A stretch of 64,000 nucleotides of DNA from Bacteroidetes bacterium MedPE-SWsnd-G2 (GTDB taxonomy: Bacteria; Bacteroidota; Bacteroidia; Flavobacteriales; Flavobacteriaceae). The stretch's first letter is position 1. The number at the start of each line of letters is the position of its first letter. The stretch covers positions 62,001-126,000 of the forward strand of contig MPDE01000004.1 of the NCBI GenBank assembly GCA_001874335.1, given 5' to 3'. A program made the translations under genes and the position numbers. The notes under the pieces are model-generated. The model was given only the letters and a program-made list of their open reading frames with translations. It was not told the DNA's origin and searched no databases. Shown here piece by piece: positions 1 through 64,000 of the stretch.

Positions 1-1057
1 AATTTTGGTGAAATCTAAATCGGAATATGGCTTACTTTATATCAAAGCATCCCAAGACACCACAAAGCTTTATGAAGATGTTGTGTTTTTTACTGAGGAT
101 TCACCTTCTTTAAGTGTGATAGGAGATTTAGAAGATAAATTAGAAAAGCAATTTACAGACATTCAATTGGTTCAGAATGGGGTAGATATTGATAAAATAG
201 AAACCTCTAAAGTGAGTGTTTCCATTAATCAGGAAACCTACTCTGGAGAGACCACATCTAAAATAGATAATATTTTAAAGCTGGCATTTGGAGGCATTGC
301 GGGTTACCTGTTATTTATGTTCATTATTATATACGGAAATATGATTATGAGGAGCGTAATAGAGGAAAAAACAAGTAGAATTATTGAAATCATTATTTCG
401 TCTGTAAAACCAATTCAGCTAATGATGGGGAAAATAATTGGTACTTCTCTCGCTGGGATTACTCAATTTGTAATTTGGGTGGTTTTAGGTTTTGTATTTA
501 TGAGTGTGTTTTCTGTGGTGTTTGATATCGATTTTTCTAACGTAAAAACACCGCAACAAGAAATGGTTGAGCAAACTATGCAATCGGGAGAACTTCAGTC
601 CCAAATGCAGGATGTCATGGTTGCATTTTACAACCTACCGATTACTAATTTAATAGTCGCCTTTATTTTCTTTTTTATTGGAGGATACTTATTGTATAGT
701 TCACTTTATGCAGCTATAGGTGCTGCTGTTGATAATGAAACGGATACGCAGCAATTTATGTTGCCTATTTTAATGCCGTTAATATTGGCGGTTTATGTTG
801 GTGTATTTACGGTAATTGAAGATCCTCACGGCACAGTATCTACTGTGTTTTCTTTTATTCCATTCACATCACCTGTAGTAATGCTTATGCGTATTCCATT
901 TGGAGTACCAATATGGCAACAATTGTTGTCATTAGGATTGCTGATTGGTACATTTACATTTACAGTTTGGTTTGCCGCCAAAATTTATAGAGTTGGGATT
1001 TTAATGTATGGTAAAAAACCAAGCTATAAAGAACTATATAAATGGTTAAGATATTAA
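1..1057 (+). CDS. ABC-2 type exporter permease, 5'-truncated by the window edge
   Basis: This is the C-terminal part (about 350 residues) of a membrane permease of the ABC-2/NatB type. The reading frame is open to the first base of the window, so the true start lies outside; the in-frame TTG near base 5 should not be taken as the start. After a soluble extracellular-type stretch (about residues 1-90) come at least five hydrophobic segments. Between the first two is the family signature MRSVIEEKTSRIIEIIISS, a short cytoplasmic coupling region found in NatB-like permeases. Such permeases pair with an ATPase to export ions, drugs or lipids; the ATPase gene is presumably just upstream, outside the window. 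The next gene starts 1 base after the stop, so the two are very likely cotranscribed. The substrate cannot be inferred. Confidence 0.85.
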   Translation, partial: ILVKSKSEYGLLYIKASQDTTKLYEDVVFFTEDSPSLSVIGDLEDKLEKQFTDIQLVQNGVDIDKIETSKVSVSINQETYSGETTSKIDNILKLAFGGIAGYLLFMFIIIYGNMIMRSVIEEKTSRIIEIIISSVKPIQLMMGKIIGTSLAGITQFVIWVVLGFVFMSVFSVVFDIDFSNVKTPQQEMVEQTMQSGELQSQMQDVMVAFYNLPITNLIVAFIFFFIGGYLLYSSLYAAIGAAVDNETDTQQFMLPILMPLILAVYVGVFTVIEDPHGTVSTVFSFIPFTSPVVMLMRIPFGVPIWQQLLSLGLLIGTFTFTVWFAAKIYRVGILMYGKKPSYKELYKWLRY

Positions 1058-1058
1058 C

Positions 1059-1889
1059 ATGGATAAATTAAAAGCAATTTTAGATTATTCTATTGAATTC
1101 ACTGATGGTGTTACCATGAGTGTCAGGGATTTGGTGATTTTAATCGCTGTATTATTACTCGCCAAATACCTAATTCGGTTTATTCGAAATTTAGTCACTC
1201 GTAAGCTAGATGAAACCGATAGAATGAAGTTTAGAGCTGTGTTTTCATATAGTTCATGGTTTATTTACATCATAATATTTTTGGTGACGTTTCATACATT
1301 GGGGGTAAATGTCACCGGTATATTTGCAGCGTCAGCAGCATTGTTAATAGGTGTTGGTTTGGCGCTTCAAACGCTTTTTCAAGATATTATATCTGGTATG
1401 TTTATTTTGATTGATAAATCGGTTTCTGCCGGAGATATTATCGAATTAGAAGGTAAAATAGGCCGTGTAGAAGAAATCACACTTAGATCAACAAGAGCAG
1501 TAACACGAGATAATAAGGTGTTAATAATACCTAATCATTTATTCCTAACAAATAGCCTTTTTAATCACACTCAAAATAATAAAAACACAAGAGAAAGCGT
1601 TGAGGTTGGAGTGGCCTATGGCAGCGATTTAGAATTAGTAAGTACAATATTAATTGAGGTTGCAAAAAGTCATAATAAGGTATTGAAAAAGCCTGCTCCA
1701 AAAGTAATGTTTACACAATTTGGAGATAGCTCATTAAATTTCAAATTATGGTTTACTATTAGTGATAGCTTTAAATCTGAGTTTACAAAAAGTGACTTGA
1801 GATTTGAAATTGATAAAAAGTTTAGAGAACAAAACATAAGCATTCCATTTCCGCAAAGAGATGTTCATGTTTATAAAAATATAGATTAG
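1059..1889 (+). CDS. MscS-family mechanosensitive ion channel
   Basis: A 276-residue small-conductance mechanosensitive channel protein, expected to open in the inner membrane on hypo-osmotic shock and release solutes. There are about three N-terminal transmembrane segments (roughly residues 22-40, 65-83 and 87-110). The third is the Gly/Ala-rich pore helix (AASAALLIGVGLALQTLF), followed by the conserved QDIISGMFIL stretch and the beta domain with VGRVEEITLRST-like sequence (IGRVEEITLRSTRAV) and PNHLF. The cytoplasmic alpha/beta domain occupies the C-terminal third. The length is typical of compact MscS proteins. The gene lies 1 base after the ABC permease and 5 bases before a response regulator, in a tight operon. 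Confidence 0.93.
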   Translation: MDKLKAILDYSIEFTDGVTMSVRDLVILIAVLLLAKYLIRFIRNLVTRKLDETDRMKFRAVFSYSSWFIYIIIFLVTFHTLGVNVTGIFAASAALLIGVGLALQTLFQDIISGMFILIDKSVSAGDIIELEGKIGRVEEITLRSTRAVTRDNKVLIIPNHLFLTNSLFNHTQNNKNTRESVEVGVAYGSDLELVSTILIEVAKSHNKVLKKPAPKVMFTQFGDSSLNFKLWFTISDSFKSEFTKSDLRFEIDKKFREQNISIPFPQRDVHVYKNID

Positions 1890-1894
1890 CAATT

Positions 1895-3058
1895 ATGCCA
1901 AAAATATTAGTCATTGAAGACGAAGCGGCTATACGTCGCGTATTAGTGAAAATTTTATCAGAAGAAAACGATACCTACAATGTTCAAGAAGCTGAAGATG
2001 GATTGGTTGGAATTGAAAAAATAAAGAAAGAAGATTTCGATTTGGTTTTATGTGATATCAAAATGCCAAAAATGGATGGGGTTGAAGTGCTTGAAGCCGC
2101 AAAACTTATTAAACCAGAAATTCCTATTGTTATGATTTCAGGTCATGGCGATTTGGATACGGCTGTGAACACAATGCGTTTAGGTGCCTTTGATTATATT
2201 TCTAAACCACCAGATTTAAATAGACTTTTAAATACGGTTAGAAATGCGCTTGATAGAAAGGAACTTGTTGTTGAAAACAAACGCTTAAAAAAGAAAGTCA
2301 ATAAAAAATATGAGATGATTGGTGAATCTGGTGCCATCAATCAAATTAAAGATATTATTGAAAAAGTGGCCGCTACAGATGCTAGAGTTTTAATTACTGG
2401 ACCTAACGGAACGGGTAAAGAGCTTGTGGCGCATTGGGTGCATGATAAAAGTGATAGAGCAAAAGGCGCTATGATTGAAGTGAATTGTGCTGCAATTCCT
2501 TCTGAGTTAATTGAAAGTGAATTGTTTGGTCATGTGAAGGGTGCTTTTACGTCGGCTGTAAAAGATAGAGCAGGGAAATTTGAAGCTGCAAATAAAGGAA
2601 CCATTTTTCTTGATGAAATTGGAGATATGAGTTTGTCTGCTCAAGCCAAGGTGTTACGTGCATTGCAAGAAAATAGAATTCAACGTGTGGGCAGTGACAA
2701 AGACATTAAAGTGGATGTTAGAGTAATTGCAGCCACTAATAAAAATTTAAAAAAGGAAATAGAGGAAGGGCGATTTAGAGAAGACTTGTATCATAGATTG
2801 GCAGTGATTTTAATAAAAGTACCTGCTTTAAATGATAGGAGAGAAGATATTCCTCTATTGGTAAATCACTTCACAAAGAAAATAGCTCAAGAACAAGGTA
2901 CAACCGAAAAATCATTTTCGGACGAAGCGATTAAGCTACTGCAAGAATATGATTGGACAGGGAATATTAGAGAGCTTAGAAATGTAATTGAGCGATTGCT
3001 AATTTTAGGAGAAGCTATAGTCAGTGAGAATGATGTAAAGTTGTTTGCTTCTAAATAG
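1895..3058 (+). CDS. Sigma-54-type AAA+ response regulator lacking a DNA-binding domain
   Basis: A 387-residue NtrC-like two-component regulator. The receiver domain (about 1-120) has the acidic pair E8/D9, phosphoacceptor D54 in LVLCDIKMPKMDG, the S in MISGHGD and the K in YISKPPD. The AAA+ domain (about 140-380) has Walker A GPNGTGKE near residue 169, Walker B GTIFLDEIGDM and a lid with WTGNIREL. The sigma-54 contact loop reads GAFTSA where most family members have GAFTGA. The protein stops about 20 residues after the lid, so the usual C-terminal Fis-type helix-turn-helix is missing. It may therefore act from solution or through a partner. No histidine kinase is adjacent. Third gene of the operon beginning upstream of the window. 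Confidence 0.92.
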   Translation: MPKILVIEDEAAIRRVLVKILSEENDTYNVQEAEDGLVGIEKIKKEDFDLVLCDIKMPKMDGVEVLEAAKLIKPEIPIVMISGHGDLDTAVNTMRLGAFDYISKPPDLNRLLNTVRNALDRKELVVENKRLKKKVNKKYEMIGESGAINQIKDIIEKVAATDARVLITGPNGTGKELVAHWVHDKSDRAKGAMIEVNCAAIPSELIESELFGHVKGAFTSAVKDRAGKFEAANKGTIFLDEIGDMSLSAQAKVLRALQENRIQRVGSDKDIKVDVRVIAATNKNLKKEIEEGRFREDLYHRLAVILIKVPALNDRREDIPLLVNHFTKKIAQEQGTTEKSFSDEAIKLLQEYDWTGNIRELRNVIERLLILGEAIVSENDVKLFASK

Positions 3059-3131
3059 TTACCCGAGTAATTCTAAAACTATTCTGCTATTAATTTTATT
3101 ATCTTTAAATAGAATTAACAACACTTAAACC

Positions 3132-4013
3132 ATGAAGTATATAAATATTGAAGACTTTAAAATAACAGAACCTGTTTCTATAGCAGATTGTCCGACACGA
3201 ATAGAGTTAGATGCTGCAACAGATCGTGTTGAAAAGAAACAAGAAAAGCTTAGGGTTAGGTTAGGAAAACTTCAAGATGAACTATATGCTCATGGTAAAT
3301 ACTCAGTGTTAGTCTGCTTGCAAGGAATGGATACCGCAGGTAAGGATTCATTAATAAGAGAAGTGTTCAAAGATTTTAATGCTCGTGGGGTTGTTGTCCA
3401 TAGTTTTAAACAGCCCACCAGTTTAGAATTGGGGTATGATTATTTATGGCGGCATATTATTGCTTTACCCCCGAGAGGGAAATTTGGTGTGTTTAATAGA
3501 ACGCATTACGAAAATCTTTTAGTGACACGCGTTCATCCTGAGTACATTTTAAACGAAAATATTCCTGGTATTAATTCGGTTGATGATATAGATGATGATT
3601 TTTGGGAAGCGAGATTTGATCAGGTTAATAATTTTGAAAAGCATATCACCGACAACGGTACTATTGTGTTTAAGTTCTTTTTAAATTTATCAAAAGAAGA
3701 GCAAAGACATCGCTTATTACGTCGATTAGAAAAGCGAAAAAAGCATTGGAAATTTTCTCCTGCCGATATGAAAGAAAGAAAGCTATGGGAAAAGTACCAG
3801 TGGTGCTTTGAAGAAATTTTAAATAAAACGTCTAAACCCAATGCATATTGGTATAATATCCCGGCAGATGACAAACCCGTTGCAAGATATTTGGTGACGA
3901 AAATTATGTATGATACCTTGAAAACATACACAGATATAAAAGAGCCGGAATTAGACCCTAAAGTTGAAGCGCGATTGGACGAGTATATGGATATTCTTAA
4001 TAAAGAAGAATAA
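3132..4013 (+). CDS. Polyphosphate kinase 2 family protein (PPK2)
   Basis: A 293-residue cytoplasmic PPK2-family enzyme, which moves phosphate between polyphosphate and nucleotides. Walker A is seen as LQGMDTAGKDS near residue 65. Further family landmarks are FNRTHYENLLVTRVHPE near residue 120, a lid-type run HRLLRRLEKRKKHWKFS and the following MKERKLWEKYQ. The length is that of a single-domain PPK2. Which subclass it belongs to (AMP-, ADP- or NMP/NDP-phosphorylating) cannot be decided by eye. A 73-base AT-rich gap separates it from the response regulator, so it may have its own promoter, but I do not see a convincing one. ATG start with good N-terminal agreement with the family. Confidence 0.92.
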   Translation: MKYINIEDFKITEPVSIADCPTRIELDAATDRVEKKQEKLRVRLGKLQDELYAHGKYSVLVCLQGMDTAGKDSLIREVFKDFNARGVVVHSFKQPTSLELGYDYLWRHIIALPPRGKFGVFNRTHYENLLVTRVHPEYILNENIPGINSVDDIDDDFWEARFDQVNNFEKHITDNGTIVFKFFLNLSKEEQRHRLLRRLEKRKKHWKFSPADMKERKLWEKYQWCFEEILNKTSKPNAYWYNIPADDKPVARYLVTKIMYDTLKTYTDIKEPELDPKVEARLDEYMDILNKEE

Positions 4014-4064
4014 TCTTAAGTTTTACCAGCCTGCTTCATTTTTAATAAATCAAACCAGAATTTT

Positions 4065-5468
4065 ATGAAAATTATATTTACCCTTTCTTTACTTTGGATA
4101 GGCCTTAGTGGTTATGCTCAAGATGATAAAGAAGTAATGGCAAGCATCTATAAAAATGCACTTACCCAAGGCGAAAGCTATGAATGGCTAAGGCATTTGT
4201 CAAATGAAATTGGAGGGCGACTTTCAGGATCATTGAATGCTGAAAGAGCGGTTAATTATACCAAAGAAGAGCTTGATAAATTGGGGCTGGATAAGGTCTG
4301 GTTGCAACCTGTTATGGTGCCTAGATGGGTAAGAGGTACGCCTGAATTTGCATTTATAGAAACCGCTCCTGGGAAATCAATTAATGTCAATATTTGCGCT
4401 TTAGGAGGATCTGTAGCAACACCTGCAGGCGGACTGAAAGCCAATGTTATTGAAGTGTCATCTTTAGAGGAGTTAAAAACCTTAGGAACAGAAAAAATTA
4501 AGGGAAAAATAGTGTTTTTTAATAGACCAATGCAAGCCGATTTAATACACACTTTTGAAGCCTATGGCGGTTGCGTTGATCAAAGATATGCTGGTGCGAT
4601 GGAAGCTGCCAAGTATGGCGCTTCTGGTGTTATTGTGCGCTCCATGAATTTAAGAATGGACGATTTTCCTCATACGGGTAGCATGAGTTATGGTGATTTA
4701 CCTAATAATAAAAGAATACCCTCTGCTGCAATAAGTACTAATGATGCCGAGAAGCTTAGCAGTATGTTGGGAATAGATTCAAACATTAAATTTTACTTCA
4801 GACAGAATTGTAAACAATTAAAAGATGTGCAATCTTATAATGTGATTGGTGAAATTACAGGCTCAGAAAAGCCTAATGAGTATATGATTGTGGGTGGACA
4901 TTTAGATTCTTGGGATTTAGGTGATGGGTCTCATGATGATGGTGCGGGAGTTGTTCAATCTATGGAGGTTCTGAGGTTGTTGCAATTATCAGGAATAAAA
5001 CCAAAAAGGTCAATAAGAGTAGTGCTATTCATGAATGAAGAAAATGGATTAAGAGGCGGAAATAAATATGCAGAAGTAGCGAAAGCTAAAAATGAAAACC
5101 ACGTATTTGCATTAGAAAGTGATTCTGGTGGATTTACACCAAGGGGGTTTTCGTTTGATTGTAGTGATGCGCAGTTTAATAAGGTATTGGGATGGCAACC
5201 GCTATTCAAACCTTATTTAATTCATTATTTTGAAAAAGGTGGTAGTGGAGCAGATATTGGGCCTCTGAAAGATGACGGGATTATTTTGGCAGGATTAAGG
5301 CCAGATTCCCAGCGTTATTTTGATCATCACCATGCTAGTAATGATACCTTTGATGCAGTTAATAAACGAGAATTAGAACTTGGTGCAGCAACTATGACGG
5401 CTTTGGTATATTTATTTGATAAATATGGTACTGCACCAATTAGCAACGTTAATGAGCTTAAAAATTAG
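4065..5468 (+). CDS. Secreted M28-family zinc peptidase (carboxypeptidase Q-like)
   Basis: A 467-residue exported metallopeptidase. An N-terminal signal peptide (MKIIFTLSLLWIGLSGYAQ) is followed by a protease-associated-type insert and the M28 catalytic core. Metal and catalytic residues are visible in GGHLDSWDLGDGSHDDGAG near residue 277 (His and Asp ligands), NEENGLRGG near 324 (catalytic Glu pair), SGGADIG-like sequence (GSGADIGPL) and a late FDHHHASNDTFD that supplies the last His. The organisation and length resemble plasma glutamate carboxypeptidase/carboxypeptidase Q homologues of Bacteroidota. It probably degrades dipeptides in the periplasm or outside the cell. The next gene starts 3 bases after its stop, which suggests cotranscription. 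Confidence 0.93.
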   Translation: MKIIFTLSLLWIGLSGYAQDDKEVMASIYKNALTQGESYEWLRHLSNEIGGRLSGSLNAERAVNYTKEELDKLGLDKVWLQPVMVPRWVRGTPEFAFIETAPGKSINVNICALGGSVATPAGGLKANVIEVSSLEELKTLGTEKIKGKIVFFNRPMQADLIHTFEAYGGCVDQRYAGAMEAAKYGASGVIVRSMNLRMDDFPHTGSMSYGDLPNNKRIPSAAISTNDAEKLSSMLGIDSNIKFYFRQNCKQLKDVQSYNVIGEITGSEKPNEYMIVGGHLDSWDLGDGSHDDGAGVVQSMEVLRLLQLSGIKPKRSIRVVLFMNEENGLRGGNKYAEVAKAKNENHVFALESDSGGFTPRGFSFDCSDAQFNKVLGWQPLFKPYLIHYFEKGGSGADIGPLKDDGIILAGLRPDSQRYFDHHHASNDTFDAVNKRELELGAATMTALVYLFDKYGTAPISNVNELKN

Positions 5469-5471
5469 AAT

Positions 5472-6050
5472 ATGAAAGTCGTTTTAATCGTTGTTTTTAC
5501 TTGTTTGGGATTTAGTGCAATGGCACAAAATGAAGATTTGCCTTATTACCAAATTGAAGAAGAATCGTCGTCTTATAATGCTGGTACAATGATAGCACGT
5601 ATGATAGACGGTTTGGGGTTTAGATATTTTTGGGCTACCGAAGGTCTTACCATTTCCGATCTCGAATATAAACCGAGTGCTGAGGCAAGAAACTCAATAG
5701 AAACCATAGACCATATTTTAAATTTATCGAATACTATTTTATTTACTGCTAAAAATAAATCGGTAGAAGGTATAAACCTATCAGAATTAAGTTTTGATGA
5801 AAAGAGAGCATTGACCTTACAAAATTTAAAAGCAGCTTCCAATCTGTTTGAAGCCAATACTAACGTATCTCAGAATGAAATTATATTTGGTTCCGGAGAA
5901 AATATTAGAAAATTCTCTATTTGGAATATCATTAACGGACCAATTAGTGATGCAATATGGCATTGCGGTCAGATTGTTTCTTTTAGAAGGGCTTCAGGAA
6001 ACCCAATGTCTTCTAATATTAGTTTGTTAACAGGGAAGGTGAGAAGTTAG
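5472..6050 (+). CDS. Secreted DinB-like four-helix protein
   Basis: A 192-residue protein with a signal peptide (MKVVLIVVFTCLGFSAMAQ), so exported. The mature part looks like the DinB/YfiT-type four-helix bundle: an N-terminal helix with GFRYFWATEGL, a central DHILNLSNTILF, and a C-terminal AIWHCGQIVSFRRASGNP, which resembles the last metal-binding helix of DinB-like proteins. Two of the usual three His ligands are plausible (in DHIL and WHCGQ); the third is not obvious. The biochemical role of exported DinB-like proteins is not established. The gene follows the M28 peptidase by 3 bases and is probably translated from the same mRNA. Confidence 0.7.
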   Translation: MKVVLIVVFTCLGFSAMAQNEDLPYYQIEEESSSYNAGTMIARMIDGLGFRYFWATEGLTISDLEYKPSAEARNSIETIDHILNLSNTILFTAKNKSVEGINLSELSFDEKRALTLQNLKAASNLFEANTNVSQNEIIFGSGENIRKFSIWNIINGPISDAIWHCGQIVSFRRASGNPMSSNISLLTGKVRS

Positions 6051-6104
6051 CATCTGTTTTTTTAATGGTAAAGAATACTTATATTCACAAACCTAAAAAA
6101 AGAT

Positions 6105-6485
6105 ATGTCTTCTCAATTACTTCAAATACATCCCGTTTTACCTGTCAAAAATGTTTTGGCTGCCCTTTTCTTTTATGTTGATAAACTGGGATTTGATATT
6201 GCTTTTGCTGATGATCCCAAGTCGCCAAAATATGCAGGAGTAAGACGAGGTAATATTGAAATTCATTTGCAATGGCATGATGAATCTGAATGGGATACAA
6301 AAGTAGAACGCCCAATGCTTCGGATTCTAACTTCAAATGTTTCTGAACTGTATCAAGAACTTTCAACTAAAGATATTTTTCACTCAGAAACAAAAGTTCA
6401 AAACACTGCTTGGGGAACCCAAGAATTTGCGTTTTATGATTTGTATAAAAATGGATTGACATTTTATAACACTACCAAAGCTTAA
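6105..6485 (+). CDS. VOC-superfamily protein (glyoxalase/bleomycin resistance-like)
   Basis: A 126-residue vicinal-oxygen-chelate fold protein. It starts with the typical IHPVLPVKNVLAALFFYVDKLGFDIAF, carries an EIHLQWH strand with the metal/ligand-type His, and ends with WGTQEFAFYDLYKNGLTFY, which matches the closing beta strands of bleomycin-resistance-type members. These small dimeric proteins bind drugs or act on small molecules; the substrate cannot be read from the sequence. Separated by 54 bases from the DinB-like gene. It converges with the DUF1624 gene, with only 11 bases between the two stop codons. Confidence 0.85.
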   Translation: MSSQLLQIHPVLPVKNVLAALFFYVDKLGFDIAFADDPKSPKYAGVRRGNIEIHLQWHDESEWDTKVERPMLRILTSNVSELYQELSTKDIFHSETKVQNTAWGTQEFAFYDLYKNGLTFYNTTKA

Positions 6486-6496
6486 CTCTTGGTTTT

Positions 6497-7681
6497 TTAC
6501 AAATAGCTTAACCAGAGTTTGTGTTTGTTAAGGAGCTTGTATTTCATGTATTTGTTGCATATAGGATATAATAGTGCAATTACAAAAATCCAAACAAGAT
6601 AGACGACCTCCAACGAATAGCCAACGTTAGCTAACTCAGGATTTCCTAATTGTTGAATGGTTAAAATTAAAAGATGCCAATCTTTTCCAACCAATATTAG
6701 TCCTAAAATTGCTAAAACATGAATGACCAAAATATGCAGTAGGTAGTAGAAAAATGGAACTCTACCAAATACAATAAAAAAACTGGCAACTTTTCCTTGC
6801 CATTTTTCACTGAAGTAAAGAAATAAAAATGCAGGTCCTAAGGTAATTAAAAGGTAACTTAAGGAAGGTGGGTATTTTGAAACATTAAAAAAGGACATGA
6901 TTGTAAAGGTGGTATCTTTTTGTGATTCCCATGGCACTGGATCGCCGTAAATATTTAATACTCGAATCACAAAAAATAGTACAATAGCCCATATCCCTAA
7001 TTTTAATAAAAAATTTAATCTGTATTGTACGTTTATTTCCTTTCTAAATAAACTTCCAAAGCAATAACCTAATGCCATTACTCCAACCCATGGTATTAAT
7101 GGATAGGCGAATACTAAACCTCTATTTACGCCATATGGAACAAATGACTGTTGATGTAAAATATACCATAGAATAGACGACGGAGAATTGCCTTGATGCA
7201 CTATTGGGTCTAATAGGTTGTGACCAAAAACTAAAATCAAACCAAAAGCAATAATTACTGTTTTAGGCAAATAAATTATAGCCGATAAGAGCACCATGCA
7301 TAAGCCAATAACCCAAATAACTTGTAGTACAATAAAACTATAAGTAACATCAAAAAACCAAAAAAAGTTGTTGAATATAACTTCAACTAAAATAAGCCAA
7401 AGCCCTCTTGTAAATAGAAATTTTGCTAAGGTGGATTTGGGTTTATTCGAGCCATATAAAAAAGCCGATGTCCCTGCTAAAAAAATAAAAACTGGTGCGC
7501 AAAAGTGAGTTATGAATCGCGTGAAAAATAATTCAGGCGTAGTGGTATCCATATTGGTAGGGTCATAATTTAACCCGTTTAAATGGAAAAAATCTCTTGT
7601 ATGATCTAAGGCCATTATAACCATTACTACCCCTCTTAAGATATCTATAGAATTTATACGAGACGATTTTAATGCAACCAT
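6497..7681 (-). CDS. DUF1624/heparan-alpha-glucosaminide N-acetyltransferase-like membrane protein
   Basis: A 394-residue polytopic inner-membrane protein with about ten hydrophobic segments. The N-terminus shows the family signature RINSIDILRGVVMVIMALDH with the following TRDFFH, which marks DUF1624 and the related lysosomal HGSNAT-type acetyltransferases (the acyltransferase 3-like fold). The predicted role is acyl transfer to a surface or periplasmic glycan, but this is inferred from family resemblance only. It lies 22 bases downstream of the MBOAT gene, in line with an MBOAT-SGNH pair, so the locus may encode two membrane acyltransferases. Confidence 0.82.
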   Translation of the reverse strand: MVALKSSRINSIDILRGVVMVIMALDHTRDFFHLNGLNYDPTNMDTTTPELFFTRFITHFCAPVFIFLAGTSAFLYGSNKPKSTLAKFLFTRGLWLILVEVIFNNFFWFFDVTYSFIVLQVIWVIGLCMVLLSAIIYLPKTVIIAFGLILVFGHNLLDPIVHQGNSPSSILWYILHQQSFVPYGVNRGLVFAYPLIPWVGVMALGYCFGSLFRKEINVQYRLNFLLKLGIWAIVLFFVIRVLNIYGDPVPWESQKDTTFTIMSFFNVSKYPPSLSYLLITLGPAFLFLYFSEKWQGKVASFFIVFGRVPFFYYLLHILVIHVLAILGLILVGKDWHLLILTIQQLGNPELANVGYSLEVVYLVWIFVIALLYPICNKYMKYKLLNKHKLWLSYL

Positions 7682-7703
7682 AGTTTTATGTTTTTATAAT
7701 GTA

Positions 7704-9119
7704 TTAAAACTGAAAATAGATAAACTGTTCTCCGCTACCCTGAGCTATTAGAATAAAGAAGAGAAGTACACCCCAGATTAAGCCAAGGATCATAGGATTT
7801 GTATTTTCAGCTTTAGCTTTCATTGATGAATTTCTCATGTACCAATGGCACAAAAAAGTGACAGTAATAATAATTATGACCTTTAAAATTGCCCAGGTAT
7901 CGAGAATTTCTTCCCCTTCGGGGTTCATGAAAAACATGGATTGAAGAAGGTTTTTTGCGGTTGCAAATTCTTTAGCTCTAAAAAACACCCAAGATATGTT
8001 AACACAGGTATAGGTTAAAAGTGCGAATAGAATACCGTTCCAATTGTTTATTTTAATTTTTATGCGATTATTTAGTAAGCGTTCTACAACCAGAAAGATG
8101 CCGTGTAACGCTCCCCATACTACATAGGTCCATGCTGCTCCGTGCCAAAGACCTCCAAGAAGCATAGTGATCATTAATGCAGCATACATTCTTGTAACCC
8201 CATGTCTGTTACCTCCCAGAGGAATGTAGAGATAATCTTTAAGCCAAGAAGATAACGATATATGCCAACGTTTCCATAAATCTGAAAAACCAATGGCAGC
8301 ATAAGGATAACGGAAATTGTCGGGTAATAAGATGCCCAACATTAGAGCAATACCGATGGCACAAGTAGAATAACCTGCAAAATCAAAAAATATTTGACCA
8401 GAAAATGCTAAAGTTCCAGACCAAGCGTCCAAAATGTTTAAAACCTTATCCGATCCAAAAACATCATCTGATGTAGATGCTAACAAACTATCGGCCATTA
8501 CTACTTTCAAAAAAAGACCCACAGTTAATAGAAAGCAGCCCCATAAAAATTGATTTAAGCTTGCTTTTTTTTCGTCATAAAATTGTGAAATCAATTCTTT
8601 TGAACGTACTATCGGTCCAGCTACCAATTGAGGAAAAAATGTTACATACAATGCAAAATCTAAAAATGTTTTGGCTGGTTTATTTTTCTTATGATACAAG
8701 TCTATGGTGTATGACATGGTTTGAAAAGTGTAAAACGAAATACCCATAGGTAATATAATATCCATTGCTGGCGCTTCGTAAGACGTTCCAAATATTTGCA
8801 ATACTGCATTAAAATTTTCAAGTAGAAAATTACCATATTTGAAAAATGCTAAGAATCCTAAATTGATACATAAACTAAGAAGTAACCAGTATTTTCTTTT
8901 TTTAGCGTTTGTTTCAACCGCTAATTTTTTACCTGCTGTCCAATCGACCATAGTAGAAATCCATAGTAAAATGATTAAAGGTGGATTCCATAAGCCATAG
9001 AAGATATAACTGGATACGAGTAACATTCTTTTTTTGTTGGTCCAATTAAATAGTTTTGAATAGTAAAGTGCCAAGACTACCACTATAAAAACCATGAAAC
9101 CAAGAGAGTTAAATAACAT
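7704..9119 (-). CDS. MBOAT-family O-acyltransferase (AlgI/DltB-like)
   Basis: A 471-residue membrane-bound O-acyltransferase with about eleven hydrophobic segments. The conserved landmarks are WKRWHISLSSWLKDYLYIPL near residue 283 and the catalytic His in LLGGLWHGAAWTYVVWG near residue 328. The early segment FSLGFMVFIVV-like N-terminus (MLFNSLGFMVFIVVVLALYY) and the GISFYTFQTMSYTID stretch are typical of AlgI-type enzymes that pass acetyl groups across the inner membrane to exopolysaccharide. The stop of the SGNH-like gene lies 2 bases upstream of this start, which is the usual MBOAT-SGNH arrangement. The acceptor glycan is not identifiable from this window. Confidence 0.95.
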   Translation of the reverse strand: MLFNSLGFMVFIVVVLALYYSKLFNWTNKKRMLLVSSYIFYGLWNPPLIILLWISTMVDWTAGKKLAVETNAKKRKYWLLLSLCINLGFLAFFKYGNFLLENFNAVLQIFGTSYEAPAMDIILPMGISFYTFQTMSYTIDLYHKKNKPAKTFLDFALYVTFFPQLVAGPIVRSKELISQFYDEKKASLNQFLWGCFLLTVGLFLKVVMADSLLASTSDDVFGSDKVLNILDAWSGTLAFSGQIFFDFAGYSTCAIGIALMLGILLPDNFRYPYAAIGFSDLWKRWHISLSSWLKDYLYIPLGGNRHGVTRMYAALMITMLLGGLWHGAAWTYVVWGALHGIFLVVERLLNNRIKIKINNWNGILFALLTYTCVNISWVFFRAKEFATAKNLLQSMFFMNPEGEEILDTWAILKVIIIITVTFLCHWYMRNSSMKAKAENTNPMILGLIWGVLLFFILIAQGSGEQFIYFQF

Positions 9120-9121
9120 AA

Positions 9122-10156
9122 TTAGTTGGTGTTAAGGTTTGGTAAAGCTTTGTCTTCAATTAATAAATTGGCTAAAACTTCGGTGAATAAATCGGCATCT
9201 GGACCAGACAAATGTGACCATTCTGGACAGTCTAAATTTTTGGTTTCGTAAATGTCCTCAAAATGGTAGCTTTTAAAATTTCCAACTGAAATTAGGGAAT
9301 CCCAAAATCGTTCTCGAGGTAATCCCATTTGCTCACCATCTCTTAAAATTCCCGAAGAAGGGCATCTTACTAAAATTAAATTTCCGCCTCTTGCTTCAAA
9401 TTTCTTGGCCTGCTCTAAAAAGAACTTGGTAGTTGAATTTTTATCGGGTGGCGGTAAAGTGGTGTCTAACATGAATACGGACCACACTTTTTTTATAGTA
9501 TTTGCAAAAGCCGTATCCGTGGCACATTTTATTGTCATTCTACTATTTCGTTCGATGGTGTAGTCTGAAAATTCGAAAAAAGGAGGGTCTTTACTATCAT
9601 TTCTATTTCCAATTTTAAATTTATTCACCAAGGATTTGAGATTAATAGCATCGTCCATTTCACTTTCATTAATAAATACAAATTGCTCTTGGAGAGGTAT
9701 TGATAGTAAATGGTTGAATTTTTGAGCATAAGTCTGTTTATAAAAATAGTCTACCTTGCTTTGAGCCCATTTCCAAGGACGAGCTTCGGGGTAGGTTGTT
9801 GAAAAAAACAGACCAGGAGTCACACCAACTATAATAGTACCATTGAACTCTGTGTTTTCAACCAGATCTTGGAAAATAGGTAATGGAGAGGAACCTGGTT
9901 GCGCCAGCATGATGGAAGATAGGCCAGTATATAAGTTCCATTTGTCTAATTGAATGTCAAAATGAATTCTTGAAGATCCTATGAAAATTACATCGTTTGG
10001 ATTGGGGGTATCTACTCTTTTACGCTGTGCAGCCCATAAGGCGTCATTATCTTCAATTGTTGGGTAGTAACCATTTGATCTCCAGTATAACTCCCATGAT
10101 ATCAAACCTATTAAAGCTAATAAAATAGCCATTGTCGCAGATTGTTTAAGGTTCAT
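9122..10156 (-). CDS. SGNH/AlgX-like membrane-anchored protein, MBOAT partner
   Basis: A 344-residue protein with one N-terminal membrane anchor (about residues 8-22) and a periplasmic domain. VIFIGSSRIHFDIQ near residues 56-69 resembles block I of SGNH hydrolase-fold acyltransferases (Ser in GSSR), and the C-terminal CPEWSHLSGPDADLF has the expected position and context for the catalytic His. The upstream Asp/Glu of a full triad is harder to assign. Proteins of this kind take acyl groups from an MBOAT protein and move them to a polymer. The gene sits 2 bases before the MBOAT gene and 14 bases after the epimerase gene. I assign the fold by motif and context; the acceptor is unknown. Confidence 0.7.
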   Translation of the reverse strand: MNLKQSATMAILLALIGLISWELYWRSNGYYPTIEDNDALWAAQRKRVDTPNPNDVIFIGSSRIHFDIQLDKWNLYTGLSSIMLAQPGSSPLPIFQDLVENTEFNGTIIVGVTPGLFFSTTYPEARPWKWAQSKVDYFYKQTYAQKFNHLLSIPLQEQFVFINESEMDDAINLKSLVNKFKIGNRNDSKDPPFFEFSDYTIERNSRMTIKCATDTAFANTIKKVWSVFMLDTTLPPPDKNSTTKFFLEQAKKFEARGGNLILVRCPSSGILRDGEQMGLPRERFWDSLISVGNFKSYHFEDIYETKNLDCPEWSHLSGPDADLFTEVLANLLIEDKALPNLNTN

Positions 10157-10162
10157 AGTTGG

Positions 10163-10178
10163 TTAGTTAGTTAGTTAG
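10163..10178. repeat. Four tandem TTAG units spanning the epimerase stop codon
   Basis: Four perfect copies of TTAG (CTAA on the coding strand). Because the unit is 4 bases long, TAA appears in each reading frame, giving an all-frame translation stop just before the SGNH-like gene. Confidence 0.9.
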
Positions 10179-11106
10179 AAAAATGATGCAGTGATGTTCT
10201 GGCCGATTTGAAAAAAAGGCCTAAATCCTTCTGAATTAAATCAGAACTATACACAATACTAGGCCCTCCTTCTGTTACTTTTTTGTTTAGCATTAATTTT
10301 ATATCAGACACCTTCCAACTTTCACTACTTAATAAGTAATTCTTCCCATGTGTTCCTAATGTAGTTGCCGTTTTGAAAATACTCATTGCAACATCTTGCA
10401 CATCCACTACTGCCATATTTATGTTTGTTTCGTAGAGCAGTTTGATAAATGCCGAACCAGCAATATTATTTTTAAAATAATACAGTAGGTTAACAGAAGT
10501 AGAATCTTCTCTATCCGATAGCGGTTTGCCAATTACAAATACAGGAGACACACTGGTTAATTCAAAATTTAAGGATCGATGTTCTTTTAAAAAGTTAGTC
10601 ACTTCTACGTTTGCATTAAATTTTGCTCGAGCATATGGCGGACATTCTTCATTGTAATAGGGTTTATCCAATTCGGAGTAAACATGACTTTCAGGATAGT
10701 TAGGAACTGGAAATGGAAAGTTAGTATTGAGAGCAGCTACCGATGCTACCACCACCACCTTTTTAAGGGTGCTGTGATGCAGGAGACAGTTTAGGAAATT
10801 TTTAGTTCCCGAAACGGTTGGAGTCTCGACTTGGCTAGGAGTTTCAACGTCTAATTGAAAAGGTGTCCCGCAATGAATTAAAATATCACAGTCATCAATA
10901 AAGTCTTCTAAAGCCAATTGATTCATAATATCTAATTCGCTTACAAAGAGGTTATCAGTGTTTGGTAGAAGCATGAGATGTTTGAACTTGTCTTTTCGAG
11001 ACAAATCCCTAACAGATACCTTGACTAAATAATGATTCTGAAGGAATAACTTAGTAATATAACTACCTATATAGCCAGAACCTCCAATGATTGCAACTTT
11101 ATTCAT
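10171..11106 (-). CDS. NAD(P)-dependent epimerase/reductase, extended SDR family
   Basis: A 311-residue extended short-chain dehydrogenase/reductase. The Rossmann motif is GGSGYIG at residues 8-14. The catalytic pair is YARAK with Y158 and K162, and VVVASVAAL near residues 117-125 supplies the Ser strand. The overall layout is closest to dihydroflavonol-reductase/cinnamoyl-CoA-reductase-like enzymes of bacteria, which may reduce or epimerise sugars or small carbonyls. First gene of a probable four-gene operon with the SGNH, MBOAT and DUF1624 genes; a sugar-modifying role is therefore plausible but not shown. The stop codon lies inside a TTAG tandem repeat (10163-10178) that places TAA in all three frames. 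Confidence 0.85.
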   Translation of the reverse strand: MNKVAIIGGSGYIGSYITKLFLQNHYLVKVSVRDLSRKDKFKHLMLLPNTDNLFVSELDIMNQLALEDFIDDCDILIHCGTPFQLDVETPSQVETPTVSGTKNFLNCLLHHSTLKKVVVVASVAALNTNFPFPVPNYPESHVYSELDKPYYNEECPPYARAKFNANVEVTNFLKEHRSLNFELTSVSPVFVIGKPLSDREDSTSVNLLYYFKNNIAGSAFIKLLYETNINMAVVDVQDVAMSIFKTATTLGTHGKNYLLSSESWKVSDIKLMLNKKVTEGGPSIVYSSDLIQKDLGLFFKSARTSLHHFSN

Positions 11107-11123
11107 GAAAAGGGGGTTTAATA

Positions 11124-11162
11124 AATTCCATTAAAGATTAGTTGTAATCTCTAATGGAATTT
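11124..11162 (-). terminator. Hairpin between the secreted 253-aa protein gene and the epimerase gene
   Basis: A long inverted repeat (arms about 11124-11140 and 11145-11161, loop GTTG) lies just after the stop of the upstream gene on the minus strand. The arms include ATTCCATT and AATGGAAT with few mismatches. It is followed on the minus strand by a short T-containing tract (TTTATT), so it may be a weak terminator or an mRNA-processing hairpin that separates the secreted-protein gene from the acylation cassette. Confidence 0.55.
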
Positions 11163-11172
11163 AGATTTATAG

Positions 11173-11934
11173 TTATTCTGGTACATACGCTAATTCAGGG
11201 CGCATCATTCCAGTTTGTTCTTCAATTTTAGTTAGATGCTTTAGCAACTCATTAAAAACCTTATATCGTTCATCGCCTAATAGTTTGTCATTTGCTTCTG
11301 ACTCTGTCTCAAATGATAAACCGTCTTTTGATGATACAGCTATCATGAAAAAACTATCCATCGTTCCAAATCCGCTTTGATACACGCGGTACCCCATTTT
11401 AGAATTTTTACTTTTGTAAAAGTCCTTAATTTTTTTAAGAACCTTTGCTGCATGTGGCATGGATTCTGGCGAAACATGTAAGGTGTAATATTTTCTGTAA
11501 TTGTGATCTGGATTTGCTTCAACTCCCTCAGGAGAATACGATAAGCTGTTGTCCAGATGCATTATGTAGTCACCATGTTTAGAGTAACAACTGGACATGC
11601 CTTTAAACATATCTTGTAATTTATCTTCACCAATTTTATCTGCTAACGAGCCAAATAAAGGACGATCTAACTCCGCCATATTTTTAATAGGAGTGATGTA
11701 ATAGTAGTTGCCGTTAGAGGTGCTAGCAGCGTACCATATTTCATCTTTGATATTGTGTTTTTTTAATTCACTTATCAACTCTTTATTCATGTTTTCATAC
11801 TCCACGAATTTAGATGGTAAGACTTGATCTTCATGCACCCAATAGGCTTGCATTTTGTCCTCTTGCGCGAAAGAAAGTAAGGGTAGGATTAAAAATAAAA
11901 GGGCAAATGAAAGGTTGATTTTACTTGTTTTCAT
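11173..11934 (-). CDS. Exported protein of unknown function (253 aa)
   Basis: I do not recognise this family. The N-terminus is a clear signal peptide (FALLFLILPLLSFAQ ending near residue 23), so the protein is exported. The mature region is about 230 residues with no membrane segment. It shows two half-similar stretches: one with QAYWVHEDQVLPSKFVEYE and a later one with RKYYTLHVSPESMPHAAKVL. Each is followed by Tyr/Phe-rich strands, which could mean a duplicated small alpha/beta (ferredoxin-like, NIPSNAP/ABM-type) domain; this is inference only. No lipobox Cys follows the signal peptide and there is no T9SS sorting tail, so a periplasmic location is most likely. ATG start. Confidence 0.75.
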   Translation of the reverse strand: MKTSKINLSFALLFLILPLLSFAQEDKMQAYWVHEDQVLPSKFVEYENMNKELISELKKHNIKDEIWYAASTSNGNYYYITPIKNMAELDRPLFGSLADKIGEDKLQDMFKGMSSCYSKHGDYIMHLDNSLSYSPEGVEANPDHNYRKYYTLHVSPESMPHAAKVLKKIKDFYKSKNSKMGYRVYQSGFGTMDSFFMIAVSSKDGLSFETESEANDKLLGDERYKVFNELLKHLTKIEEQTGMMRPELAYVPE

Positions 11935-12243
11935 TGTTATTGATTTATGGTTATTATGTTAGTTTAAAACACTTAATTAATCACCAAAACAACATCGTCA
12001 ACATTCTGCGTAGCATAGGGAACTCGTCATTTAAACACGTTTTAAATCAAGAAAATGGCAGTAATAATAGTTGCCAGTTACTTGAAAACATCCTTAGTTT
12101 TAATTCGCTATTAATCAATAACCTCAGAAAAATCTATCTTAAATATACAGAAAAAATAATCAACTCATTGATTATTAGGGCTAAAATGGAAGGGGGATGA
12201 AAAATCAAGTAGTTTTACCTGATGCTTAATCTTACATCAATTC
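11935..12243. other. Intergenic region upstream of the exported 253-aa protein
   Basis: About 310 bases between the exported-protein gene and the lysA terminator. I see no supported gene here. A plus-strand open frame of 91 codons has AT-rich, low-complexity content (many Asn, Leu and Ile) and no family resemblance, so it is not called. The stretch holds a perfect 9-bp inverted repeat (12155-12176) described separately. The minus-strand promoter of the exported-protein gene is presumably here, but no clear TAnnTTTG box was found. Confidence 0.6.
12151..12176 (-). terminator. AT-rich hairpin with T-tract on the minus strand
   Basis: Arms AATAATCAA and TTGATTATT (12155-12163 and 12168-12176) form a perfect 9-bp stem with a 4-base loop. 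On the minus strand the hairpin runs into a T-run (12151-12156), the form of an intrinsic terminator. It lies about 70 bases beyond the lysA terminator, so it could be a back-up terminator, the end of a short minus-strand RNA, or an attenuator in the leader of the 11173-11934 gene. Confidence 0.4.
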
Positions 12244-12269
12244 AAAAAAAACCTTCCTAAAAAGGAAGG
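12244..12269 (-). terminator. Intrinsic terminator of lysA
   Basis: Arms CCTTCCT and AGGAAGG (12252-12258 and 12263-12269) with an AAAA loop, followed on the minus strand by eight or so T residues (12244-12251). It starts 9 bases after the lysA stop codon. A classic rho-independent terminator. Confidence 0.88.
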
Positions 12270-12278
12270 CTTTAATTG

Positions 12279-13496
12279 TTATAAATCTATTTCAATTTGA
12301 TTTCTAAGGATATCATCCATAGTTTCTCGAGACCTTATGAGATGGGCTTCATCTTTATACCATAGTACCTCGGCCGGCCTATATCGTGAGTTATAATTAC
12401 TGGCCATCGAATAACAATAAGCACCAGCATTTTTAAAACCTAAAATATCACCTTCACTTATTTCAGCTATTCTTCTATTATTAGCAAAAGTATCTGTTTC
12501 ACAAATATAACCTACAACAGAATAAAAACGTTCTCGCCCTTTAGGGTTTGAAATGTTGTTGATTACATGTTGTGAGCCATAAAGCATTGGTCTAATAAGG
12601 TGATTAAATCCTGAATCTATTTGAGCAAATACCGTTGATGTTGTTTGCTTTACAACATTTACCTTGGCTAAAAAGATACCCGATTCACTTACCAAATATT
12701 TTCCTGGTTCGAACGCTAAGGTTAAAGGTTTACCATAAGCTTCACAAAAAGTATTAAATCGTTCGGTTAGTTTTTCTCCTAATTCTTCAATGTTGGTTTC
12801 GATATCTCCTTCAGAATATGGCACTTTAAATCCGGAGCCAAAATCAATAAAGTCTAAATTTTTAAATTGTTTGGCTGTCTCAAATAATATTTCACTAGCA
12901 TAAAGAAAAACATCAATATCTAATATATCACTACCGGTGTGCATGTGAATCCCATTAATAGTCATATTAGTGTTTTCGACAATACGTAATAATAAAGGGG
13001 TTTGATGAATAGAGATTCCGAATTTAGAATCTATATGTCCAACTGAAATGTTAGTGTTTCCACCGGCCATAACATGAGGGTTTATTCTAATACATACAGG
13101 GACATTAGGATGTTTTGTGCCGAATTGTTCAAGAATAGAAAGGTTATCAATATTAATTTGAACGCCTAATTTAGAAACTTCTTCAATTTCTTCTAAGGAG
13201 ACACCATTAGGGGTGAATATTATTTTTTGAGGATCAAAACCGGCCTTCAATCCTAATTTTACTTCTTGAATTGAAACCGTGTCAAGACCCGATCCCATTG
13301 CATTAAACAATTTCAAGACTGAAATATTTGATAACGCCTTACAGGCATAATTTAATTTTAAATGTTCTACCTTATCAAAAGCCTTTGTTAACCGTTTATA
13401 CTGAGCTTTAATTTTATCGGCATCATATACATAAACAGGGCTTCCAAATTGCTCGGCAATTTTTAATAAGTTAGAATTATTCATTTTTTTATTCAT
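12279..13496 (-). CDS. lysA: Diaminopimelate decarboxylase (lysine biosynthesis, last step)
   Basis: A 405-residue fold-type III PLP enzyme that decarboxylates meso-diaminopimelate to L-lysine. The PLP-binding Lys is K53 in LNYACKALSN. Other visible motifs are GIHMHTGSDI (PLP contact), IDFGSGFKVPY (Gly-rich phosphate loop), FEPGKYLV, and a late CETDTFANNR with the active-site Cys. The length is normal. Two closely spaced ATG codons (residues 1 and 5) are possible starts; the second leaves a more normal 5' leader if the promoter proposed at 13509-13542 is right. The gene is transcribed divergently from sucC and ends at a strong terminator, so it is probably monocistronic. Confidence 0.95.
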   Translation of the reverse strand: MNKKMNNSNLLKIAEQFGSPVYVYDADKIKAQYKRLTKAFDKVEHLKLNYACKALSNISVLKLFNAMGSGLDTVSIQEVKLGLKAGFDPQKIIFTPNGVSLEEIEEVSKLGVQINIDNLSILEQFGTKHPNVPVCIRINPHVMAGGNTNISVGHIDSKFGISIHQTPLLLRIVENTNMTINGIHMHTGSDILDIDVFLYASEILFETAKQFKNLDFIDFGSGFKVPYSEGDIETNIEELGEKLTERFNTFCEAYGKPLTLAFEPGKYLVSESGIFLAKVNVVKQTTSTVFAQIDSGFNHLIRPMLYGSQHVINNISNPKGRERFYSVVGYICETDTFANNRRIAEISEGDILGFKNAGAYCYSMASNYNSRYRPAEVLWYKDEAHLIRSRETMDDILRNQIEIDL

Positions 13497-13508
13497 TTAA
13501 TTAACTCA

Positions 13509-13542
13509 CAAAATTACTATTATAATTAGATGATTTTATCAA
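13509..13542 (-). promoter_or_regulatory. Candidate lysA promoter (Bacteroidota type)
   Basis: On the minus strand a TAATTTTG box (13509-13516) fits TAnnTTTG, with a TTG (13540-13542) 23 bases upstream. The spacer is at the long end. The predicted transcript would start only a few bases before the first ATG. Confidence 0.4.
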
Positions 13543-13610
13543 GATTATTATAAAATATTTAAGTGTCTTTTTAATTAATTTTTAAGCCCTTTAAACATTA
13601 CCAAAAAATA

Positions 13611-13641
13611 TTGGTTAAAACCAAGAGGATGTTTACTTTTG
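13611..13641 (+). promoter_or_regulatory. sucC promoter (TTG-N20-TACTTTTG)
   Basis: TTG at 13611-13613 and TACTTTTG at 13634-13641 are separated by 20 bases, matching the Bacteroidota -33/-7 consensus. The expected start site is about 20 bases before the sucC ATG. Confidence 0.75.
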
Positions 13642-13667
13642 TCTCACTATAAATTTTTGATAAAAAG

Positions 13668-14861
13668 ATGAACTTACACGAATATCAAGGTAAAGAAATA
13701 TTAAGCAGTTTTGGTGTACGTATCCAAAGAGGTATTGTAGCTCAAAATGCTCAAGAGGCAGTAGCCGCTGCAGAAAAATTAACCGCTGAAACTGGAACAG
13801 GATGGCATGTTATTAAAGCACAAGTTCATGCCGGTGGTCGTGGTAAAGGAGGTGGGGTAAAACTTGCCAAAAACCTTCAAGAAGTAGAACAGATTGCAGG
13901 ACAAATTATTGGAATGGATCTTGTAACTCCTCAAACTTCTGCAGAAGGAAAAAGAGTTCACCAGGTTTTAGTAGCAGAAGATGTGTATTACCCTGGAGAT
14001 AGTGAAACAAGTGAATTTTATATGTCTGTTTTATTAAATAGAGCAACTGGACGTAACATGATTATGTATTCTACTGAAGGTGGAATGGATATTGAAACTG
14101 TTGCAGAAGAAACGCCACATTTAATATTTAACGAAGAAATAGATCCTGCTACAGGAATTTTGCCTTTCCAAGCAAGACGTGTTGCATTTAACTTAGGGTT
14201 ATCTGGAACTGCGTTTAAAGAAATGACAAAATTCGTAACAGCATTATATACAGCTTACGTAAAGTCTGATTCGTCTTTATTTGAAATTAACCCTGTGTTA
14301 AAAACAAGTGATGATAAAATTATGGCGGTAGATGCAAAAGTTACTATCGACGATAATGCAATGTACAGACATAAAGACTATGCTGAATTAAGAGATTTTA
14401 GAGAAGAAAACCCTATTGAAGTTGAAGCTAATGAAATTGGTTTAAACTACGTAGATTTAGATGGTAATGTTGGTTGTATGGTAAACGGAGCTGGATTGGC
14501 AATGGCTACTATGGACCTTATTAAACAAGCTGGTGGTGAGCCTGCTAACTTCCTTGATGTTGGAGGTACTGCAGATGCCAAAAGAGTTGAGGCTGCATTC
14601 AGAATCATCTTAAAAGATCCTAACGTAAAAGCAATTTTAATTAACATTTTTGGTGGTATTGTTCGTTGTGATCGTGTTGCACAAGGTGTTGTAGATGCTT
14701 ATAAAAACATGGGAGATGCAATTAATGTTCCTATTATCGTGAGATTACAAGGTACAAATGCTGATATCGCAAAAGAATTAATCGATAGCTCAGGATTAGA
14801 TGTTCAAAGTGCGGTTGAGTTTCAAGAAGCTGCAGATAAAGTTCATGCTGTATTAGTATAG
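13668..14861 (+). CDS. sucC: Succinate--CoA ligase (ADP-forming) subunit beta
   Basis: A 397-residue beta subunit of succinyl-CoA synthetase (TCA cycle; succinyl-CoA + ADP/GDP + Pi to succinate + NTP + CoA). The N-terminal [12 protein letters not shown] is diagnostic. The ATP-grasp domain (about 1-240) contains [18 protein letters not shown] near residue 50, and the C-terminal ligase domain has DVGGTADA and the [11 protein letters not shown] loop near residue 326. The length is standard. The alpha subunit gene (sucD) is not adjacent. The gene has its own promoter and a strong terminator, so it appears monocistronic. Codon use looks like that of a highly expressed gene. Confidence 0.97.
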
Positions 14862-14884
14862 AACAATTATCTTATTTATATTTT

Positions 14885-14919
14885 AAAAAGAGGTGTTAGT
14901 AATAACACCTCTTTTTTTT
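14885..14919 (+). terminator. Intrinsic terminator of sucC
   Basis: Arms AGAGGTGTTA and TAACACCTCT with a GTAA loop, flanked by A-run and T-run (eight T at 14912-14919). The stem extends through the A/T tracts to about 14 bp. Confidence 0.92.
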
Positions 14920-15040
14920 GTTTTAATGTGAATTGTTAATGATTTTAGAATATTAGTTAATTAATGTTAAATAAAAAATATAGGTGTAACGATTAATTTT
15001 TTTGGTCGTCTATCTTATAAATCAATTAATTACGAACATT

Positions 15041-15379
15041 ATGAAATCAATCAAAATTATGCTACTAGTAGTAGCAATTGCATTTAGTGGATCATTATCA
15101 GCCACTACTACACCAAAAAAAGTGACTAGTAAATCATTTACAACAGCAGTTGGTAAATTGTTAAAGAGTCCAAAATTTATTTTAGAGAAGGAAACTACTG
15201 TATTGGTTAAACTAACCTTTAATGACGAAGGGGAAATAGTAGTCCTTTCTACAAATGCTGATAGCGAGATTATCGAATCGTTTATCAAGTCAAGATTAAA
15301 TTACGCCAATGTAAGTCATGATCTTCAAGATAAATCTAAAGATTATATCGTGCCAGTGCGTTTAGTACCGGAGTATTAG
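15041..15379 (+). CDS. Small exported protein of unknown function (112 aa)
   Basis: I do not recognise a family name. The start is placed at ATG 15041 (MKSIKIMLLVVAIAFSGSLSA), which begins directly with a signal peptide; an earlier in-frame start at 15002 would put 13 unsuitable residues in front. The mature part is about 90 residues, with VTSKSFTTAVGKLLKSP, a strand VLVKLTFNDEGEIVVLSTNA and a late SRLNYANV. This resembles the small TonB-C-like/'energy transducer' fragments common in Flavobacteria: a beta-strand with NDEGEIVVL, then a helix. The gene is monocistronic and ends at a terminator whose hairpin overlaps the 3' end of the convergent DUF1456 gene. Confidence 0.75.
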   Translation: MKSIKIMLLVVAIAFSGSLSATTTPKKVTSKSFTTAVGKLLKSPKFILEKETTVLVKLTFNDEGEIVVLSTNADSEIIESFIKSRLNYANVSHDLQDKSKDYIVPVRLVPEY

Positions 15380-15397
15380 AAGAATGTTATGAAAAAG

Positions 15398-15432
15398 AAA
15401 AGCCTAACAATTAGTTGTTAGGCTTTTTTTTA
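15398..15432 (+). terminator. Terminator hairpin overlapping the 3' end of the DUF1456 gene
   Basis: Arms AAAAGCCTAACAA (15398-15410) and TTGTTAGGCTTTT (15415-15427) form a 13-bp stem with a TTAG loop (15411-15414), followed by more T. It terminates the plus-strand small exported protein gene. The loop carries the stop codon of the convergent minus-strand gene and the right arm encodes that protein's last residues (KKPNN). Confidence 0.88.
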
Positions 15433-15662
15433 TTTTGTTTTGGAGGCATTGGGCCTCTTAGATGAATAACTAATCCGTTTAGAAAGTTTCTCAGTATCTG
15501 ATCTCCACATTCCATATATTTTGGGTGGTCTTCTCTTCTAAAGAATGCTCCTAATTCACTTTTAGAAATTCTAAAGTCAACAAGGGCTAATATTTTTATA
15601 ATGTCATCATCTCTTAATTGATGAGCTACACGTAGCTTCTTAAATATGTCGTTATTAGTCAT
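15411..15662 (-). CDS. DUF1456 family protein, single-domain form
   Basis: An 83-residue protein of the DUF1456/YehS family. The pattern NNDIFKKLRVAHQLRDDDII, ILALVDFRISKSELGAFFRR and DQILRNFLNGLVIHLRGP matches one copy of the domain, whereas the E. coli YehS protein has two copies in about 156 residues. The function of the family is unknown; the fold is helical and small. The C-terminal tail KQNKKKPNN is encoded by the convergent terminator hairpin and is probably unstructured. The stop of this gene lies in that hairpin loop. It follows the esterase gene by 3 bases and may share its mRNA. Confidence 0.87.
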   Translation of the reverse strand: MTNNDIFKKLRVAHQLRDDDIIKILALVDFRISKSELGAFFRREDHPKYMECGDQILRNFLNGLVIHLRGPMPPKQNKKKPNN

Positions 15663-15665
15663 AAT

Positions 15666-16472
15666 TTAATTTTGTATTAAAAAATTATAGGCTTCTGGAA
15701 ATTCTTGAGCCCATAGCGCTTCATTATGCTCTCCCATTGGTGCAATTTTATTAATAATTTGTGGAGCAGGCAAACCTTTATCCAATAATAAGTTTACCAT
15801 TTTATTTTGATTTGCTTTTGTACTCGCTTCTTCATTTCCGCCAGACATGAAATAGAATTTTAATTTCTTATTTATGTCTTGCTGTTTCACAAATTCAAAT
15901 ATATCACTACTAAACCATAACGAAGGTGAAAAAGAAGCAATTCCTCCAAATATGTCTTGGTGTTTTATTCCTGCATACAGAGACACAAGACCGCCTAAAG
16001 AAGATCCCATAATCAATGTGTTTTCTGTTTCAGTTTTAGTTCTGTATGTCTTATTTATATATGGTATCACTTTTTGAGTTAAAAAAAGAAGGTACTCATC
16101 GGCATGCCCTCCTCCGTATTTTGAATTAGGAAATGGAGTTAATTCATCAATTCTATGTGCTTCACCATGGGCAATTGCAATGAGGATACAATCATCATTC
16201 TCAATTTTATCTAAATACTCATCAACCTGCCACTCACCTGAATATGAGGTGCTTTTGTTAAAAATATTCTGCCCATCATGCATATATAGCGTTTTGTATG
16301 TTTTTCCAGAATTTTGATAATTTTTCGGTAAATAAATCCAAAATTTTCTGAATTCATTTGTTGTGTTGTAAATAAGTGAATCTATTGTAACTTGCTGTGA
16401 AGCAGTAGTTTGTGAGGTGATTGTGGTTTGAAAACTCAAGAAAAAAAGAAGAATAAAACTGAAATTTTTCAT
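15666..16472 (-). CDS. Exported alpha/beta hydrolase, esterase D/IroE-like
   Basis: A 268-residue secreted esterase of the putative-esterase (Fes/IroE/esterase D) family. After a signal peptide (FILLFFLSFQTTITSQ) the core shows YKTLYMHDGQNIFN, then the nucleophile elbow LIMGSSLGGLVSLYAG (GxSxG, Ser in GSSLGG), FSPSLWFS, and the C-terminal His in MGEHNEALWAQEFPEAYNFL. This layout is typical of hydrolases acting on siderophore, feruloyl or short acyl esters; the substrate is unknown. The gene is divergent from the TerB-like gene across a 144-base AT-rich gap. Confidence 0.88.
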   Translation of the reverse strand: MKNFSFILLFFLSFQTTITSQTTASQQVTIDSLIYNTTNEFRKFWIYLPKNYQNSGKTYKTLYMHDGQNIFNKSTSYSGEWQVDEYLDKIENDDCILIAIAHGEAHRIDELTPFPNSKYGGGHADEYLLFLTQKVIPYINKTYRTKTETENTLIMGSSLGGLVSLYAGIKHQDIFGGIASFSPSLWFSSDIFEFVKQQDINKKLKFYFMSGGNEEASTKANQNKMVNLLLDKGLPAPQIINKIAPMGEHNEALWAQEFPEAYNFLIQN

Positions 16473-16616
16473 ACTGTTTTAGGGTCTTTAAAATGATGAA
16501 AGTAAAATATTACCGACCAAGTACAATTTATTTTTCGACAAGTTACATTATATCAACGACAATAACATTTTATATATAATTAACTTTATATAGCAAAATA
16601 GAAACTCCCTCACGTC

Positions 16617-17018
16617 ATGGTAAATCGCGTTGAAAAATTGAGTTTGCTATCCGAAATGATCGCATTCGCAAGAACAGATGAAAATATTAGAAATATAGAG
16701 TATAACTTTTTATTAGGTGTTGCCAAACAGCTTGGTATATCGCGTTCTGATTTCGATTATTTATTCCAACATCCAGTGACTTATGTGCATTTAAAATCAC
16801 ACAGTGAGCGTATAGTTCAATTTCATAGACTTGTTTTACTAATGAATTTGGACAGCAATAGTACTTCTAAAGAACTTGTGAAATTGCATAATTTCGGATT
16901 AAGAATGGGCTTAAGCCATGAATCTATAAATAGAGTTCTTGATTTAATGGAGAGCTTCCCAAATAAGGTTGTGCCAGCAGATTTTTTAATTGATATCTTT
17001 AAGGTACAGTACAACTAA
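16617..17018 (+). CDS. TerB-like helical protein next to uvrB (133 aa)
   Basis: A 133-residue all-helical cytoplasmic protein. The arrangement KLSLLSEMIAFARTDENI, EYNFLLGVAKQLGIS and DFDYLF, and the second half ERIVQFHRLVLLMNLDSN with LHNFGLRMGLS, resembles the TerB/DjlA-N tellurite-resistance-type helical domain, in which acidic residues at helix ends bind metal. The assignment is by pattern only and the biological role is unknown. Its stop codon overlaps the uvrB stop on the opposite strand (17015-17018), so the two genes are convergent with no gap. Confidence 0.75.
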   Translation: MVNRVEKLSLLSEMIAFARTDENIRNIEYNFLLGVAKQLGISRSDFDYLFQHPVTYVHLKSHSERIVQFHRLVLLMNLDSNSTSKELVKLHNFGLRMGLSHESINRVLDLMESFPNKVVPADFLIDIFKVQYN

Positions 17019-19018
17019 GCTTTTAAATGCTCTAATTTTTCTTTGTATTTAGATATTTCATCCCTAAACTTAGCCGCTTGCAAAAAGTCTAATTCCTTGG
17101 CAGCAGCTTCCATCAGTTTTCGCTGATCTCTTATTTTTTGTTCTAACTGCCCCTTTGTTAAATATTCGCTTTCTGGCTCAGCTGCTTTCTGCGCCTCTAA
17201 TTCGTAGCTATAAGTACTTACCGAGTTTTTTGTAAGCGCACTATCCAAACTTTTATTTAAGGCCTTAGGCTTGATATTATGAGCTGTATTATACGCTATC
17301 TGTTTTTCTCTTCTATAATTAGTCTGGTCAATGGTTTTTTGCATGCTGTTTGTGATTTTGTCAGCATACATTATAGCCTTACCATTTAAGTTTCTCGCTG
17401 CTCGACCTACAGTTTGTGTCAAGGAACGTTCAGACCGTAAAAAACCTTCTTTATCTGCATCTAAAATGGCGACTAAAGAAACTTCTGGTAAATCTAAACC
17501 TTCACGTAATAAGTTAACGCCAACTAATACATCAAATAGGCCTTTACGTAAATCTTGCATAATTTCAACACGTTCTAAGGTGTCAACATCACTATGAATA
17601 TAACGGCATCTAATCTGGATGCGATCTAAGTATTTGGTAAGTTCTTCAGCCATTCTTTTGGTTAAAGTCGTTACCAAGGTTCTCTCGTCTTTATCAACCC
17701 TATTCTGAATTTCTTCAATTAAATCATCAATCTGATTTAAACTTGGTCTAACTTCAATGATAGGATCCAATAATCCAGTTGGTCTAATGACTTGTTCAAC
17801 GTAAATCCCATCAGATTTTTGCAATTCATAATCTGCAGGGGTTGCACTCACATAAATAACCTGATTTTGCAAGGCTTCAAATTCTTCAAATTTAAGTGGT
17901 CTATTATCCATTGCAGCCGGAAGTCTAAATCCGTATTCTACAAGGTTTTCCTTTCTGCTTCTATCACCGCCATACATGGCATGAACCTGAGAAATGGTAA
18001 CGTGACTTTCATCTACAACCATTAAAAAATCTTCTGGAAAATAATCGAGCAAACAGAATGGTCTTGACCCTGGTTGTCTGCCATCTAAATATCTGGAGTA
18101 ATTTTCAATACCAGAACAATAACCTAACTCTCTTATCATTTCTAAATCGAATTCGGTACGTTCCTTTAAGCGTTTTGCTTCGAGGTGTTTCCCAATTTCT
18201 TTAAAATAATCATATTGTTTCATCAAATCATCTTGAATGGATTTAATGGCATTTTGTAAAACATCTGGTGATGTTACAAACATGTTTGCTGGATAGATGT
18301 TTAATCGGTCGTAGGTTTCAATAATCTCGTTGGTTTGAATATTGAAATGTTCTATATCTTCAATTTCATCACCAAAAAAGTGAATTCTAAAGGCATTATC
18401 AGCGTAACTCGGAAACACATCAACAGTATCTCCTTTGATCCTAAAATTTCCATGTTTGAATTCTGCTTCTGTTCTGGAGTATAAACTTTGAACCAATTGA
18501 TGTAAAAATTTAGTACGAGAAATAACTTGATCTCGTTCAATAGTAATTACATTTTTTTGAAACTCTACAGGATTACCAATACCGTATAAACAAGATACCG
18601 AAGCAACAACAAGCACATCTCTTCGCCCGGATAGGAGAGAAGAAGTTGTGCTTAATCGCATTTTTTCTATCTCTTCATTGATTGATAAATCCTTTTCTAT
18701 ATACGTGCCAGAAACCGGAATATAGGCTTCGGGTTGATAATAGTCATAATAGGACACAAAATACTCTACAGCATTTTCAGGGAAAAATTGTTTGAATTCA
18801 GAATATAATTGAGCTGCTAAGGTTTTATTATGTGCTAATACTAAAGTTGGGCGCTGTACTTCTTTGATTACATTGGCAACCGTAAAGGTCTTACCAGAAC
18901 CAGTAACACCTAGCAAGGTTTGGTATTTCTCATTTGTTTCTAATCCTTGACTTAGTTTTTTAATAGCCTGTGGTTGATCTCCTGTAGGATCAAATTCTGA
19001 TTCAATTTTAAAATGCAT
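17015..19018 (-). CDS. uvrB: Excinuclease ABC subunit B
   Basis: A 667-residue UvrB, the DNA-damage-verifying helicase of nucleotide excision repair. Walker A is LGVTGSGKTFTVANV (residues about 37-51). The beta-hairpin region with YYDYYQPEAYIP follows. Helicase motifs include VVDESHVT (DEAD-like), YVSATPADYE and QTVGRAARN. The C-terminal UVR motif that contacts UvrC is seen as LDFLQAAKFRDEISKYKEKL. Length and motif order are standard. The gene has a strong promoter of its own (19023-19052) lying in the 3' end of the upstream T9SS gene, with the -7 box only 4 bases from the ATG. Confidence 0.98.
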   Translation of the reverse strand: MHFKIESEFDPTGDQPQAIKKLSQGLETNEKYQTLLGVTGSGKTFTVANVIKEVQRPTLVLAHNKTLAAQLYSEFKQFFPENAVEYFVSYYDYYQPEAYIPVSGTYIEKDLSINEEIEKMRLSTTSSLLSGRRDVLVVASVSCLYGIGNPVEFQKNVITIERDQVISRTKFLHQLVQSLYSRTEAEFKHGNFRIKGDTVDVFPSYADNAFRIHFFGDEIEDIEHFNIQTNEIIETYDRLNIYPANMFVTSPDVLQNAIKSIQDDLMKQYDYFKEIGKHLEAKRLKERTEFDLEMIRELGYCSGIENYSRYLDGRQPGSRPFCLLDYFPEDFLMVVDESHVTISQVHAMYGGDRSRKENLVEYGFRLPAAMDNRPLKFEEFEALQNQVIYVSATPADYELQKSDGIYVEQVIRPTGLLDPIIEVRPSLNQIDDLIEEIQNRVDKDERTLVTTLTKRMAEELTKYLDRIQIRCRYIHSDVDTLERVEIMQDLRKGLFDVLVGVNLLREGLDLPEVSLVAILDADKEGFLRSERSLTQTVGRAARNLNGKAIMYADKITNSMQKTIDQTNYRREKQIAYNTAHNIKPKALNKSLDSALTKNSVSTYSYELEAQKAAEPESEYLTKGQLEQKIRDQRKLMEAAAKELDFLQAAKFRDEISKYKEKLEHLKA

Positions 19019-19022
19019 ACTA

Positions 19023-19052
19023 CAAATTTAACCTATTGTTTTACCTAACCAA
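19023..19052 (-). promoter_or_regulatory. uvrB promoter, predicted leaderless
   Basis: On the minus strand TTG (19050-19052), a 19-base spacer and TAAATTTG (19023-19030) match the Bacteroidota consensus. Only TAGT separates the box from the uvrB ATG, so transcription would begin at or next to the start codon. Its upstream half lies inside the last codons of the T9SS cargo gene at 19041-21365. Confidence 0.75.
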
Positions 19053-21365
19053 AGCAAAATGACCGCGGTAAATAATTTGGTCGTTACTATAAACAACAAA
19101 CCAATAATCATCTGAAGGTAACAAATTGCCATTTAATGTCCCGTTCCAACCAACATCGTTATATGATAAGTTGGTTATGAGTTTTCCGTACCTGTTAAAT
19201 ATTTTGACGGTTAATTCTGAATTAAACTCAGCATTCACTCCTTTTAGTTGCCATAACTCATTATAATTATCGCCATTTGGTGTAAAGAATTTGGGATACC
19301 CCACAATAGCAAACTCCATTGACGCAGTGTTGCAGTTAAATTCATCTTTAACATAAACGGTATGAAACCCTGAATCTAAATTGTAAAAATTTGGGTCTGA
19401 TTGATAAGAGCCATTTATGTCGTCAATGGCGTATTGAAACGGTCCGTTACCTAAAGTTTCAACCAATATGGAGTTTGGTGTATCTAAATATGTAATTCCA
19501 GATATAACTGGAGCATCTGCAGGTATTACAGTGATATTTCTTTGGGAGCTACATCCGTTAGGATCTGTAATGATAACCGTGTAAACTCCAGGTTCATTTA
19601 TATCGATAAATGAAGTATCTACTTCTGTATCTTGATTATTGAAAAGCCAATTGTAATAATAATTGTTGGGTAAATCATTGAGGACTCCTCCATATAATCT
19701 AATGGTATCTGGATATAAATTATTGCAATAAATGGTTGATGAATCACCACTGTTTTGCGGTGTGTACAAAACTTTTAAATCTACTTCATTTATTCCCAAA
19801 CAACTGCCATCTTCTTGAATCCTAACAAAAATAGTTTGTAGAAAAGGAGAGACGTTTAAGTAATTGTTGGGTAGTTGGTTTTCCTCAAAAATGGCATCAT
19901 TTTCTGTAAGGTAGTAATTAACTTCGGCTGTTTCCGGGATTTCAGCTTCAATACTTTCTTCAATAAGTTGAAGATTGAAAGTGACAAATCCATCGACGGT
20001 TTCATCGTCACAAATTTCTAATGCTGGAATGAAAATATTTGTATTTGAAGTCTCTAAACGCACTGATGCAGTACTTGCACATCCTTGATTATTTATTATC
20101 CGAGCATAAACCAATTGATTTGGAGTTGTATTGCCAAAATTGTTTGGATTTTCTAATGGGTTTGTATTATTAATTGCATCTGTTTCAGTAAGGAAAAAAT
20201 TGCCAACAATTAAGTTGCTGTCATTTATAGTAAGTTGATTTTCGGCATCATACAAATCATAAAATGACAGTCCATCATTATTGGAATCGCAATTGGAAAG
20301 ATTGGCATCTTGTACTAGAGGTGTTTCAGAATATTCGATAGCAATACTTCCGTAAGAAATACAATCGTTGTCTAATGTGATTTCAACTTCATAAAGCCCT
20401 GGTGATTCAACATTATAAATAGGAGATGTGACGTCTGGCAGAAGTACACCATCTTTCTTCCAAAGATAAGAGGTAGCCTGATTCTCGGTAGCATCTAACC
20501 ACAGATTTTCGCCTTCACATAACGCGTTATTTAATCCTAATAAACGGTCAGGTCCCATATCTGTAGTTAGTTCAAAACTCCCGGCTTCAAGAAAAACTGC
20601 CGAGTCATATCTGTAATTCTGTTCGTCAGCTATTACTAATTTCACATGATAGGTGTTATTAGGAATGACATTTGCAGTTGCGGTAAGAATGGCGGTTTGG
20701 CCATTAAAATTAATGGGCCAAGTGGTTGGATTATAGCTTCCAAAATAAGCTTCATTTTGGGCTGCACATCCATTGGGAATTTCGGGGTGAACTGTTGTTG
20801 CTTTTACCGGTGTATCTGTATTCGGAACCAAAGCAATGTTAAGGAATTCTTGTTCATTAACTGGCCTGATAAGAAATCCAAATAAATCTGAATAGTTGCA
20901 AGAATTAGGATTATTCGCTTGATATTCTTCTGAAGCGAAAATGTATCTGAAACTTACTTGTGATGCTACGGCAGTAAAATTAAATTCTAAAATAGTAGCA
21001 TTTAATGTGTTTGGTTCATTTAAAACTTCTTCTAAATCGGCGTCTCCTCCCCAATTAGGTGCATCATCATCGCTTAACGTTGAATTTGGTCCTGCAACAT
21101 TTTGCATACGTCCCGTGGTTAAAACGAGGCCTTCATCAAACGGAAAACCCGAGCCATTAGCATTGAAGTAACCATAACTTTCATCAGAGCCACCGAAGTC
21201 ACCTCCAACTACGTTTGTGACTTGAATATTTGAAATACAGTCGCTGTCAATTAATATGTCTTCAATTAATTGCTGGGGCGTATAGGTTTGAATGTCTGTT
21301 GTAATGTTTTGAGAAAAACCTAAAAGGCTAAAACATAAACATAAATACAAAAAACAATTTCTCAT
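19041..21365 (-). CDS. T9SS type B cargo, choice-of-anchor L head, 2 CDxDxDG modules (774 aa)
   Basis: An exported surface protein. A signal peptide (MRNCFLYLCLCFSLLGFSQ) is followed by a choice-of-anchor L domain (about 25-265; markers GLVLTTGRMQNVAGPNSTL, FRYIFASEEYQANNPNSC and HVKLVIADEQNYRYDSAVFLE), an Ig-like domain (about 270-345), two CDxDxDG modules (about 355-540), another Ig-like domain ending GVYTVIITDPNGC, a pre-CTD beta domain (SGFHTVYVKDEFNC) and the T9SS type B sorting domain (KFFTPNGDNYNELW to YRGHFALVR). It is the last and shortest of the three anchor-L proteins of the cluster. Probably displayed or released at the cell surface; the ligand is unknown. Confidence 0.92.
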   Translation of the reverse strand: MRNCFLYLCLCFSLLGFSQNITTDIQTYTPQQLIEDILIDSDCISNIQVTNVVGGDFGGSDESYGYFNANGSGFPFDEGLVLTTGRMQNVAGPNSTLSDDDAPNWGGDADLEEVLNEPNTLNATILEFNFTAVASQVSFRYIFASEEYQANNPNSCNYSDLFGFLIRPVNEQEFLNIALVPNTDTPVKATTVHPEIPNGCAAQNEAYFGSYNPTTWPINFNGQTAILTATANVIPNNTYHVKLVIADEQNYRYDSAVFLEAGSFELTTDMGPDRLLGLNNALCEGENLWLDATENQATSYLWKKDGVLLPDVTSPIYNVESPGLYEVEITLDNDCISYGSIAIEYSETPLVQDANLSNCDSNNDGLSFYDLYDAENQLTINDSNLIVGNFFLTETDAINNTNPLENPNNFGNTTPNQLVYARIINNQGCASTASVRLETSNTNIFIPALEICDDETVDGFVTFNLQLIEESIEAEIPETAEVNYYLTENDAIFEENQLPNNYLNVSPFLQTIFVRIQEDGSCLGINEVDLKVLYTPQNSGDSSTIYCNNLYPDTIRLYGGVLNDLPNNYYYNWLFNNQDTEVDTSFIDINEPGVYTVIITDPNGCSSQRNITVIPADAPVISGITYLDTPNSILVETLGNGPFQYAIDDINGSYQSDPNFYNLDSGFHTVYVKDEFNCNTASMEFAIVGYPKFFTPNGDNYNELWQLKGVNAEFNSELTVKIFNRYGKLITNLSYNDVGWNGTLNGNLLPSDDYWFVVYSNDQIIYRGHFALVR
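19730..20292 (-). repeat. Two copies of the about 95-aa CDxDxDG module
   Basis: Modules start at CDSNNDG and CDDETVDG. Each has the core pattern of the cluster: FxL after the acidic loop, a YxLTExDA-type segment, then VRI or ARI and a second Cys (GCAST, SCLGI). Confidence 0.85.
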
Positions 21366-21387
21366 AGAGTCACAAATTATTGGGACG

Positions 21388-21395
21388 CAAAGATA
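21388..21395 (-). promoter_or_regulatory. Candidate -7 box upstream of the 774-aa T9SS gene
   Basis: TATCTTTG on the minus strand fits TAnnTTTG, 22 bases before the ATG. No clear TTG is found at the proper distance, so support is partial. Confidence 0.4.
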
Positions 21396-21415
21396 CTAAT
21401 ATTAAGGAGGTTAAA

Positions 21416-21437
21416 AGTAAAAGGTATACCTTTTACT
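21416..21437 (-). terminator. 22-bp perfect palindrome after the 1611-aa T9SS gene
   Basis: A perfect palindrome with arms AGTAAAAGG and CCTTTTACT around TATA, 2 bases after the stop of the upstream gene. On the minus strand it is followed by TTTTAACC. As RNA it would be a 9-bp stem with a 4-base loop, consistent with a terminator; as DNA it could equally be a dimeric regulator site placed between two cargo genes. Confidence 0.5.
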
Positions 21438-21439
21438 AA

Positions 21440-24400
21440 TTATAACCTTAAAGAAAAATGGCCTCTAACTTCAAAATTAATATCTCCCTTTCGCACATTG
21501 GCTAAGAACCAATAATCGGCAGCAGGCATTTGATATCCATTATACTTGCCATCCCAACCTTGAGAGGTAGAGGTTAAAAAAGCTAATTGCTTACCATACC
21601 TATCAAAAATATAAATGTGAGTTCCTGGTAAGGTTTCTACACCGGTGATGTGCCAAGTATCAAAATGCCCATCGTTGTTTGGCGTCATGAATTTTGGAGC
21701 ATCAATAACCACAATCTCTTTTGAAACCTCATTGCAGCCGTTTAAATCAATGACCGTAATGGTGTGGTAACCTAATGAAACATTATAAAAGAAGTTGGAT
21801 TCTTGAGGGGCAAAATCATCTAATTGATACAAGTAATTTCCAATACCACTTACTTCAACAGTAATATTATTTGGGTCTGAAAAATCTATTGTTTCTGTGA
21901 ATTCGATTATTGCTTGTTCCGATTCGGTAACATTAAAAAATTGAGTAGACTCACAGCCATTAACGGTTGTGACAGATACATAGTAGGTTCCTATTTCGGT
22001 AATCTCAATGGTTGGAGATATTGCTCCTGTTGACCATTGGTAGGTGTCTTCGTCATTAAAAGTATATGCACTAACCGTAAGGGGTAAATCGTCCAAACAC
22101 ACAACTTGATCTGAAATATTTATCAAGGCAAGTGGATGAAGAGTTATTGAAAAATTTGAAATTGAAAAACAGCCACTCGCTAAGTTTTCTACTCGAGCAA
22201 ATATTTGATCTCCATCTGCAGCGCTGTAAAACTCATCTAAGACATTTATGTTGTTTGCTGCATCTGATTCCGAAACATAGTAAGAAACTTGAAATTGAGA
22301 GCTTATTTGGGATCCTAAAATTTGAGAATTTTGTTGGGTCAAATCAATCTCCAATGTTCCATCATAATCATCGTCACAAAACTCCAAGTTATCGGCAGTA
22401 TTGGCCGTAGGAACAGGGTTTACAATAATATCAAAAGGATAAACAATAAAACAATGCGTTGTTGTGTATTCTACTCTGGCATATAATGTTTCTATTTCAG
22501 ATGAAATTTGATGATTGGTATCCAATGAATTTTCTTCAGAATAAGCATCTAAAAATGTACTGTAATACGAGAAATCTATATTAATATCTGTGTCAGATAT
22601 CAAATTGTTTATTTGAGTTAAATCGTAATTATCAATATCATCTTCACAGGCAATAATGGATTCAAACGCGTTAATAGGCGGAGGTAAGTTTACAACTAAC
22701 TCTAATGGTAAAGACAAAAAACAATTGGTTATAGTATTGTTTACCTTGATGTAAATGGTTTGCGGATTAGAAATATTGGTATAAATTTCTGGGTCATTTA
22801 TGGCGTTAGTTTCATTTTCTAAATCTAACATCGATTCGTAGTAGGTGACTTGAATATCATTATTTCTAACATCCAAAATTTCGACTTCAATATTGGTCAA
22901 ATCAAAATATTGAAATCCATCATAATCGGTATCACAAGTAACCAATTGAGTGGCATTATTTACAACAGGTAATTGAATAACATTGAGTTCGAAACTGGTA
23001 ATGTATTTGCAAATATTACCAGTGTCAACTTTTACAAATATTTGTTGAGGATTTACCGTGTTGGTATGTGTTAATTCTAATTGGTTTGTCCCTGCCTCAG
23101 CGTCTTCAATAGTGGTGTAGTAGGTGATTTCGGAATTTTGATTTATACCTTCAGAAATTTCTAAAGTCTTTTCATTTAAATCAAAAGTCGCTACACCATC
23201 ATTAGAAATGTCATCACAAACAAACCAATCTGTAGGTTCGTTATATAGCGGGTAAACACCAGTTTGAATCGTAAATGAATCTAAAGTATAGCAATTTGGA
23301 TCCGTGAAATTTTGAACACGAACGTAAATAATTTGCGGATTACTTAAATTGTCATAATTATTGTTTTTATCGATGGCATTGATGTTGCCAACGGCATCCG
23401 TAAGAGATTCAAAATACAAGACTTCCTTCCCCGATTGTCCGTTTAAAATTTCCTCATCTTTGGTGTTGAACAAAAACTGACCTTCAGTGACAGCAATATC
23501 TGCACAATAGGTGTATTCTTCAATAGGTTGAATTTCCGGAATCGAATTAATGATGATGTCAAACTCTACAATAGAATAACATCCGGTAAGGTTACTATCA
23601 ATTCTGATATAGAACTGATTGGTATCCACTTCAAAAGCGGTTGGCGAATTAATAGGGTTTGAAAGTTGCTCAGCATTGTCTTCTGTTCTGAAATATGACA
23701 GTGTCAAATTCTCAGTGCTATCTAAAATTTCAGGCACCTTTGAAGTTAAATCTATAGTGAAGTTTGTCACTGAAGCGGGCTCACATATGAAAAATGGTTC
23801 TGGAGCGTTATAACTTGGCGCCGGTATAATATTAATGTCAAAAGGTTGTATATAACTGCACTCATTTGCGTTGTCACCAATTTTAATGTACAGTGTTAGT
23901 GGATTTGAAAAATTATCGAAATCACTATCTAAGGCATTGAAGCCGAACTCCGCCGATTCTAAAGTGTAGTAATAGTTAATTGAAAAATTAGGATCATCAA
24001 TTACCATAAAATCCTGAAGCCAGTCAAAGCTAATGTTAACAAATCCATTTTGATCATCATCGCAATAATCTATGGAGCTTGGCACATCAAATTCTGTTAC
24101 GGGATCCATTATCAAATCTATTTCTGCGGTCTCAACACAATCAGGACTCGTGATTGTTAAATAAAGTGTTTTTGGGTTTTCGGTAGAAACGTAGGGTTCG
24201 AAAATATCTAAGGCATTAGTTTCGTTTGTGCGATCTTCTTCGGTTTCGTAAAAATCAATTATTAAGTCAGGTACATCTGCCATAATAACAACACTAATCA
24301 GACTTAAATTGAATTCTTGAATGGTATCGTTGTCAATATCACATTCTGTGAAATCTCTAATTTCTGTACCAGTGAGAAGGAGGTTGGTATGAAGTTCTAT

Positions 24401-26275
24401 AGCCTCTGTGGTAAAACATCCCGTTTCATTATTCACTATTCTAATATGAACTATTTGTTCATTGCCAACTGTATTGGCAAAATTTGTATCATCAGAAATA
24501 GCGTTTTCACCAGAAGAGGCATCTCCTGCAGTAGGGTGGAAGGTGATGGTAACCTCATCAAGGTTTCCTGTGTAAACGTCTTCAATTATTGTAGTTAAAT
24601 CAAATTCTGCAAAACCGTCATAATCGTAGTCACAGGCATCTATATAAAATGGCCCTTCTTCTATGCCTGGAGCTCCAACAACATTAAAATCTAAATAGGT
24701 TGTGCTGATACAGCCTGTTTCTGGGTTTACAACTCTTATATAAAGTTGGTCATTTGGACTATTAACCACATAATTATCATCCATTGGATTTACTCCTGAA
24801 CCAGCATCTTCGGGCGTGGTATGATAAGTGACTTCAAAAGTTTCCTCACCTTGTGTAACAAACTCGTTATTATCACTTAATATCACTTCAATTTCATCAC
24901 CGTTTAATACAGCTTCACAATCTAAGGGCACAATGGGCGCATAGATAAAAGGCAACGGATTAACCACAAGATTGAACGAATTAAATAGAAGGCAACCCGT
25001 TACTGTGTCCTCTATTCTAACATGTATGGTTTGGTTGTTGAAAAGGTTTTCGATATTATTTGTTATCGCGTTATTGTTATTTTGGGCATCCCAACTTGAA
25101 AAATGATAGGATACTTCATAATTGTTTCCAGCTACAGAAGCTAATACTTCATCGGTCATTGTATCCAAATCAAATATTTCTTGACCATCGTTACTCACGT
25201 CATCACAAAGTTGGTAATCGGCTATTGGTTCTGGCGGTGCAGTAGAATTTAAATCGATATTTATGTCATCTTCGATGACGCAAAATCCCTCTCCTAAAGG
25301 GATTTCAATTTGAATTCGATAATTTCCTGAGGCATTAACGGTTAAGTCTGGTTGAGAGTGATCAGCGATTACCTCATCATTATAATACCAAGAGTAATTT
25401 GCTGCAGAATTAAAAATGTCTCCATTTAAATAAACAGTATCAGAACAGGTTATAATGTCTTCACCCAAATCTACATTTGGAGAAAAACTACTCCCTTCAA
25501 TAAATACTGCTGAATCGTAATTTCTATCCGTTTGATCTGCTATAATTAACTTAATGTGGTAAGAGACATTTGGTTGAATACTCGCAGATGCGGTTAATAC
25601 TTTAGTTCTCCCATTATAATTGGTGTCACCTAAATTGTAGCCTTCAAAATATTCTTCATTCTCACTTTCACAGAATCCGACTATTGCTTCGTGAATTGTA
25701 TTTGTATTTACCGGGATGTTTGTTCCTGGAATAATTGCAATATTACTATAAGGTTCTGAGCTAGCAGTTGGTTTAATCAGAAAGGCAAAACCATCGGAAT
25801 AATCACAGGGAAAATTGGCAAAATACTCTTCAGAGGCCAAAATGTAATTAAACTGTATTTCATTGGCGATGGAAATAAAATCAAATTCAATTGAAGTCGC
25901 ATTTAAAGTCCCTGATATATCCAGGGCAGATTCTAAATCGGGATCGGTTGCCCAAGAGTCGTCACCTTCATTTAAAATTTCTGTATTTACGGCATTTCCT
26001 CCGGAACTTGCGCTTCCAGTAGATAGTATTATGCCGTTGTCAAATGGAAAATCTGAATTCTCTTTATTAAAAAACGCATAACTGCCTAGACCAATTTCTG
26101 AACCATTGATTTGGCTCATTATATTAGAGATTTCTACGCAATCACTGCCTAAGGCGTTTTGTATTAGTTCTTCAACAGAATTGGCAGTATTGGTGCTAAT
26201 TTGTTGAGAAACAGCACTTATACTAAAGCATAGCAAAACAAGGCAATACAAATATTTACTTGTAAGTCTTAGCAT
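21440..26275 (-). CDS. Giant T9SS type B cargo, choice-of-anchor L head, 11 CDxDxDG modules (1611 aa)
   Basis: The start is placed at ATG 26275 (MLRLTSKYLYCLVLLCFSI), which begins the signal peptide; a TTG six codons upstream is less likely. Order: signal peptide; choice-of-anchor L domain (about 30-275; NGIILSTGSASSGGNAVNT, FNYILASEEYFANFPC, YHIKLIIADQTDRNYDSAV); Ig-like domain; eleven modules of 90-97 residues (about 350-1385); Ig-like domain ending GTYYVSVTTVNGC; pre-CTD domain; T9SS type B sorting domain (KFMTPNNDGHFDTWHITGV to EVRGHFSLRL). A Cys opens each module and a second Cys sits about 65-70 residues later, so intra-module disulfides are possible. It is a full-length paralogue of the upstream 1607-aa gene. 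Probable role: long surface fibre or adhesin. Confidence 0.92.
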   Translation of the reverse strand: MLRLTSKYLYCLVLLCFSISAVSQQISTNTANSVEELIQNALGSDCVEISNIMSQINGSEIGLGSYAFFNKENSDFPFDNGIILSTGSASSGGNAVNTEILNEGDDSWATDPDLESALDISGTLNATSIEFDFISIANEIQFNYILASEEYFANFPCDYSDGFAFLIKPTASSEPYSNIAIIPGTNIPVNTNTIHEAIVGFCESENEEYFEGYNLGDTNYNGRTKVLTASASIQPNVSYHIKLIIADQTDRNYDSAVFIEGSSFSPNVDLGEDIITCSDTVYLNGDIFNSAANYSWYYNDEVIADHSQPDLTVNASGNYRIQIEIPLGEGFCVIEDDINIDLNSTAPPEPIADYQLCDDVSNDGQEIFDLDTMTDEVLASVAGNNYEVSYHFSSWDAQNNNNAITNNIENLFNNQTIHVRIEDTVTGCLLFNSFNLVVNPLPFIYAPIVPLDCEAVLNGDEIEVILSDNNEFVTQGEETFEVTYHTTPEDAGSGVNPMDDNYVVNSPNDQLYIRVVNPETGCISTTYLDFNVVGAPGIEEGPFYIDACDYDYDGFAEFDLTTIIEDVYTGNLDEVTITFHPTAGDASSGENAISDDTNFANTVGNEQIVHIRIVNNETGCFTTEAIELHTNLLLTGTEIRDFTECDIDNDTIQEFNLSLISVVIMADVPDLIIDFYETEEDRTNETNALDIFEPYVSTENPKTLYLTITSPDCVETAEIDLIMDPVTEFDVPSSIDYCDDDQNGFVNISFDWLQDFMVIDDPNFSINYYYTLESAEFGFNALDSDFDNFSNPLTLYIKIGDNANECSYIQPFDINIIPAPSYNAPEPFFICEPASVTNFTIDLTSKVPEILDSTENLTLSYFRTEDNAEQLSNPINSPTAFEVDTNQFYIRIDSNLTGCYSIVEFDIIINSIPEIQPIEEYTYCADIAVTEGQFLFNTKDEEILNGQSGKEVLYFESLTDAVGNINAIDKNNNYDNLSNPQIIYVRVQNFTDPNCYTLDSFTIQTGVYPLYNEPTDWFVCDDISNDGVATFDLNEKTLEISEGINQNSEITYYTTIEDAEAGTNQLELTHTNTVNPQQIFVKVDTGNICKYITSFELNVIQLPVVNNATQLVTCDTDYDGFQYFDLTNIEVEILDVRNNDIQVTYYESMLDLENETNAINDPEIYTNISNPQTIYIKVNNTITNCFLSLPLELVVNLPPPINAFESIIACEDDIDNYDLTQINNLISDTDINIDFSYYSTFLDAYSEENSLDTNHQISSEIETLYARVEYTTTHCFIVYPFDIIVNPVPTANTADNLEFCDDDYDGTLEIDLTQQNSQILGSQISSQFQVSYYVSESDAANNINVLDEFYSAADGDQIFARVENLASGCFSISNFSITLHPLALINISDQVVCLDDLPLTVSAYTFNDEDTYQWSTGAISPTIEITEIGTYYVSVTTVNGCESTQFFNVTESEQAIIEFTETIDFSDPNNITVEVSGIGNYLYQLDDFAPQESNFFYNVSLGYHTITVIDLNGCNEVSKEIVVIDAPKFMTPNNDGHFDTWHITGVETLPGTHIYIFDRYGKQLAFLTSTSQGWDGKYNGYQMPAADYWFLANVRKGDINFEVRGHFSLRL
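22105..25208 (-). repeat. Array of 11 CDxDxDG modules in the 1611-aa cargo
   Basis: Module heads in order include CDDVSNDG, CEAVLNGD, CDYDYDG, CDIDND, CDDDQNG, CEPASVTN, CADIAVTEG, CDDISNDG, CDTDYDG, CEDDIDN and CDDDYDG. Modules 2, 6 and 7 have lost most acidic loop residues. Between modules the linker usually ends in a Pro-rich strand (VNPLP, INSIP). Confidence 0.88.
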
Positions 26276-26426
26276 GATGGGATCAAATAACAATTTTTTT
26301 AACAGAGCTACCTCTGCTTTTTTTGGAAGTATAAGTTATGAAAAAATTGCCTTACATGTACTAATCTCCGATAATATGCATAATCTGCTGATTAATTGAT
26401 TGTTAAGTTTGAAATTAGAATTGTAT

Positions 26427-29400
26427 TTAACGTCTAAGCGCAAAATGACCTCTTACCTGAAAGTCAATTCCGTCCTTTTTTACGTTTGCAACATACCAAT
26501 AATCTGTAGCTGGCATGTCTTTTCCGTTGTATTTACCATTCCATCCTTCAGATGTTGATGTTAAATAATGGATTTGTTTTCCAAAACGGTCAAATATAAA
26601 AATTTCGGTACCTGATAATTGCTCTACTCCGGTGATGTGCCATGTGTCAAAATAACTATCTCCATTTGGAGTCATAAATTTAGGTGCATCAATAATTACA
26701 ACTTCTTTGGTGATTTCAGAACAGCCGTTTAAATCAATTACGGTTATTATATGCGGGCCTAAGGCTACATTTTCAAATACGTTTGATTCTTGAGCTGGTT
26801 GATCATCTAATTGGTATAGATAATTTCCAATTCCGCTTATGGTAACTGTTATGTTATTAGGGTCTGAGAAATCTACAGTTTCTGTAATTTCAATACTTGC
26901 TTGTTCAGATTCACTAACATTAAATACCGATGTAGTTTCACAACCATTTGGTGTTGTAACAGTGACCCAGTAGGTGCCAATTTCTGTAACTTCAATTTCA
27001 GGAGTAGTCATACCATTTGACCACAGATAAGTATAACTAGGTGTATTGTTATTAGAGCTAACCAATAGCGGTAAGTCTTCTAAACAAATAACCTGATCTT
27101 CACTTATTGGTATTGGGAGTTGATATACCTCTAGATTAAAACTTGCCGTTATATAGCATCCCGAAGAATTATTTGTAATTCGAGCGTATAAGGTTTCTCC
27201 TGAAAATCCGACATAATCCAACGGTAATGCATTGTCAAATAAGTCGGCATCTGTAGAAGATGTGTGATAACTTACATTAAATATGTTTGGGTTTTGATTT
27301 CCTAATAATGTCGAATTGTGACTGCTTAAATCAAATTCTGCAATACCATCAAAGTTATCATCACAAATGGTCAAGTTCTCTGTTGAATTCACGAATGGAA
27401 GTGGATTTACTACCAGCTGAAATGGATAAATCGTATAACAATGCGTCGTGCTAAATTCTACTCGAACCACTAAAGGTGTTGCTGCCGAATTGTAATTAAA
27501 AAGAGTATTTATAGGATTGCTTTGCGCTTCTGCATCGGCAATACTGTTGTAATATGAAAATAACACGTTATATGAATTCTCTACTAAAGTTGAATTAATC
27601 GTGTTTAAATCGAACAGTTGATTTTCAGTTTCACAAATTTCAAAAGTTCCAAAATCATTTATTACTGGAGGTAAATTCACCTGAAGCGGGATAGGTTGAA
27701 TAACAGAACAATTTGAAATTGTATTCGTAACCTTTATAAAAACGGTTTCCTGTAATTCGGTGTTTTGATAGTTTGTAGGATTTGAAATCGGATTCAATTC
27801 TAATTCGGCTTCATTATAATTTTGAAAATAACTGATAACTAAATTATCATTTCTTACATCTAAAACATCTGATTCTGCTTGAGTAATATCAAAAATTACG
27901 ATGCCATCGGCATTATCATCACAGACTATCATTGGTTGAGGTTGATTTACCTCTGGAACCATAATTACGTTAAGTTCGAAACTCGTTACAGAAGCACAAA
28001 TAGTACCGTTATCAATACGTGCATAAATTTGTTGCGGATTAACTGTATTTTCAAAAGATTCAGAAATTGGATTTACTCCCAATTCTGCAGATGCTAATGT
28101 TGTATGAAATGTAATTGTTAGGTTGTCATTAATCCCTTGAGAAATCTCTGTTGATTTTATTGATAAATCAAAAACTTCACTTCCGTCATTTGAAATATCA
28201 TCACAAACAAACCAATCGGTAGCATGATTAAATAATGGGTTGGTCCCAACTTCTAAGGTAAAACTTGATGTTCCGAAACAATCTGCATCTGTAACATTTT
28301 CTACTCTAACATAAATGGTTTGAGGATTGCTTATGTTTTGATAGGCTTGCGTTTTATCAATAGCATTTGTTTTATTGTTGGCGTCGGTTAAACTGGTGTA
28401 ATAAGACGTTACCTTTCCTGTTTGACCATTTAAAATTTCGTTGTCTTTAGTATTAAAAAAGAAATCGGCAAAGTTATCACTACTGTCTTCACAAATTGTA
28501 TAATTACTGATATCCAAAAATACAGGTAAGGTGTTTACAATGACATCAAATGCTTCAATAGAGTGGCAGCCCGTTGCATTGTTTTCAATTCTTGCAAATA
28601 AACGTTCTGTGCCGGCGTCATAAGACTCCATATTAATAGGATTAGCCGCATTGTCTGCATTGGCATAACTGGTATGAAAGCTAAAGCTAAATCCGCTTGG
28701 ATTTACCATTAGTTCAGGAATTCGTGTTGTTAAATCAAGTGTAGATAGACCATCCTGATCATCATCACAAATAATTATATCTGAAAGCGGTAAGGTGTCT
28801 GGGGCTGGTAAAACATTAATTTCAAATTCACTTACATCGGCACAACCAGTTAGGTTATATCTGATTCTTGTGTATATGGTTTGTGGGTTAGAAATATTGG
28901 TATAAAAGTTAGGTAATGCATTTGAATTCGATTCGGCATCGGCCATTGAAGCAAAATAGGTCACACTAAAATCTGACTGACCAAAAGTCACTTGTTCATC
29001 AAAGAATGCTAGTTCGATACTCGTGAATCCATCTTGATCTGTATCACAATAATCTATGGTTCCAGCATCATCAAATAAAATTATAGGATTTATAGTTAAT
29101 ATAATTTCAGAATATTCTTCGCAAGTTGGACTTGTAATCGTAATATAAATGGTTTGTGGGTTACTCGTTGTTTCAAAAGGAGTGGCCTTATCTAATGCAT
29201 TTATGTTATTAGTTTGGTCGTCTTCAGTTTCAAAAAATGTAACTGTAACATCAGGTAAACCGTTAACGATAACCTGTTCCATATTTATTAAATCGAATGG
29301 CTCTACAAGATCATTATCTTCATCACAAATTGAGAAATCAATGATATTTGTGGCAGTTAGCAGCAGATTGGTATGAATCTCTATAGGCATTGTACTTGCG

Positions 29401-31250
29401 CAACCTGTGTTGTTATCCATTACTCTAATGAATACTATTTGTTGGTTGATTACAATATTATTGTAAACCGTTTCATCAAGAATTGGATTTGCGCCACTTA
29501 ATGCATCTTCGGGGGTTTCGTGAAAAGTAGCCGTAACATCTGTTAATGGGCCAATAACATCAGAAATAATTGAGGTAAGATCGAAATCTGCAAACCCATC
29601 ATGGTCAGCATCACAAGCGTCAATATAATGTGGCCCAGCAATAAGTTGGGGATTATCTAAAACTACCACTCCTAGTACTGTTGTACTTGCGCAGCCAGTT
29701 GAATTATTAACCACTCTAACAAAAAGTAATTCGTTTTGTAAGCTGTTGCTGTATGGTGATGCAATTGGGTTATTACCGGTATCAGCATCTAATTGATTGA
29801 GATGGTAACTTACTTGTAAATTGTTGTCACCACCAGTGATTTCATCATCTTTTTGGGTTAAATCTATTTCAGTCAATCCGTCTGCTATGCCATCATCACA
29901 AACTTCTAAAAGAGTAGGCGTAGTGATTAGAGGTAATTCATTTACAACTAAATTAAAGCTGTTATAGGCTAAACAACCAGAATCAATATCTTCAATTCTA
30001 ACAAAAATTAATTGAGGGTTAGAGGTGTTTTGAATTGGTGTTGTAATTGCGTTTACATTGTTTGATGCGTCAGTATTAGAATGATGATAGCTAACGATGT
30101 AATTTGCTGAAGGAACGGTGGTTTCTACTTCAGAGGTTTTTATACTTAGGTCGAACGTTTCAATTTCATCTCCAGAAAGATCATCACAAATTTCAAAATC
30201 TGAAATAGGCGTTGATGTCTGGGTAGAACTCAAAGTCACTTGAACACTGTCTTCGATACTACAAATATCTCCAGCTAAAGGAATTTCTGCTTGAAGCGTA
30301 TATAAACCTGTTGTTGTAACCGTTAATTGAGGGGTCACTTCTCCAGGAATAACATTGCCATCTAATAACCAAGTATAAGTAGCAAGCGGGTTTTGAATAT
30401 CTCCATTAAGACTATAAGATTCTGAACAGGTTGTAACATCATTGCCTAAATCTATTTCGGCAGTAAAACTATTCCCTTCAATAAATACAGCAGAATCATA
30501 ATTTTCATCAGTTTGATCTGCAATAATTAATTTTATGTGGTATTGAATATTAGGAATAATGATTGCAGAAGCGGTTAAAACAGCTGTTCGACCATTAAAA
30601 TTTGTGTCTCCAAGATTATAACCTTCAAAAAACTGTTCGTTTTCAGGAGGACAAAAACCTACTATTTCATCGTGAACAGTATTTGTGTTTACGGGTATAT
30701 TTGTACCTGGAACCACTGCTATATTTTGGTATGGATCATTGGTGCCAGCTTGTTTTATTAAAAAGGCAAATCCGTCTGAATAGTTACACGGAAAATCTCC
30801 AAAATATTCTTCTGAAGCTAAAATGTAATTAAATTGAATCTGATTTGTAATTGATGTAAAATCAAACTCAATTGATGTAGCGTTTAATGTTCCTGTGATA
30901 CCTAAAGCTGTTTCAAGATCACTATCTGTCCCCCAACTAGAAGTCCCCTCGTTTAAAATGGTGTTATTAACGCCATTAGCGCCAGAGTTTGCATTACCTG
31001 TTGAAAGCATGATACCATGTTCAAACGGAAAATCTGAACCAGCAGCCTCAAAATAACCATAACTGGAAAAACCATTTGTTTGGCCATTTACTAAAGACTG
31101 AATGTTTTCAGTTTCCACACAACCTTCAATAAAATTGTTTTCAATTAATTGCTGTATAGAAACGGTATTATCTATGGTGATTTGTTGCGCATAGCAACCT
31201 ATTGCTGTTAAACTAACAGATATAATAAAGGCAATAAATGTCTTATTCAT
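26427..31250 (-). CDS. Giant T9SS type B cargo, choice-of-anchor L head, 11 CDxDxDG modules (1607 aa)
   Basis: Layout as in the downstream paralogue: signal peptide (MNKTFIAFIISVSLTAIGCYAQ), choice-of-anchor L domain (about 30-270; GIMLSTGNANSGANGVNNT, FNYILASEEYFGDFPC, YHIKLIIADQTDENYDSAV), Ig-like domain, eleven modules (about 337-1385), Ig-like domain ending GTYWVTVTTPNGC, pre-CTD domain and T9SS type B sorting domain (KFMTPNGDSYFDTWHITGV to VRGHFALRR). Module n of this protein resembles module n of the neighbour more than its own flanking modules, so the genes arose by whole-gene duplication. It has its own promoter (31318-31348). Surface display by T9SS is well supported; the binding partner is unknown. 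Confidence 0.93.
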   Translation of the reverse strand: MNKTFIAFIISVSLTAIGCYAQQITIDNTVSIQQLIENNFIEGCVETENIQSLVNGQTNGFSSYGYFEAAGSDFPFEHGIMLSTGNANSGANGVNNTILNEGTSSWGTDSDLETALGITGTLNATSIEFDFTSITNQIQFNYILASEEYFGDFPCNYSDGFAFLIKQAGTNDPYQNIAVVPGTNIPVNTNTVHDEIVGFCPPENEQFFEGYNLGDTNFNGRTAVLTASAIIIPNIQYHIKLIIADQTDENYDSAVFIEGNSFTAEIDLGNDVTTCSESYSLNGDIQNPLATYTWLLDGNVIPGEVTPQLTVTTTGLYTLQAEIPLAGDICSIEDSVQVTLSSTQTSTPISDFEICDDLSGDEIETFDLSIKTSEVETTVPSANYIVSYHHSNTDASNNVNAITTPIQNTSNPQLIFVRIEDIDSGCLAYNSFNLVVNELPLITTPTLLEVCDDGIADGLTEIDLTQKDDEITGGDNNLQVSYHLNQLDADTGNNPIASPYSNSLQNELLFVRVVNNSTGCASTTVLGVVVLDNPQLIAGPHYIDACDADHDGFADFDLTSIISDVIGPLTDVTATFHETPEDALSGANPILDETVYNNIVINQQIVFIRVMDNNTGCASTMPIEIHTNLLLTATNIIDFSICDEDNDLVEPFDLINMEQVIVNGLPDVTVTFFETEDDQTNNINALDKATPFETTSNPQTIYITITSPTCEEYSEIILTINPIILFDDAGTIDYCDTDQDGFTSIELAFFDEQVTFGQSDFSVTYFASMADAESNSNALPNFYTNISNPQTIYTRIRYNLTGCADVSEFEINVLPAPDTLPLSDIIICDDDQDGLSTLDLTTRIPELMVNPSGFSFSFHTSYANADNAANPINMESYDAGTERLFARIENNATGCHSIEAFDVIVNTLPVFLDISNYTICEDSSDNFADFFFNTKDNEILNGQTGKVTSYYTSLTDANNKTNAIDKTQAYQNISNPQTIYVRVENVTDADCFGTSSFTLEVGTNPLFNHATDWFVCDDISNDGSEVFDLSIKSTEISQGINDNLTITFHTTLASAELGVNPISESFENTVNPQQIYARIDNGTICASVTSFELNVIMVPEVNQPQPMIVCDDNADGIVIFDITQAESDVLDVRNDNLVISYFQNYNEAELELNPISNPTNYQNTELQETVFIKVTNTISNCSVIQPIPLQVNLPPVINDFGTFEICETENQLFDLNTINSTLVENSYNVLFSYYNSIADAEAQSNPINTLFNYNSAATPLVVRVEFSTTHCYTIYPFQLVVNPLPFVNSTENLTICDDNFDGIAEFDLSSHNSTLLGNQNPNIFNVSYHTSSTDADLFDNALPLDYVGFSGETLYARITNNSSGCYITASFNLEVYQLPIPISEDQVICLEDLPLLVSSNNNTPSYTYLWSNGMTTPEIEVTEIGTYWVTVTTPNGCETTSVFNVSESEQASIEITETVDFSDPNNITVTISGIGNYLYQLDDQPAQESNVFENVALGPHIITVIDLNGCSEITKEVVIIDAPKFMTPNGDSYFDTWHITGVEQLSGTEIFIFDRFGKQIHYLTSTSEGWNGKYNGKDMPATDYWYVANVKKDGIDFQVRGHFALRR
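27088..30188 (-). repeat. Array of 11 CDxDxDG modules in the 1607-aa cargo
   Basis: Heads in order: CDDLSGDE, CDDGIADG, CDADHDG, CDEDND, CDTDQDG, CDDDQDG, CEDSSDN, CDDISNDG, CDDNADG, CETENQ, CDDNFDG. The shared core is FDLT, V(S/T)(Y/F)(H/Y), DAxxxxNPI, NPQTIYxR(I/V) and TGC. Module 10 lacks the acidic loop in both paralogues. Confidence 0.88.
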
Positions 31251-31317
31251 GTTCAGTAGGTTAAGTTCTTTGCTAAGAAGTTTGATTTGGGGAATCCTAG
31301 CAGTTCTTAATAGTGAA

Positions 31318-31348
31318 CAAAAGTAACGTTAAACTGGATGAAATGCAA
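31318..31348 (-). promoter_or_regulatory. Promoter of the 1607-aa T9SS cargo gene (TTG-N20-TACTTTTG)
   Basis: On the minus strand TTG (31346-31348), 20 bases, TACTTTTG (31318-31325). This is the same box and spacing as at sucC. The leader would be about 60 bases. It lies in the 130-base gap after the 605-aa cargo gene, so the anchor-L genes can be expressed apart from the upstream part of the cluster. Confidence 0.75.
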
Positions 31349-31380
31349 AAAATCACGATGAAATGCAATTTATTTAACAG

Positions 31381-33198
31381 CTACCTATTTAAATAGACCC
31401 AACCTGTAAGAGAATTGAAATTGGGATCGTTGAGGTGAAGGACATAAAAATAGGTGCCAACAGGTACTAATTTTCCGTTTCTATTCATACCTCTATTTAC
31501 CAATCCGTCCCATTTTAGATTGTTGTTGCCTTTGAAAATTAGATCACCATAGCGGTTGTAAATAAGTAATTCATGATGTTCGAAAATATCATAAAGACCT
31601 TGAATGTTGAACCAATCGTTTTTACCATCACCATTAGGAGAAAACCCTTGTGGGATATAAGGCGGGCAATTTTCAACTTGAACAGTAAGACTGTAAGGTT
31701 GGTAACAAGTATCTAAAGGAAATTTAATATATATGGTTTGCGGGTTTTGGTCATTTGTAAATTGCTCAGGAATGGATATAGGATTTATACCTTGTTCTAA
31801 GTCTGTAATAGAAGCGTAAAAAGACAGGTTTGATATATCAAGGTTGGTTTCTTCTTCAAATAAAAGTGGAAGATTGAAAACAGCTGAGTTAAACCCTTCA
31901 TCACATGCAGTTGAAATTCCTAATGCAATTATTTCAGGAATCTCGAGTAAAACAAGTTGGGCATTATCCCAGTTATTCGTTTCATTAATTTCTGTTACCA
32001 TTCCAATGCCAGATCCGTTATCATCTACAACTATTGAAAGTTGAAAATTTTCAGGAATACCTATTGGTATTTCTAAAGTAGTAACATAAGAGTCTTGTTC
32101 ATTAATATCTAGTGCAGAAGCAGTTTGGCTTGTACCAATTAATGTACCATCGGCATAAAAGGCAATAGGAACATTGCTCGGCAATATTTCTGTACTGTTG
32201 GTATTATAAATGGTGTATTCTACATCAATTGAACGGTCGCCACAATTTATTATATCGCTATCTATAGTTACTGTTGCATCCGGCAATTGACTGTTTAAAA
32301 CAGTAATTATATTGTTTATCATTACAAAATCCTGACCGGAAGTAAGTTGAATTATAGCCGAAGTATCTCCAATGTCAATGTTGTTTTGGATATCATAGAC
32401 GTCAATATCCATATTATAAAGATTGGTTTCACCTGTAAAACTGTTTGTGCCGTTAAAGGCATTGTTAACAGGGTTTAGCGGAGGGTTTCCGATTGCGTTT
32501 CCGTTGATGGTTAGTTGTTCGTTCACTGCTAGTGCAGAGTCACCTTCCCAGGCTACAAACCCAATTTTTGCGCCTTCGTTGTCTAAAACATTCAAATTGT
32601 CTAAAGTAACTTCCAGTTGTTCAGGAACACTTTGAAGTCCGTCGTAAACATTTAATTGATTCAGTGGTAAATTTAAATCCTCATAAATGATAGTAATCGC
32701 CCAACCTCCAAAATTGGTACCGGAAGGACAATAAGGGGGAATAACACTTGTTAAGTCTAATTCACTTAATGTGTAATTTCCAACGCCTTCATTAATAACT
32801 AATTCAGTGACATCTGCAAAGGCTGCAAAAAACTGTCTACTCGCATCCAAATTAATATTGAATGTGCGTTCAGCCATTATTTCAATGCCGTTTAAATTGA
32901 CATTAAAATCTCCTGCTCCAGATCCTGCCCAATATAAATAGGCTGCCGTAATAGTTTGGCTTGAATTTAAATTTAAAAGTGCACTTGAGCTGGTATATAT
33001 ATCACAAGTACCGTTAAGTCCGTTTTCGGTTAAATTTAAAGTATTTCCAATAGCAGTATAATCAAACCTACCATTAAATTGCTGATAAAGAGATATATCC
33101 TGAGCATTAAGATTTGAACTCAAGAGCATTATAAAAAAACAGATAAGAAATTTAAAATTTCTATACACTACTAAGGTGATTTTGGGTGCTGTCTTCAA
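31381..33198 (-). CDS. T9SS type B cargo with DUF3344/CARDB-like regions and 1 module (605 aa)
   Basis: An exported protein with a different head. The N-terminal part (about 35-290) has ITAAYLYWAGSGAGDFNV and WAITIIYEDLNLPLNQLNVYD, resembling DUF3344-type beta domains. A CARDB-like domain follows (about 310-420, ending VTEINETNNWDNAQ), then one copy of the cluster module (CDEGFNSAVFNL to PLDTC), and a classical type B sorting domain (GFSPNGDGKNDWFNIQGL to GWVYLNR). No ATG precedes the signal peptide: the start is TTG at 33198 or GTG at 33168. The GTG gives MYRNFKFLICFFIMLLSSN, which is a cleaner signal peptide. It follows the 813-aa cargo gene by 9 bases and is probably cotranscribed with it. 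Confidence 0.88.
   Translation of the reverse strand: MKTAPKITLVVYRNFKFLICFFIMLLSSNLNAQDISLYQQFNGRFDYTAIGNTLNLTENGLNGTCDIYTSSSALLNLNSSQTITAAYLYWAGSGAGDFNVNLNGIEIMAERTFNINLDASRQFFAAFADVTELVINEGVGNYTLSELDLTSVIPPYCPSGTNFGGWAITIIYEDLNLPLNQLNVYDGLQSVPEQLEVTLDNLNVLDNEGAKIGFVAWEGDSALAVNEQLTINGNAIGNPPLNPVNNAFNGTNSFTGETNLYNMDIDVYDIQNNIDIGDTSAIIQLTSGQDFVMINNIITVLNSQLPDATVTIDSDIINCGDRSIDVEYTIYNTNSTEILPSNVPIAFYADGTLIGTSQTASALDINEQDSYVTTLEIPIGIPENFQLSIVVDDNGSGIGMVTEINETNNWDNAQLVLLEIPEIIALGISTACDEGFNSAVFNLPLLFEEETNLDISNLSFYASITDLEQGINPISIPEQFTNDQNPQTIYIKFPLDTCYQPYSLTVQVENCPPYIPQGFSPNGDGKNDWFNIQGLYDIFEHHELLIYNRYGDLIFKGNNNLKWDGLVNRGMNRNGKLVPVGTYFYVLHLNDPNFNSLTGWVYLNR
31670..31908 (-). repeat. Single CDxDxDG-type module in the 605-aa cargo
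   Basis: Head CDEGFN, then AVFNLP, LSFYASITDLEQGINPIS, NPQTIYIKF and DTC. The acidic loop is degenerate. This links the fourth protein to the family even though its head and sorting tail differ. Confidence 0.75.
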
Positions 33199-33207
33199 AG
33201 TTAGTAA

Positions 33208-35649
33208 TTATCTTTTTAATGTAAAATGACTATTAAAAACCCGACCATCTTGCAAAATCACTTGAAACCAATAGTCATCTCCAGGTAATGGATTTCCGTT
33301 GTAATTGCCGTCCCAACTTCTGTTGTTTCCGCTTAAAGTGGTAATTAATTTACCATACCTATTAAAAATGAGAACCTTAGTTTGTGGTTGAAAATCATCT
33401 GAAACACCATTTATACTCCAAGTGTCATTGTGACTATCGTTATTGGGTGTAAAGTACTTAGGGAAACCAATTACCGAAACTTGTTTTTCAAATAGACCGC
33501 AATTGTTTTTGTCTCTTACAAAAACCGTATAGAAGCCCGAAATGAGGTTGGTAAATTCATTACTGTCTTGATACGGACCGTTACTGTTGTTTAAAGAAAA
33601 TTCATAATCACCTTCACCTGAAACCAATATAGTTATAGAGTTGTTTGCAGAAGCATCTGAAATTTCAATGGCGTCAAAAGTTGCAATATTTGAAGGAAGT
33701 ACTTGAATGGTTCTCGATTTAAAACAGCCGTTTGTGTTTATAACGTTTACCGTATATGTCCCTGGTTCATTAACCATTATTTCAGATGAATCTTCACCAG
33801 TAGACCATTCAAAATAGTAATTGTTAGGGATGTCATTTAAAACACCTGCATCAAGGGTAATTGGAGTAGGGTATTCATTTAAGCAATACAAAAATTCATC
33901 TTCAATGTCCAGCTGTGGTAAGGCAAAAACCTCCAATGAGATTTCACTGATACCATAACACGCATTTTCATTTTCAATCCGTGCATAAACAACTTGATTG
34001 TAGGGAATGGTGTTTGAAAATTGAGATGTAATTGGAGAGGCTTCAATAAGCGCATCATTATAAAACTGGTAGTAAGTAACTGTTGAAGTTGCTGGAATGT
34101 CATCAGAAATTAAACTTTCTAATTCGCCTAAGTTAAAGGTCTGAATTCCATCTTCAATGCCGTCATCATCACATTTAGTAAGTGATAAATCCTGAACTTG
34201 GGTCGCACTGATGTTTAAATTTAACAGACCTAAATTGAAGCAACTCGTGACTGAATTAGTTAGCCTAACGTAAAGCGTTTGCGGATTAAAAAAGTTGTCA
34301 AAAATAGTGCTTTCAAGTGCATTGCTATTTTGAAGTGCTTGTTCTGCGGAAAAGAAATATGTGATTTCTATATCTGAATTGTCATTAGAAAATTCGGATT
34401 CTATTTCTGAGAGATTGAAAGTTGTAAATCCTTCAGGTATTCCATCTTCGTCACATTGAGTCAGCGTTAACACTTGTGATTCTGGAGCTACCAATACTTC
34501 TAAGGTTAATGGTAATATTACTTTACAGTCTAAATTTCCAACCTCGGCAATCCTAACAAAAACAACCTGATTAAATGCCGTGGTGTTGGTGTATACATCT
34601 GGAAGTGGTGAAGTACTATTCTCAGCGCTTTCTTCGGTTAAATGATAACTAATATTGTAAAGTGTTGCATCTTGGTTTTGAAGAATTTCATTTTGATATT
34701 CTAATAGATTAAATGATGTAATTCCATTTGGCACAGAATCACCTTCATAATCATCGCATTCTTGAAACGGTTCATCAATGGAAATGTCAGGCCCAAAATT
34801 TGCAGTAAGTTGGAATTCTGAAATTTCAAAACATTCGGTATTCTCGTTAGTGACTCTCACAAAAATGATTTGAGGATTTGCAATGTTAGTATATGGGGTG
34901 CTCCAATCAATTGGATTAGTATTAAGGTTTGCATCGCTTTCGGTTTCGTGATAACTAAATGTAACATTTACTTGATCTCCCAAAACAATTGAATTGTTAA
35001 CCGATAAATCGAAAGTGGTAAGTCCGTCATTGTAGGGCGCAACACTATCACAATTTTCAATGTTAGTCGCGTTTGAAACATCTTGGTTGGCTGGAGGCTC
35101 CGCAAATTGCGCTGAACCGGTCCATTCCATGCTAAAAGGGCTGTTGCCAATGGGTCTGTCAATGACTAAAAAGTAGCGTTCTCCAGCGAGGACATCTAGG
35201 GATTCCACAAAACTATTTCCGTTGGCTCCAGGTCCTTCAGAAGCATCAGTTTCTGTTGATGACATTCCGGTTAAATTATTTGCTTGATTTATACTTGCCG
35301 GATTTGTGGTAGAGCACCTTACAGCTTGTCCTAAATTATTGCAGTCTATTACAGGTCCAAATAAGAAAAAATCATAATCTTCGGTTATTGCAGCACTATT
35401 TGGAGTTAAGGTAAATGCCAAAGTACCATCGGTAATGGGATCTAATCTAAGCCAAATAGAGTTGTTTTCTTGACTACCACAGTCATTACTACCAGTAAGT
35501 TCTTGTACACCCACACCTTCAACATCTAGGCTGAGGTTGGAGTTGCCACAAATAACAATAGCATTAATACAATCGGATGGTTGTTGTGCTTGTGCAAGGC
35601 ATGTTATATTTAGAAATGCTACAAGTAGAATTATAATTTTATAGTTCAA
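33208..35649 (-). CDS. T9SS type B cargo with PPC-like head and 4 modules (813 aa)
   Basis: The signal peptide MNYKIIILLVAFLNITCLAQ starts at TTG 35649; there is no in-frame ATG before it. The head (about 22-190) is a PPC/jelly-roll-like beta domain seen in many T9SS proteins (SDCINAIVICGNSNLSLDVE, SIWLRLDPITDGTLAFTL, GERYFLVIDRPIGNSPFSM). Four modules follow (about 200-585; heads CDSVAPYNDG, CDDYEGDSVPNG, CDEDGIPEG, CDDDGIEDG), then an Ig-like domain ending GTYTVNVINTNGC, a pre-CTD domain and the type B sorting domain (KYFTPNNDSHNDTWSINGV to FNSHFTLKR). The C-terminal half is very similar to that of the upstream 1134-aa protein. It starts 7 bases after that gene's stop. Confidence 0.9.
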   Translation of the reverse strand: MNYKIIILLVAFLNITCLAQAQQPSDCINAIVICGNSNLSLDVEGVGVQELTGSNDCGSQENNSIWLRLDPITDGTLAFTLTPNSAAITEDYDFFLFGPVIDCNNLGQAVRCSTTNPASINQANNLTGMSSTETDASEGPGANGNSFVESLDVLAGERYFLVIDRPIGNSPFSMEWTGSAQFAEPPANQDVSNATNIENCDSVAPYNDGLTTFDLSVNNSIVLGDQVNVTFSYHETESDANLNTNPIDWSTPYTNIANPQIIFVRVTNENTECFEISEFQLTANFGPDISIDEPFQECDDYEGDSVPNGITSFNLLEYQNEILQNQDATLYNISYHLTEESAENSTSPLPDVYTNTTAFNQVVFVRIAEVGNLDCKVILPLTLEVLVAPESQVLTLTQCDEDGIPEGFTTFNLSEIESEFSNDNSDIEITYFFSAEQALQNSNALESTIFDNFFNPQTLYVRLTNSVTSCFNLGLLNLNISATQVQDLSLTKCDDDGIEDGIQTFNLGELESLISDDIPATSTVTYYQFYNDALIEASPITSQFSNTIPYNQVVYARIENENACYGISEISLEVFALPQLDIEDEFLYCLNEYPTPITLDAGVLNDIPNNYYFEWSTGEDSSEIMVNEPGTYTVNVINTNGCFKSRTIQVLPSNIATFDAIEISDASANNSITILVSGEGDYEFSLNNSNGPYQDSNEFTNLISGFYTVFVRDKNNCGLFEKQVSVIGFPKYFTPNNDSHNDTWSINGVSDDFQPQTKVLIFNRYGKLITTLSGNNRSWDGNYNGNPLPGDDYWFQVILQDGRVFNSHFTLKR
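33888..35052 (-). repeat. Four CDxDxDG modules in the 813-aa cargo
   Basis: Modules 1 and 2 have longer acidic loops (CDSVAPYNDG, CDDYEGDSVPNG). Modules 3 and 4 (CDEDGIPEG, CDDDGIEDG) correspond to modules 3 and 4 of the next protein upstream. Confidence 0.85.
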
Positions 35650-35656
35650 AATAATG

Positions 35657-38600
35657 TTATCGTTTTAATGCAAAGTGTCCTCTAAAAACTCTTCCGTCTT
35701 CTAAGGTGACGGCAAACCAATAATCACTTGCAGGGAGTGCATACCCGTTTAAAGTACCATCCCAACCAATCCCTAATGGATCTAATTCTTTAATTAATTT
35801 GCCATAGCGATCAAAAATGTAAATTATAGAATTAGGTTGAAACTGAGAGCTTAAACCTTTTACTTGCCAAGTGTCATTATAGGTGTCGTTATTAGGCGTG
35901 AAAAATTTAGGAAATCCAATTACAGATACCAGGTCATCCACGACACCACAATTATTTTTATCTCGAACATAAATGGTATGAAACCCAGACAATACATTTT
36001 CAAAAACGTTGCTATCTTGATAGGGACCAAATTCTGAATCTATTGCATATTCGTAATCCCCTTCACCAGTAACAAACACAGTAATAGAATTGTTTGATGA
36101 GGCGTCTGAAATTTCAAAGCCTTCTATAGTTGCTATGTTTGAAGGTAATACGGTAATAGTTCTTGTTTTAAAACAACCATCAGTGTTTATGACATTAACG
36201 GTATAGGTGCCAGGTTCATTTACCATTATTTCTGAGGATGTTTCACCTGTAGACCATTCAAAATAATAGAAATTTGGAAGGTCGTTTATTAATCCGGCGG
36301 TTAGTGTAATTGTTTCTGGAAAGAAATTTAAGCAGTATAAGGTTTCAAATTCGGTTTCAATTTGAGGTAATTCATAAACCACTAAATTTATTTCGCTTAT
36401 ACCAAAGCAAGCATTCATGTTTTCTCCACGAGCATAAATTATTTGTTGGTATGGTGTGGTGTTGGTGTAATTTAGTCCAATTGAATTTTGTTCTGTAAGT
36501 GCGTCTTCATAATTTTCATAAAAACTAATTTCGGTATCAATTGGAGTTTCATTTTCTAATTGTTCTAATACCGAATTTAAATTAAAAGTTTGAAATCCGT
36601 CTTCTGTGCCGTCATCGTCACAAGTAGTTAATTCTATATTGCTGATAGCAGTGCTGCTAATGTCTAATGTAATTGTGCTAAAACTGATGCATCCTGTAAG
36701 GTCATTAACAACCTTGGCAATTAAAATTTGAGGATTGAAGAAGTTTTCAAAAAAATCGGGATTTAATTCGTTTTCATGATTTTCAGCATCTTCAATATCT
36801 AAAAAGAAATGTACAGTTCTATCTGCTTCACCTTCTGTGATATCTTCTGTAATTTGATTAAGATTAAATATCGTAAACCCTTCAGAAATGCCATCTTCGT
36901 CACATTGTATAAGACTAACATCATTTGCTATGGGCGAGTTATTAATTATTAAAGAAAATGAATCGACACTAAAACAATCTGGGTTCTCGTTATTTTCAAT
37001 TCTAACAAATAGTTCTTCTTGGTTTGGGGTTACATTAGTATAAATATTAGGTAATGCATTGGTGTTGTTTATTGCATTATCTTCGGAATTGTGATAGGTA
37101 ATTGAGAATAAATTTTCGTCCTGATCACCTAATATTTGAGGGTTAAATTCTGTTAAGTCAAAAGTAGCAATCCCGTCCATGGTGTCTTGATTCATTTCTG
37201 AATCACAAATGATAAAATCGTCATTAGATTCAACATTTGGCGTTAAGTATGTTTTGATTTGGAACTCGCCAAAATCTTTACAAATTTCATTTTCATCGTT
37301 TTGTAATACGGCATAGATAGTTTGAAACTCCCCATTGCCAGTATAATCAAAAGCGCCAATAATCTCGTTCATATTATTTATTGCATCCTCCATAGAGGTG
37401 TAATAATGCACCGAATAATTTGCAGGGTCTTGTGCTCCTAAAATGGCACTGTCATTTATTGTAAGATCAAATTGCGAATTAAATGTAGAATTACAGTTTT
37501 CAATATTTGGTGCAGAAACTAAAATTGGAATATCGTGATAAGTAACAATAGCCTCCCCTTCAATGGGACATTCGCCATTGTTAGGCTCAATAAAAACTTC
37601 ATAGAATCCTGGTTCGTCAACAAAAAGTTGATAGGTTGTTTCTGATATTGGAGCTCCATCTTTAGACCAAGAATAGAATGCTCCATCTATTTCTTCTGCA
37701 GTTAGAGTGTAATCAGAACCATTACATAGCTTCAATTCAGTTGTGCTAATGCCGTTTTGAATGATATCAATCGTTGAGTTAAATAGGGATTGAATGAAGG
37801 GAGGAAGGCCAATTCTGGATAAATTCTGAAAATTATTATTGACATCTACCAACAATCCATTTTCCACAAAATTTGCTTCATTTCCAATTAATTCTGGGTT
37901 ATTAATGACTCCTAAATATTGTCCTGTTGTCCCAAAATTTGAAAAATCCATTTGAGCCCTATAAATTTTTTGATTAAGACCTAATTGAAGAGCACCTGCG
38001 GTTAAGGTATTGGAAGTGTGAATTACGGTTTGGGAATCAGAAATATTATCACTTAATAGATCCCATTGTAAAACTTGACTACTCCCATTTCCTGCAGGTC
38101 CTAATCCAATAGTCGCATATACTTTTGTGTTTTCAGCAGAAAACTCTACGCCATAAGGACTATCACCATTTTCGGGACCATAAATTTCTTGTTCGTTTGA
38201 AACAATGCCTGTGTCATTATCAAAATCGAAAAGGTAAACTCCTCCAGCAGCATCTTGTCCTGTGTTTTCAGAAAAACCAAAATGTGCGACTACTAATTTT
38301 GTGCCGTCAGGAGATGCTTTAATATATCCCAAAGAGTTACGTCTATATCCTGAAACAGGAACTTCTGGGCCTACTTCAGAAATGACTGGAGTGGTTTCTA
38401 CGCCATTTTCATCAATCTTAAAAGCGTAAAATTTGTTAGTAAAATGTGTGATTACCCAAAATGAAGAGCAATCGTCAGCTTTTACGGCAGTTATTTTTTC
38501 AGAACATTTATAATCTACTTCGTCGGGGTTTGTTGGGTCGAAGGTTTCTAAGGTGATGTTTTTCTCTAAAGGATCGACGTCTCCTAATCCACCTTCTAAA

Positions 38601-39061
38601 CTCATATCTACTAAGGAATATGCTAGCCCATCATTTACACCATCACCATCTACTTCATTAGGGAAAGCACTACTATTAAAATGATGAGGTTCATCAACTG
38701 TAAAGATGTAATAGAAATTAGCATCTTGTGGTTTCGGAACAATTAAGCCGGAGGAAGTACTGGAATCGTCACCTAATAAGCCTGTATTAAAATTTTCATT
38801 TGCATTTGGCATGGGTTGATGGTTACTATTCCAAATGGTTCGGCCATCTGAATAAAATAGTAAATCACCATTTTGGTCAGAAATAGAGGTGCAGCCTTCA
38901 AGTGTGTTTAATTCGCCATTTGTTATTGCAGTTACAGTATTGGTACTTGTGTCAAATTGTAAACCTGCATTTTGGCCAAAATACCAAACAGAAGCTTCGT
39001 TTTGAGCATGTAGAATTCCGCTAAATATCAGCAAAAAAAAGGGGAAGTAGAAATTTTTCAT
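35657..39061 (-). CDS. T9SS type B cargo with propeller-like head and 4 modules (1134 aa)
   Basis: The start is placed at ATG 39061 (MKNFYFPFFLLIFSGILHAQ), a complete signal peptide; a GTG four codons upstream is less likely. The head (about 22-430) is a beta-propeller-like region typical of Bacteroidota T9SS proteins: VWYFGQNAGLQFDTSTNTV, LLFYSDGRTIWNSNHQPM, FYYIFTVDEPHH, VVAHFGFS and YGVEFSAENTKVYAT. Then come an Ig-like domain (about 455-515), four modules (about 522-910), an Ig-like domain ending GTYTVNVINTDGC, a pre-CTD domain and the type B sorting domain (KFFTPNNDTYNDTWQVKGL to FRGHFALKR). It begins 27 bases after the ABC permease stop, so it may be cotranscribed with the transporter. 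Confidence 0.92.
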   Translation of the reverse strand: MKNFYFPFFLLIFSGILHAQNEASVWYFGQNAGLQFDTSTNTVTAITNGELNTLEGCTSISDQNGDLLFYSDGRTIWNSNHQPMPNANENFNTGLLGDDSSTSSGLIVPKPQDANFYYIFTVDEPHHFNSSAFPNEVDGDGVNDGLAYSLVDMSLEGGLGDVDPLEKNITLETFDPTNPDEVDYKCSEKITAVKADDCSSFWVITHFTNKFYAFKIDENGVETTPVISEVGPEVPVSGYRRNSLGYIKASPDGTKLVVAHFGFSENTGQDAAGGVYLFDFDNDTGIVSNEQEIYGPENGDSPYGVEFSAENTKVYATIGLGPAGNGSSQVLQWDLLSDNISDSQTVIHTSNTLTAGALQLGLNQKIYRAQMDFSNFGTTGQYLGVINNPELIGNEANFVENGLLVDVNNNFQNLSRIGLPPFIQSLFNSTIDIIQNGISTTELKLCNGSDYTLTAEEIDGAFYSWSKDGAPISETTYQLFVDEPGFYEVFIEPNNGECPIEGEAIVTYHDIPILVSAPNIENCNSTFNSQFDLTINDSAILGAQDPANYSVHYYTSMEDAINNMNEIIGAFDYTGNGEFQTIYAVLQNDENEICKDFGEFQIKTYLTPNVESNDDFIICDSEMNQDTMDGIATFDLTEFNPQILGDQDENLFSITYHNSEDNAINNTNALPNIYTNVTPNQEELFVRIENNENPDCFSVDSFSLIINNSPIANDVSLIQCDEDGISEGFTIFNLNQITEDITEGEADRTVHFFLDIEDAENHENELNPDFFENFFNPQILIAKVVNDLTGCISFSTITLDISSTAISNIELTTCDDDGTEDGFQTFNLNSVLEQLENETPIDTEISFYENYEDALTEQNSIGLNYTNTTPYQQIIYARGENMNACFGISEINLVVYELPQIETEFETLYCLNFFPETITLTAGLINDLPNFYYFEWSTGETSSEIMVNEPGTYTVNVINTDGCFKTRTITVLPSNIATIEGFEISDASSNNSITVFVTGEGDYEYAIDSEFGPYQDSNVFENVLSGFHTIYVRDKNNCGVVDDLVSVIGFPKFFTPNNDTYNDTWQVKGLSSQFQPNSIIYIFDRYGKLIKELDPLGIGWDGTLNGYALPASDYWFAVTLEDGRVFRGHFALKR
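36335..37497 (-). repeat. Four CDxDxDG modules in the 1134-aa cargo
   Basis: Heads CNSTFN, CDSEMNQDTMDG, CDEDGISEG and CDDDGTEDG. The last two match the last two of the 813-aa cargo almost residue for residue in the head (GFTIFNL and GFQTFNL). Confidence 0.85.
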
Positions 39062-39088
39062 AAATGATAGCACAGGCTACCAAATATA

Positions 39089-39913
39089 TTATAAATCTCT
39101 GTTCTTTAATAATCTGTAAGACAAAAAGACAAATAATGCCGTCCATCCCATAACTATAACAATTTCATACCAATGTACTGCGTAATCGTAAACTACTTCT
39201 GTCTTATCTGGGAATTTGGTCATGACCATGCGTTGAATTGGTTGGTCTATAAGTTTATACATGGATTCTAAAGGCAAAAAGTTTTTAATTTTCCACGCTA
39301 AATCTTGATCAAAATTATAGGCAAATACTCCAAAAACTATCCACTCTAAAATATACTGAATAACTAAAAAGCCGAGTGCGAATGCAGATCGTTTTACAAG
39401 CATCCCAAAGAACAAACTCAAACTAAAGAATCCAACCAATTTTACGAAGTATGCCAAAACAAATTCAATTTCTCTGAAAATTATAGAGGCTTCTGTATAA
39501 CTTGAGTAATACATTCCTATGGCAAAAGACGCTAAGAATATAAGTATTGTAGCAATTAATGAAAAGAAAACAATGGTATAGAACTTGGATAATATAAATT
39601 CCTTTTTAGATAAGCCATCAATTAAGTTCTGCTTTAAAGTTTTATAGCTGTATTCATTACCAATCATACTAACCACAACTATAGCAAAGAAAAATTTGAA
39701 TAGAGAGGCGAAAAAGGTGGTAATGTGCCAGATTATTGGAAAATTATAAATACCAAATTCACCTAATTCTAAAGTGAAAAGTCCGAAAAAATTAATTTTT
39801 ATGGATGACAGAATTAGAACTGTAAATGGTAATACAAATGAGATGAAAATAAGAACTTTACTGGCCTTGTTTCTCAGTAATTTTTGTAATTCTATGGAGA
39901 TTAATCTATGCAT
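39089..39913 (-). CDS. ABC-2 family transporter permease
   Basis: A 274-residue integral membrane protein with six hydrophobic segments. The start MHRLISIELQKLLRNKASKVLI and the phrase NEYSYKTLKQNLIDGLSKKEFI between the second and third segments are typical of ABC-2 permeases of the bacitracin/lantibiotic-immunity or NosY/GldF type. It works with the ATPase encoded 20 bases upstream. The substrate is unknown. The stop lies 27 bases before the first T9SS cargo gene with no visible terminator. The short length and lack of a Gld-type periplasmic partner gene argue against calling it GldF. Confidence 0.9.
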   Translation of the reverse strand: MHRLISIELQKLLRNKASKVLIFISFVLPFTVLILSSIKINFFGLFTLELGEFGIYNFPIIWHITTFFASLFKFFFAIVVVSMIGNEYSYKTLKQNLIDGLSKKEFILSKFYTIVFFSLIATILIFLASFAIGMYYSSYTEASIIFREIEFVLAYFVKLVGFFSLSLFFGMLVKRSAFALGFLVIQYILEWIVFGVFAYNFDQDLAWKIKNFLPLESMYKLIDQPIQRMVMTKFPDKTEVVYDYAVHWYEIVIVMGWTALFVFLSYRLLKNRDL

Positions 39914-39933
39914 AATGGTTGGGTAATGAAATG

Positions 39934-40830
39934 TTAGTTGTTGTCAGTTAATTTTAAAAATTGTTCTTCTAAGCTTTCTTTACGTTTCACTAAATGCGAA
40001 AGGATAATACCTTTGTCAAACATTAGTTGATTGAATTTAGAAGCATCTAACGGTTCATTTAAAAACGCAGTGATTAAATCGTTTTCCTGACTAATTTTTC
40101 CAAATTTTTCATTCGATTCGAGGAATTGAACTAGTTGATTTGAGTCATTACATTTTAGTTCAAAAAAGCCATGACTTGATATCATTTCATCTACTCGTCC
40201 AGAATAAAGTTTTACGCCTTTTCTCAATACAACAACATGAGAACACACTTTTTCAACTTCATCAAGTAGGTGAGACGCTAACAATATTGTTGTTCCGTCG
40301 GTGGCAATCTCTTTGATTAATTCTCTAATTTGATGAATACCTTGAGGATCTAATCCGTTTGTAGGCTCGTCTAAAATTAATATCTCTGGATCGTTTAATA
40401 GCGCTGAAGCGATAGCTAAACGCTGTTTCATACCTAAGGAGTAGGTTTTAAACTTACTGTCTTTTCGGTCTAATAAGCCTACAAGTTTTAGTTTTTCTTC
40501 AACTTTAGAATAATCAACACCTTTTATTTTACAAACCAATTCTAAGTTTTGGGTTGCAGTCATGTAAGGGTAAAAATTTGGTCGCTCAATTATTGCGCCA
40601 ACTTTTTTTAAGGCTTCGTGAGTAGACATTTCACCATTAAACCATCTAAAGTCTCCAGAAGTTTTGTTAACTACATTTAGAGCTATGCCAAGAGTAGTAG
40701 ACTTTCCAGAGCCATTTGGTCCTAAAATGCCGTAAACATTTCCTTTGTTAATGGTAAACGATAAATCGCTAACTGCAGTAAGGTTACCAAATTTTTTGGT
40801 GAGGTTGTTGATGGTTAAAATTTGATCCAA
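39934..40830 (-). CDS. ABC transporter ATP-binding protein, probable TTG start
   Basis: A 298-residue ATPase. Walker A is YGILGPNGSGKSTTLGIAL (about residues 33-51). The signature is YSLGMKQRLAIASALL, Walker B EILILDEPTNGLDPQG and the switch His is in LLASHLLDEVEKV. A C-terminal extension of about 80 residues is common in ABC-2 exporter ATPases. The N-terminus MDQILTINNLTKKFGNL fits the family but is encoded from TTG; no ATG or GTG in frame lies between it and the upstream stop. It pairs with the permease 20 bases downstream. First gene of the run into the T9SS cluster. Confidence 0.93.
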   Translation of the reverse strand: MDQILTINNLTKKFGNLTAVSDLSFTINKGNVYGILGPNGSGKSTTLGIALNVVNKTSGDFRWFNGEMSTHEALKKVGAIIERPNFYPYMTATQNLELVCKIKGVDYSKVEEKLKLVGLLDRKDSKFKTYSLGMKQRLAIASALLNDPEILILDEPTNGLDPQGIHQIRELIKEIATDGTTILLASHLLDEVEKVCSHVVVLRKGVKLYSGRVDEMISSHGFFELKCNDSNQLVQFLESNEKFGKISQENDLITAFLNEPLDASKFNQLMFDKGIILSHLVKRKESLEEQFLKLTDNN

Positions 40831-40928
40831 TGTCGTGTAATTGATTAGTTATAAAGGTAAGACGAACAGATTTAAAAAATGTTACAACCCTTAAATACAG
40901 AGTCCTCCAAATTGATTAAATTTAGGGT

Positions 40929-41993
40929 ATGGATGGTGATGATATAAAAATTTCGAAAAGGAAACCCTCTTATCCGGTTTCTAAACAATTGAGTAGTTAT
41001 TTGTCAACTTACAAGCGTAATGTTAGAATTCCTATATTCTATGATGATTTGTTGCGTTTTGATGGTTCGATAATAGTTTATGACGAAGATGATAATGATA
41101 CACTTTGGGTACGTGTATATTATAATGAATTTGAAAGGGAGGAGATTGATGCTAATTTAAAAAAGATTTATACTATTCTGTATTCAGATGGTACCGAAGG
41201 TCTTACAAAGCATTTAAATATTGATGCTGTTGACTATTGTACGTTTGGTAATTCTAAGCCTTTCAGAATTAAAATTAGAAATATTTTGAATGACAACTAT
41301 ACCTATTTCTATGTGAAAAAGGCTGATGCTTCTCGTATTTATGGTTTAGAATTAGAGCATATGCTATCGCCTCATAACTTAAGTTTTTTAGTATATGGGG
41401 ACACTTTAATCGAGGATCATATATCGGGTATTCCTGGAGATGAGTTTATTACAAAAATGTTACCCGAACGAACTAAAAAAGAAAAAGCTCAAATAGCAAA
41501 AGAGTTTATCAAATTTAATGAGCGTTGTATGATTAGGTTGTTGGGTGATATGAGGTCTTATAACTATGTTGTGATACCTATTCATGATTTTGATCAAGAT
41601 GTTTACAAAATTAGAGCCATTGATTTTGATCAGCAATGTTATGAAGGTAAATTAAATATTTACAGGCCTCAATTTTTTAAGGAAAATGTAAATATGGTAA
41701 AGCTTGTTAGTGATGTGATACAAGAAACGTCTCTAAATCAATACGTGTTAGAAGAGCGCTCGGCAATTGCAAAACGATTGTTGAGCAACAAGGCTAGATT
41801 AGAGTTGTTAATAGAATGTATGAAATCTGATCATATTTCTAAAGAAGAAAACACCAATTTGCTTAAAAGCCAACTTCATGATTTAACTCATGATGTCAAC
41901 TTTAAAAGAAGTACCAATATGGGTGAGGTACTCGAGAGCGCCTTAGATTTTGTGAGACGTAATTACGAGAATATCAACACCAATTATGTGTAA
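40929..41993 (+). CDS. Conserved-looking hypothetical protein with possible kinase-like loop (354 aa)
   Basis: I do not recognise a named family. It is a soluble, charged 354-residue protein with no signal peptide or membrane segment. The N-terminal half is beta-rich (PIFYDDLLRFDGSIIVYDED, LWVRVYYNEFEREEI). In the middle, CMIRLLGDMRSYNYVVIPI is followed about 20 residues later by YKIRAIDFDQQCYEG. The spacing and the GD...N...DFD pattern recall the catalytic and metal-binding loops of aminoglycoside-phosphotransferase/HipA-type kinases, but the first His/Asp of the canonical HGD is replaced by LGD, so this is a hypothesis. The C-terminal 90 residues are helical (RLLSNKARLELLIECMKSD). It is divergent from the ABC ATPase and converges with the next gene with a gap of 6 bases. 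Confidence 0.72.
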   Translation: MDGDDIKISKRKPSYPVSKQLSSYLSTYKRNVRIPIFYDDLLRFDGSIIVYDEDDNDTLWVRVYYNEFEREEIDANLKKIYTILYSDGTEGLTKHLNIDAVDYCTFGNSKPFRIKIRNILNDNYTYFYVKKADASRIYGLELEHMLSPHNLSFLVYGDTLIEDHISGIPGDEFITKMLPERTKKEKAQIAKEFIKFNERCMIRLLGDMRSYNYVVIPIHDFDQDVYKIRAIDFDQQCYEGKLNIYRPQFFKENVNMVKLVSDVIQETSLNQYVLEERSAIAKRLLSNKARLELLIECMKSDHISKEENTNLLKSQLHDLTHDVNFKRSTNMGEVLESALDFVRRNYENINTNYV

Positions 41994-41999
41994 ATTGGA

Positions 42000-42518
42000 C
42001 TAGTTCCAATTTTCGTTGAAGTCCATATTGTCGTAATCATCAAGATTAAAGTCGTCATCGACATCACCGTAAACATCTTCATCGGTCTCAGCTTCAAAAC
42101 TTTTGATAGGCGCTTCATCAGGAATTTGACCATGAACAAACATTAGGTTAGGATAATCTGTACCTTCAGCTTCTTCTACTATTTCTGCCAATTCAACAAA
42201 GAATGTCCACATGTTGAAAAAGTCATAAACGTAAATTAGTTTAGTTTGTGCTTCATGAACAATATCATTAATAGTGGTATTGCTCATTAATTTAGATTCG
42301 GCTTCCCCTTCACTAATATCAAAAAGTGAAATTTCTTCACCTTGATTCCATTCGTCATCACTAACATAAAAAGAGGCCATTTCAGAACCGTCAAACCCGA
42401 ATGATTGTGCAATTATATTGTGCAAATCCTCGAGAGAGTCTGATTCCCTAATTTCTAAATCTCTTAAGATATCTTCATCTGTATCATTATCTAAGATGAC
42501 TCTAAATCTATAAATCAT
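42000..42518 (-). CDS. Plasmid pRiA4b ORF-3-like/IS1096 TnpR-like domain protein
   Basis: A 172-residue acidic protein. The opening IYRFRVILDNDTDEDILRDL, then DSLEDLHNIIAQSFGFDGSE, FYVSDDEWNQGEEISLFD and KLIYVYDFFNMWTFFVEL follow the pattern of the pRiA4b ORF-3 family, also labelled IS1096 passenger TnpR. Despite those names there is no transposase, inverted repeat or other mobile-element trace here, and the gene looks like a stable chromosomal gene. The function is unknown. The C-terminus is a highly acidic tail (about 40 residues, many Asp and Asn). Confidence 0.85.
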   Translation of the reverse strand: MIYRFRVILDNDTDEDILRDLEIRESDSLEDLHNIIAQSFGFDGSEMASFYVSDDEWNQGEEISLFDISEGEAESKLMSNTTINDIVHEAQTKLIYVYDFFNMWTFFVELAEIVEEAEGTDYPNLMFVHGQIPDEAPIKSFEAETDEDVYGDVDDDFNLDDYDNMDFNENWN

Positions 42519-42557
42519 AATCTAAATTTAATGATGCAAAAATAAGGCTTTTTTGAA

Positions 42558-43574
42558 TTATTTACTGAATCGATGTAAAGTAAATGTCATTGCACTCAAT
42601 AAGAAAAACGCACCTACTTGATGTGCAACACCTAACCAAACCGGAACTTGATAAATTAATGTGAATACACCCAACAAAAATTGAACAGCCAGTAAAATTA
42701 AAAGTGCATTTATTCCTTGTGTTTGAAGTTGGCTTAAAGCGTATTTTTTACTTTTAAACCATATACTAACAATTAAAATAACCACAACAAAAGCTAAGGT
42801 TCTATGAACAAATTGAACACCACTCTTCCCTTCAATAAAATTGAGGTAAGTTGGGCTTTTTTCAATGAATACCGTTTCATGAATCCAATGACCTTCACTC
42901 ATGGTTGGCCAAAAATTATGAATAAAACCGGCATCTAACCCAGCAACAAAAGCTCCATAAATTATCTGAATAATTAAAACAACAATGCTTATTGAAATAA
43001 ACCTTTTCATTTTAGGTATGGCAGGTTTATAATTTGGGAAAATGAGGTCTAATGCCACCCAAAAGGTGTAGGCAAAAGTTATAAATGCTGTTGTTAAATG
43101 TGCGGCTAATCGGTAATGACTCACATCAGGTCGGTCTACCAAACCACTTTTAACCATATACCACCCTAAAAAACCTTGGAAACCACCCATGATTAGTAGA
43201 GTGACACATTTTTTTATGGTTTCTGTTTTTAGACGTTTTTTTGCTAAAAAATACACAAAAGGAACAATGAAAACGATTCCAATTAATCGACCAATAAAGC
43301 GGTGCAGCCATTCCCAAAAATAGATGTCTTTAAAATCATCAATAGTAAAATGCGTGTTTAGTTTTTGGTATTCAGGATATTGTTTGTACAAATCGAAAGC
43401 AGCTTGCCACTCTACATCATTCATAGGAGGAAGCGTTCCTGAAATAAGTTTGTAATTTGAAATGGATAATCCAGAATGCGTTAGTCGTGTAATTCCGCCA
43501 ATTACAACCATAATAAATATTAAAATGCAACCTGTGAGTAACCAATAAATAACTGCTTTATTATCCTTTTTCAT
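42558..43574 (-). CDS. ctaA: Heme A synthase, COX15/CtaA family
   Basis: A 338-residue inner-membrane protein with about eight transmembrane helices. It converts heme O to heme A for cytochrome c oxidase. Landmarks: GGITRLTHSGLSISNYKLISG near the N-terminus, EWLHRFIGRLIG (His ligand), HYRLAAHLTTAFI and VQFHRTLAFVVV (His ligands of the second half), and VAHQVGAFFLLSA. The long first loop with FPPMN-like sequence (LPPMNDVEWQAAF, then YPEYQKLN) is typical of the COX15-type enzymes of alphaproteobacteria, mitochondria and Bacteroidota. Length is normal. The gene follows the CCA-adding enzyme gene by 28 bases. Confidence 0.95.
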   Translation of the reverse strand: MKKDNKAVIYWLLTGCILIFIMVVIGGITRLTHSGLSISNYKLISGTLPPMNDVEWQAAFDLYKQYPEYQKLNTHFTIDDFKDIYFWEWLHRFIGRLIGIVFIVPFVYFLAKKRLKTETIKKCVTLLIMGGFQGFLGWYMVKSGLVDRPDVSHYRLAAHLTTAFITFAYTFWVALDLIFPNYKPAIPKMKRFISISIVVLIIQIIYGAFVAGLDAGFIHNFWPTMSEGHWIHETVFIEKSPTYLNFIEGKSGVQFVHRTLAFVVVILIVSIWFKSKKYALSQLQTQGINALLILLAVQFLLGVFTLIYQVPVWLGVAHQVGAFFLLSAMTFTLHRFSK

Positions 43575-43602
43575 GTTTTAATTTTTTCAGACTATGTGCT
43601 TT

Positions 43603-45021
43603 TTATAGTATTGCGTTTAGTCCTAATTGTTTTCCTTTTTCTAACATTAAATTAAAAGCGGCGTCGTGTTCGTTTGGAATATCACCTTCTAAAATTGCTT
43701 CTTTTATGGCGTCTTTAATTATTCCAATTTCTTTTGAAGGCTTTAGATTAAACGTTTTCATGATTTCTTCACCACTTACAGGAGGTTGAAAATTTCTAAC
43801 GTGATCTCTTTCTTCAACTTCAATTATTTTCTCTCTAACAATTTTGAAATTGTTATGATATTTTTGAAATTTTTTCGAGTTTTTTGTAGTTATATCTGCT
43901 TCACAAAGCGTCATTAAATCTTCTACATAATCTCCAGCATCAAATACCAAACGTCTTACCGCACTATCGGTAACCTTATCTTGGGCTAAAACAATTGGTC
44001 GAGAACTCATGAATACCATTTTCTGAACGAACTTCATTTTGTCATTCAACGGCATTTTTAATTTCTTGAAAAGTGTATAGACCATTTTAGATCCTTCAAA
44101 TTCATGACCGTGAAAAGTCCAGCCTACACGCTTACTAAATTTTTTGGTTGGTGCTTTTCCAATATCATGTAATAAAGCAGCCCATCTTAACCATAAATTA
44201 TCTGTAGTTAAGGCTATATTATCAACGACTTCTAAAGTATGATAAAAATTATCTTTGTGCTTTTGTCCTTCAACTTCATCAATTCCTTTTAAATCACAAA
44301 GTTCAGGAAGAATGTGTTTTAATAAACCGGTTTTTTCTAAAAGTAAAAAGCCTATAGAAGGTACAGGGCTTTCTAATATTTTATTTAATTCAACAACAAT
44401 ACGCTCCTTGGTAATTATTTTAATTCTTTCAGAATTTCTGCTAATAGCGTTTAAAGATTCTTTTTCAATTTTAAAATTTAACTGCGTAGCAAATCTAATA
44501 GCACGCATCATTCTCAAAGGATCGTCACTATAGGTGATGTCTGGATTTAATGGTGTACGAATAATTTTGTTTTCTAAATCACCTATTCCATTAAACGGAT
44601 CAAGTAAATCTGCAAAACCATTGCTGTTTAATTTAAGAGCTAATGCATTTATTGTAAAATCCCTTCTGTTTTGATCATCCTCAAGGCTGCCATTTTCAAC
44701 AACAGGATTTCTGCTGTCTTCTGAATACGACTCTTTTCGAGCACCAACAAATTCTATTTCGATGTCATCATACCTTAGCATTGCAGTGCCATAGGTTTTA
44801 AATATTTGAACTTTGGGGGTGTTTGGAAGTAAACTTGCTACTTTTTTTGCTAATGAAATTCCGCTGCCAATAGCCACCACATCAATATCTTTATGTGATC
44901 CTCTTTCTAAGAAAAAATCTCTAACAAACCCACCTATTACATAAGCATCGATGCCTAATTGTTCGGCTGCTTTAGAAATTACAGGAAATATATTGTGGGA
45001 TAAGGCTTTTTTGTAATTCAT
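43603..45021 (-). CDS. CCA tRNA nucleotidyltransferase with HD domain
   Basis: A 472-residue class II nucleotidyltransferase that adds or repairs the 3'-CCA of tRNA. The head domain has IGGFVRDFFLERGSHKDIDV (GG and DxD-type metal residues), followed by RRDFTINALAL and DPLRMMRAIRFATQ, all typical of the poly(A)/CCA polymerase family. The C-terminal part has an HD phosphohydrolase domain (WLRWAALLHDIGKAPTKKF with the HD pair and FHGHEFEGSKM). This NTase-HD architecture is standard for bacterial CCA enzymes. The activity (full CCA versus A-adding) cannot be told apart by eye. ATG start. Confidence 0.95.
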   Translation of the reverse strand: MNYKKALSHNIFPVISKAAEQLGIDAYVIGGFVRDFFLERGSHKDIDVVAIGSGISLAKKVASLLPNTPKVQIFKTYGTAMLRYDDIEIEFVGARKESYSEDSRNPVVENGSLEDDQNRRDFTINALALKLNSNGFADLLDPFNGIGDLENKIIRTPLNPDITYSDDPLRMMRAIRFATQLNFKIEKESLNAISRNSERIKIITKERIVVELNKILESPVPSIGFLLLEKTGLLKHILPELCDLKGIDEVEGQKHKDNFYHTLEVVDNIALTTDNLWLRWAALLHDIGKAPTKKFSKRVGWTFHGHEFEGSKMVYTLFKKLKMPLNDKMKFVQKMVFMSSRPIVLAQDKVTDSAVRRLVFDAGDYVEDLMTLCEADITTKNSKKFQKYHNNFKIVREKIIEVEERDHVRNFQPPVSGEEIMKTFNLKPSKEIGIIKDAIKEAILEGDIPNEHDAAFNLMLEKGKQLGLNAIL

Positions 45022-45069
45022 ATATCTAAATCACTACTTTAACTTAAAATAGTATGTTATTTGAGGTCG

Positions 45070-45630
45070 TTATTTTCGTAATACTGTTACAGTTCCGTTC
45101 GTTTCAATTTTTAAAATTGTTGATGGTTCTGAGGGTGTTATATTATCACGCAAATTTACGACATAGTCTACTTGTTTTAAAATCTCAGGACTTATTTCTT
45201 TAAAGGTCTTTGGTGTAGATTCTCCGCTAATATTTGCTGAGGTAGAAATAATAGGTTTATCAAATTGTTCTAATAGTAAATTGCAAAACTCCTGATTCAC
45301 TATTCTAATGGCAATAGTATCGTCTGCAGCTATTGCATTTTGTGCAATTCCTGTTGGGTTATTATAAATCACACTTGTAGGTTTCTGGGATTGATTTAAT
45401 ATGTTGTTTAACTCATCCGGGATTACCTTAATATGCCGTGATAGCATGTGTTTATTGCTCACTAAGCAAATCATAGATTTAGATTCTGCTCGCCTTTTAA
45501 TAGCGTAAATCTTGTTTACGGCTTCTAAATTTGTAGCATCACATCCCAAACCCCAAACTGTATCTGTTGGGTATAAAATGATACCACCATTTTTTAAAAC
45601 ATTAAGCGCTAAATTTACTTCTTTTTGCAT
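45070..45630 (-). CDS. tsaC: L-threonylcarbamoyladenylate synthase (TsaC/YrdC-type)
   Basis: A 186-residue YrdC-fold enzyme making threonylcarbamoyl-AMP from Thr, bicarbonate and ATP, the first step of t6A37 tRNA modification. Visible motifs are GGIILYPTDTVWGLGCDA (N-terminal nucleotide/Thr pocket), KRRAESKSMICLVSN, IAIRIVNQEF and ISTSANISGEST near residue 135. The short length without the Sua5 C-terminal domain fits TsaC. A TATTTTTG box lies 4 bases before the ATG, suggesting a leaderless mRNA. Divergent from the LPS glycosyltransferase operon. Confidence 0.93.
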   Translation of the reverse strand: MQKEVNLALNVLKNGGIILYPTDTVWGLGCDATNLEAVNKIYAIKRRAESKSMICLVSNKHMLSRHIKVIPDELNNILNQSQKPTSVIYNNPTGIAQNAIAADDTIAIRIVNQEFCNLLLEQFDKPIISTSANISGESTPKTFKEISPEILKQVDYVVNLRDNITPSEPSTILKIETNGTVTVLRK

Positions 45631-45634
45631 GTTA

Positions 45635-45642
45635 CAAAAATA
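45635..45642 (-). promoter_or_regulatory. tsaC -7 box, predicted leaderless
   Basis: TATTTTTG on the minus strand fits TAnnTTTG and is followed by TAAC and the ATG. The layout is the same as at uvrB. No TTG is seen at a suitable upstream distance, so the call rests on the -7 box. Confidence 0.5.
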
Positions 45643-45677
45643 CTAAAGCCGTGGCAAAGGATATTTAAATTTACCTT

Positions 45678-45685
45678 TATATTTG
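45678..45685 (+). promoter_or_regulatory. -7 box of the LPS glycosyltransferase operon
   Basis: TATATTTG fits TAnnTTTG, 18 bases before the GT4 start codon. A weak GTGG (45651-45654) is in the -33 area; no proper TTG. Confidence 0.5.
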
Positions 45686-45703
45686 TACACTTAAACCGTA
45701 TTT

Positions 45704-46810
45704 ATGAAGATTTTACATCTTTCCGGAGCTCGTTCTTGGGGAGGCAATGAACAGCAATTGGTAGATTTAATTTTCGAACTTAAAAACATTAATATAGATA
45801 GCGCTTTATTTTGTTTTGAAGGCAGTGAGTTAAACACATATGCTAAAGCACAGAATTTAACTGTATGTGCAGTGCCAAAAAGCAAGGTGTTTGGTTCTAA
45901 ATTTTTAAAGGCTTTTAAATCTTATATCGATAAACTTCAACCTGATGTAATTCACCTGCATACAAGTAATGCTGTAACTGCCTTTGTAGTAGCAGATTTA
46001 AAATATAAATTAAATATTCCTGCAGTTTTTTCAAAAAAAGGATTGAGTAATTCTGCTAGTTTATTGAGTGCGCTCAAATACAATTATTCAGGAATAAAAA
46101 AGATTTTATGCGTGTCAAAATATGTGGAGGAAGGGTTTAAGGCTATAATTAAGCCAAAAAATCATCATAGACTTTGCGTGGTGCATGATGGCTTAAATGT
46201 TTCAAGATCACAACAAATTAATAAAACCGATTTAAGAGCAGAGTATAACTTAGCTCAAAATGATATAATTGTAGGCTGTATTGCTAATCACAATAGAGCT
46301 AAAGATTTGATAACCTTTGTAAATGTTGCCAACCAATTGGTTCATGACAAAGGGATAAAGCAATTAAAGTTTGTCATTATAGGTAGTGAAGGAAAATATA
46401 CTTCAGTTTTTAAGCCACTTATTTCAGAATTTAAGCTTGAGAATCATGTGATTTTAACGGGCTTTGTCGAGCATGCAATGAGTTTAGTTCCGCAAATGGA
46501 TATTTACTTGGTGACTTCAGAGCGAGAAGGAGGACCATCATCTGCATTAGAGGCAGCCTTTCAAAAAAGACCAATTATTTCTACTGCTGTGGGTATTATG
46601 CCTGAGTTGATTGAAAACGGACAAAATGGTTATTTGTGCGAAGTAAAAGATGTAGACTGTCTCTCGGCTAAATTAGAACAGCTTGTAAACGATTCACAGT
46701 TAAGATCGGATTTTGGAGAAGCGGTTTACGATAAATTAATGCGTAATTTTACAGGGGAGAATTTAGCTTCCGAAACTTTAAAAGTCTATAAAGAAGTCAT
46801 TCATGATTAA
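45704..46810 (+). CDS. Glycosyltransferase family 4 (LPS/surface glycan)
   Basis: A 368-residue GT-B fold glycosyltransferase. The N-terminus MKILHLSGARSWGGNEQQLVDL is the usual acceptor-domain start. The C-terminal donor-binding half has GCIANHNRAKDL, KFVIIGSEGKYTSVF, HVILTGFVEHAM and the signature DIYLVTSEREGGPSSALEAAF with the ExxxxxxxE motif. Members use NDP-sugars and often build LPS core. It heads a plus-strand operon with two further genes; the next start (46803) lies inside this gene's last codons (8-base overlap). The exact sugar is unknown. Confidence 0.92.
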   Translation: MKILHLSGARSWGGNEQQLVDLIFELKNINIDSALFCFEGSELNTYAKAQNLTVCAVPKSKVFGSKFLKAFKSYIDKLQPDVIHLHTSNAVTAFVVADLKYKLNIPAVFSKKGLSNSASLLSALKYNYSGIKKILCVSKYVEEGFKAIIKPKNHHRLCVVHDGLNVSRSQQINKTDLRAEYNLAQNDIIVGCIANHNRAKDLITFVNVANQLVHDKGIKQLKFVIIGSEGKYTSVFKPLISEFKLENHVILTGFVEHAMSLVPQMDIYLVTSEREGGPSSALEAAFQKRPIISTAVGIMPELIENGQNGYLCEVKDVDCLSAKLEQLVNDSQLRSDFGEAVYDKLMRNFTGENLASETLKVYKEVIHD

Positions 46811-47597
46811 ATCGTCATTAATAATATCTACTTATAATTGGCCTGAAGCCTTAGAATTAGTATTGAATAGTGTAAAAGCGCAGTTGGTTTTACCTAATGA
46901 AGTATTGATTGCAGATGATGGTTCTGGAGAAGCTACAAAAAAAATGTTGGCTGAGTTTAAATCCGATTTTCCTGTGCCTTTAATTCATGTTTGGCATGAA
47001 GACACGGGGTTTAAAAAGGCTGTTATTTTGAACAAGGCCGTTGCCAAAGCTAAGAATGACTATATCATTCAAGCCGATGGCGATTGTATTTTGCATCCCA
47101 ATTTTGTTGCCGATCATTTAAGCTTGGCAAAACCGGGTCATTATTTGTTTGGTAGTAGGGTAAACATCCAAAAGTACTTTTTAGACGATTTGTTTGCTGC
47201 TAAAAAAACGAAGTTTTCAGCACTATCAAAAGGGATAAAAAAACGAACAAGAGCAATTCACTTTCCTGCTTTAAGTACGTTGTACAAACCAAAATCTAAA
47301 TTTTCAAAAAAGTTTAGAGGATGTAATACGTCATACTTTAAATCAGATTTTATAAAAGTGAATGGCTATAATGAAGAGTTTGAAGGTTGGGGTAGAGAAG
47401 ACTCGGAACTTGCAATTAGGTTTCATAATGTTGGTCTTTTAGGACACCGACTTAGATATAAAGGAATTGTGTTTCATATTTATCACCATGAAAAATCTAA
47501 AAGTAGGTTAGAAATTAATAACGATATAGAGCAGCATACCATTAATAATAAGGTTGTTTGGTGTGTAAACGGCATAGATAAATATTTAGATGAATAG
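46803..47597 (+). CDS. Glycosyltransferase family 2 with C-terminal galactosyltransferase-like region
   Basis: A 264-residue GT-A glycosyltransferase. SLIISTYNWPEALELVLNSV and VLIADDGSGEATKKML form the nucleotide-binding part, and YIIQADGDCILHPNF contains the DxD metal motif. The second half, KFRGCNTSYFKSDFIKVNGY with FEGWGREDSELAIRF, is the Glyco_transf_7C-like segment with the catalytic ED pair. Such enzymes extend LPS core or O-antigen. It overlaps the GT4 gene by 8 bases and the kinase-like gene by 8 bases, giving translational coupling across all three. Confidence 0.92.
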   Translation: MIKSSLIISTYNWPEALELVLNSVKAQLVLPNEVLIADDGSGEATKKMLAEFKSDFPVPLIHVWHEDTGFKKAVILNKAVAKAKNDYIIQADGDCILHPNFVADHLSLAKPGHYLFGSRVNIQKYFLDDLFAAKKTKFSALSKGIKKRTRAIHFPALSTLYKPKSKFSKKFRGCNTSYFKSDFIKVNGYNEEFEGWGREDSELAIRFHNVGLLGHRLRYKGIVFHIYHHEKSKSRLEINNDIEQHTINNKVVWCVNGIDKYLDE

Positions 47598-48360
47598 GGT
47601 ACGAAAAATCCAAAATATATTTAGTAATCATCAAAATTACTTTGATGATATCATTACCAATTATGATACAAGTGGTGAATCTTACGGTAACCAGGATCGA
47701 AATTCGTTAAGGCTTTTTAAGTTAGGAGATCACACGGTAAATGTAAAATCATTTAAAATCCCCAATGTAATCAATCAAGTTGCTTACCGTTTTTTTAGAA
47801 AAAGTAAGGCACAACGCTCTTTTGAATATGCAAATAGACTTGATGTTTTGAAAATTGGAACACCACAACCAATAGCCTATTATGAGTATAAAACTGCATT
47901 CTTATTTAAAAAGAGTTATTATTTGAGTTTGCATTTAGATTATGATTTGACTTATAGAGAATTGACAACAGATCTTAATTATCCTGATCATGAGTCTATT
48001 TTAAGGGCCTTTACAAGGTTTACTTATCAGTTACATGAAGCTGGAGTAAACTTTTTAGATCATTCTCCAGGTAATACTCTAATTACGACTGAAAATGACG
48101 ATTATAAATTCTATTTGGTAGATTTAAATAGAATGGAATTTGGACAACTAGATATTAAAGCAAGAATCAAAAATTTTGCTAAACTTACCATTCACAAATC
48201 TATGATTGAAGTGATGAGTGATGAGTATTCAAAATTAACGGGAGAGGATTATAATTTTATTTTCGATTTAATGTGGAAGTATACAGAAGAGTTTCAAAAT
48301 AAATTTCATCGTAAAAGAAGAATAAAAAATAAGATTATGTTTTGGAGAGCTGCAAAATAA
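47590..48360 (+). CDS. InaA/Kdo-kinase-like lipopolysaccharide kinase family protein
   Basis: A 256-residue protein-kinase-like protein of the LPS kinase (KdkA/WaaP/InaA) group. The catalytic loop is seen as EAGVNFLDHSPGNTLI near residues 147-162 (Asp in LDHSPGN), followed by the metal-binding Asp in YKFYLVDLNRMEF. The N-lobe carries HTVNVKSFKIPNVINQVAY with the candidate nucleotide-binding Lys. A kinase that phosphorylates Kdo or heptose in the LPS core is the likely role, supported by the two glycosyltransferase genes in front and the GT2/GT9 genes behind. Its stop is directly adjacent to the stop of the convergent GT2 gene (no spacer). Confidence 0.85.
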   Translation: MNRVRKIQNIFSNHQNYFDDIITNYDTSGESYGNQDRNSLRLFKLGDHTVNVKSFKIPNVINQVAYRFFRKSKAQRSFEYANRLDVLKIGTPQPIAYYEYKTAFLFKKSYYLSLHLDYDLTYRELTTDLNYPDHESILRAFTRFTYQLHEAGVNFLDHSPGNTLITTENDDYKFYLVDLNRMEFGQLDIKARIKNFAKLTIHKSMIEVMSDEYSKLTGEDYNFIFDLMWKYTEEFQNKFHRKRRIKNKIMFWRAAK

Positions 48361-49119
48361 TTAGAGTTTTGGATGCCAAAGCCTATAAAGTTTTATGTAT
48401 TTTAGAAAGGTCACATTATAAGTTTGCACACAGATTATAAAACCATTTAGCCCATCTAAAAACCCTAACCTTAAAAAATAAGCTTTGAAAAAGGCCCATG
48501 AAGGTCTAAATACAATCTTGAAAATTGACGATTTTTTTCCCAATTTAAAATAAGCATTTGCGGCAATTGTAGAAAAATTTTCAACCTTTTGATTGTGCTC
48601 TTGATAATCACGATAAATCCAATGCAGTAAATCTCCTTTTAAGTGGCCTTTGGTACATCCTTTTTTTAAGGTGTAACAATCATGGGGGTTTATGCCTTTC
48701 CATTCGCCGCTACCTTTTTTAAAGAGTCTTAGTTTTCTGTCTGGATACCAATCGGAATGGTTAATCCATTGCCCACAGTAGTTGTTTTTTCTGTTGCTAT
48801 AGTAGCCATCAAATTCCCAGTTAGATTTTACTTTTAATATGGATTGTGTAAGTTCTTCTGAAAGCGCTTCATCCCCGTCTAATGATAATATATAGTCATT
48901 AGACGCAAGACTCAAAGCAAAGTTTTTTTGCTCGATATAACCTTCAAATTCACGTTCTACAAATACAACATTATGCTTTGCACAAATGGCTTTAGTATCA
49001 TCTGTAGAAAAAGAATCTACAACTACAATTTCATCAGCAACAGCTTTCAAGGACAAAAGGCATTTATCTAAATGTTCTTCCTCGTTAAAGGTTATAATTA
49101 CTGCAGAAAGATTAATCAT
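48361..49119 (-). CDS. Glycosyltransferase family 2, WaaE/KdtX-like
   Basis: A 252-residue GT2 of the LPS-core beta-glucosyltransferase (WaaE/KdtX) type. LSAVIITFNEEEHLDKCLLS, EIVVVDSFSTDDTKAIC and ILSLDGDEALSEEL (DxD) define the GT-A core. The acceptor-side part WYPDRKLRLFKKGSGEWKG is characteristic of the subgroup, and a hydrophobic C-terminal stretch (FRPSWAFFKAYFLRLGFLDG) probably contacts the membrane. It starts 1 base after the GT9 stop, in the minus-strand operon dapD-GT9-GT2. Confidence 0.92.
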   Translation of the reverse strand: MINLSAVIITFNEEEHLDKCLLSLKAVADEIVVVDSFSTDDTKAICAKHNVVFVEREFEGYIEQKNFALSLASNDYILSLDGDEALSEELTQSILKVKSNWEFDGYYSNRKNNYCGQWINHSDWYPDRKLRLFKKGSGEWKGINPHDCYTLKKGCTKGHLKGDLLHWIYRDYQEHNQKVENFSTIAANAYFKLGKKSSIFKIVFRPSWAFFKAYFLRLGFLDGLNGFIICVQTYNVTFLKYIKLYRLWHPKL

Positions 49120-49120
49120 T

Positions 49121-50182
49121 TTAAGAATTTGTGTGTTGTAAAAATAACTGTAATTCTGAAGTAAACAAATCTGGTTTAAAAGCTAGATATAATTCGTCGA
49201 CACGCTGCTTCATGTCTTTTTCAGATTTTCCTTGATAAATTTCTGGAGAAAAATCTTTTAAATGAACACTCACATTATCCTCGTTTTCAAAGAGACTCCA
49301 GGTAGCCTTGTCAATCCAGGGAGAAAAAATTGTGAATGTTTTTATGTTTAATGCTTTAGCCATATTAACTGCTCCGCCTTCATTGCCAATTAAGGCATCG
49401 CATAATGAAGTAAGCGCTAAAAATGATCGCAAACTACTACCGTATAAATCTATTTTAATATGAGATTTCGTTTTTTCGTTGCAGTAACTGAAAAGCGTAT
49501 CAACCTCTGGCTTTTGTTTCGGGATATAATTAAAAAGTAGAGTAGCGTTTGTTTGTTCAACAATTTGATCTAATACTTTGGCTAAGTAATCTAATGGATA
49601 AGTTTTGGTTGCTCCGCTGCCTAATGCACCAATCATATATATTGGCTTGTTTTTGTCTATGTGATGGCTTTCAATTAATCCTTTAGCTTCCGCAATTTCT
49701 TCAGAGGTTAAATAAATTTTAGGTTTAATAGGTTCTGGAGTAATGTCTAAAGGTTCAAGTAATTGCAATCGATTTAAAATAGCTAAGCCCATGCCTTGGA
49801 TAGGGGTTTTTGCTCTTTTGATATTATGAGTATAAACCCAAGAGGTATAGCTTTTGTGGTATGATATTTTTGTTTCAGCACCAGAAAACAAAGTGATAAT
49901 GTTGCTCGATAATTTAGAATAAACATCAATTATTACATCATAATTTTCCCGTTTTAACTTGGAACTAAATTTGAATAATTGACGTTTACTCTGTTCTATT
50001 TCTGGTGTAAAAAATACAAGTTTGTCTATAAATGGATTTTGATCTACAACAGCAGTGGTATGAGAGTTTACCAAATAATGTAATTCCCAATTGGGGTGAT
50101 GCTGCTTTATGGCTTCAAACAAAATACTGCTTGTAAGCACATCGCCAATCATTTTCTGCTGAATAATTAAAACCTTCTTCAT
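49121..50182 (-). CDS. Glycosyltransferase family 9 (heptosyltransferase-like)
   Basis: A 353-residue GT-B enzyme of the heptosyltransferase family. The start MKKVLIIQQKMIGDVLTSSI, then HYLVNSHTTAVVDQNPFID, YDVIIDVYSKLSSNIIT and the C-terminal CDALIGNEGGAVNMAKALNI are the family hallmarks (N-terminal GD-type catalytic residue, late GGAVNMA donor site). It likely adds a sugar to the LPS inner core. The gene is adjacent (0 bases) to dapD and 1 base ahead of the WaaE-like gene. Confidence 0.93.
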   Translation of the reverse strand: MKKVLIIQQKMIGDVLTSSILFEAIKQHHPNWELHYLVNSHTTAVVDQNPFIDKLVFFTPEIEQSKRQLFKFSSKLKRENYDVIIDVYSKLSSNIITLFSGAETKISYHKSYTSWVYTHNIKRAKTPIQGMGLAILNRLQLLEPLDITPEPIKPKIYLTSEEIAEAKGLIESHHIDKNKPIYMIGALGSGATKTYPLDYLAKVLDQIVEQTNATLLFNYIPKQKPEVDTLFSYCNEKTKSHIKIDLYGSSLRSFLALTSLCDALIGNEGGAVNMAKALNIKTFTIFSPWIDKATWSLFENEDNVSVHLKDFSPEIYQGKSEKDMKQRVDELYLAFKPDLFTSELQLFLQHTNS

Positions 50183-50998
50183 TTATACAGCGACATCGTA
50201 TTCTCTAAGCGCATCATTTAAAGATGTCTTTTTGTTTGTACTTGCTTTACGTTTTCCAATGATCAATGCACATGGTACATTGTAGTCACCTGCGGGAAAA
50301 GATTTGGTGTAACTACCAGGAATTACAACAGATCTGGCAGGAACAAGCCCTTTCATTTCTATTGGTTCATCTCCTGTGATATCAATTATTTTTGTAGATG
50401 CGGTTAAAACAACATTAGCGCCTAATACAGCTTCGGTTTCAACTTTTACACCTTCAACCACTATACAACGAGAGCCAATAAAAGCATTGTCTTCAATAAT
50501 TACTGGGGCAGCTTGAAGTGGTTCTAAAACACCACCGATACCAACACCTCCAGAAAGGTGAACATTTTTGCCAATTTGAGCACAACTTCCCACTGTTGCC
50601 CATGTATCTACCATGGTACCTTCATCAACATAGGCTCCTATATTTACATAACTTGGCATTAAAATTGTCCCTGAAGAAATATAAGCCCCATGTCTTGCCA
50701 CAGCGTGAGGTACAACTCGAATTCCTTTTTCAGCATAACCTCTTTTTAAAGGAATTTTATCATGAAATTCTAACGGACCAGCTTCAATGGTTTCCATTTT
50801 CTGGATTGGAAAATAAAGCACTACCGCTTTTTTTACCCACTCGTTTACTTGCCATCCATCAGCAGTCGGTTCTGCAACACGTAAGGTTCCTAAATCAAGT
50901 TGATTTACAACTTCTCTTATGGCAGTAATTGTATTTGCATCAGATAGTAAAGATCTATCATTCCATGCATTTTCTATAGTTTGTTGTAATTCTGTCAT
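50183..50998 (-). CDS. dapD: 2,3,4,5-tetrahydropyridine-2,6-dicarboxylate N-succinyltransferase
   Basis: A 271-residue left-handed beta-helix acyltransferase of lysine/diaminopimelate synthesis (succinyl-CoA + THDP to N-succinyl-2-amino-6-oxopimelate). After the helical N-terminal domain (QQTIENAWNDRSLL) the hexapeptide repeats are obvious: VARHGAYISSGTILMPSYVN, IGAYVDEGTMVDTWATVGSC, QIGKNVHLSGGVGIGG and NAFIGSRCIVVEGVKV. The length fits DapD. A TATCTTTG box sits about 20 bases before the ATG. The gene leads the minus-strand LPS glycosyltransferase operon, an arrangement with no obvious pathway link. Confidence 0.97.
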   Translation of the reverse strand: MTELQQTIENAWNDRSLLSDANTITAIREVVNQLDLGTLRVAEPTADGWQVNEWVKKAVVLYFPIQKMETIEAGPLEFHDKIPLKRGYAEKGIRVVPHAVARHGAYISSGTILMPSYVNIGAYVDEGTMVDTWATVGSCAQIGKNVHLSGGVGIGGVLEPLQAAPVIIEDNAFIGSRCIVVEGVKVETEAVLGANVVLTASTKIIDITGDEPIEMKGLVPARSVVIPGSYTKSFPAGDYNVPCALIIGKRKASTNKKTSLNDALREYDVAV

Positions 50999-51016
50999 GT
51001 ACTAAATCATTTTGTA

Positions 51017-51024
51017 CAAAGATA
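51017..51024 (-). promoter_or_regulatory. dapD -7 box
   Basis: TATCTTTG on the minus strand fits TAnnTTTG, with about 18 bases to the ATG. A TTG lies further upstream than usual (26-base spacer, 51051-51053). Confidence 0.5.
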
Positions 51025-51083
51025 AATGTATTATCGCGTACATAGGAAATCAAATTAATAAAAGTAGCATAAATTATTAGTAG

Positions 51084-51091
51084 TACATTTG
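51084..51091 (+). promoter_or_regulatory. ruvX -7 box
   Basis: TACATTTG fits TAnnTTTG, 15 bases before the ATG. No clear TTG at -33. Confidence 0.5.
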
Positions 51092-51106
51092 CAAAAACTT
51101 TTTTAA

Positions 51107-51517
51107 ATGGGACGCATATTAGCCATTGATTTTGGTACAAAAAGAACAGGGATTGCAGTAACTGATGAACTTCAAATTATAGCTTCTGGCTTGACGACGG
51201 TGGCTACAAAAGAGTTAATTCCGTTTCTAAAATCATATGTAGAAAAAGAAAATGTCGAACTGTTTGTAATTGGGGAACCTAAACAAATGGATAACTCACC
51301 TTCAGAAAGCGCTGAGGCAATTTCAAGTTTTATTTCTAAGTTAATGCATCATTTGCCACAAATACCTATAAAACGAATTGATGAACGTTTTACTTCAAAA
51401 ATGGCTTTTCAAACGATGTTGGATAGTGGGTTGAAAAAAGGCCAAAGAAAAAACAAAGGACTAATAGATGAAATTAGCGCCACCATTATTTTGCAAAGTT
51501 ATTTGTATTCAAAATAA
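51107..51517 (+). CDS. ruvX: Holliday junction resolvase-like YqgF/RuvX
   Basis: A 136-residue RNase H-fold nuclease. GRILAIDFGTKRTGIAVTDE holds the first catalytic Asp, LFVIGEPKQMDNSPSESA carries the conserved Gly-Glu/Pro strand, and IDERFTSKMAFQTML and NKGLIDEISATIIL contain the remaining acidic residues. The family is implicated in pre-16S rRNA 5' end maturation and was first predicted to be a Holliday junction resolvase. Length is normal. It is divergent from dapD. Confidence 0.95.
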   Translation: MGRILAIDFGTKRTGIAVTDELQIIASGLTTVATKELIPFLKSYVEKENVELFVIGEPKQMDNSPSESAEAISSFISKLMHHLPQIPIKRIDERFTSKMAFQTMLDSGLKKGQRKNKGLIDEISATIILQSYLYSK

Positions 51518-51523
51518 AAACCC

Positions 51524-51553
51524 TTGTTTTTGTAAGAATAATTTGTAGATTTA
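51524..51553 (+). promoter_or_regulatory. Candidate promoter of the small T9SS type A gene
   Basis: TTG (51524-51526), 19 bases, TAGATTTA (51546-51553). The box lacks the final G. It would give a leader of about 100 bases. Confidence 0.35.
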
Positions 51554-51656
51554 CACCGTTAAACGGAAAAAATAACCCTTTTGTCCTGATTCTAAGAGAA
51601 TTAATTGTATATTGGGTTATAAGTTTTTTGAATAACTGCCTTAAATCAAACAAGTT

Positions 51657-52250
51657 ATGAAACAAATAGTTACAATTATTTTAGGTGTTGTTGGCCTATT
51701 TACGACCTACAGCAGTACTGCTCAAATTTGCCCTCCTACGGGATTTACAGATGGGAGTTCTCTTTACTTTTTCTATAATACAGGTACAATTGCTTGCGAA
51801 GACAGACCAGCATCTATTGTTGTGGATGCTTCTACTTTTAGTTTAGTGGATTGCGGAGAAGCTTATTCTGTATATGATTTAGAAAGTGGCGATCCTTTAT
51901 TAGATTTAAATTTCTTTGAAGCCGATTTTGGAGTTGGATTATGTGAATATACCGGAGGTGTATTGACCGGTGAAACCTTGTCTGATAATATGCAGGAACT
52001 TGTATTAAAAGGACTTTCGGTTTATCCTAACCCTGTTAAGAAAGGACAAGACATTAATATTAACTTTGCATCAGCTGTTGAAGGAAATATTGTTTTATAC
52101 GATGTTACTGGAAAGCAAATTAGAACTTATAATTTGGCTAAAGTGGTTGAAAAACGTTTAAATGTTGGTGAATTAATGAGTGGTATTTATATGTTGCGGA
52201 TTAATAATGGAACTGCGAGCGTAACCAAGAAAATTGTAATTCTGAATTAG
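51657..52250 (+). CDS. Small T9SS type A sorting domain protein (197 aa)
   Basis: An exported protein with a signal peptide (MKQIVTIILGVVGLFTTYSS, cleaved near AQICPP). The central region (about 25-115) has no recognisable domain; it contains four Cys (ICPPTG, ACEDRP, VDCGEA, LCEYTG) that could form two disulfides. The C-terminal 75 residues are a type A (Por secretion) sorting domain: LSVYPNPVKKGQDININF, IVLYDVTGKQIRTYNL, GELMSGIYMLRI and KKIVILN. It is the only type A sorting tail in the window. It is followed by its own terminator. Confidence 0.9.
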   Translation: MKQIVTIILGVVGLFTTYSSTAQICPPTGFTDGSSLYFFYNTGTIACEDRPASIVVDASTFSLVDCGEAYSVYDLESGDPLLDLNFFEADFGVGLCEYTGGVLTGETLSDNMQELVLKGLSVYPNPVKKGQDININFASAVEGNIVLYDVTGKQIRTYNLAKVVEKRLNVGELMSGIYMLRINNGTASVTKKIVILN

Positions 52251-52270
52251 AAAAATTTTAAATAGATATA

Positions 52271-52299
52271 AAAAGCTCCCAGTTTTGGGAGTTTTTTTG
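52271..52299 (+). terminator. Intrinsic terminator after the small T9SS gene
   Basis: Arms CTCCCA and TGGGAG (52277-52282 and 52287-52292) with a GTTT loop, followed by seven T residues and preceded by an A-run. Confidence 0.88.
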
Positions 52300-52332
52300 G
52301 TTTTTATATGATTACAAAAACTTTTAGAATTG

Positions 52333-52340
52333 TATTTTTG
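52333..52340 (+). promoter_or_regulatory. def -7 box
   Basis: TATTTTTG fits TAnnTTTG, 21 bases before the def ATG. No TTG at the usual distance. Confidence 0.5.
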
Positions 52341-52361
52341 CCGTAGAAAAGTGCATAAATA

Positions 52362-52952
52362 ATGATTTTACCTATTGTCGCTTATGGCGATCCAGTTTTA
52401 AGAAAGAAGGCTAAAGATATAACTCCTGAGTATCCAAATTTTGATGCTTTATTAGAAAACATGTTTGAAACCATGTATGGTGCCTATGGTGTTGGACTTG
52501 CAGCGCCTCAAATAGGCTTACCTATTAGAATGTTTTTGGTGGATACTGAACCATTTTCTGAAGACGAAAGTCTTTCTGATTCTGAAAAAGAAGAATTAAA
52601 AGGTTTTAAAAGAGTATTTATTAACGCTCAAATAACTGAGGAGTCTGGTGACGAATGGGCTTTTAGTGAAGGCTGTTTAAGTATTCCAGATGTTAGAGAA
52701 GATGTGTTTAGAAAACCTAATATCACCATTCAATATTTAGACGAAAATTTTGAATCTCATACCGAGTCTTTTAATGGTACAATTGCCCGAGTGATTCAGC
52801 ATGAGTACGATCATATTGAAGGAATTTTGTTTACCGACAAACTATCTTCATTTAAAAAGCGTTTAATTTCAGGACGATTAACCAATATCTCAAAAGGTAA
52901 GGTAAAAGTGGATTATAGAATGCGTTTTCCTGCAATGAAAAAGAAACGTTAA
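52362..52952 (+). CDS. def: Peptide deformylase
   Basis: A 196-residue metalloenzyme that removes the N-formyl group from nascent proteins. All three motifs are present: GVGLAAPQIGL near residue 46, EGCLSIPDVRE near residue 104 (Cys ligand) and IQHEYDHIEGILF near residue 147 (HExxH-type His ligands with Glu). An insertion between motifs I and II (EPFSEDESLSDSEKEELKGF) and a basic C-terminus are common in Bacteroidota enzymes. It has its own promoter box; DUF5606 follows after 62 bases. Confidence 0.97.
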   Translation: MILPIVAYGDPVLRKKAKDITPEYPNFDALLENMFETMYGAYGVGLAAPQIGLPIRMFLVDTEPFSEDESLSDSEKEELKGFKRVFINAQITEESGDEWAFSEGCLSIPDVREDVFRKPNITIQYLDENFESHTESFNGTIARVIQHEYDHIEGILFTDKLSSFKKRLISGRLTNISKGKVKVDYRMRFPAMKKKR

Positions 52953-52979
52953 TTAGTACAAAAATTAAGGGCATTGCCA

Positions 52980-52987
52980 TATATTTG
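52980..52987 (+). promoter_or_regulatory. DUF5606 gene -7 box
   Basis: TATATTTG fits TAnnTTTG, 27 bases before the ATG; the -33 position lacks a TTG. Confidence 0.45.
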
Positions 52988-53014
52988 CTGCCCGAAAAAA
53001 AATAGAAACAAATT

Positions 53015-53443
53015 ATGGGATTAGATAAAATTCTTTCAATTTCTGGTAAACCAGGATTATATAAAATTGTAACTCAAACAAGAGGAGGCTTCGTAGCTGA
53101 ATCATTGATAGATGGTAAACGTCTTACGGTTAATATTCATAGTAACATCAGTATTTTAAGTGAAATCGCTATTTACACTTTGACTGAAGAGTTACCTCTT
53201 AGAGAAGTATTATTAAAGATTAAAACTAAGGAAGAAGGAAACGCTACTTCGGTTGGTCATAAAGATGGTAAAGATGCTTTAGAAGCTTATTTCTTTGACG
53301 TATTGCCAGAATATGATGAAGATCGTGTTTACGCTAGTGACATCAAGAAAATTGTACAATGGTACAACTTGCTTCAAAAAAATGAATTATTAGCGGTTTT
53401 AGACGAAGATAAGTCTGAAGAGGTAACCGAAGAAGAAGCCTAA
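53015..53443 (+). CDS. DUF5606 family protein
   Basis: A 142-residue cytoplasmic protein typical of Bacteroidota. The N-terminus LDKILSISGKPGLYKIVTQT with GGFVAESLIDGKR matches DUF5606. The rest is charged, with DALEAYFFDVLPEYDEDRVY and SDIKKIVQWYNLLQKNELL, and an acidic C-terminal tail. The function is unknown. It lies between def and mazG, with 26 bases to mazG, so it probably shares a transcript with it. Confidence 0.9.
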   Translation: MGLDKILSISGKPGLYKIVTQTRGGFVAESLIDGKRLTVNIHSNISILSEIAIYTLTEELPLREVLLKIKTKEEGNATSVGHKDGKDALEAYFFDVLPEYDEDRVYASDIKKIVQWYNLLQKNELLAVLDEDKSEEVTEEEA

Positions 53444-53469
53444 GCATAGTATTTCACTATTTCATTACA

Positions 53470-54249
53470 ATGAATTCAAGAGCAAATCAACTTAAAGCGT
53501 TTGATCGTTTATTAGACATCATGGATGACCTTCGTGAAAAATGCCCTTGGGATAAAAAGCAAACCTTAGAATCTTTAAGACACTTAACAATTGAAGAGGT
53601 GTATGAGTTGGGAGATGCTATTTTAGATAATGATTTAGAAGAGGTGAAAAAGGAATTAGGCGATGTGTTATTGCACATTGTTTTTTATTCCAAAATAGGA
53701 AGTGAAAGTCAGAGTTTTGACATCGCAGATGTTTGTAATTCTATTTCTGATAAGTTGATTGAGCGGCATCCTCATATTTATGGTGATGTGATTGTCGAGA
53801 ATGAAGAAGATGTAAAGCGAAATTGGGAGCAAATCAAGTTAAAGGAAAAAGGAAAGACTTCTGTATTGCAAGGAGTTCCAAAGAGTTTGCCTGCAATGGT
53901 AAAAGCTAATAGAATTCAAGATAAGGTTGCTGGTGTTGGGTTTGACTGGGAGCATGCCAATCAAGTTTGGGAGAAGGTTGAAGAGGAGATTAGCGAGTTG
54001 AAAACTGAGGTTGAAGCTAAAAATCAAGATAGAATTGAAAGTGAGTTTGGAGATGTTCTCTTTTCTATGATAAACTACGCTCGATTCTTGAATGTCAATC
54101 CAGAAAATGCACTTGAGCGCACGAACAAAACATTTAGCAAACGGTTTCAATATTTAGAAGCCAAAGCTAAGGAAGCTAATAAGAGTATGCATGACATGAC
54201 TTTAGCTGAAATGAATGTGTTCTGGGAACAAGCAAAAAATATTAAATAG
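53470..54249 (+). CDS. mazG: Nucleoside triphosphate pyrophosphohydrolase MazG
   Basis: A 259-residue protein with two tandem MazG domains that hydrolyse (d)NTPs to NMP and PPi. The first domain has KCPWDKKQTLESLRHLTIEE and the metal-binding EEVYELGDAI and KKELGDVLLHIVFYSK. The second has VEEEISELKTEVEAK and ESEFGDVLFSMINYARF. The EExxE and ExxD ligands are retained in both. Length and arrangement equal E. coli MazG. It is followed by a structured 3' region (54296-54416). Confidence 0.96.
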   Translation: MNSRANQLKAFDRLLDIMDDLREKCPWDKKQTLESLRHLTIEEVYELGDAILDNDLEEVKKELGDVLLHIVFYSKIGSESQSFDIADVCNSISDKLIERHPHIYGDVIVENEEDVKRNWEQIKLKEKGKTSVLQGVPKSLPAMVKANRIQDKVAGVGFDWEHANQVWEKVEEEISELKTEVEAKNQDRIESEFGDVLFSMINYARFLNVNPENALERTNKTFSKRFQYLEAKAKEANKSMHDMTLAEMNVFWEQAKNIK

Positions 54250-54295
54250 CTTTTAAACATCTAAAGTTTAAGACAAAGCGTATATAAAGGTAATG

Positions 54296-54353
54296 AAACC
54301 CTTTGGGGAATGGAAAATGAATATTTTTCTTAGACCTATGTCAAAAGGGTTTT
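54296..54353 (+). terminator. Long-range hairpin with T-tract downstream of mazG
   Basis: AAACCCTTT (54296-54304) pairs with AAAGGGTTT (54344-54352), followed by more T. The 39-base loop holds an inner GAAAA/TTTTC pairing. It could end the mazG transcript or be a small structured RNA. Confidence 0.45.
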
Positions 54354-54373
54354 TTAGTTTAGTTAGTTAGTTG

Positions 54374-54416
54374 TTAAATCCTATCAGCAGAGCGCCGATA
54401 GGATTTAATGTTTTTA
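54374..54416 (+). terminator. Second hairpin between mazG and the DUF349 gene
   Basis: Arms TTAAATCCTATC (54374-54385) and GATAGGATTTAA (54397-54408) form a perfect 12-bp stem, followed on the plus strand by TGTTTTT. It lies just before the stop of the convergent DUF349 gene and may serve both directions. Confidence 0.6.
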
Positions 54417-54420
54417 AGGC

Positions 54421-56385
54421 TTAGTATAAGCTCTTAATTTTCTTTAGTTTTTCTTGCCAAACTTCTAAATCTTGTTTGTGCTTATCAATATTGTTGTACA
54501 CCTCTTTAACTAATGGATTTTCTTGATCTACATTAGAGAAAAACTGTAGGTTGTTTTCTAATTGATTGATTTCAGACTTAATTTCACTAATTCGTTTTCT
54601 TACAAAATTTTGTTCATTGTCTAACAATCTGGTGTCATTAGGGTTTGATAACGATTCAAGCTTGTTCTCAAACTTAATCATATCTACCTTAGACTTGTCC
54701 ATGTTTATTTTGTCAAATAAGCCATCTATAACTTTATGAAATTTACCTTCAATGTAACGTTTGTTTTGAGGTACAGCACCTAGCTGTTTCCATTCGTTAA
54801 TCTTAGATTTTAGTAATTCGATGCTTTCTTCTGCAGTACCTGTTAGCTCTAAAGTTTTTAGATTATCTAAAGCGGCAACTTTTTTCTCAAACTCTTCATT
54901 AAGTTCTTTGTTGGCCGCATTTCGTTCTTGGTGTAGTTTGTCAAAATAGTGATTACACGCAGCCTTAAACTGTTTCCAAATCTTATCACTATCTTTTCTC
55001 GGTACGTGTCCAATTTTTTTCCAGTCGCTCTGTATTTTTTTCATTAACGGAGTAACGGTATCAAAATCGTCATTGTCTTTATTATCTTCGGCAACTTTTA
55101 TCAGGTCCAGTTTACTTTGAAGATTAGAGTATTGTTCCTTTTTTAAATTCTTGTAGAACGAGTTTTTATTTCTATTAAACTCTCTTACAGCTGATTTAAA
55201 TTTGGCCCAAGTAGCTTCGTTAACTTTTAGTGGAACCTTTCCAGCATTAAAAAACTCGGTCCTTAAGTTATCTATACTTTTTATTTTGTTTTGCCATGCT
55301 TGATGAGAGTTTCCTTTGTCGGATACTACTTCATTGATTTTAGCAATGATTTCCTCTTTTTTAGCAAGATTAGCTTCGTATGCTTTGTCAATATCTGCAT
55401 AATAAGATTGGCGCTTGTCATGGATGATTTTAGTGGCATTACTAAATCGCTCCCATATTTCGTCACGGTGTTCCTTTGCAACTGGGCCTAAATCTTCTTT
55501 CCACATTTTATGTAGAACCTGTAATTCTCTAAAAACACGATTTATGTTATTGTCTTTAGCTAATTCTTCAGCCTGCTCTATAATCTTTGTTTTCTTCTCT
55601 AAGTTGTGCTTAAAGTCCATATCACGCAAATCACGGTTGATATGTAAGAAATCATAAAAACGTTCAACATGATGATGGTAAGTATTCCACGCGTTGTTGT
55701 ATTTGTCTCGAGGTATTGGCCCAGCATTTCTCCATTCTTCTTGAAGTTCTTTAAAATGCTTATAAGTGGTATTTATATTTTCTTCAACATTAAGTAAGCC
55801 TTTAATCTCTTCAATGATATTCAATCTATTGGCCAAGTTAGCCTTTAAAGAGTTTTCTAAGGTTTGGTAGTAATCCTTAAGTCTTGTTTTGTATTCTTTG
55901 TATGCCGAATTAAAATCTTTTTTAAGAGGAGTTGAGTAATAAAAATCAATTTCATTTCCGCCTTCACTTAAAAATTCTTCTTTCTTTTCTTCTAAAAGTT
56001 CTCCAAACTTGGCATTAAACTCATTTTTAATTTCATTAATCTGAGCTTTAATATTTTGAACTTTGTGATGCTTTAGTAAGTCTTGAAACTCATGTACAAG
56101 CATTGCCATTGACATTGCATGATAATCTTTTTCTTCGATTTCATGGCGCTCTTCATTTTCTTCATCTTCTGCATCTTCTGCATTTGAAGCTTCAATTTCA
56201 TTCACATGGTTTTCAGCTTCTCCTTCTGAGTTCTGTTCAGTTTGATTTTCTTCAACAGCTTCTTTTGTAGATTCTGGACTTTCTTCAACAGATTCTAAAG
56301 TTTTTTCGGTGTCTTTTGCAGTTGTTTCTGGAGTGATGTTTTCTTCTATTCCATCTGCATTCTGCAGGTTATCTTTCTCTGACAT
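54421..56385 (-). CDS. DUF349 repeat protein (654 aa)
   Basis: A soluble, mostly helical protein. The first about 85 residues are very acidic (Glu-rich) and probably disordered. After that there are at least five DUF349 units, each about 75 residues, with the motif W(K)xxGxVPxxxxxxxWxxFxxAxxxFF: EEWRNAGPIPRDKYNNAWNT, MWKEDLGPVAKEHRDEIWER, EFFNAGKVPLKVNEATWAKF, DWKKIGHVPRKDSDKIWKQF and EWKQLGAVPQNKRYIEGKF. The C-terminal 70 residues form a coiled coil (SEINQLENNLQFFSN). The function of DUF349 proteins is not established. Monocistronic by position. Confidence 0.92.
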   Translation of the reverse strand: MSEKDNLQNADGIEENITPETTAKDTEKTLESVEESPESTKEAVEENQTEQNSEGEAENHVNEIEASNAEDAEDEENEERHEIEEKDYHAMSMAMLVHEFQDLLKHHKVQNIKAQINEIKNEFNAKFGELLEEKKEEFLSEGGNEIDFYYSTPLKKDFNSAYKEYKTRLKDYYQTLENSLKANLANRLNIIEEIKGLLNVEENINTTYKHFKELQEEWRNAGPIPRDKYNNAWNTYHHHVERFYDFLHINRDLRDMDFKHNLEKKTKIIEQAEELAKDNNINRVFRELQVLHKMWKEDLGPVAKEHRDEIWERFSNATKIIHDKRQSYYADIDKAYEANLAKKEEIIAKINEVVSDKGNSHQAWQNKIKSIDNLRTEFFNAGKVPLKVNEATWAKFKSAVREFNRNKNSFYKNLKKEQYSNLQSKLDLIKVAEDNKDNDDFDTVTPLMKKIQSDWKKIGHVPRKDSDKIWKQFKAACNHYFDKLHQERNAANKELNEEFEKKVAALDNLKTLELTGTAEESIELLKSKINEWKQLGAVPQNKRYIEGKFHKVIDGLFDKINMDKSKVDMIKFENKLESLSNPNDTRLLDNEQNFVRKRISEIKSEINQLENNLQFFSNVDQENPLVKEVYNNIDKHKQDLEVWQEKLKKIKSLY

Positions 56386-56466
56386 TATTACAATGTATTT
56401 AGTTTAAAAGCTAAATATACTAACACATTATCAGATAACAAAGGCTTTAGCTTATTTGAAATCAAT

Positions 56467-57225
56467 TTAAGCTTCTTGCCAAATTGCCCAAGATTTCTCT
56501 GCCTGAAATTCTAACATTTTTAGTCCGTTGCAACAAACAGATTCAAATCGTTTGCCACGTCTTAAAAATAAGGTCTCCTTTGGGTTGTAGATGAGGTCAA
56601 ATAGTAAATGTTTAGCAGTTAAAAATTGATACGGAATATCCGGTGCAGAATTCACATCAGGGAAGGTTCCTAAAGGCGTGCAGTTAATTATAATGTGATG
56701 TGATTTTAAAATGCTTTTATTCACATCAGCATACAAAATAGTATTTGGTTTTGAGGAGGTTCTCGATACGAAGGTTGCTTTTATGTCTAAATCTAAAAGC
56801 ACCTTATAAACTGCTTTTGAAGCACCGCCTGTCCCTAATATTAATGCTTGTTTGTGATTTGGTTTTAGGTATTTGGAAATACTCCCTTTGAATCCGTAAT
56901 AATCTGAATTGTATCCTACTAACTTGTTGTCTTTAAATTTAATGGTGTTTACGGCTCCAATTTGTTTGGCAATAGGGTCTATATTATCTAAAAATGGAAT
57001 GATTTTTTCTTTATAAGGAATGGTCACATTTAATCCTTTTAATTGCGGATTTTTATCTATGACCTCTGAGAATTGGGCAATGTTGGGAATGTCAAAATTA
57101 GTATAAGAATGGGGTAGGTGTGCCATCTTAAACTTGTTAGTAAAGTAAGTTTTAGAAAAGGAGTAAGAAATGTTTTTACCTAAAAGGCCAAACTCAGCTT
57201 TTTTGTGTTCTTGTTTTTTGTCCAT
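56467..57225 (-). CDS. aroE: Shikimate dehydrogenase
   Basis: A 252-residue NADP-dependent enzyme (3-dehydroshikimate to shikimate, aromatic amino acid synthesis). The N-terminus FGLLGKNISYSFSKTYF holds the substrate Ser pair (SxS), LNVTIPYKEKIIPFLD contains the catalytic Lys, AIGAVNTIKF the Asn, and LILGTGGASKAVYKVL the nucleotide loop; CNGLKMLEFQAEKSW closes the substrate site. A slightly short AroE. The gene starts inside the last 32 bases of the upstream DUF368 gene, so it is cotranscribed with the DUF368 pair. Confidence 0.95.
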   Translation of the reverse strand: MDKKQEHKKAEFGLLGKNISYSFSKTYFTNKFKMAHLPHSYTNFDIPNIAQFSEVIDKNPQLKGLNVTIPYKEKIIPFLDNIDPIAKQIGAVNTIKFKDNKLVGYNSDYYGFKGSISKYLKPNHKQALILGTGGASKAVYKVLLDLDIKATFVSRTSSKPNTILYADVNKSILKSHHIIINCTPLGTFPDVNSAPDIPYQFLTAKHLLFDLIYNPKETLFLRRGKRFESVCCNGLKMLEFQAEKSWAIWQEA

Positions 57226-58213
57226 ACCATTCTAATCCTAATACAATTGCTATACCTAAGATAATATAAAAAAGAGCAAGGTAGGTTTCAGAAGTTAATT
57301 CAGGAATATACCTTTCATAATACACAATTATTTTTTTACCCGTAGAATCTAAGATAAAATTTCCGGCTTCATCCATTTTGTAATTTGTCACCTTCCAAGG
57401 CCAAACAACTCCCAAAGAACCTGTTATAAAGCCAATAATTGTTGTGGTTGTAATATTTTTATAGTGTTTTAAAATGTAACTCAAAGCATGAGAAAAGCTA
57501 ACTAATCCAACAACAGAACCAAGTGTGAAAACGGCTAATACTTTTAGCATCCTAATGCGGTTAGGGTCATTCACAAATTGAAAGTCGCCCACAAATAAGT
57601 CTGCCATCGTATCGTACAATGCATTTACAGAATCCACTAATAGCAGAACGTAATTACCGAGTAAAATTAGAATAAACGACCCAGAGAAACCTGGTAAGGT
57701 CATTCCTGATACGCTAATAATCCCGCAGAAAAACACAAACCATAAATTGTCATTTTCTGTAGCTGGATTTAAAAAACTAATACTTAAACCAGCAGCTATA
57801 CCAAAAATTAAGGCAATAATAGTTTTAGTATTCCAAGCCCTAAAATCTTTGCTGATAAAATATATAGAACCTACAATCATACCGAAAAACAGGCTCCAAA
57901 CAAATAATTCATGAGTTTGTAGGTAGTAATCTAAAATTTTAGAAACACTAAAATAACTGATGATCATTCCAAAAAACAGAAGACTTAAAAAACGACCGTT
58001 TATATATTGAAAAAACGATTTAAATCGCCCAGCTAAAAGTAATTTTAATGCTTTACCATTAACCTTTTGAAGTGAATAAATAAATTCTTCATAGAATCCA
58101 CCAACAAAAGCTACAACACCTCCAGACACCCCAGGCACTTTATTTGCCGCACCCATTGCTAATCCCTTTAGGACTAAAAATATTTTGTCTTTTAGTGTTC
58201 TGGTGTGTTCCAT
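57194..58213 (-). CDS. DUF368 membrane protein, copy 1 (339 aa)
   Basis: An integral membrane protein with about eight hydrophobic segments. The family signature LKGLAMGAANKVPGVSGGVV is at the N-terminus and its internal repeat SVSGMTLPGFSGSFILILLG near the middle; both carry the PG(V/F)SG motif. DUF368 proteins have been linked to polyprenyl-phosphate recycling (PopT-type flippases), which would fit cell envelope synthesis; I rely on family resemblance for this. It is 0 bases downstream of its paralogue and overlaps aroE by 32 bases. It carries a loop insertion (NFILDSTGKKIIVYYERYIP) absent or different in the other copy. Confidence 0.9.
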   Translation of the reverse strand: MEHTRTLKDKIFLVLKGLAMGAANKVPGVSGGVVAFVGGFYEEFIYSLQKVNGKALKLLLAGRFKSFFQYINGRFLSLLFFGMIISYFSVSKILDYYLQTHELFVWSLFFGMIVGSIYFISKDFRAWNTKTIIALIFGIAAGLSISFLNPATENDNLWFVFFCGIISVSGMTLPGFSGSFILILLGNYVLLLVDSVNALYDTMADLFVGDFQFVNDPNRIRMLKVLAVFTLGSVVGLVSFSHALSYILKHYKNITTTTIIGFITGSLGVVWPWKVTNYKMDEAGNFILDSTGKKIIVYYERYIPELTSETYLALFYIILGIAIVLGLEWYGQKTRTQKS

Positions 58214-59134
58214 TTAAGCCTTTTTTGAACCGATACGTTCTAAAATAAAGATAGTAAGAAAACCGAATATCATTAAGCCAATTGCTAACCCAATTTGTGC
58301 ATCACCAGGAAAATCAAAAGGAGAAATACTAATATCTTGTAACGGCACTTTAACGCCTTTGGAGTTTATTCTCCAACTAATGGTTTCTTTCCAAGGCCAA
58401 ACTTTGTTTAATGAGCCTAAAATAAATCCTGTTAAAACGGCTAAAGTTATATCACTATAATGTTTAAACAACCACTTTAATAATTTACTAAAACTTAAAA
58501 GGCCTATTGTTGCTCCAGTTCCGAAAATTGCAATTGATTTGATATCGGTAGTATTGATTGCAGTACTTAATGTTGTATAAGCTCCTAAAATCACGAGAAT
58601 AAAAGAACCGGAAATACCAGGTAAAATCATGGCGCAAATGGCTATTGCTCCGGCAACAAATAAAAACCAAGGATTTTCATTGTCACCCATTGAGGGTAGC
58701 GTTGTTATGAAATAGGCGAGTAAAGCTCCGATTAAAAAACAAGCTATGGTTTTAATATTCCAACTTTTGACTTCTTTTCCAACGTAATAAATACTGGCAA
58801 CGATTAACCCAAAAAAGAATGACCAAATAAGAATTGGTTCATGCTCAATTAGGTAACTGGCAATTTTCATAAAGGTTACATAGCTCACTAAAATTCCACT
58901 TAATAAAGCAAGTAAAAAATTACCGTTTGCTTGTTTCCAAAAGGCCGCAAAACCTTCTTCTTTTAAAGTTTTGAATAAGGCTAGGTTGACATTACTGATG
59001 GTGGTAATTAATTCTTGATAAATCCCTGATATTAGTGCGATAGTACCTCCCGAAACTCCAGGAACGGCATCTGCTGCTCCCATTGCTATACCTTTTAAGG
59101 CAATAACTATGTAATCTGAAAAACGTCTTTGCAT
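58214..59134 (-). CDS. DUF368 membrane protein, copy 2 (306 aa)
   Basis: The start is placed at ATG 59134 (MQRRFSDYIVIALKGIAMGA), which begins where the paralogue begins; an open frame reaches 26 codons further upstream into the TPR gene but has no support. The same two family motifs are present: GAADAVPGVSGGTIALISGI and CAMILPGISGSFILVILG, with eight or so hydrophobic segments and VWPWKETISW near the end, as in copy 1 (VVWPWKVTNY). The tandem pair is adjacent, stop to start. Probably another envelope lipid carrier transporter. Confidence 0.9.
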   Translation of the reverse strand: MQRRFSDYIVIALKGIAMGAADAVPGVSGGTIALISGIYQELITTISNVNLALFKTLKEEGFAAFWKQANGNFLLALLSGILVSYVTFMKIASYLIEHEPILIWSFFFGLIVASIYYVGKEVKSWNIKTIACFLIGALLAYFITTLPSMGDNENPWFLFVAGAIAICAMILPGISGSFILVILGAYTTLSTAINTTDIKSIAIFGTGATIGLLSFSKLLKWLFKHYSDITLAVLTGFILGSLNKVWPWKETISWRINSKGVKVPLQDISISPFDFPGDAQIGLAIGLMIFGFLTIFILERIGSKKA

Positions 59135-59171
59135 GTACAATTTTAAATAAGAATTGTAAAGGTATGCAAAT

Positions 59172-60584
59172 TTAGTTGGAACAGTTTTTTGCTGTAGAAA
59201 TAATATTCGCAACTGATGGTTTTGTTGCTATACGAGGAAATAATTCGTCTAAAATGAAAAAGTATTCAGGGTCTAGTTTTAAACCGTTTTTCAAATAATA
59301 TTTTCCTTTGTCGCTTTGCATTGTAGTATAAAACAAACCTGCTAGTCTATAAACTACTTCGGGAGTTTCAGGGTAGAATTCTTCGGTTTGTTCTAGACTG
59401 TAAATGGCAGCTTCAAACTCGCCTAAACTAATTAAAATATCAGCACGACTTAACCAAGTGTCAAGCTCGTAATTGCCTAGCTCTAAAGTTCTTTTGTAAC
59501 CTCTTTCAGCCTCTTCAAAATAATGTAATCTCTGGTTGATCTGGGCAAAAAGCTTCCAGTAATTGACATTGTCTTGATCTATATTTATCGCTTTATTAAT
59601 GTAGTAAAGCGCCTTTCTATAATTTCTTTTTTGTAAATAGAATTTTGTAATTGCAATCCAACCTTTGTCTAACATAGGGTCTTCATGCACGGTTTTAAAA
59701 TAGTATTGCACGGCCATGTCATCATTGTTAAGACGCTCAAAACATTTACCAATACGCAGCAAAGCAAATGATGTTGGCTCTTCTAAAGCCAAGGTGATTT
59801 TATAATTATCAATTGCTTCAGGATAACGATTTAGTTTTTCAAGTACCTTACCCTTTTCTATATAAGCCCCAACAAAACTATCGTCAGAATATATAGCAAA
59901 GTCAAACGCAGCAAGCGCTTTTTTTAATTCTTTAGTGTGAACATATTGTTTGCCCAATTGGTGCCATGCTACCTCGCAATATGGGTTTTTATTTAAATAA
60001 TCATTTAAGAATAAAATGGCATCTTCGTTCTCTTCTAAAAATTCAAAACAATACACAATGTTGTAAAGAGCGGAGTAGTCATGCAAATCAATTTCTAAAC
60101 ACTTGATAAAGTTATTCTTTGCATTTTCAAATTGGTCTAAGAATAAATATTCCATACCAAGTAGTGCAAACAAATCGGCTTTATCATTGTCTGTGTTACA
60201 CATTTCAAGTGCAATTAATAAGGTGTCAATTGCTTTTTGATGTTCATCTTGTTTTGAAAAGATACTGGCTTTTTGAATGTAAACTTCTTCATTAGAAGGC
60301 TCTAAAGTGTGCAATACATTTAAAAGGCTGTCTGCTTTTTCGAGCTTATTTTCTAAAACGTAAATTTCAACCTGAAATAATTTTAAGGTAACAGATGAGA
60401 TGTGTTGGTCTAATCCCATCTTAATAGCTTTTTTTGCCAAAGCTATTTTTCCAATCTCTAAATAATGCTGAATAATATTCTCAAACTCAATTGAATCAAA
60501 GAAAAAGACATTATTTGTCTTAAGCATCGATTCAAAGCGGGTTAGGGATTCATCATTATAGTCTTCACTTGGGCTAAAGTCCAT
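59172..60584 (-). CDS. Tetratricopeptide repeat protein (470 aa)
   Basis: A soluble protein made almost entirely of TPR units (about 11-12 helical pairs). Clear units include FALLGMEYLFLDQFENAKNN, VAWHQLGKQYVHTKELKKAL, AYIEKGKVLEKLNRYPEAID and ALLRIGKCFERLNNDDMAVQ, with typical W/L/G/Y/A positions. No signal peptide, lipobox or membrane segment was seen, so it is cytoplasmic. The role is presumably scaffolding; the partner is unknown. It is the first gene of the TPR-DUF368-DUF368-aroE run, with 37 bases to the DUF368 start. Confidence 0.92.
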   Translation of the reverse strand: MDFSPSEDYNDESLTRFESMLKTNNVFFFDSIEFENIIQHYLEIGKIALAKKAIKMGLDQHISSVTLKLFQVEIYVLENKLEKADSLLNVLHTLEPSNEEVYIQKASIFSKQDEHQKAIDTLLIALEMCNTDNDKADLFALLGMEYLFLDQFENAKNNFIKCLEIDLHDYSALYNIVYCFEFLEENEDAILFLNDYLNKNPYCEVAWHQLGKQYVHTKELKKALAAFDFAIYSDDSFVGAYIEKGKVLEKLNRYPEAIDNYKITLALEEPTSFALLRIGKCFERLNNDDMAVQYYFKTVHEDPMLDKGWIAITKFYLQKRNYRKALYYINKAINIDQDNVNYWKLFAQINQRLHYFEEAERGYKRTLELGNYELDTWLSRADILISLGEFEAAIYSLEQTEEFYPETPEVVYRLAGLFYTTMQSDKGKYYLKNGLKLDPEYFFILDELFPRIATKPSVANIISTAKNCSN

Positions 60585-60722
60585 ACACAGGGTTATTGTT
60601 ACTTGTCTAAATTTAATGTTCTATCTCACTGATTTTAAAAAATACCTGTAATGTTTTTAACAAAGTAATTAACAGTATGTTAGAGTTGGTGTGGTAAGTC
60701 GTTGATTTTCAACCGTTTGAAT

Positions 60723-61922
60723 TCAGGTGTTTTTGCCTAATTCTGATGAAATTTTATCTAAAACCTTGATTATCAGTAGGCATCCTTTTCTGATTTCGTC
60801 CTCAGTTATGGTTAAAGGTGGGGTTATTCTGATTGCTTTGGGTTCAAATAAAAGCCAGAACAAAATTAAGCCTTCTTCCTGACAATTAAGTATAAGTTGG
60901 TTGGTTATTTCTGCTGAAGGTGTTAGAGCAGCTAACATTAATCCTATTCCTCTAATTTCTGTGATTAATGGGTGTACTAATAATGAACGGAATAAGTTTT
61001 CCTTTGATAGCGTCTCTTCCATCAACGATGATGTTGTAACTTCTTGTAAAGTGGCTAATGCAGCCGCTGCAATCACAGGATGTCCACCAAAAGTAGTAAT
61101 ATGTCCTAGCTTTGGGAATTCTTTCAGGTGGTTCATTAATTGATTAGATGCCGTAAAAGCACCAATTGGCATTCCGCCTCCTAATCCTTTACCTGAGACT
61201 AAAATGTCAGGTATGCAATTGTAATTTTCAAAGCCAAACAATTTTCCAGTACGCCCCATTCCTGGTTGAATTTCATCCAGAATTAAAAGCGTTCCTGTAG
61301 ATTCGCATTTTTGTTTAACCAGTTGAAGAAAATTATTTTTTGGCTCAATAAACCCAGCACCTCCTTGAATGGTTTCTAATATAACAGCAGCTGTTTTTGT
61401 GCTGATCAGCTCAATATCTTCAATCGCGTTAAAAGTGATAAACTTAGTCCCTGGAATTAATGGTCTGTAAGCGCTTTTTTGAGCTTCAATACCTAAAACA
61501 CTCATGGCGCCCATAGTGTTGCCGTGATACGCTTTTTTTGCAGCAATGATTTCAGATCGTCCAGTGGCTCTTTTAGCCAATTTTATAGCGCCTTCAATTG
61601 CCTCAGTACCTGAGTTGGTAAGGTAAGTTGATTCTAAACTATCTGGTAAATTATCAGATAACAATTGGCAAAGTTCTACCGCTGGTTTCTGAATGTATTC
61701 ACCATAAACCATGACATGCAAATATTGATCTACTTGATGCTTAATAGCATTTACGACCTTGGGATGGCCGTGACCTAAAGTACATGCCGATACACCGGCC
61801 ACAAAATCTAAATACGATTTGTTATTTGAGTCGTAAATATAAGACCCTTTGGCATGAGAAATTTCCATTGCTAAAGGGTGAGGAGAGGTTTGAGCTTGGT
61901 ATTTAAAAAAATCTTCTTTCAT
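60723..61922 (-). CDS. Class III aminotransferase (acetylornithine/ornithine type)
   Basis: A 399-residue PLP-dependent aminotransferase. The PLP Lys is in DILVSGKGLGGGMPIGAF, the Asp of the ring contact is in LLILDEIQPGMGRTGKLFGF, and TNSGTEAIEGAIKLAKRATG binds the phosphate. The layout matches the acetylornithine/ornithine/GABA group; the substrate is not resolvable by eye and neighbouring genes give no arginine context. Its ATG overlaps the stop of the OstA-like gene (TAATG), which implies translational coupling. Confidence 0.93.
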   Translation of the reverse strand: MKEDFFKYQAQTSPHPLAMEISHAKGSYIYDSNNKSYLDFVAGVSACTLGHGHPKVVNAIKHQVDQYLHVMVYGEYIQKPAVELCQLLSDNLPDSLESTYLTNSGTEAIEGAIKLAKRATGRSEIIAAKKAYHGNTMGAMSVLGIEAQKSAYRPLIPGTKFITFNAIEDIELISTKTAAVILETIQGGAGFIEPKNNFLQLVKQKCESTGTLLILDEIQPGMGRTGKLFGFENYNCIPDILVSGKGLGGGMPIGAFTASNQLMNHLKEFPKLGHITTFGGHPVIAAAALATLQEVTTSSLMEETLSKENLFRSLLVHPLITEIRGIGLMLAALTPSAEITNQLILNCQEEGLILFWLLFEPKAIRITPPLTITEDEIRKGCLLIIKVLDKISSELGKNT

Positions 61923-63706
61923 TAGTTAGAAGTTTTTTCAAGCTTTTGAAGCTGTTTTTGTTTCTTTAAATCAGCGCCCTTTTTCTTTTTAAACTTTTTT
62001 GGTAATTGTCTGGCTGCTTTGTTTTCCTTTTCGTCATCGTCGGGGTTTTGGTCAGCTTTATCAATTCTACTTCTTAAGTCTTCATCGAAAAACTCTTTTT
62101 GAGGCACGTAATCTTCCAAACCTTTTATAACTGAAAGTTTTAAGGGCGGATCATCTTTAAATAAATCTTCAACACTTTTAGGGCGTTCTTCTTCACGCCA
62201 ATCAAAGCCTCTTAAAATACGAGCGTTTTCTGGTAACATTTCTTCTGGAAAAAGTTTACCATCGATTTGATTTATAAGTCTAATTTCATCAATTGTATTG
62301 TCTAACATGAAAATTTCAATACGACCAGATTTAGATTTGTTAATACCTACTAATTCACTTTTATCATTGCGCGTGTAATAATGAACTTCGGCATTTTTGA
62401 TGATATTTATTTTGTTTATTTCATTGTTTTCAAAAAGAGCATATAATTTTTGCCCTTTAATCTGATTGTAACCTTCACCAATGGTATCCTTATTAATTAT
62501 AAACGCATTGTCAAAAACTTTTAGAGAGTCGATTTGCTCTGTTTCAGGATTAGAAATTAAATGAATAGAATCGCCTGTCATTTGATTTCCTAAATTCCAG
62601 AGTACTGGTTTTCTCACTGTAGCAAAGGCATCAGTAGATGAAAATTTTGCAAGATTAATAAGTTGTGTTAAACCTGTTTTATGATTCATGTGGATTGAAT
62701 CAGATTTTCCACTTAAATCGCTTTTAAAGATTTTTACATTATAGTAAGCTCGAGTAATTCTATTTTCAGGTTTACCAGTTACTAAAAGGCGGTCACCATG
62801 TATATAAATTGAATCGTTTTCTTGAACCGTAATCGCAACAGCTCTGTCTTTAATAAACACCGAATCTTTTGCCTTGTAAACTTCGGCATAATGACCTTTT
62901 ACAACACTATGGTTTAAGGTATCGGTAACTTTAATGTTGTTTGTGGCAGAAGCAAAATTTCTTGCACGATCAAAATACATACTATCACCTTCTACAACGC
63001 GATTATCGTATTCAATTTTCGATTTTTTAAGGAAATAACCAACATCATTGTTGGTGTCATAATAACCTTTTTCACAATATATGTTAGAGGTTTCTCCTGT
63101 TATAGTAGATGGCCCGTATAGGTAGGCATGACCTGAGGTTGAATAAAAATCTAAATGATTTGTTTTTAGGGTATATTCTGGATTAACGAGAACGACATTG
63201 TTTACAAATTGATATTTTTTAGAATTCATGTAATATCTTCCAATTCTACTTGTAATGGTCCCAGATGTGTCTCTTACAACTTTCCCTCCAGTATCGTAAT
63301 ATGCCTCTTGTTTTTTACGGTCAAAATGAAGGGTGTCTGTCGTTAATGTTGATTGAGGTTCTTTTAAAACTACATTCCCACTGGCAAACGCTAATTCGGT
63401 AATTCCGCTATACTCAAGGTAATCTGATTTCATTGAAATGGTGTCGCCTTGTTTCATTCTTACATTACTAAAGGCTTCTAAAAAATCTTCGCTTTCATGG
63501 TAAAGCGCTTTGTCACACCACATGTCAATTCCGTTGTGAATGACATGAATTTGCTGTTGGTTACTTCTAACAAAAACGGTAACATCTGTACTGTCAGACT
63601 TTACAAATCCAGAATTGGCGATTCTTATTTTTTTGGTTTCCTGGCTATGAGCAAGCAAACTGAAAAACGTACAAAATAGAATGACTAATATCGATTTATA
63701 TTTCAA
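61922..63706 (-). CDS. OstA/LptA-like periplasmic protein, TTG start (594 aa)
   Basis: An exported protein of the LptA/OstA beta-jelly-roll superfamily. The signal peptide MKYKSILVILFCTFFSLLAH starts at TTG 63706, and the upstream frame closes at a stop with no ATG or GTG. The mature region repeats the OstA strand pattern: DMWCDKALYHESEDFLEAFS, VRMKQGDTISMKSDYLEYSG, DTLHFDRKKQEAYYDTGG and GDSMYFDRARNFASATNNIK. It ends in a Lys-rich tail (about 60 residues, likely disordered). It may take part in LPS transport across the periplasm, but the Bacteroidota version is longer than E. coli LptA (185 residues). Confidence 0.88.
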   Translation of the reverse strand: MKYKSILVILFCTFFSLLAHSQETKKIRIANSGFVKSDSTDVTVFVRSNQQQIHVIHNGIDMWCDKALYHESEDFLEAFSNVRMKQGDTISMKSDYLEYSGITELAFASGNVVLKEPQSTLTTDTLHFDRKKQEAYYDTGGKVVRDTSGTITSRIGRYYMNSKKYQFVNNVVLVNPEYTLKTNHLDFYSTSGHAYLYGPSTITGETSNIYCEKGYYDTNNDVGYFLKKSKIEYDNRVVEGDSMYFDRARNFASATNNIKVTDTLNHSVVKGHYAEVYKAKDSVFIKDRAVAITVQENDSIYIHGDRLLVTGKPENRITRAYYNVKIFKSDLSGKSDSIHMNHKTGLTQLINLAKFSSTDAFATVRKPVLWNLGNQMTGDSIHLISNPETEQIDSLKVFDNAFIINKDTIGEGYNQIKGQKLYALFENNEINKINIIKNAEVHYYTRNDKSELVGINKSKSGRIEIFMLDNTIDEIRLINQIDGKLFPEEMLPENARILRGFDWREEERPKSVEDLFKDDPPLKLSVIKGLEDYVPQKEFFDEDLRSRIDKADQNPDDDEKENKAARQLPKKFKKKKGADLKKQKQLQKLEKTSN

Positions 63707-63772
63707 TGTGTAAATTGTTTATTTAAAAATAACTATATAATTGATGTTATAGTATGTTTGGGGTGTATTTAA

Positions 63773-63806
63773 CAAAAAGGCCTGTTAATGTAATAGTAAC
63801 AGGCCT
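63773..63806 (-). terminator. Intrinsic terminator of purA
   Basis: Arms AGGCCTGTTA (63778-63787) and TAACAGGCCT (63797-63806) pair perfectly over 10 bp, followed on the minus strand by TTTTTGTT. It lies about 20 bases after the purA stop. Confidence 0.88.
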
Positions 63807-63825
63807 CTAATTTATGTGAATAAAA

Positions 63826-64000
63826 CTAGTTTCTATGAATAGTTTGTTTTCTATCTGGTCCTACTGATACAACTGTAATAGGAATTTCTAATTCTTTTTC
63901 TAAAAACTCAATGTATGCATTAAGCTCTTTTGGGAATTGAGAAGCTTCAGTCATTTCTGTTAAATCTTCTTTCCATCCTTTAAATTCAGAATAAATAGGC
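63826..64000 (-). CDS. purA: Adenylosuccinate synthase, C-terminal fragment (cut by window edge)
   Basis: The last 58 codons of a gene that continues beyond the right edge. The translation ends with YSEFKGWKEDLTEMTEAS, ELNAYIEFLEKELEIPIT and VVSVGPDRKQTIHRN, which is the conserved C-terminus of adenylosuccinate synthase (GTP-dependent IMP + Asp to adenylosuccinate, AMP branch of purine synthesis). The GWKxDL and SVGPDRxQTI signatures are diagnostic. The stop TAG is at 63826-63828 and a strong terminator follows. Confidence 0.9.
   Translation of the reverse strand, partial: PIYSEFKGWKEDLTEMTEASQFPKELNAYIEFLEKELEIPITVVSVGPDRKQTIHRN

Follow-up and report, generated by a model that had tools for sequence, protein, structure and literature searches.

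Six adjacent genes in the window, the 64,000-nucleotide stretch of DNA analysed here, encode T9SS type B cargo in which one module is reused behind different heads, as a first-pass annotation of the sequence had proposed. The cluster is conserved across genera, and its module arrays are nearly fixed in copy number and specific in sequence at each position. Repetitive adhesins usually show the opposite. The importance of the length of the rod and of the identity of its modules thereby becomes testable, for a module that is widespread in the Flavobacteriaceae and has no family model in Pfam-A or NCBIfam.

Organisation of the cluster

The six adjacent module genes expected on the minus strand were recovered as six ORFs at 19041-39073. 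All of them carry a C-terminal TIGR04131/CHU_C domain (type B CTD) above both cut-offs, in agreement with their proposed export as type B cargo. The N-termini are hydrophobic and close in A-Q-like motifs, as judged by eye from the translations. The features are as follows.

39089-40830, minus strand: upstream neighbours, ABC-2 permease (39089-39913) and ATPase (39934-40830), kept beside the cluster across genera
35657-39073, minus strand: gene 1, 1138 aa from a GTG, the ATG at 39061 being the likelier start; putative signal peptide, unnamed N-terminal head, 4 modules, type B CTD
36362-37507, minus strand: gene 1 array, 4 modules, aa 523-904 (HMM)
35660-35920, minus strand: gene 1 type B CTD (TIGR04131, E 3.6e-35)
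33208-35649, minus strand: gene 2, 813 aa; unnamed head, 4 modules, type B CTD
33913-35064, minus strand: gene 2 array, 4 modules, aa 196-579 (HMM)
33211-33474, minus strand: gene 2 type B CTD (TIGR04131, E 1e-32)
31381-33198, minus strand: gene 3, 605 aa; head, 1 module, divergent type B CTD
31660-31914, minus strand: gene 3 module, 1 copy, aa 429-513 (HMM)
31384-31659, minus strand: gene 3 type B CTD, 25-37% identical to the other five cluster CTDs
26427-31250, minus strand: gene 4, 1607 aa; choice-of-anchor L head, Ig-like linker, 11 modules, type B CTD
30468-31148, minus strand: gene 4 choice-of-anchor L domain (NF038133, E 1.6e-41)
27111-30200, minus strand: gene 4 array, 11 modules, aa 351-1380, conserved position by position across genera
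27111-27935, minus strand: gene 4 modules 9-10-11, the block repeated in 14-, 17- and 20-module relatives and the segment modelled with AlphaFold
26430-26696, minus strand: gene 4 type B CTD (TIGR04131, E 2.1e-30)
21440-26293, minus strand: gene 5, 1617 aa; choice-of-anchor L head, 11 modules, type B CTD
25487-26167, minus strand: gene 5 choice-of-anchor L domain (NF038133, E 1.9e-44)
22124-25219, minus strand: gene 5 array, 11 modules, aa 359-1390 (HMM)
21443-21709, minus strand: gene 5 type B CTD (TIGR04131, E 8.1e-30)
19041-21365, minus strand: gene 6, 774 aa; choice-of-anchor L head, 2 modules, type B CTD
20577-21230, minus strand: gene 6 choice-of-anchor L domain (NF038133, E 8.5e-46)
19755-20303, minus strand: gene 6 array, 2 modules, aa 355-537 (HMM)
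19044-19304, minus strand: gene 6 type B CTD (TIGR04131, E 2.1e-30)
17015-19018, minus strand: uvrB, downstream neighbour and conserved cluster boundary

Gene 5 is a diverged tandem paralogue of gene 4, and its 11 modules are colinear with those of gene 4. The ABC-2 permease and ATPase genes are conserved neighbours, and nothing in the data supports their acting jointly with the cluster. The bacteroidotal -33/-7 promoter pattern gave 5 matches against 6.3 expected, and scans for sigma-70 promoters and terminators returned chance-level matches only. One of the -33/-7 matches, which is not significant, lies at 31318-31349 in the gap ahead of gene 4.

The choice-of-anchor L head, assigned to three of the genes at first reading, was found by NF038133 in genes 4, 5 and 6. 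Propeller-like, PPC-like and DUF3344-like had been suggested for heads 1-3, and these names found no support in Pfam or NCBIfam, where three of the six heads are without a family; similarity of the gene 3 head to CARDB stayed below the cut-off. A model of the anchor-L head was only fair (pLDDT 83) and its Foldseek matches, MAM-Ig-FN and Ig chains, were not taken as indicating function. A literature search for the choice-of-anchor L domain returned no paper mentioning it. Known NF038133 proteins share the head of genes 4, 5 and 6, but that model covers the head only. As the module behind it has no model, proteins that contain it are annotated by tail or head alone.

The module and its fold

The module spans about 90 residues, contains two cysteines and is very acidic, with a net charge of about −13 per copy. 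An iterated HMM, built from some of the same 33 copies, returned exactly the numbers counted originally (4, 4, 1, 11, 11 and 2 per gene, 33 in all). A further 14 copies elsewhere in the same genome, together with copies in 44 of 297 Bacteroidota genomes, provide confirmation independent of the HMM's own input. A second cysteine had been noted, and both are indeed invariant in the alignment of the 33; exactly two are present in 1366 of 1414 modules from related loci. The DxDxDG head does not hold as a general feature of the module: it is strict in just 342 of the 1414 and restricted to certain array positions, the loops sitting at modules 3, 5, 6, 9 and 11.

No Pfam-A match over the cut-off fell on the module, whether in the whole proteins or in the 33 copies, consistent with the initial failure to name the module; searched individually, the 33 gave scattered single sub-threshold Pfam matches only, and an NCBIfam search of the whole cluster proteins likewise left the module unmatched over the cut-off. 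SprB and other type B adhesins of Flavobacterium johnsoniae are, as here, large surface proteins with a type B CTD (PMC12618676), but the repeat of the cluster is distinct from that of SprB, the sole PF13573 match (E 0.01, 14 residues, in gene 4) being below the cut-off. A relative in the PDB was ruled out at the sequence level, where no match was obtained. The module occurs in most of the Flavobacteriaceae sampled. Its placement in T9SS proteins holds for the six type B cargo but is not exclusive, since a putative lipoprotein (L110) has three diverged copies and no T9SS tail was found in it.

Three tandem modules (gene 4, 9-10-11) were modelled with AlphaFold, the fold check proposed at the outset, at a pLDDT of 93.6. 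The leading Foldseek matches in the PDB were Ig-like or cadherin-like rods, the best being GhpA (E 4.1e-9), the T9SS-secreted grappling hook protein of Aureispira sp. CCB-QB (PMC11205867). TM-scores of the three-module rod against GhpA were low (0.33-0.42), and we therefore regard GhpA as a fold match and not as an established homologue. In both cases a T9SS cargo of the Bacteroidota carries Ig-like domains in tandem (for GhpA, PDB 9fly, 9flw, 9flp and others), but GhpA shows no sequence match with the module and forms heptamers of a protein of ~5000 residues. According to the model, the module adopts an Ig-like beta-sandwich fold, in a variant form in view of the two short helices in each modelled module and the low TM-scores over three domains. 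A viral structure library gave generic Ig-like matches only.

Conservation of the locus and of the arrays

The locus recurs across genera between the ABC-transporter genes and uvrB. The proposed single surface system is in this sense a conserved neighbourhood, but some genomes lack one or more of its members (e.g. L046, L048, L077 and L090), which makes an obligate complex of the cluster proteins unlikely.

The module had been called copy-number-variable, a description that hardly applies within orthologues. Their counts are nearly fixed, with one module in 33 of 33, two in 22 of 22 and four in 18 of 18, while the long gene has 11 in most orthologues. Among 43 eleven-module proteins the best match of each module was the same position in another species in all 473 cases, and module labels 1-11 are colinear in nearly every species. 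In longer relatives the count rises to 14, 17 or 20, the additional modules always being copies of block 9-10-11; other counts are rare, as in two related genes with 10. Median identity was 51% at the same position across species versus 32% between positions within one protein. A recent expansion of modules is excluded, because copies within a protein are less alike than orthologous positions across genera.

That both the number and the order of the modules are fixed suggests selection on the length of the rod and on which modules it contains, in contrast to a slippage-prone repeat. It is quite possible, though we do not favour it, that the counts lack functional significance and reflect only slow evolution and shared descent, old duplications having simply persisted; such a view bears on how the arrays are to be understood and is compatible with any of the explanations discussed below. 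The sampled genomes come mostly from one family, and the locus set, picked by module motif, is biased to gene-4-like proteins (the scan of genome contigs used five modules, all 33 together being too diverse). Three-step blocks would also follow naturally, by recombination between copies, once a single three-module duplication had occurred. However, identity of orthologous modules has fallen to about 51%, which implies ample time for change, and the 14-, 17- and 20-module forms show recombination acting on the array, yet other counts have seldom arisen. Sampling by the head, independent of the module query, yields the same protein length, with 22 of the 24 best matches in ORFs of 1608-1662 aa.

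Tails and candidate carriers

The genome has 12 type B tails in total and four PorP/SprF carriers, located on contigs C1, C12 and C17; none adjoins the cluster, and directly downstream uvrB takes the place where an SprF-type gene was sought. On C2, C4, C10, C12, C14, C15 and C17, module or type B genes lie at contig ends. Several orphan substrates of F. johnsoniae similarly lack an adjacent carrier gene, and published work has already described a single carrier that serves several orphan type B proteins, as well as type B tails that send their cargo to the gliding machinery (PMC12618676).

The carrier on C17 belongs to the PorP/SprF family (TIGR03519, E 2.6e-55). It is not an orphan: the 89 bases that separate it from the upstream contig end code for the last part of a type B CTD, pairing it with a gene cut by the assembly. 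The last ~23 residues of a CTD on C14 match, bar one, those encoded there, and the CTDs of genes 1, 2, 4, 5 and 6 are 40-56% identical to this C14 CTD. With these five genes having no carrier gene of their own, we infer from the tail sequences that the C17 carrier is common to them. The gene 3 tail fits neither this partner nor that of the SprF-like carrier at C1:270768, which adjoins an SprB-like gene. Among genomes at least 90% complete, 44 had anchor-L/module proteins together with the carrier, none the module only, 6 the carrier only and 4 neither, kinship being ignored in these counts.

SprF is disulfide-linked through a Cys-X-Cys C-terminal tail to the gliding protein GldK, at GldK Cys343 (PMC12635249). 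The C17 carrier, of the same family, ends in FECNCPAVN, and the C-X-C is present in 29 of the 30 orthologues listed (L140 being the one without). Its identity with the genome's own SprF-like protein is just about 31%, and its link to GldK is a prediction. Both GldJ and GldK were found in the genome. The C12 carrier has no C-X-C and is paired with a divergent CTD.

Discussion

On balance we lean towards head-bearing rods held on a carrier, five of them through C17 on the GldK gliding track. Each protein would project a binding head from the cell on an acidic rod of Ig-like modules, and the heads may bind polysaccharide or another surface. Judging from the sequence, the two invariant cysteines of each module probably form an intramodular disulfide that staples it, and the DxDxDG loops may bind calcium and thus stiffen particular joints. 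Through its tail the protein would stay attached to a PorP/SprF-family carrier in the outer membrane; for five of the six this would be the C17 carrier, whose Cys-X-Cys tail is predicted to hook to GldK, so that these proteins would be carried along the gliding track like SprB.

Static adhesins or an S-layer-like coat, exported and bound to a wall-fixed carrier with no link to gliding, appear rather unlikely to us. Some type B tails (Fjoh_3952) are static, as are most SprB-CTD(Fjoh_1123) foci (PMC12618676), and S-layer and biofilm proteins with tandem Ig-like rods were among the Foldseek matches of the head model. However, the published static class has a PorE homologue and its own carrier in the operon (PMC12618676), whereas the cluster has no adjacent carrier, and the best-matching carrier bears the track-linking C-X-C that is absent from the C12 carrier.

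If the five proteins do travel on the GldK track, they could tentatively be placed in a second widespread class of gliding-track adhesins in the Flavobacteriaceae beside SprB, marked by uvrB-linked rods of a fixed 11 modules, three-module steps and one dedicated Cys-X-Cys carrier to GldK. The carrier link also poses a concrete test, namely whether several adhesin types share one GldK track in gliding bacteria.

Export through the SprF-like carrier at C1:270768, which would make the cluster proteins auxiliary adhesins for gliding that compete with SprB for this carrier, is improbable. That carrier likewise has a C-X-C (NCAC), and the five cluster CTDs share 37-42% identity with its partner CTD, little less than with that of C14/C17. 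However, genes 1, 2, 5 and 6 are nearer to the C14/C17 CTD (45-56%), as is gene 4 by a small margin (40% versus 38%), and in other genomes (L121, L126, L134 and L146) a C17-type carrier itself comes directly after a module-bearing type B gene.

Conservation of the locus and of its module arrays

Computational comparison shows the six adjacent minus-strand genes of the window (genes 1 to 6 in the direction of transcription, from 39073 down to 19041) to be a conserved cluster of T9SS type B genes. In related loci the cluster lies between an ABC-transporter pair and uvrB, both sides being visible in at least 13 and one side in many more. The neighbourhood is conserved but the gene set is not: gene 2, 3 or 6 is missing from some genomes and extra long paralogues occur in others, and an obligate complex of the cluster proteins is therefore unlikely.

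The ORF check of the window bore out the six gene positions of the first-pass annotation, and its module counts of 4, 4, 1, 11, 11 and 2 (33 in total) were reproduced by an iterated profile. Because this profile was built from the cluster sequences themselves, the independent check lies in copies outside the cluster; 14 were found at four further loci of this genome, and copies occur in 44 of 297 Bacteroidota genomes, with the same family accounting for 30 of them. As had also been proposed, all six proteins end in a type B signal (TIGR04131), and a choice-of-anchor L head (NF038133) forms the N-terminal side of the proteins of genes 4, 5 and 6. The heads of genes 1, 2 and 3 matched no Pfam or NCBIfam family above cut-off.

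The module had been described as variable in copy number, whereas count and order proved nearly frozen within each set of orthologues. Among full-length relatives, retrieved with the module motif, mostly from one family, and assigned to genes by best match, one module was found in 33/33 for gene 3, two in 22/22 for gene 6 and four in 18/18 for gene 2; gene 1 relatives mostly have four (n=19), with two (n=8), six (n=2) or nine (n=1) in others. Gene-4-like proteins carry 11 modules (n=44), 14 (16), 17 (2), 20 (1) or 10 (2), apart from a few distant others. A head-led search independent of the motif placed 22 of its best 24 matches in ORFs of 1608-1662 aa, the same length as in the motif-retrieved set. 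With each module named after the window module closest to it, the 11-module proteins run in sequence from 1 to 11, few of the labels being ambiguous, and in 43 of them the best match of a module was the same position in another species in 473/473 cases, never a module of its own protein.

Longer gene-4-like proteins read 1 to 11 and then one, two or three extra copies of the block 9-10-11. In a tree of the region from head to module 8 the 14-module forms fall at several places among the 11-module forms, and in a tree of the blocks the first copies of different paralogues largely group together, as do the last copies; together the trees indicate that the block duplication is old and that arrays have gained and lost whole blocks. 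Repetitive T9SS type B surface proteins are an already known kind; new here are the module family and a fixed array that changes by blocks.

At L059 and at G304:C21:164461-182396 several long anchor-L paralogues stand in tandem, with 17- and 11-module forms adjoining. Eleven modules on a contig whose label names a Gammaproteobacteria MAG (L102) are probably contamination.

Sequence and fold of the module

By computation the module is unnamed, widespread and Ig-like. It has about 90 residues (period 95, range 87-102, in the 11-module genes), a median net charge of -13 with only 2% Lys+Arg, and two invariant cysteines, which may form a disulfide. No Pfam model, NCBIfam model or PDB relative by sequence was found, in line with the first-pass annotation, which had no Pfam name for it. 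The AlphaFold prediction suggested there, run on gene 4 modules 9-11 with an alignment of 72 sequences, gave a confident Ig-like rod (pLDDT 93.6). Foldseek matched it to rods of Ig-like and cadherin-like type, led by GhpA fragments solved by cryo-EM; GhpA, the Aureispira grappling-hook protein, is reported to be secreted by the T9SS (PMC11205867). The TM-scores stay modest because the comparison spans three domains together. In the 11-module array DxDxDG-type loops are largely limited to modules 3, 5, 6, 9 and 11, apart from some at 4; they would be candidates for calcium binding.

Carriers and C-terminal signals

The genome has 12 type B signals (CTDs), against 49 type A matches, and four PorP/SprF carriers (one on contig C12, two on C1, one on C17), none near the cluster. 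The C12 carrier and both C1 carriers each follow a type B gene. Two features are located as follows.

G000:C17:167357-168307 (L106, L114, L118), PorP/SprF carrier with C-X-C tail, located at a contig end where the assembly truncates the partner type B gene
window:51657-52250, ORF carrying a T9SS signal of type A, the match lying at G000:C14:114020-114241

The C17 carrier is not an orphan, since the final 89 bases of its contig code for the C-terminal part of a type B CTD (TVEYDEPNTGERREFRAHFTLKR); this part differs in a single residue from the CTD with which C14 begins. The C14 CTD shares 40-56% identity with those of genes 1, 2, 4, 5 and 6, and the SprB-like CTD 37-42%; the gene 3 CTD is distant from all those compared.

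The C17 carrier ends in ECNCPAVN, and C-X-C is found in 29 of 30 listed orthologues, L140 being the exception. SprF also has C-X-C at its C-terminus, and in SprF this twin cysteine is bonded to GldK and required for sustained adhesin movement (PMC12635249). GldJ and GldK are both present in the genome. In several genomes (L121, L126, L134, L146) the orthologue of the C17 carrier stands immediately behind a type B gene that bears modules, and in F. johnsoniae three orphan type B proteins are served by one carrier (PMC12618676). With kinship ignored, 54 genomes at least 90% complete divide into 44 with anchor-L/module and carrier, none with module alone, six with carrier alone and four with neither. 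We infer that the cluster proteins may act in adhesion, share a carrier and be loaded onto the gliding track.

Module-bearing or type B genes are interrupted by the limits of contigs C2, C4 and C15 (at their ends) and C10, C12 and C14 (at ends or starts), which leaves additional proteins of these kinds truncated in the assembly. A putative lipoprotein (L110:486-3275) has a lipobox-like FFQSC and three diverged modules, with no T9SS tail found. At L112:1871-3868 a type B protein consists of repeated CDGxDNNCDGxIDEG-type metal-binding-like motifs, and its CTD resembles those of the cluster.

Follow-up and report, generated by a model that had tools for sequence, protein, structure and literature searches.

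The window, a 64,000-nucleotide stretch of a contig from Bacteroidetes bacterium MedPE-SWsnd-G2 (Flavobacteriaceae), contains six consecutive genes encoding proteins with a type IX secretion system (T9SS) type B sorting domain (positions 19041-39073), all on one strand and separated by gaps of 7-151 bases. The six are built from the same module, in 11, 11, 4, 4, 2 and 1 copies, and form an operon-like cluster without a linked shuttle gene. The two 11-module genes, here A and B, are tandem neighbours on the minus strand, and the space between them holds no open frame of 100 amino acids or more. The features of the cluster and its flanks are:

17015..19018 (-): gene that we take, from its sequence, to be uvrB; conserved downstream flank
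19041..21365 (-): p774, a short sibling with an anchor-L domain, 2 modules and a type B sorting domain
21440..26275 (-): gene A, 1611 aa from ATG (1617 aa from an upstream TTG)
21446..21706 (-): T9SS type B sorting domain of A (TIGR04131, 8e-30)
22124..25231 (-): array of A, 11 modules by the module profile
22124..22960 (-): triplet of modules 9, 10 and 11 (m9-m10-m11) of A, the same triplet as in B
25484..26164 (-): choice-of-anchor L domain of A (NF038133, 1.9e-44)
26427..31250 (-): gene B, 1607 aa
26430..26693 (-): T9SS type B sorting domain of B (TIGR04131, 2.1e-30)
27111..30212 (-): array of B, 11 modules by the module profile
27111..27947 (-): triplet m9-m10-m11 of B, repeated in longer homologues
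30465..31145 (-): choice-of-anchor L domain of B (NF038133, 1.6e-41)
31381..33198 (-): p605, 1 module and a type B sorting domain
33208..35649 (-): p813, 4 modules and a type B sorting domain
35657..39073 (-): p1138, 4 modules and a type B sorting domain
39089..40830 (-): ABC transporter permease and ATPase; conserved upstream flank

The product of gene B comprises, in order, an N-terminal hydrophobic stretch, an anchor-L domain, an Ig-like domain, 11 modules, a C-terminal segment and the sorting domain, and A has the same architecture. The coordinates and protein lengths given for the pair in an earlier note on this DNA agree with the open reading frames; the '1.6-kDa' of its title should read about 1.6 thousand residues, or roughly 175 kDa (an estimate at 110 Da per residue). 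Both proteins exceed the curated cut-offs for their end domains, with 151.7 (A) and 142.2 (B) bits against 27 for NF038133, and 102.8 and 104.7 bits against 35 for TIGR04131. They resemble other choice-of-anchor L proteins in passing this cut-off; however, the NF038133 model spans the N-terminal domain alone and is silent on the array. A literature search found no paper on the choice-of-anchor L domain. The modules are about 90-97 aa long and have two cysteines apiece (across 123 homologues, a mean of 2.00 at nine positions, 2.02 at m7 and 2.06 at m6). Part of the interest of this module family is that no Pfam or NCBIfam model matches the array of A or B at E <= 0.1. The Pfam SprB repeat (PF13573, gathering score 28) reaches 15.9 bits in B, over 14 residues outside the array, and has no match in A at E <= 0.1. 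Promoter and terminator scans did no better than shuffles (78 versus 83.7 and 10 versus 9.6).

The synteny comparison suggested in the earlier note found the locus to be conserved. The 120 fetched loci with a family member include at least 85 that have a same-strand uvrB homologue downstream of it; an ABC permease and an ATPase lie upstream in at least 71 and at least 66, respectively. Homologues of p813, p1138 and p605 are found upstream in at least 65, 57 and 51 loci (those of p813 and p1138 being distinguished by best hit alone), and a p774 homologue is found downstream in at least 43. This conservation argues that the order seen in the window, ABC-p1138-p813-p605-B-A-p774-uvrB, was inherited, and one member of the pair, by its divergence A, is an extra tandem copy; most of the 120 loci have one family gene. 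Module counts in the neighbours are also mostly fixed, with two in 75 of 91 rows for p774, one in 92 of 103 for p605 and four in 58 of 72 for p813, and split for p1138 (four in 94 of 177 rows, two in 51); these are modal counts, as the rows are contaminated by duplicate A/B-family open reading frames from overlapping loci, which probably make up most rows with 9-11 modules. A fixed count is therefore the local norm for proteins built from this module, not something special to A and B.

Pairing of modules by position and age of the array

Over their full length, A and B align with 51.2% identity (823/1607) and 3 gap positions. All 11 modules are reciprocal best matches by position. Identity averages 44.9% between modules at the same position, against 29.5% between other positions of the two proteins, 28.7% within A and 30.4% within B, which bears out the earlier claim that equivalent modules are closer than neighbouring ones. 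The motifs cited for this claim (YIDACD, ITSPxC, FNTKDxEILNGQ, WFVCDDISNDG and LDVRN) do occur at equivalent places in both proteins, and m10 lacks the acidic DG loop in both; in m2 and m6 the acidic loop is present in B and missing in A. In an IQ-TREE phylogeny of all 22 modules, each of the 11 positions forms a cherry (UFBoot 65-100, the weakest being m6 with 65 and m11 with 82) and no clustering by protein is seen, so that the test proposed in the note came out as it had predicted.

The array is widespread in the family Flavobacteriaceae, with many marine bacteria among its carriers. A strong homologue of B (E <= 1e-150) was found in 132 of 397 same-family genomes, its own included, and in 87 of 237 genera; paralogues are undercounted in this search, which used B as query, because two candidates were scored per genome. 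GTDB records name Winogradskyella, Psychroserpens, Mangrovimonas, Olleya, Bizionia, Lacinutrix and Algibacter, all of them Flavobacteriaceae, among the genera with homologues. In an order-level sample, 10 of 395 genomes have a match at E <= 1e-100: the genome itself, eight others from its family and, from a different family, G026, where the match is weak (31%, in a 1327-aa frame). The fetched loci yielded 136 distinct homologues with at least 660 BLAST bits, 132 of them full-length; homologues below 660 bits to both A and B are excluded from the counts, and at least L126, L106 and L086 contain other long array proteins below this limit.

Among the 132 distinct full-length homologues from the G genomes, 123 are 1602-1657 aa long and 123 have exactly 11 modules by profile, two sets that are not identical, since one 1399-aa protein scores 11 and one protein of standard length scores 10. 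In a tree of 1353 modules from 123 homologues, the same 11 positions appear as 11 near-complete clades, one per position (Jaccard 0.91-1.00, supports 0.38-0.96). The 11-module array is thus much older than the A/B pair; the earlier note's order of events, assembly of the array before duplication of the whole gene, is supported. One homologue (L145:6827-11026, 1399 aa) has all 11 modules; its alignment with B ends at residue 1386, ahead of the sorting domain, and the protein could be either broken or a form that is released.

Do the eleven positions then have eleven roles? Conservation is uneven along the array: m7 is the most conserved module, with 54% mean identity and 7 position-specific columns, and m10 the least, with 38% and no such column. 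Together with length changes that fall only within m9-m11 (see below), this points to some position-specific constraint. The proposal that each module position has its own role is unsupported as stated: positional pairing is explained by descent without any such roles, and assigning one to each of the eleven would go beyond what the pairing shows.

Age of the A/B duplication

The earlier note further implied a recent whole-gene duplication, confined to the MedPE-SWsnd-G2 genome. The tandem position of A and B in a locus that mostly holds one family gene would fit such an event, and in a 25-row whole-protein mixture tree the two are sisters (SH-aLRT 82). However, single copies in other genera share up to 62% identity with B, against only 51% between B and A. 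A FastTree phylogeny of 136 proteins does put both into a single small clade; a 17-module protein of G009, however, comes between them: it groups with A, and B adjoins that pair. With the stretch from the N-terminus to m8, FastTree (222 rows) separates the pair, A joining G350 (0.97) and B joining G297/G084 (0.94). In a 25-row mixture tree of the same stretch, A and B are apart in the free tree; the tree with A and B together has a slightly higher likelihood and is not rejected (AU p 0.64). Nor is any part of the two genes notably alike: no 50-column stretch lies more than 5 points above the identity of A and B to 12 orthologues, so there is no sign of gene conversion between them. Finally, genomes of one related genus commonly have 2-4 family genes, which makes an older duplication plausible. 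Judged from these comparisons, the duplication need not be recent, and an event restricted to this genome seems to us possible but somewhat doubtful. Whatever its date, A evolves faster than B, with a branch about twice as long in the whole-protein tree (1.06 versus 0.59) and in the N-terminus-to-m8 tree (1.27 versus 0.52).

Length changes within m9-m11

Pooling the G genomes with a named GTDB set gave 210 distinct full-length proteins that could be scored. The great majority (179) have 11 modules at 1600-1699 aa. Seven others of this length score 10, with m3 uncalled in all seven and slot 2 read as m5 in four; being of standard length, they should hold 11 slots. A tandem paralogue type represented by L168:8940-13841, L283:12926-17770, L235:14051-18910 and similar genes carries a divergent module 3, which escapes the profile; some of them also have module 2 read as m5. 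Two proteins have 11 modules but are short (1300-1499 aa), and three, forming one clade, have 9 modules that read 1-9, without m10-m11. Longer arrays have 14 (n=14), 17 (n=4) or 20 modules (n=1), and none of the 210 full-length proteins has 12, 13, 15, 16, 18 or 19.

We typed the longer full-length arrays with 11 position profiles (5 in the G genomes and 15 in the GTDB set, one protein being common to both). All 19 consist of m1-m8 followed by whole m9-m10-m11 triplets, and two further arrays, ended by the end of a contig or stretch, show the same reading as far as they can be seen. The number of m1-m8 modules is constant across the sample. As gains take the form of m9-m11 triplets and the loss concerns m10-m11, length change is confined to the C-terminal part of the array, the part expected to be cell-proximal; the 9-module clade, which lacks two modules, indicates that losses do not follow the triplet rule. 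The statement in the earlier note that no modules were gained or lost later is therefore correct for the A/B pair and does not extend to the family, which has changed within m9-m11.

In one genus, all 68 genomes have matches, at 123 places, with frames of 1609-1657 aa (95 places), 1888-1907 aa (14) and 2167-2194 aa (6), the remaining 8 places being cut or partial; these figures are frame lengths, not module counts, and the sample overlaps the others. An uncultured Psychroserpens has three family genes in tandem, with 20, 14 and 17 modules, adjoining one another (L261:1297-21318).

The added triplets do not seem to go back to one event. A single origin was rejected (AU p 0.001), as was a single clade of all triplets from expanded arrays (AU p 0.004), when 40 triplets were compared, 16 of them from 7 expanded genes and 24 single; the groups had been chosen after viewing the tree of the same 40, and exchange between tandem copies would weaken a tree test of this kind. 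The named Winogradskyella and Psychroserpens arrays belong to one group, and G403 and G136 fall outside it. In G136, a recent repeat spans m10 into the next m10 and breaks within m10, a pattern that fits what unequal crossover would leave. Exchange between tandem copies is suggested by the grouping of terminal triplets from several expanded genes with the single triplets of 11-module genes. Across nine longer arrays, m9 is about 28-53% identical to its next copy, versus about 38-81% for the m10 copies, so that the added triplets are of mixed history.

A predicted surface stalk and its three-module steps

The predicted structure of m8-m11 (pLDDT 92.2, pTM 0.68) is Ig-like. With this model as query, Foldseek found 317 PDB chains at E <= 0.001, and the best 50 of the 317 are mostly Ig or cadherin rods; fragments of grappling hook protein A (GhpA), from the Bacteroidota member Aureispira sp. 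CCB-QB1, make up the first four rows and 8 of the first 24. In VIA-align, eight GhpA entries have Z scores of 8.3-10.3 and titin I65-I70 has 9.0. Since the best GhpA score is only about one unit above that of titin, the match shows an Ig-like fold and not a shared function. A search of PDB sequences with the m8-m11 profile found no relative at E <= 1, GhpA included. On this model we take m8-m11 as an Ig rod, and GhpA as a parallel rather than a demonstrated relative. GhpA and A/B are both rods of Ig-like modules, but they align at only 11-17% identity, in flexible multi-domain alignments. GhpA is presumably the protein behind the heptameric hooks of a predatory bacterium treated in a review; for A and B, hook assembly would be conjectural. 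GhpA is also the longer protein, with entries extending to residue 5009. A passage of that review describes the hooks as T9SS-secreted (PMC11205867). Titin, Robo, NCAM and other Ig rods share the general tandem Ig-like design with A and B but come from different organisms and consist of different modules; the fold alone is common to them.

For the anchor-L domain plus Ig-like domain, a PDB sequence search returned only 3 weak matches, on the Ig part. VIA-align matches of the corresponding model likewise fall mainly on residues 245-325, the Ig part, and residues 176-187 are poorly predicted. With p1138, the PDB sequence search gave two meaningless matches only.

In F. johnsoniae, according to excerpts of one account, proteins with type B sorting domains are delivered by PorP/SprF-like shuttles either to the gliding machinery or to fixed sites; three such proteins have no shuttle gene linked to their own and all use Fjoh_1677, which is unlinked (PMC12618676). 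PorP-like proteins may retain type B cargo at the surface (PMC9143113). The type B substrates and putative adhesins of the F. johnsoniae account (SprB, Fjoh_4750, Fjoh_1123 and others; PMC12618676) have the type B C-terminal sorting domain in common with A and B. In those excerpts their secretion or targeting is tested by fusions, whereas for A and B we infer export; a fixed 11-module array with triplet steps does not figure in the excerpted description of the F. johnsoniae cargo (PMC12618676).

We consider it probable that A and B are T9SS type B proteins that form stalks on the cell surface; the anchor-L domain would be the head, m1-m8 a distal rod of fixed length, and m9-m11 a proximal spacer that can be adjusted. 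The pair would represent an old surface protein of the Flavobacteriaceae, here in two tandem copies, exported by the T9SS through the type B C-terminal signal, presumably by this route in the present organism too, and most likely standing as a thin stalk on the outer membrane. If the sorting domain is held at the membrane, m9-m11 would be proximal to the cell and the anchor-L domain would form the tip; the anchor-L and Ig-like domains would lie at the far end, followed by the m1-m8 rod, with the m9-m10-m11 triplet as the presumed cell-proximal spacer. Whole triplets added on the proximal side (giving 14, 17 or 20 modules), putatively by crossover between tandem copies, would then move the head outward and leave the rod unchanged. 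In MedPE-SWsnd-G2 both copies keep the basic 11, and A has drifted faster. By analogy to SprB-type proteins, A and B may function as adhesins.

Why should a stalk grow by three modules at a time? It is conceivable, and we put it forward only tentatively, that the family obeys an 8 + 3n rule, in which a fixed distal eight-module rod is carried by a proximal stalk that grows by three-module turns; quantised lengths would arise repeatedly, and tandem paralogues would hold heads at stepped heights, as the adjoining 20-, 14- and 17-module genes of the uncultured Psychroserpens might then do. A three-module helical repeat would give the 8 + 3n pattern the standing of a structural rule: with about a third of a turn per module, only +3 would keep head and rod face in register. 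Whole multiples of three are added in all 19 full-length longer arrays, and positions three apart are slightly more alike (30.05% versus 28.89%, permutation p 0.0097; p 0.0045, 0.0008 and 0.0053 in three further measures of period 3), with no significant likeness at periods 2, 4 and 5 in either permutation analysis. The m11 modules, moreover, are more m8-like when internal (35.2%, 21 arrays) than in 11-module arrays (31.5%, n=179; p 0.001 for this comparison, ignoring kinship) or at the end of longer arrays (30.5%, n=19), and an internal m11 is followed by m9, as m8 is. The period-3 excess and the m8-like internal m11 would fit growth by phase-matched splicing, the effects being small and kinship ignored. 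The excess amounts, however, to about 1 percentage point with four periods tried, and the losses in the 9-module clade run against the rule, so that we regard a helical repeat as an unlikely explanation.

It seems to us equally improbable that the array is merely frozen, its constancy passive and its modules without roles, after early assembly and a divergence that ended unequal recombination, with gains reusing one early recombination geometry at any place that offered two similar triplets or tandem copies: modules about 30% alike at the protein level (about 29% within a protein) are unlikely to recombine, so constant number may be simple inheritance, the neighbouring array proteins are mostly constant in count, and the break within m10 in G136 and the grouping of terminal with single triplets are what crossover between m10 copies and tandem exchange would be expected to produce, yet the triplets share one register although their single origin is rejected, and conservation differs strongly between m7, with its position-specific columns, and m10.

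In surface proteins made of repeats, the number of repeats often varies freely. The A/B family has eleven modules that stay individually recognisable across many genera, and all longer forms found have whole triplets added at one end. If the stalk reading is right, the family would offer a ready-made series in which to study what the length of a stalk and the order of its modules contribute to T9SS surface proteins.

The contig of the window has no PorP/SprF gene, and four occur elsewhere in the genome. Three of these directly follow a type B gene; the fourth (G000:C17:167363-168250), a PorP/SprF-like gene, does not, and no type B gene was found on its own contig. It is a candidate for a shuttle shared by the cluster in the window. 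Also outside the window, contig C15 ends within a frame with an anchor-L domain and modules (G000:C15:226265-228886), and contig C14 starts within a frame with a type B sorting domain (G000:C14:2-370); both frames are contig-end fragments of proteins of this kind.
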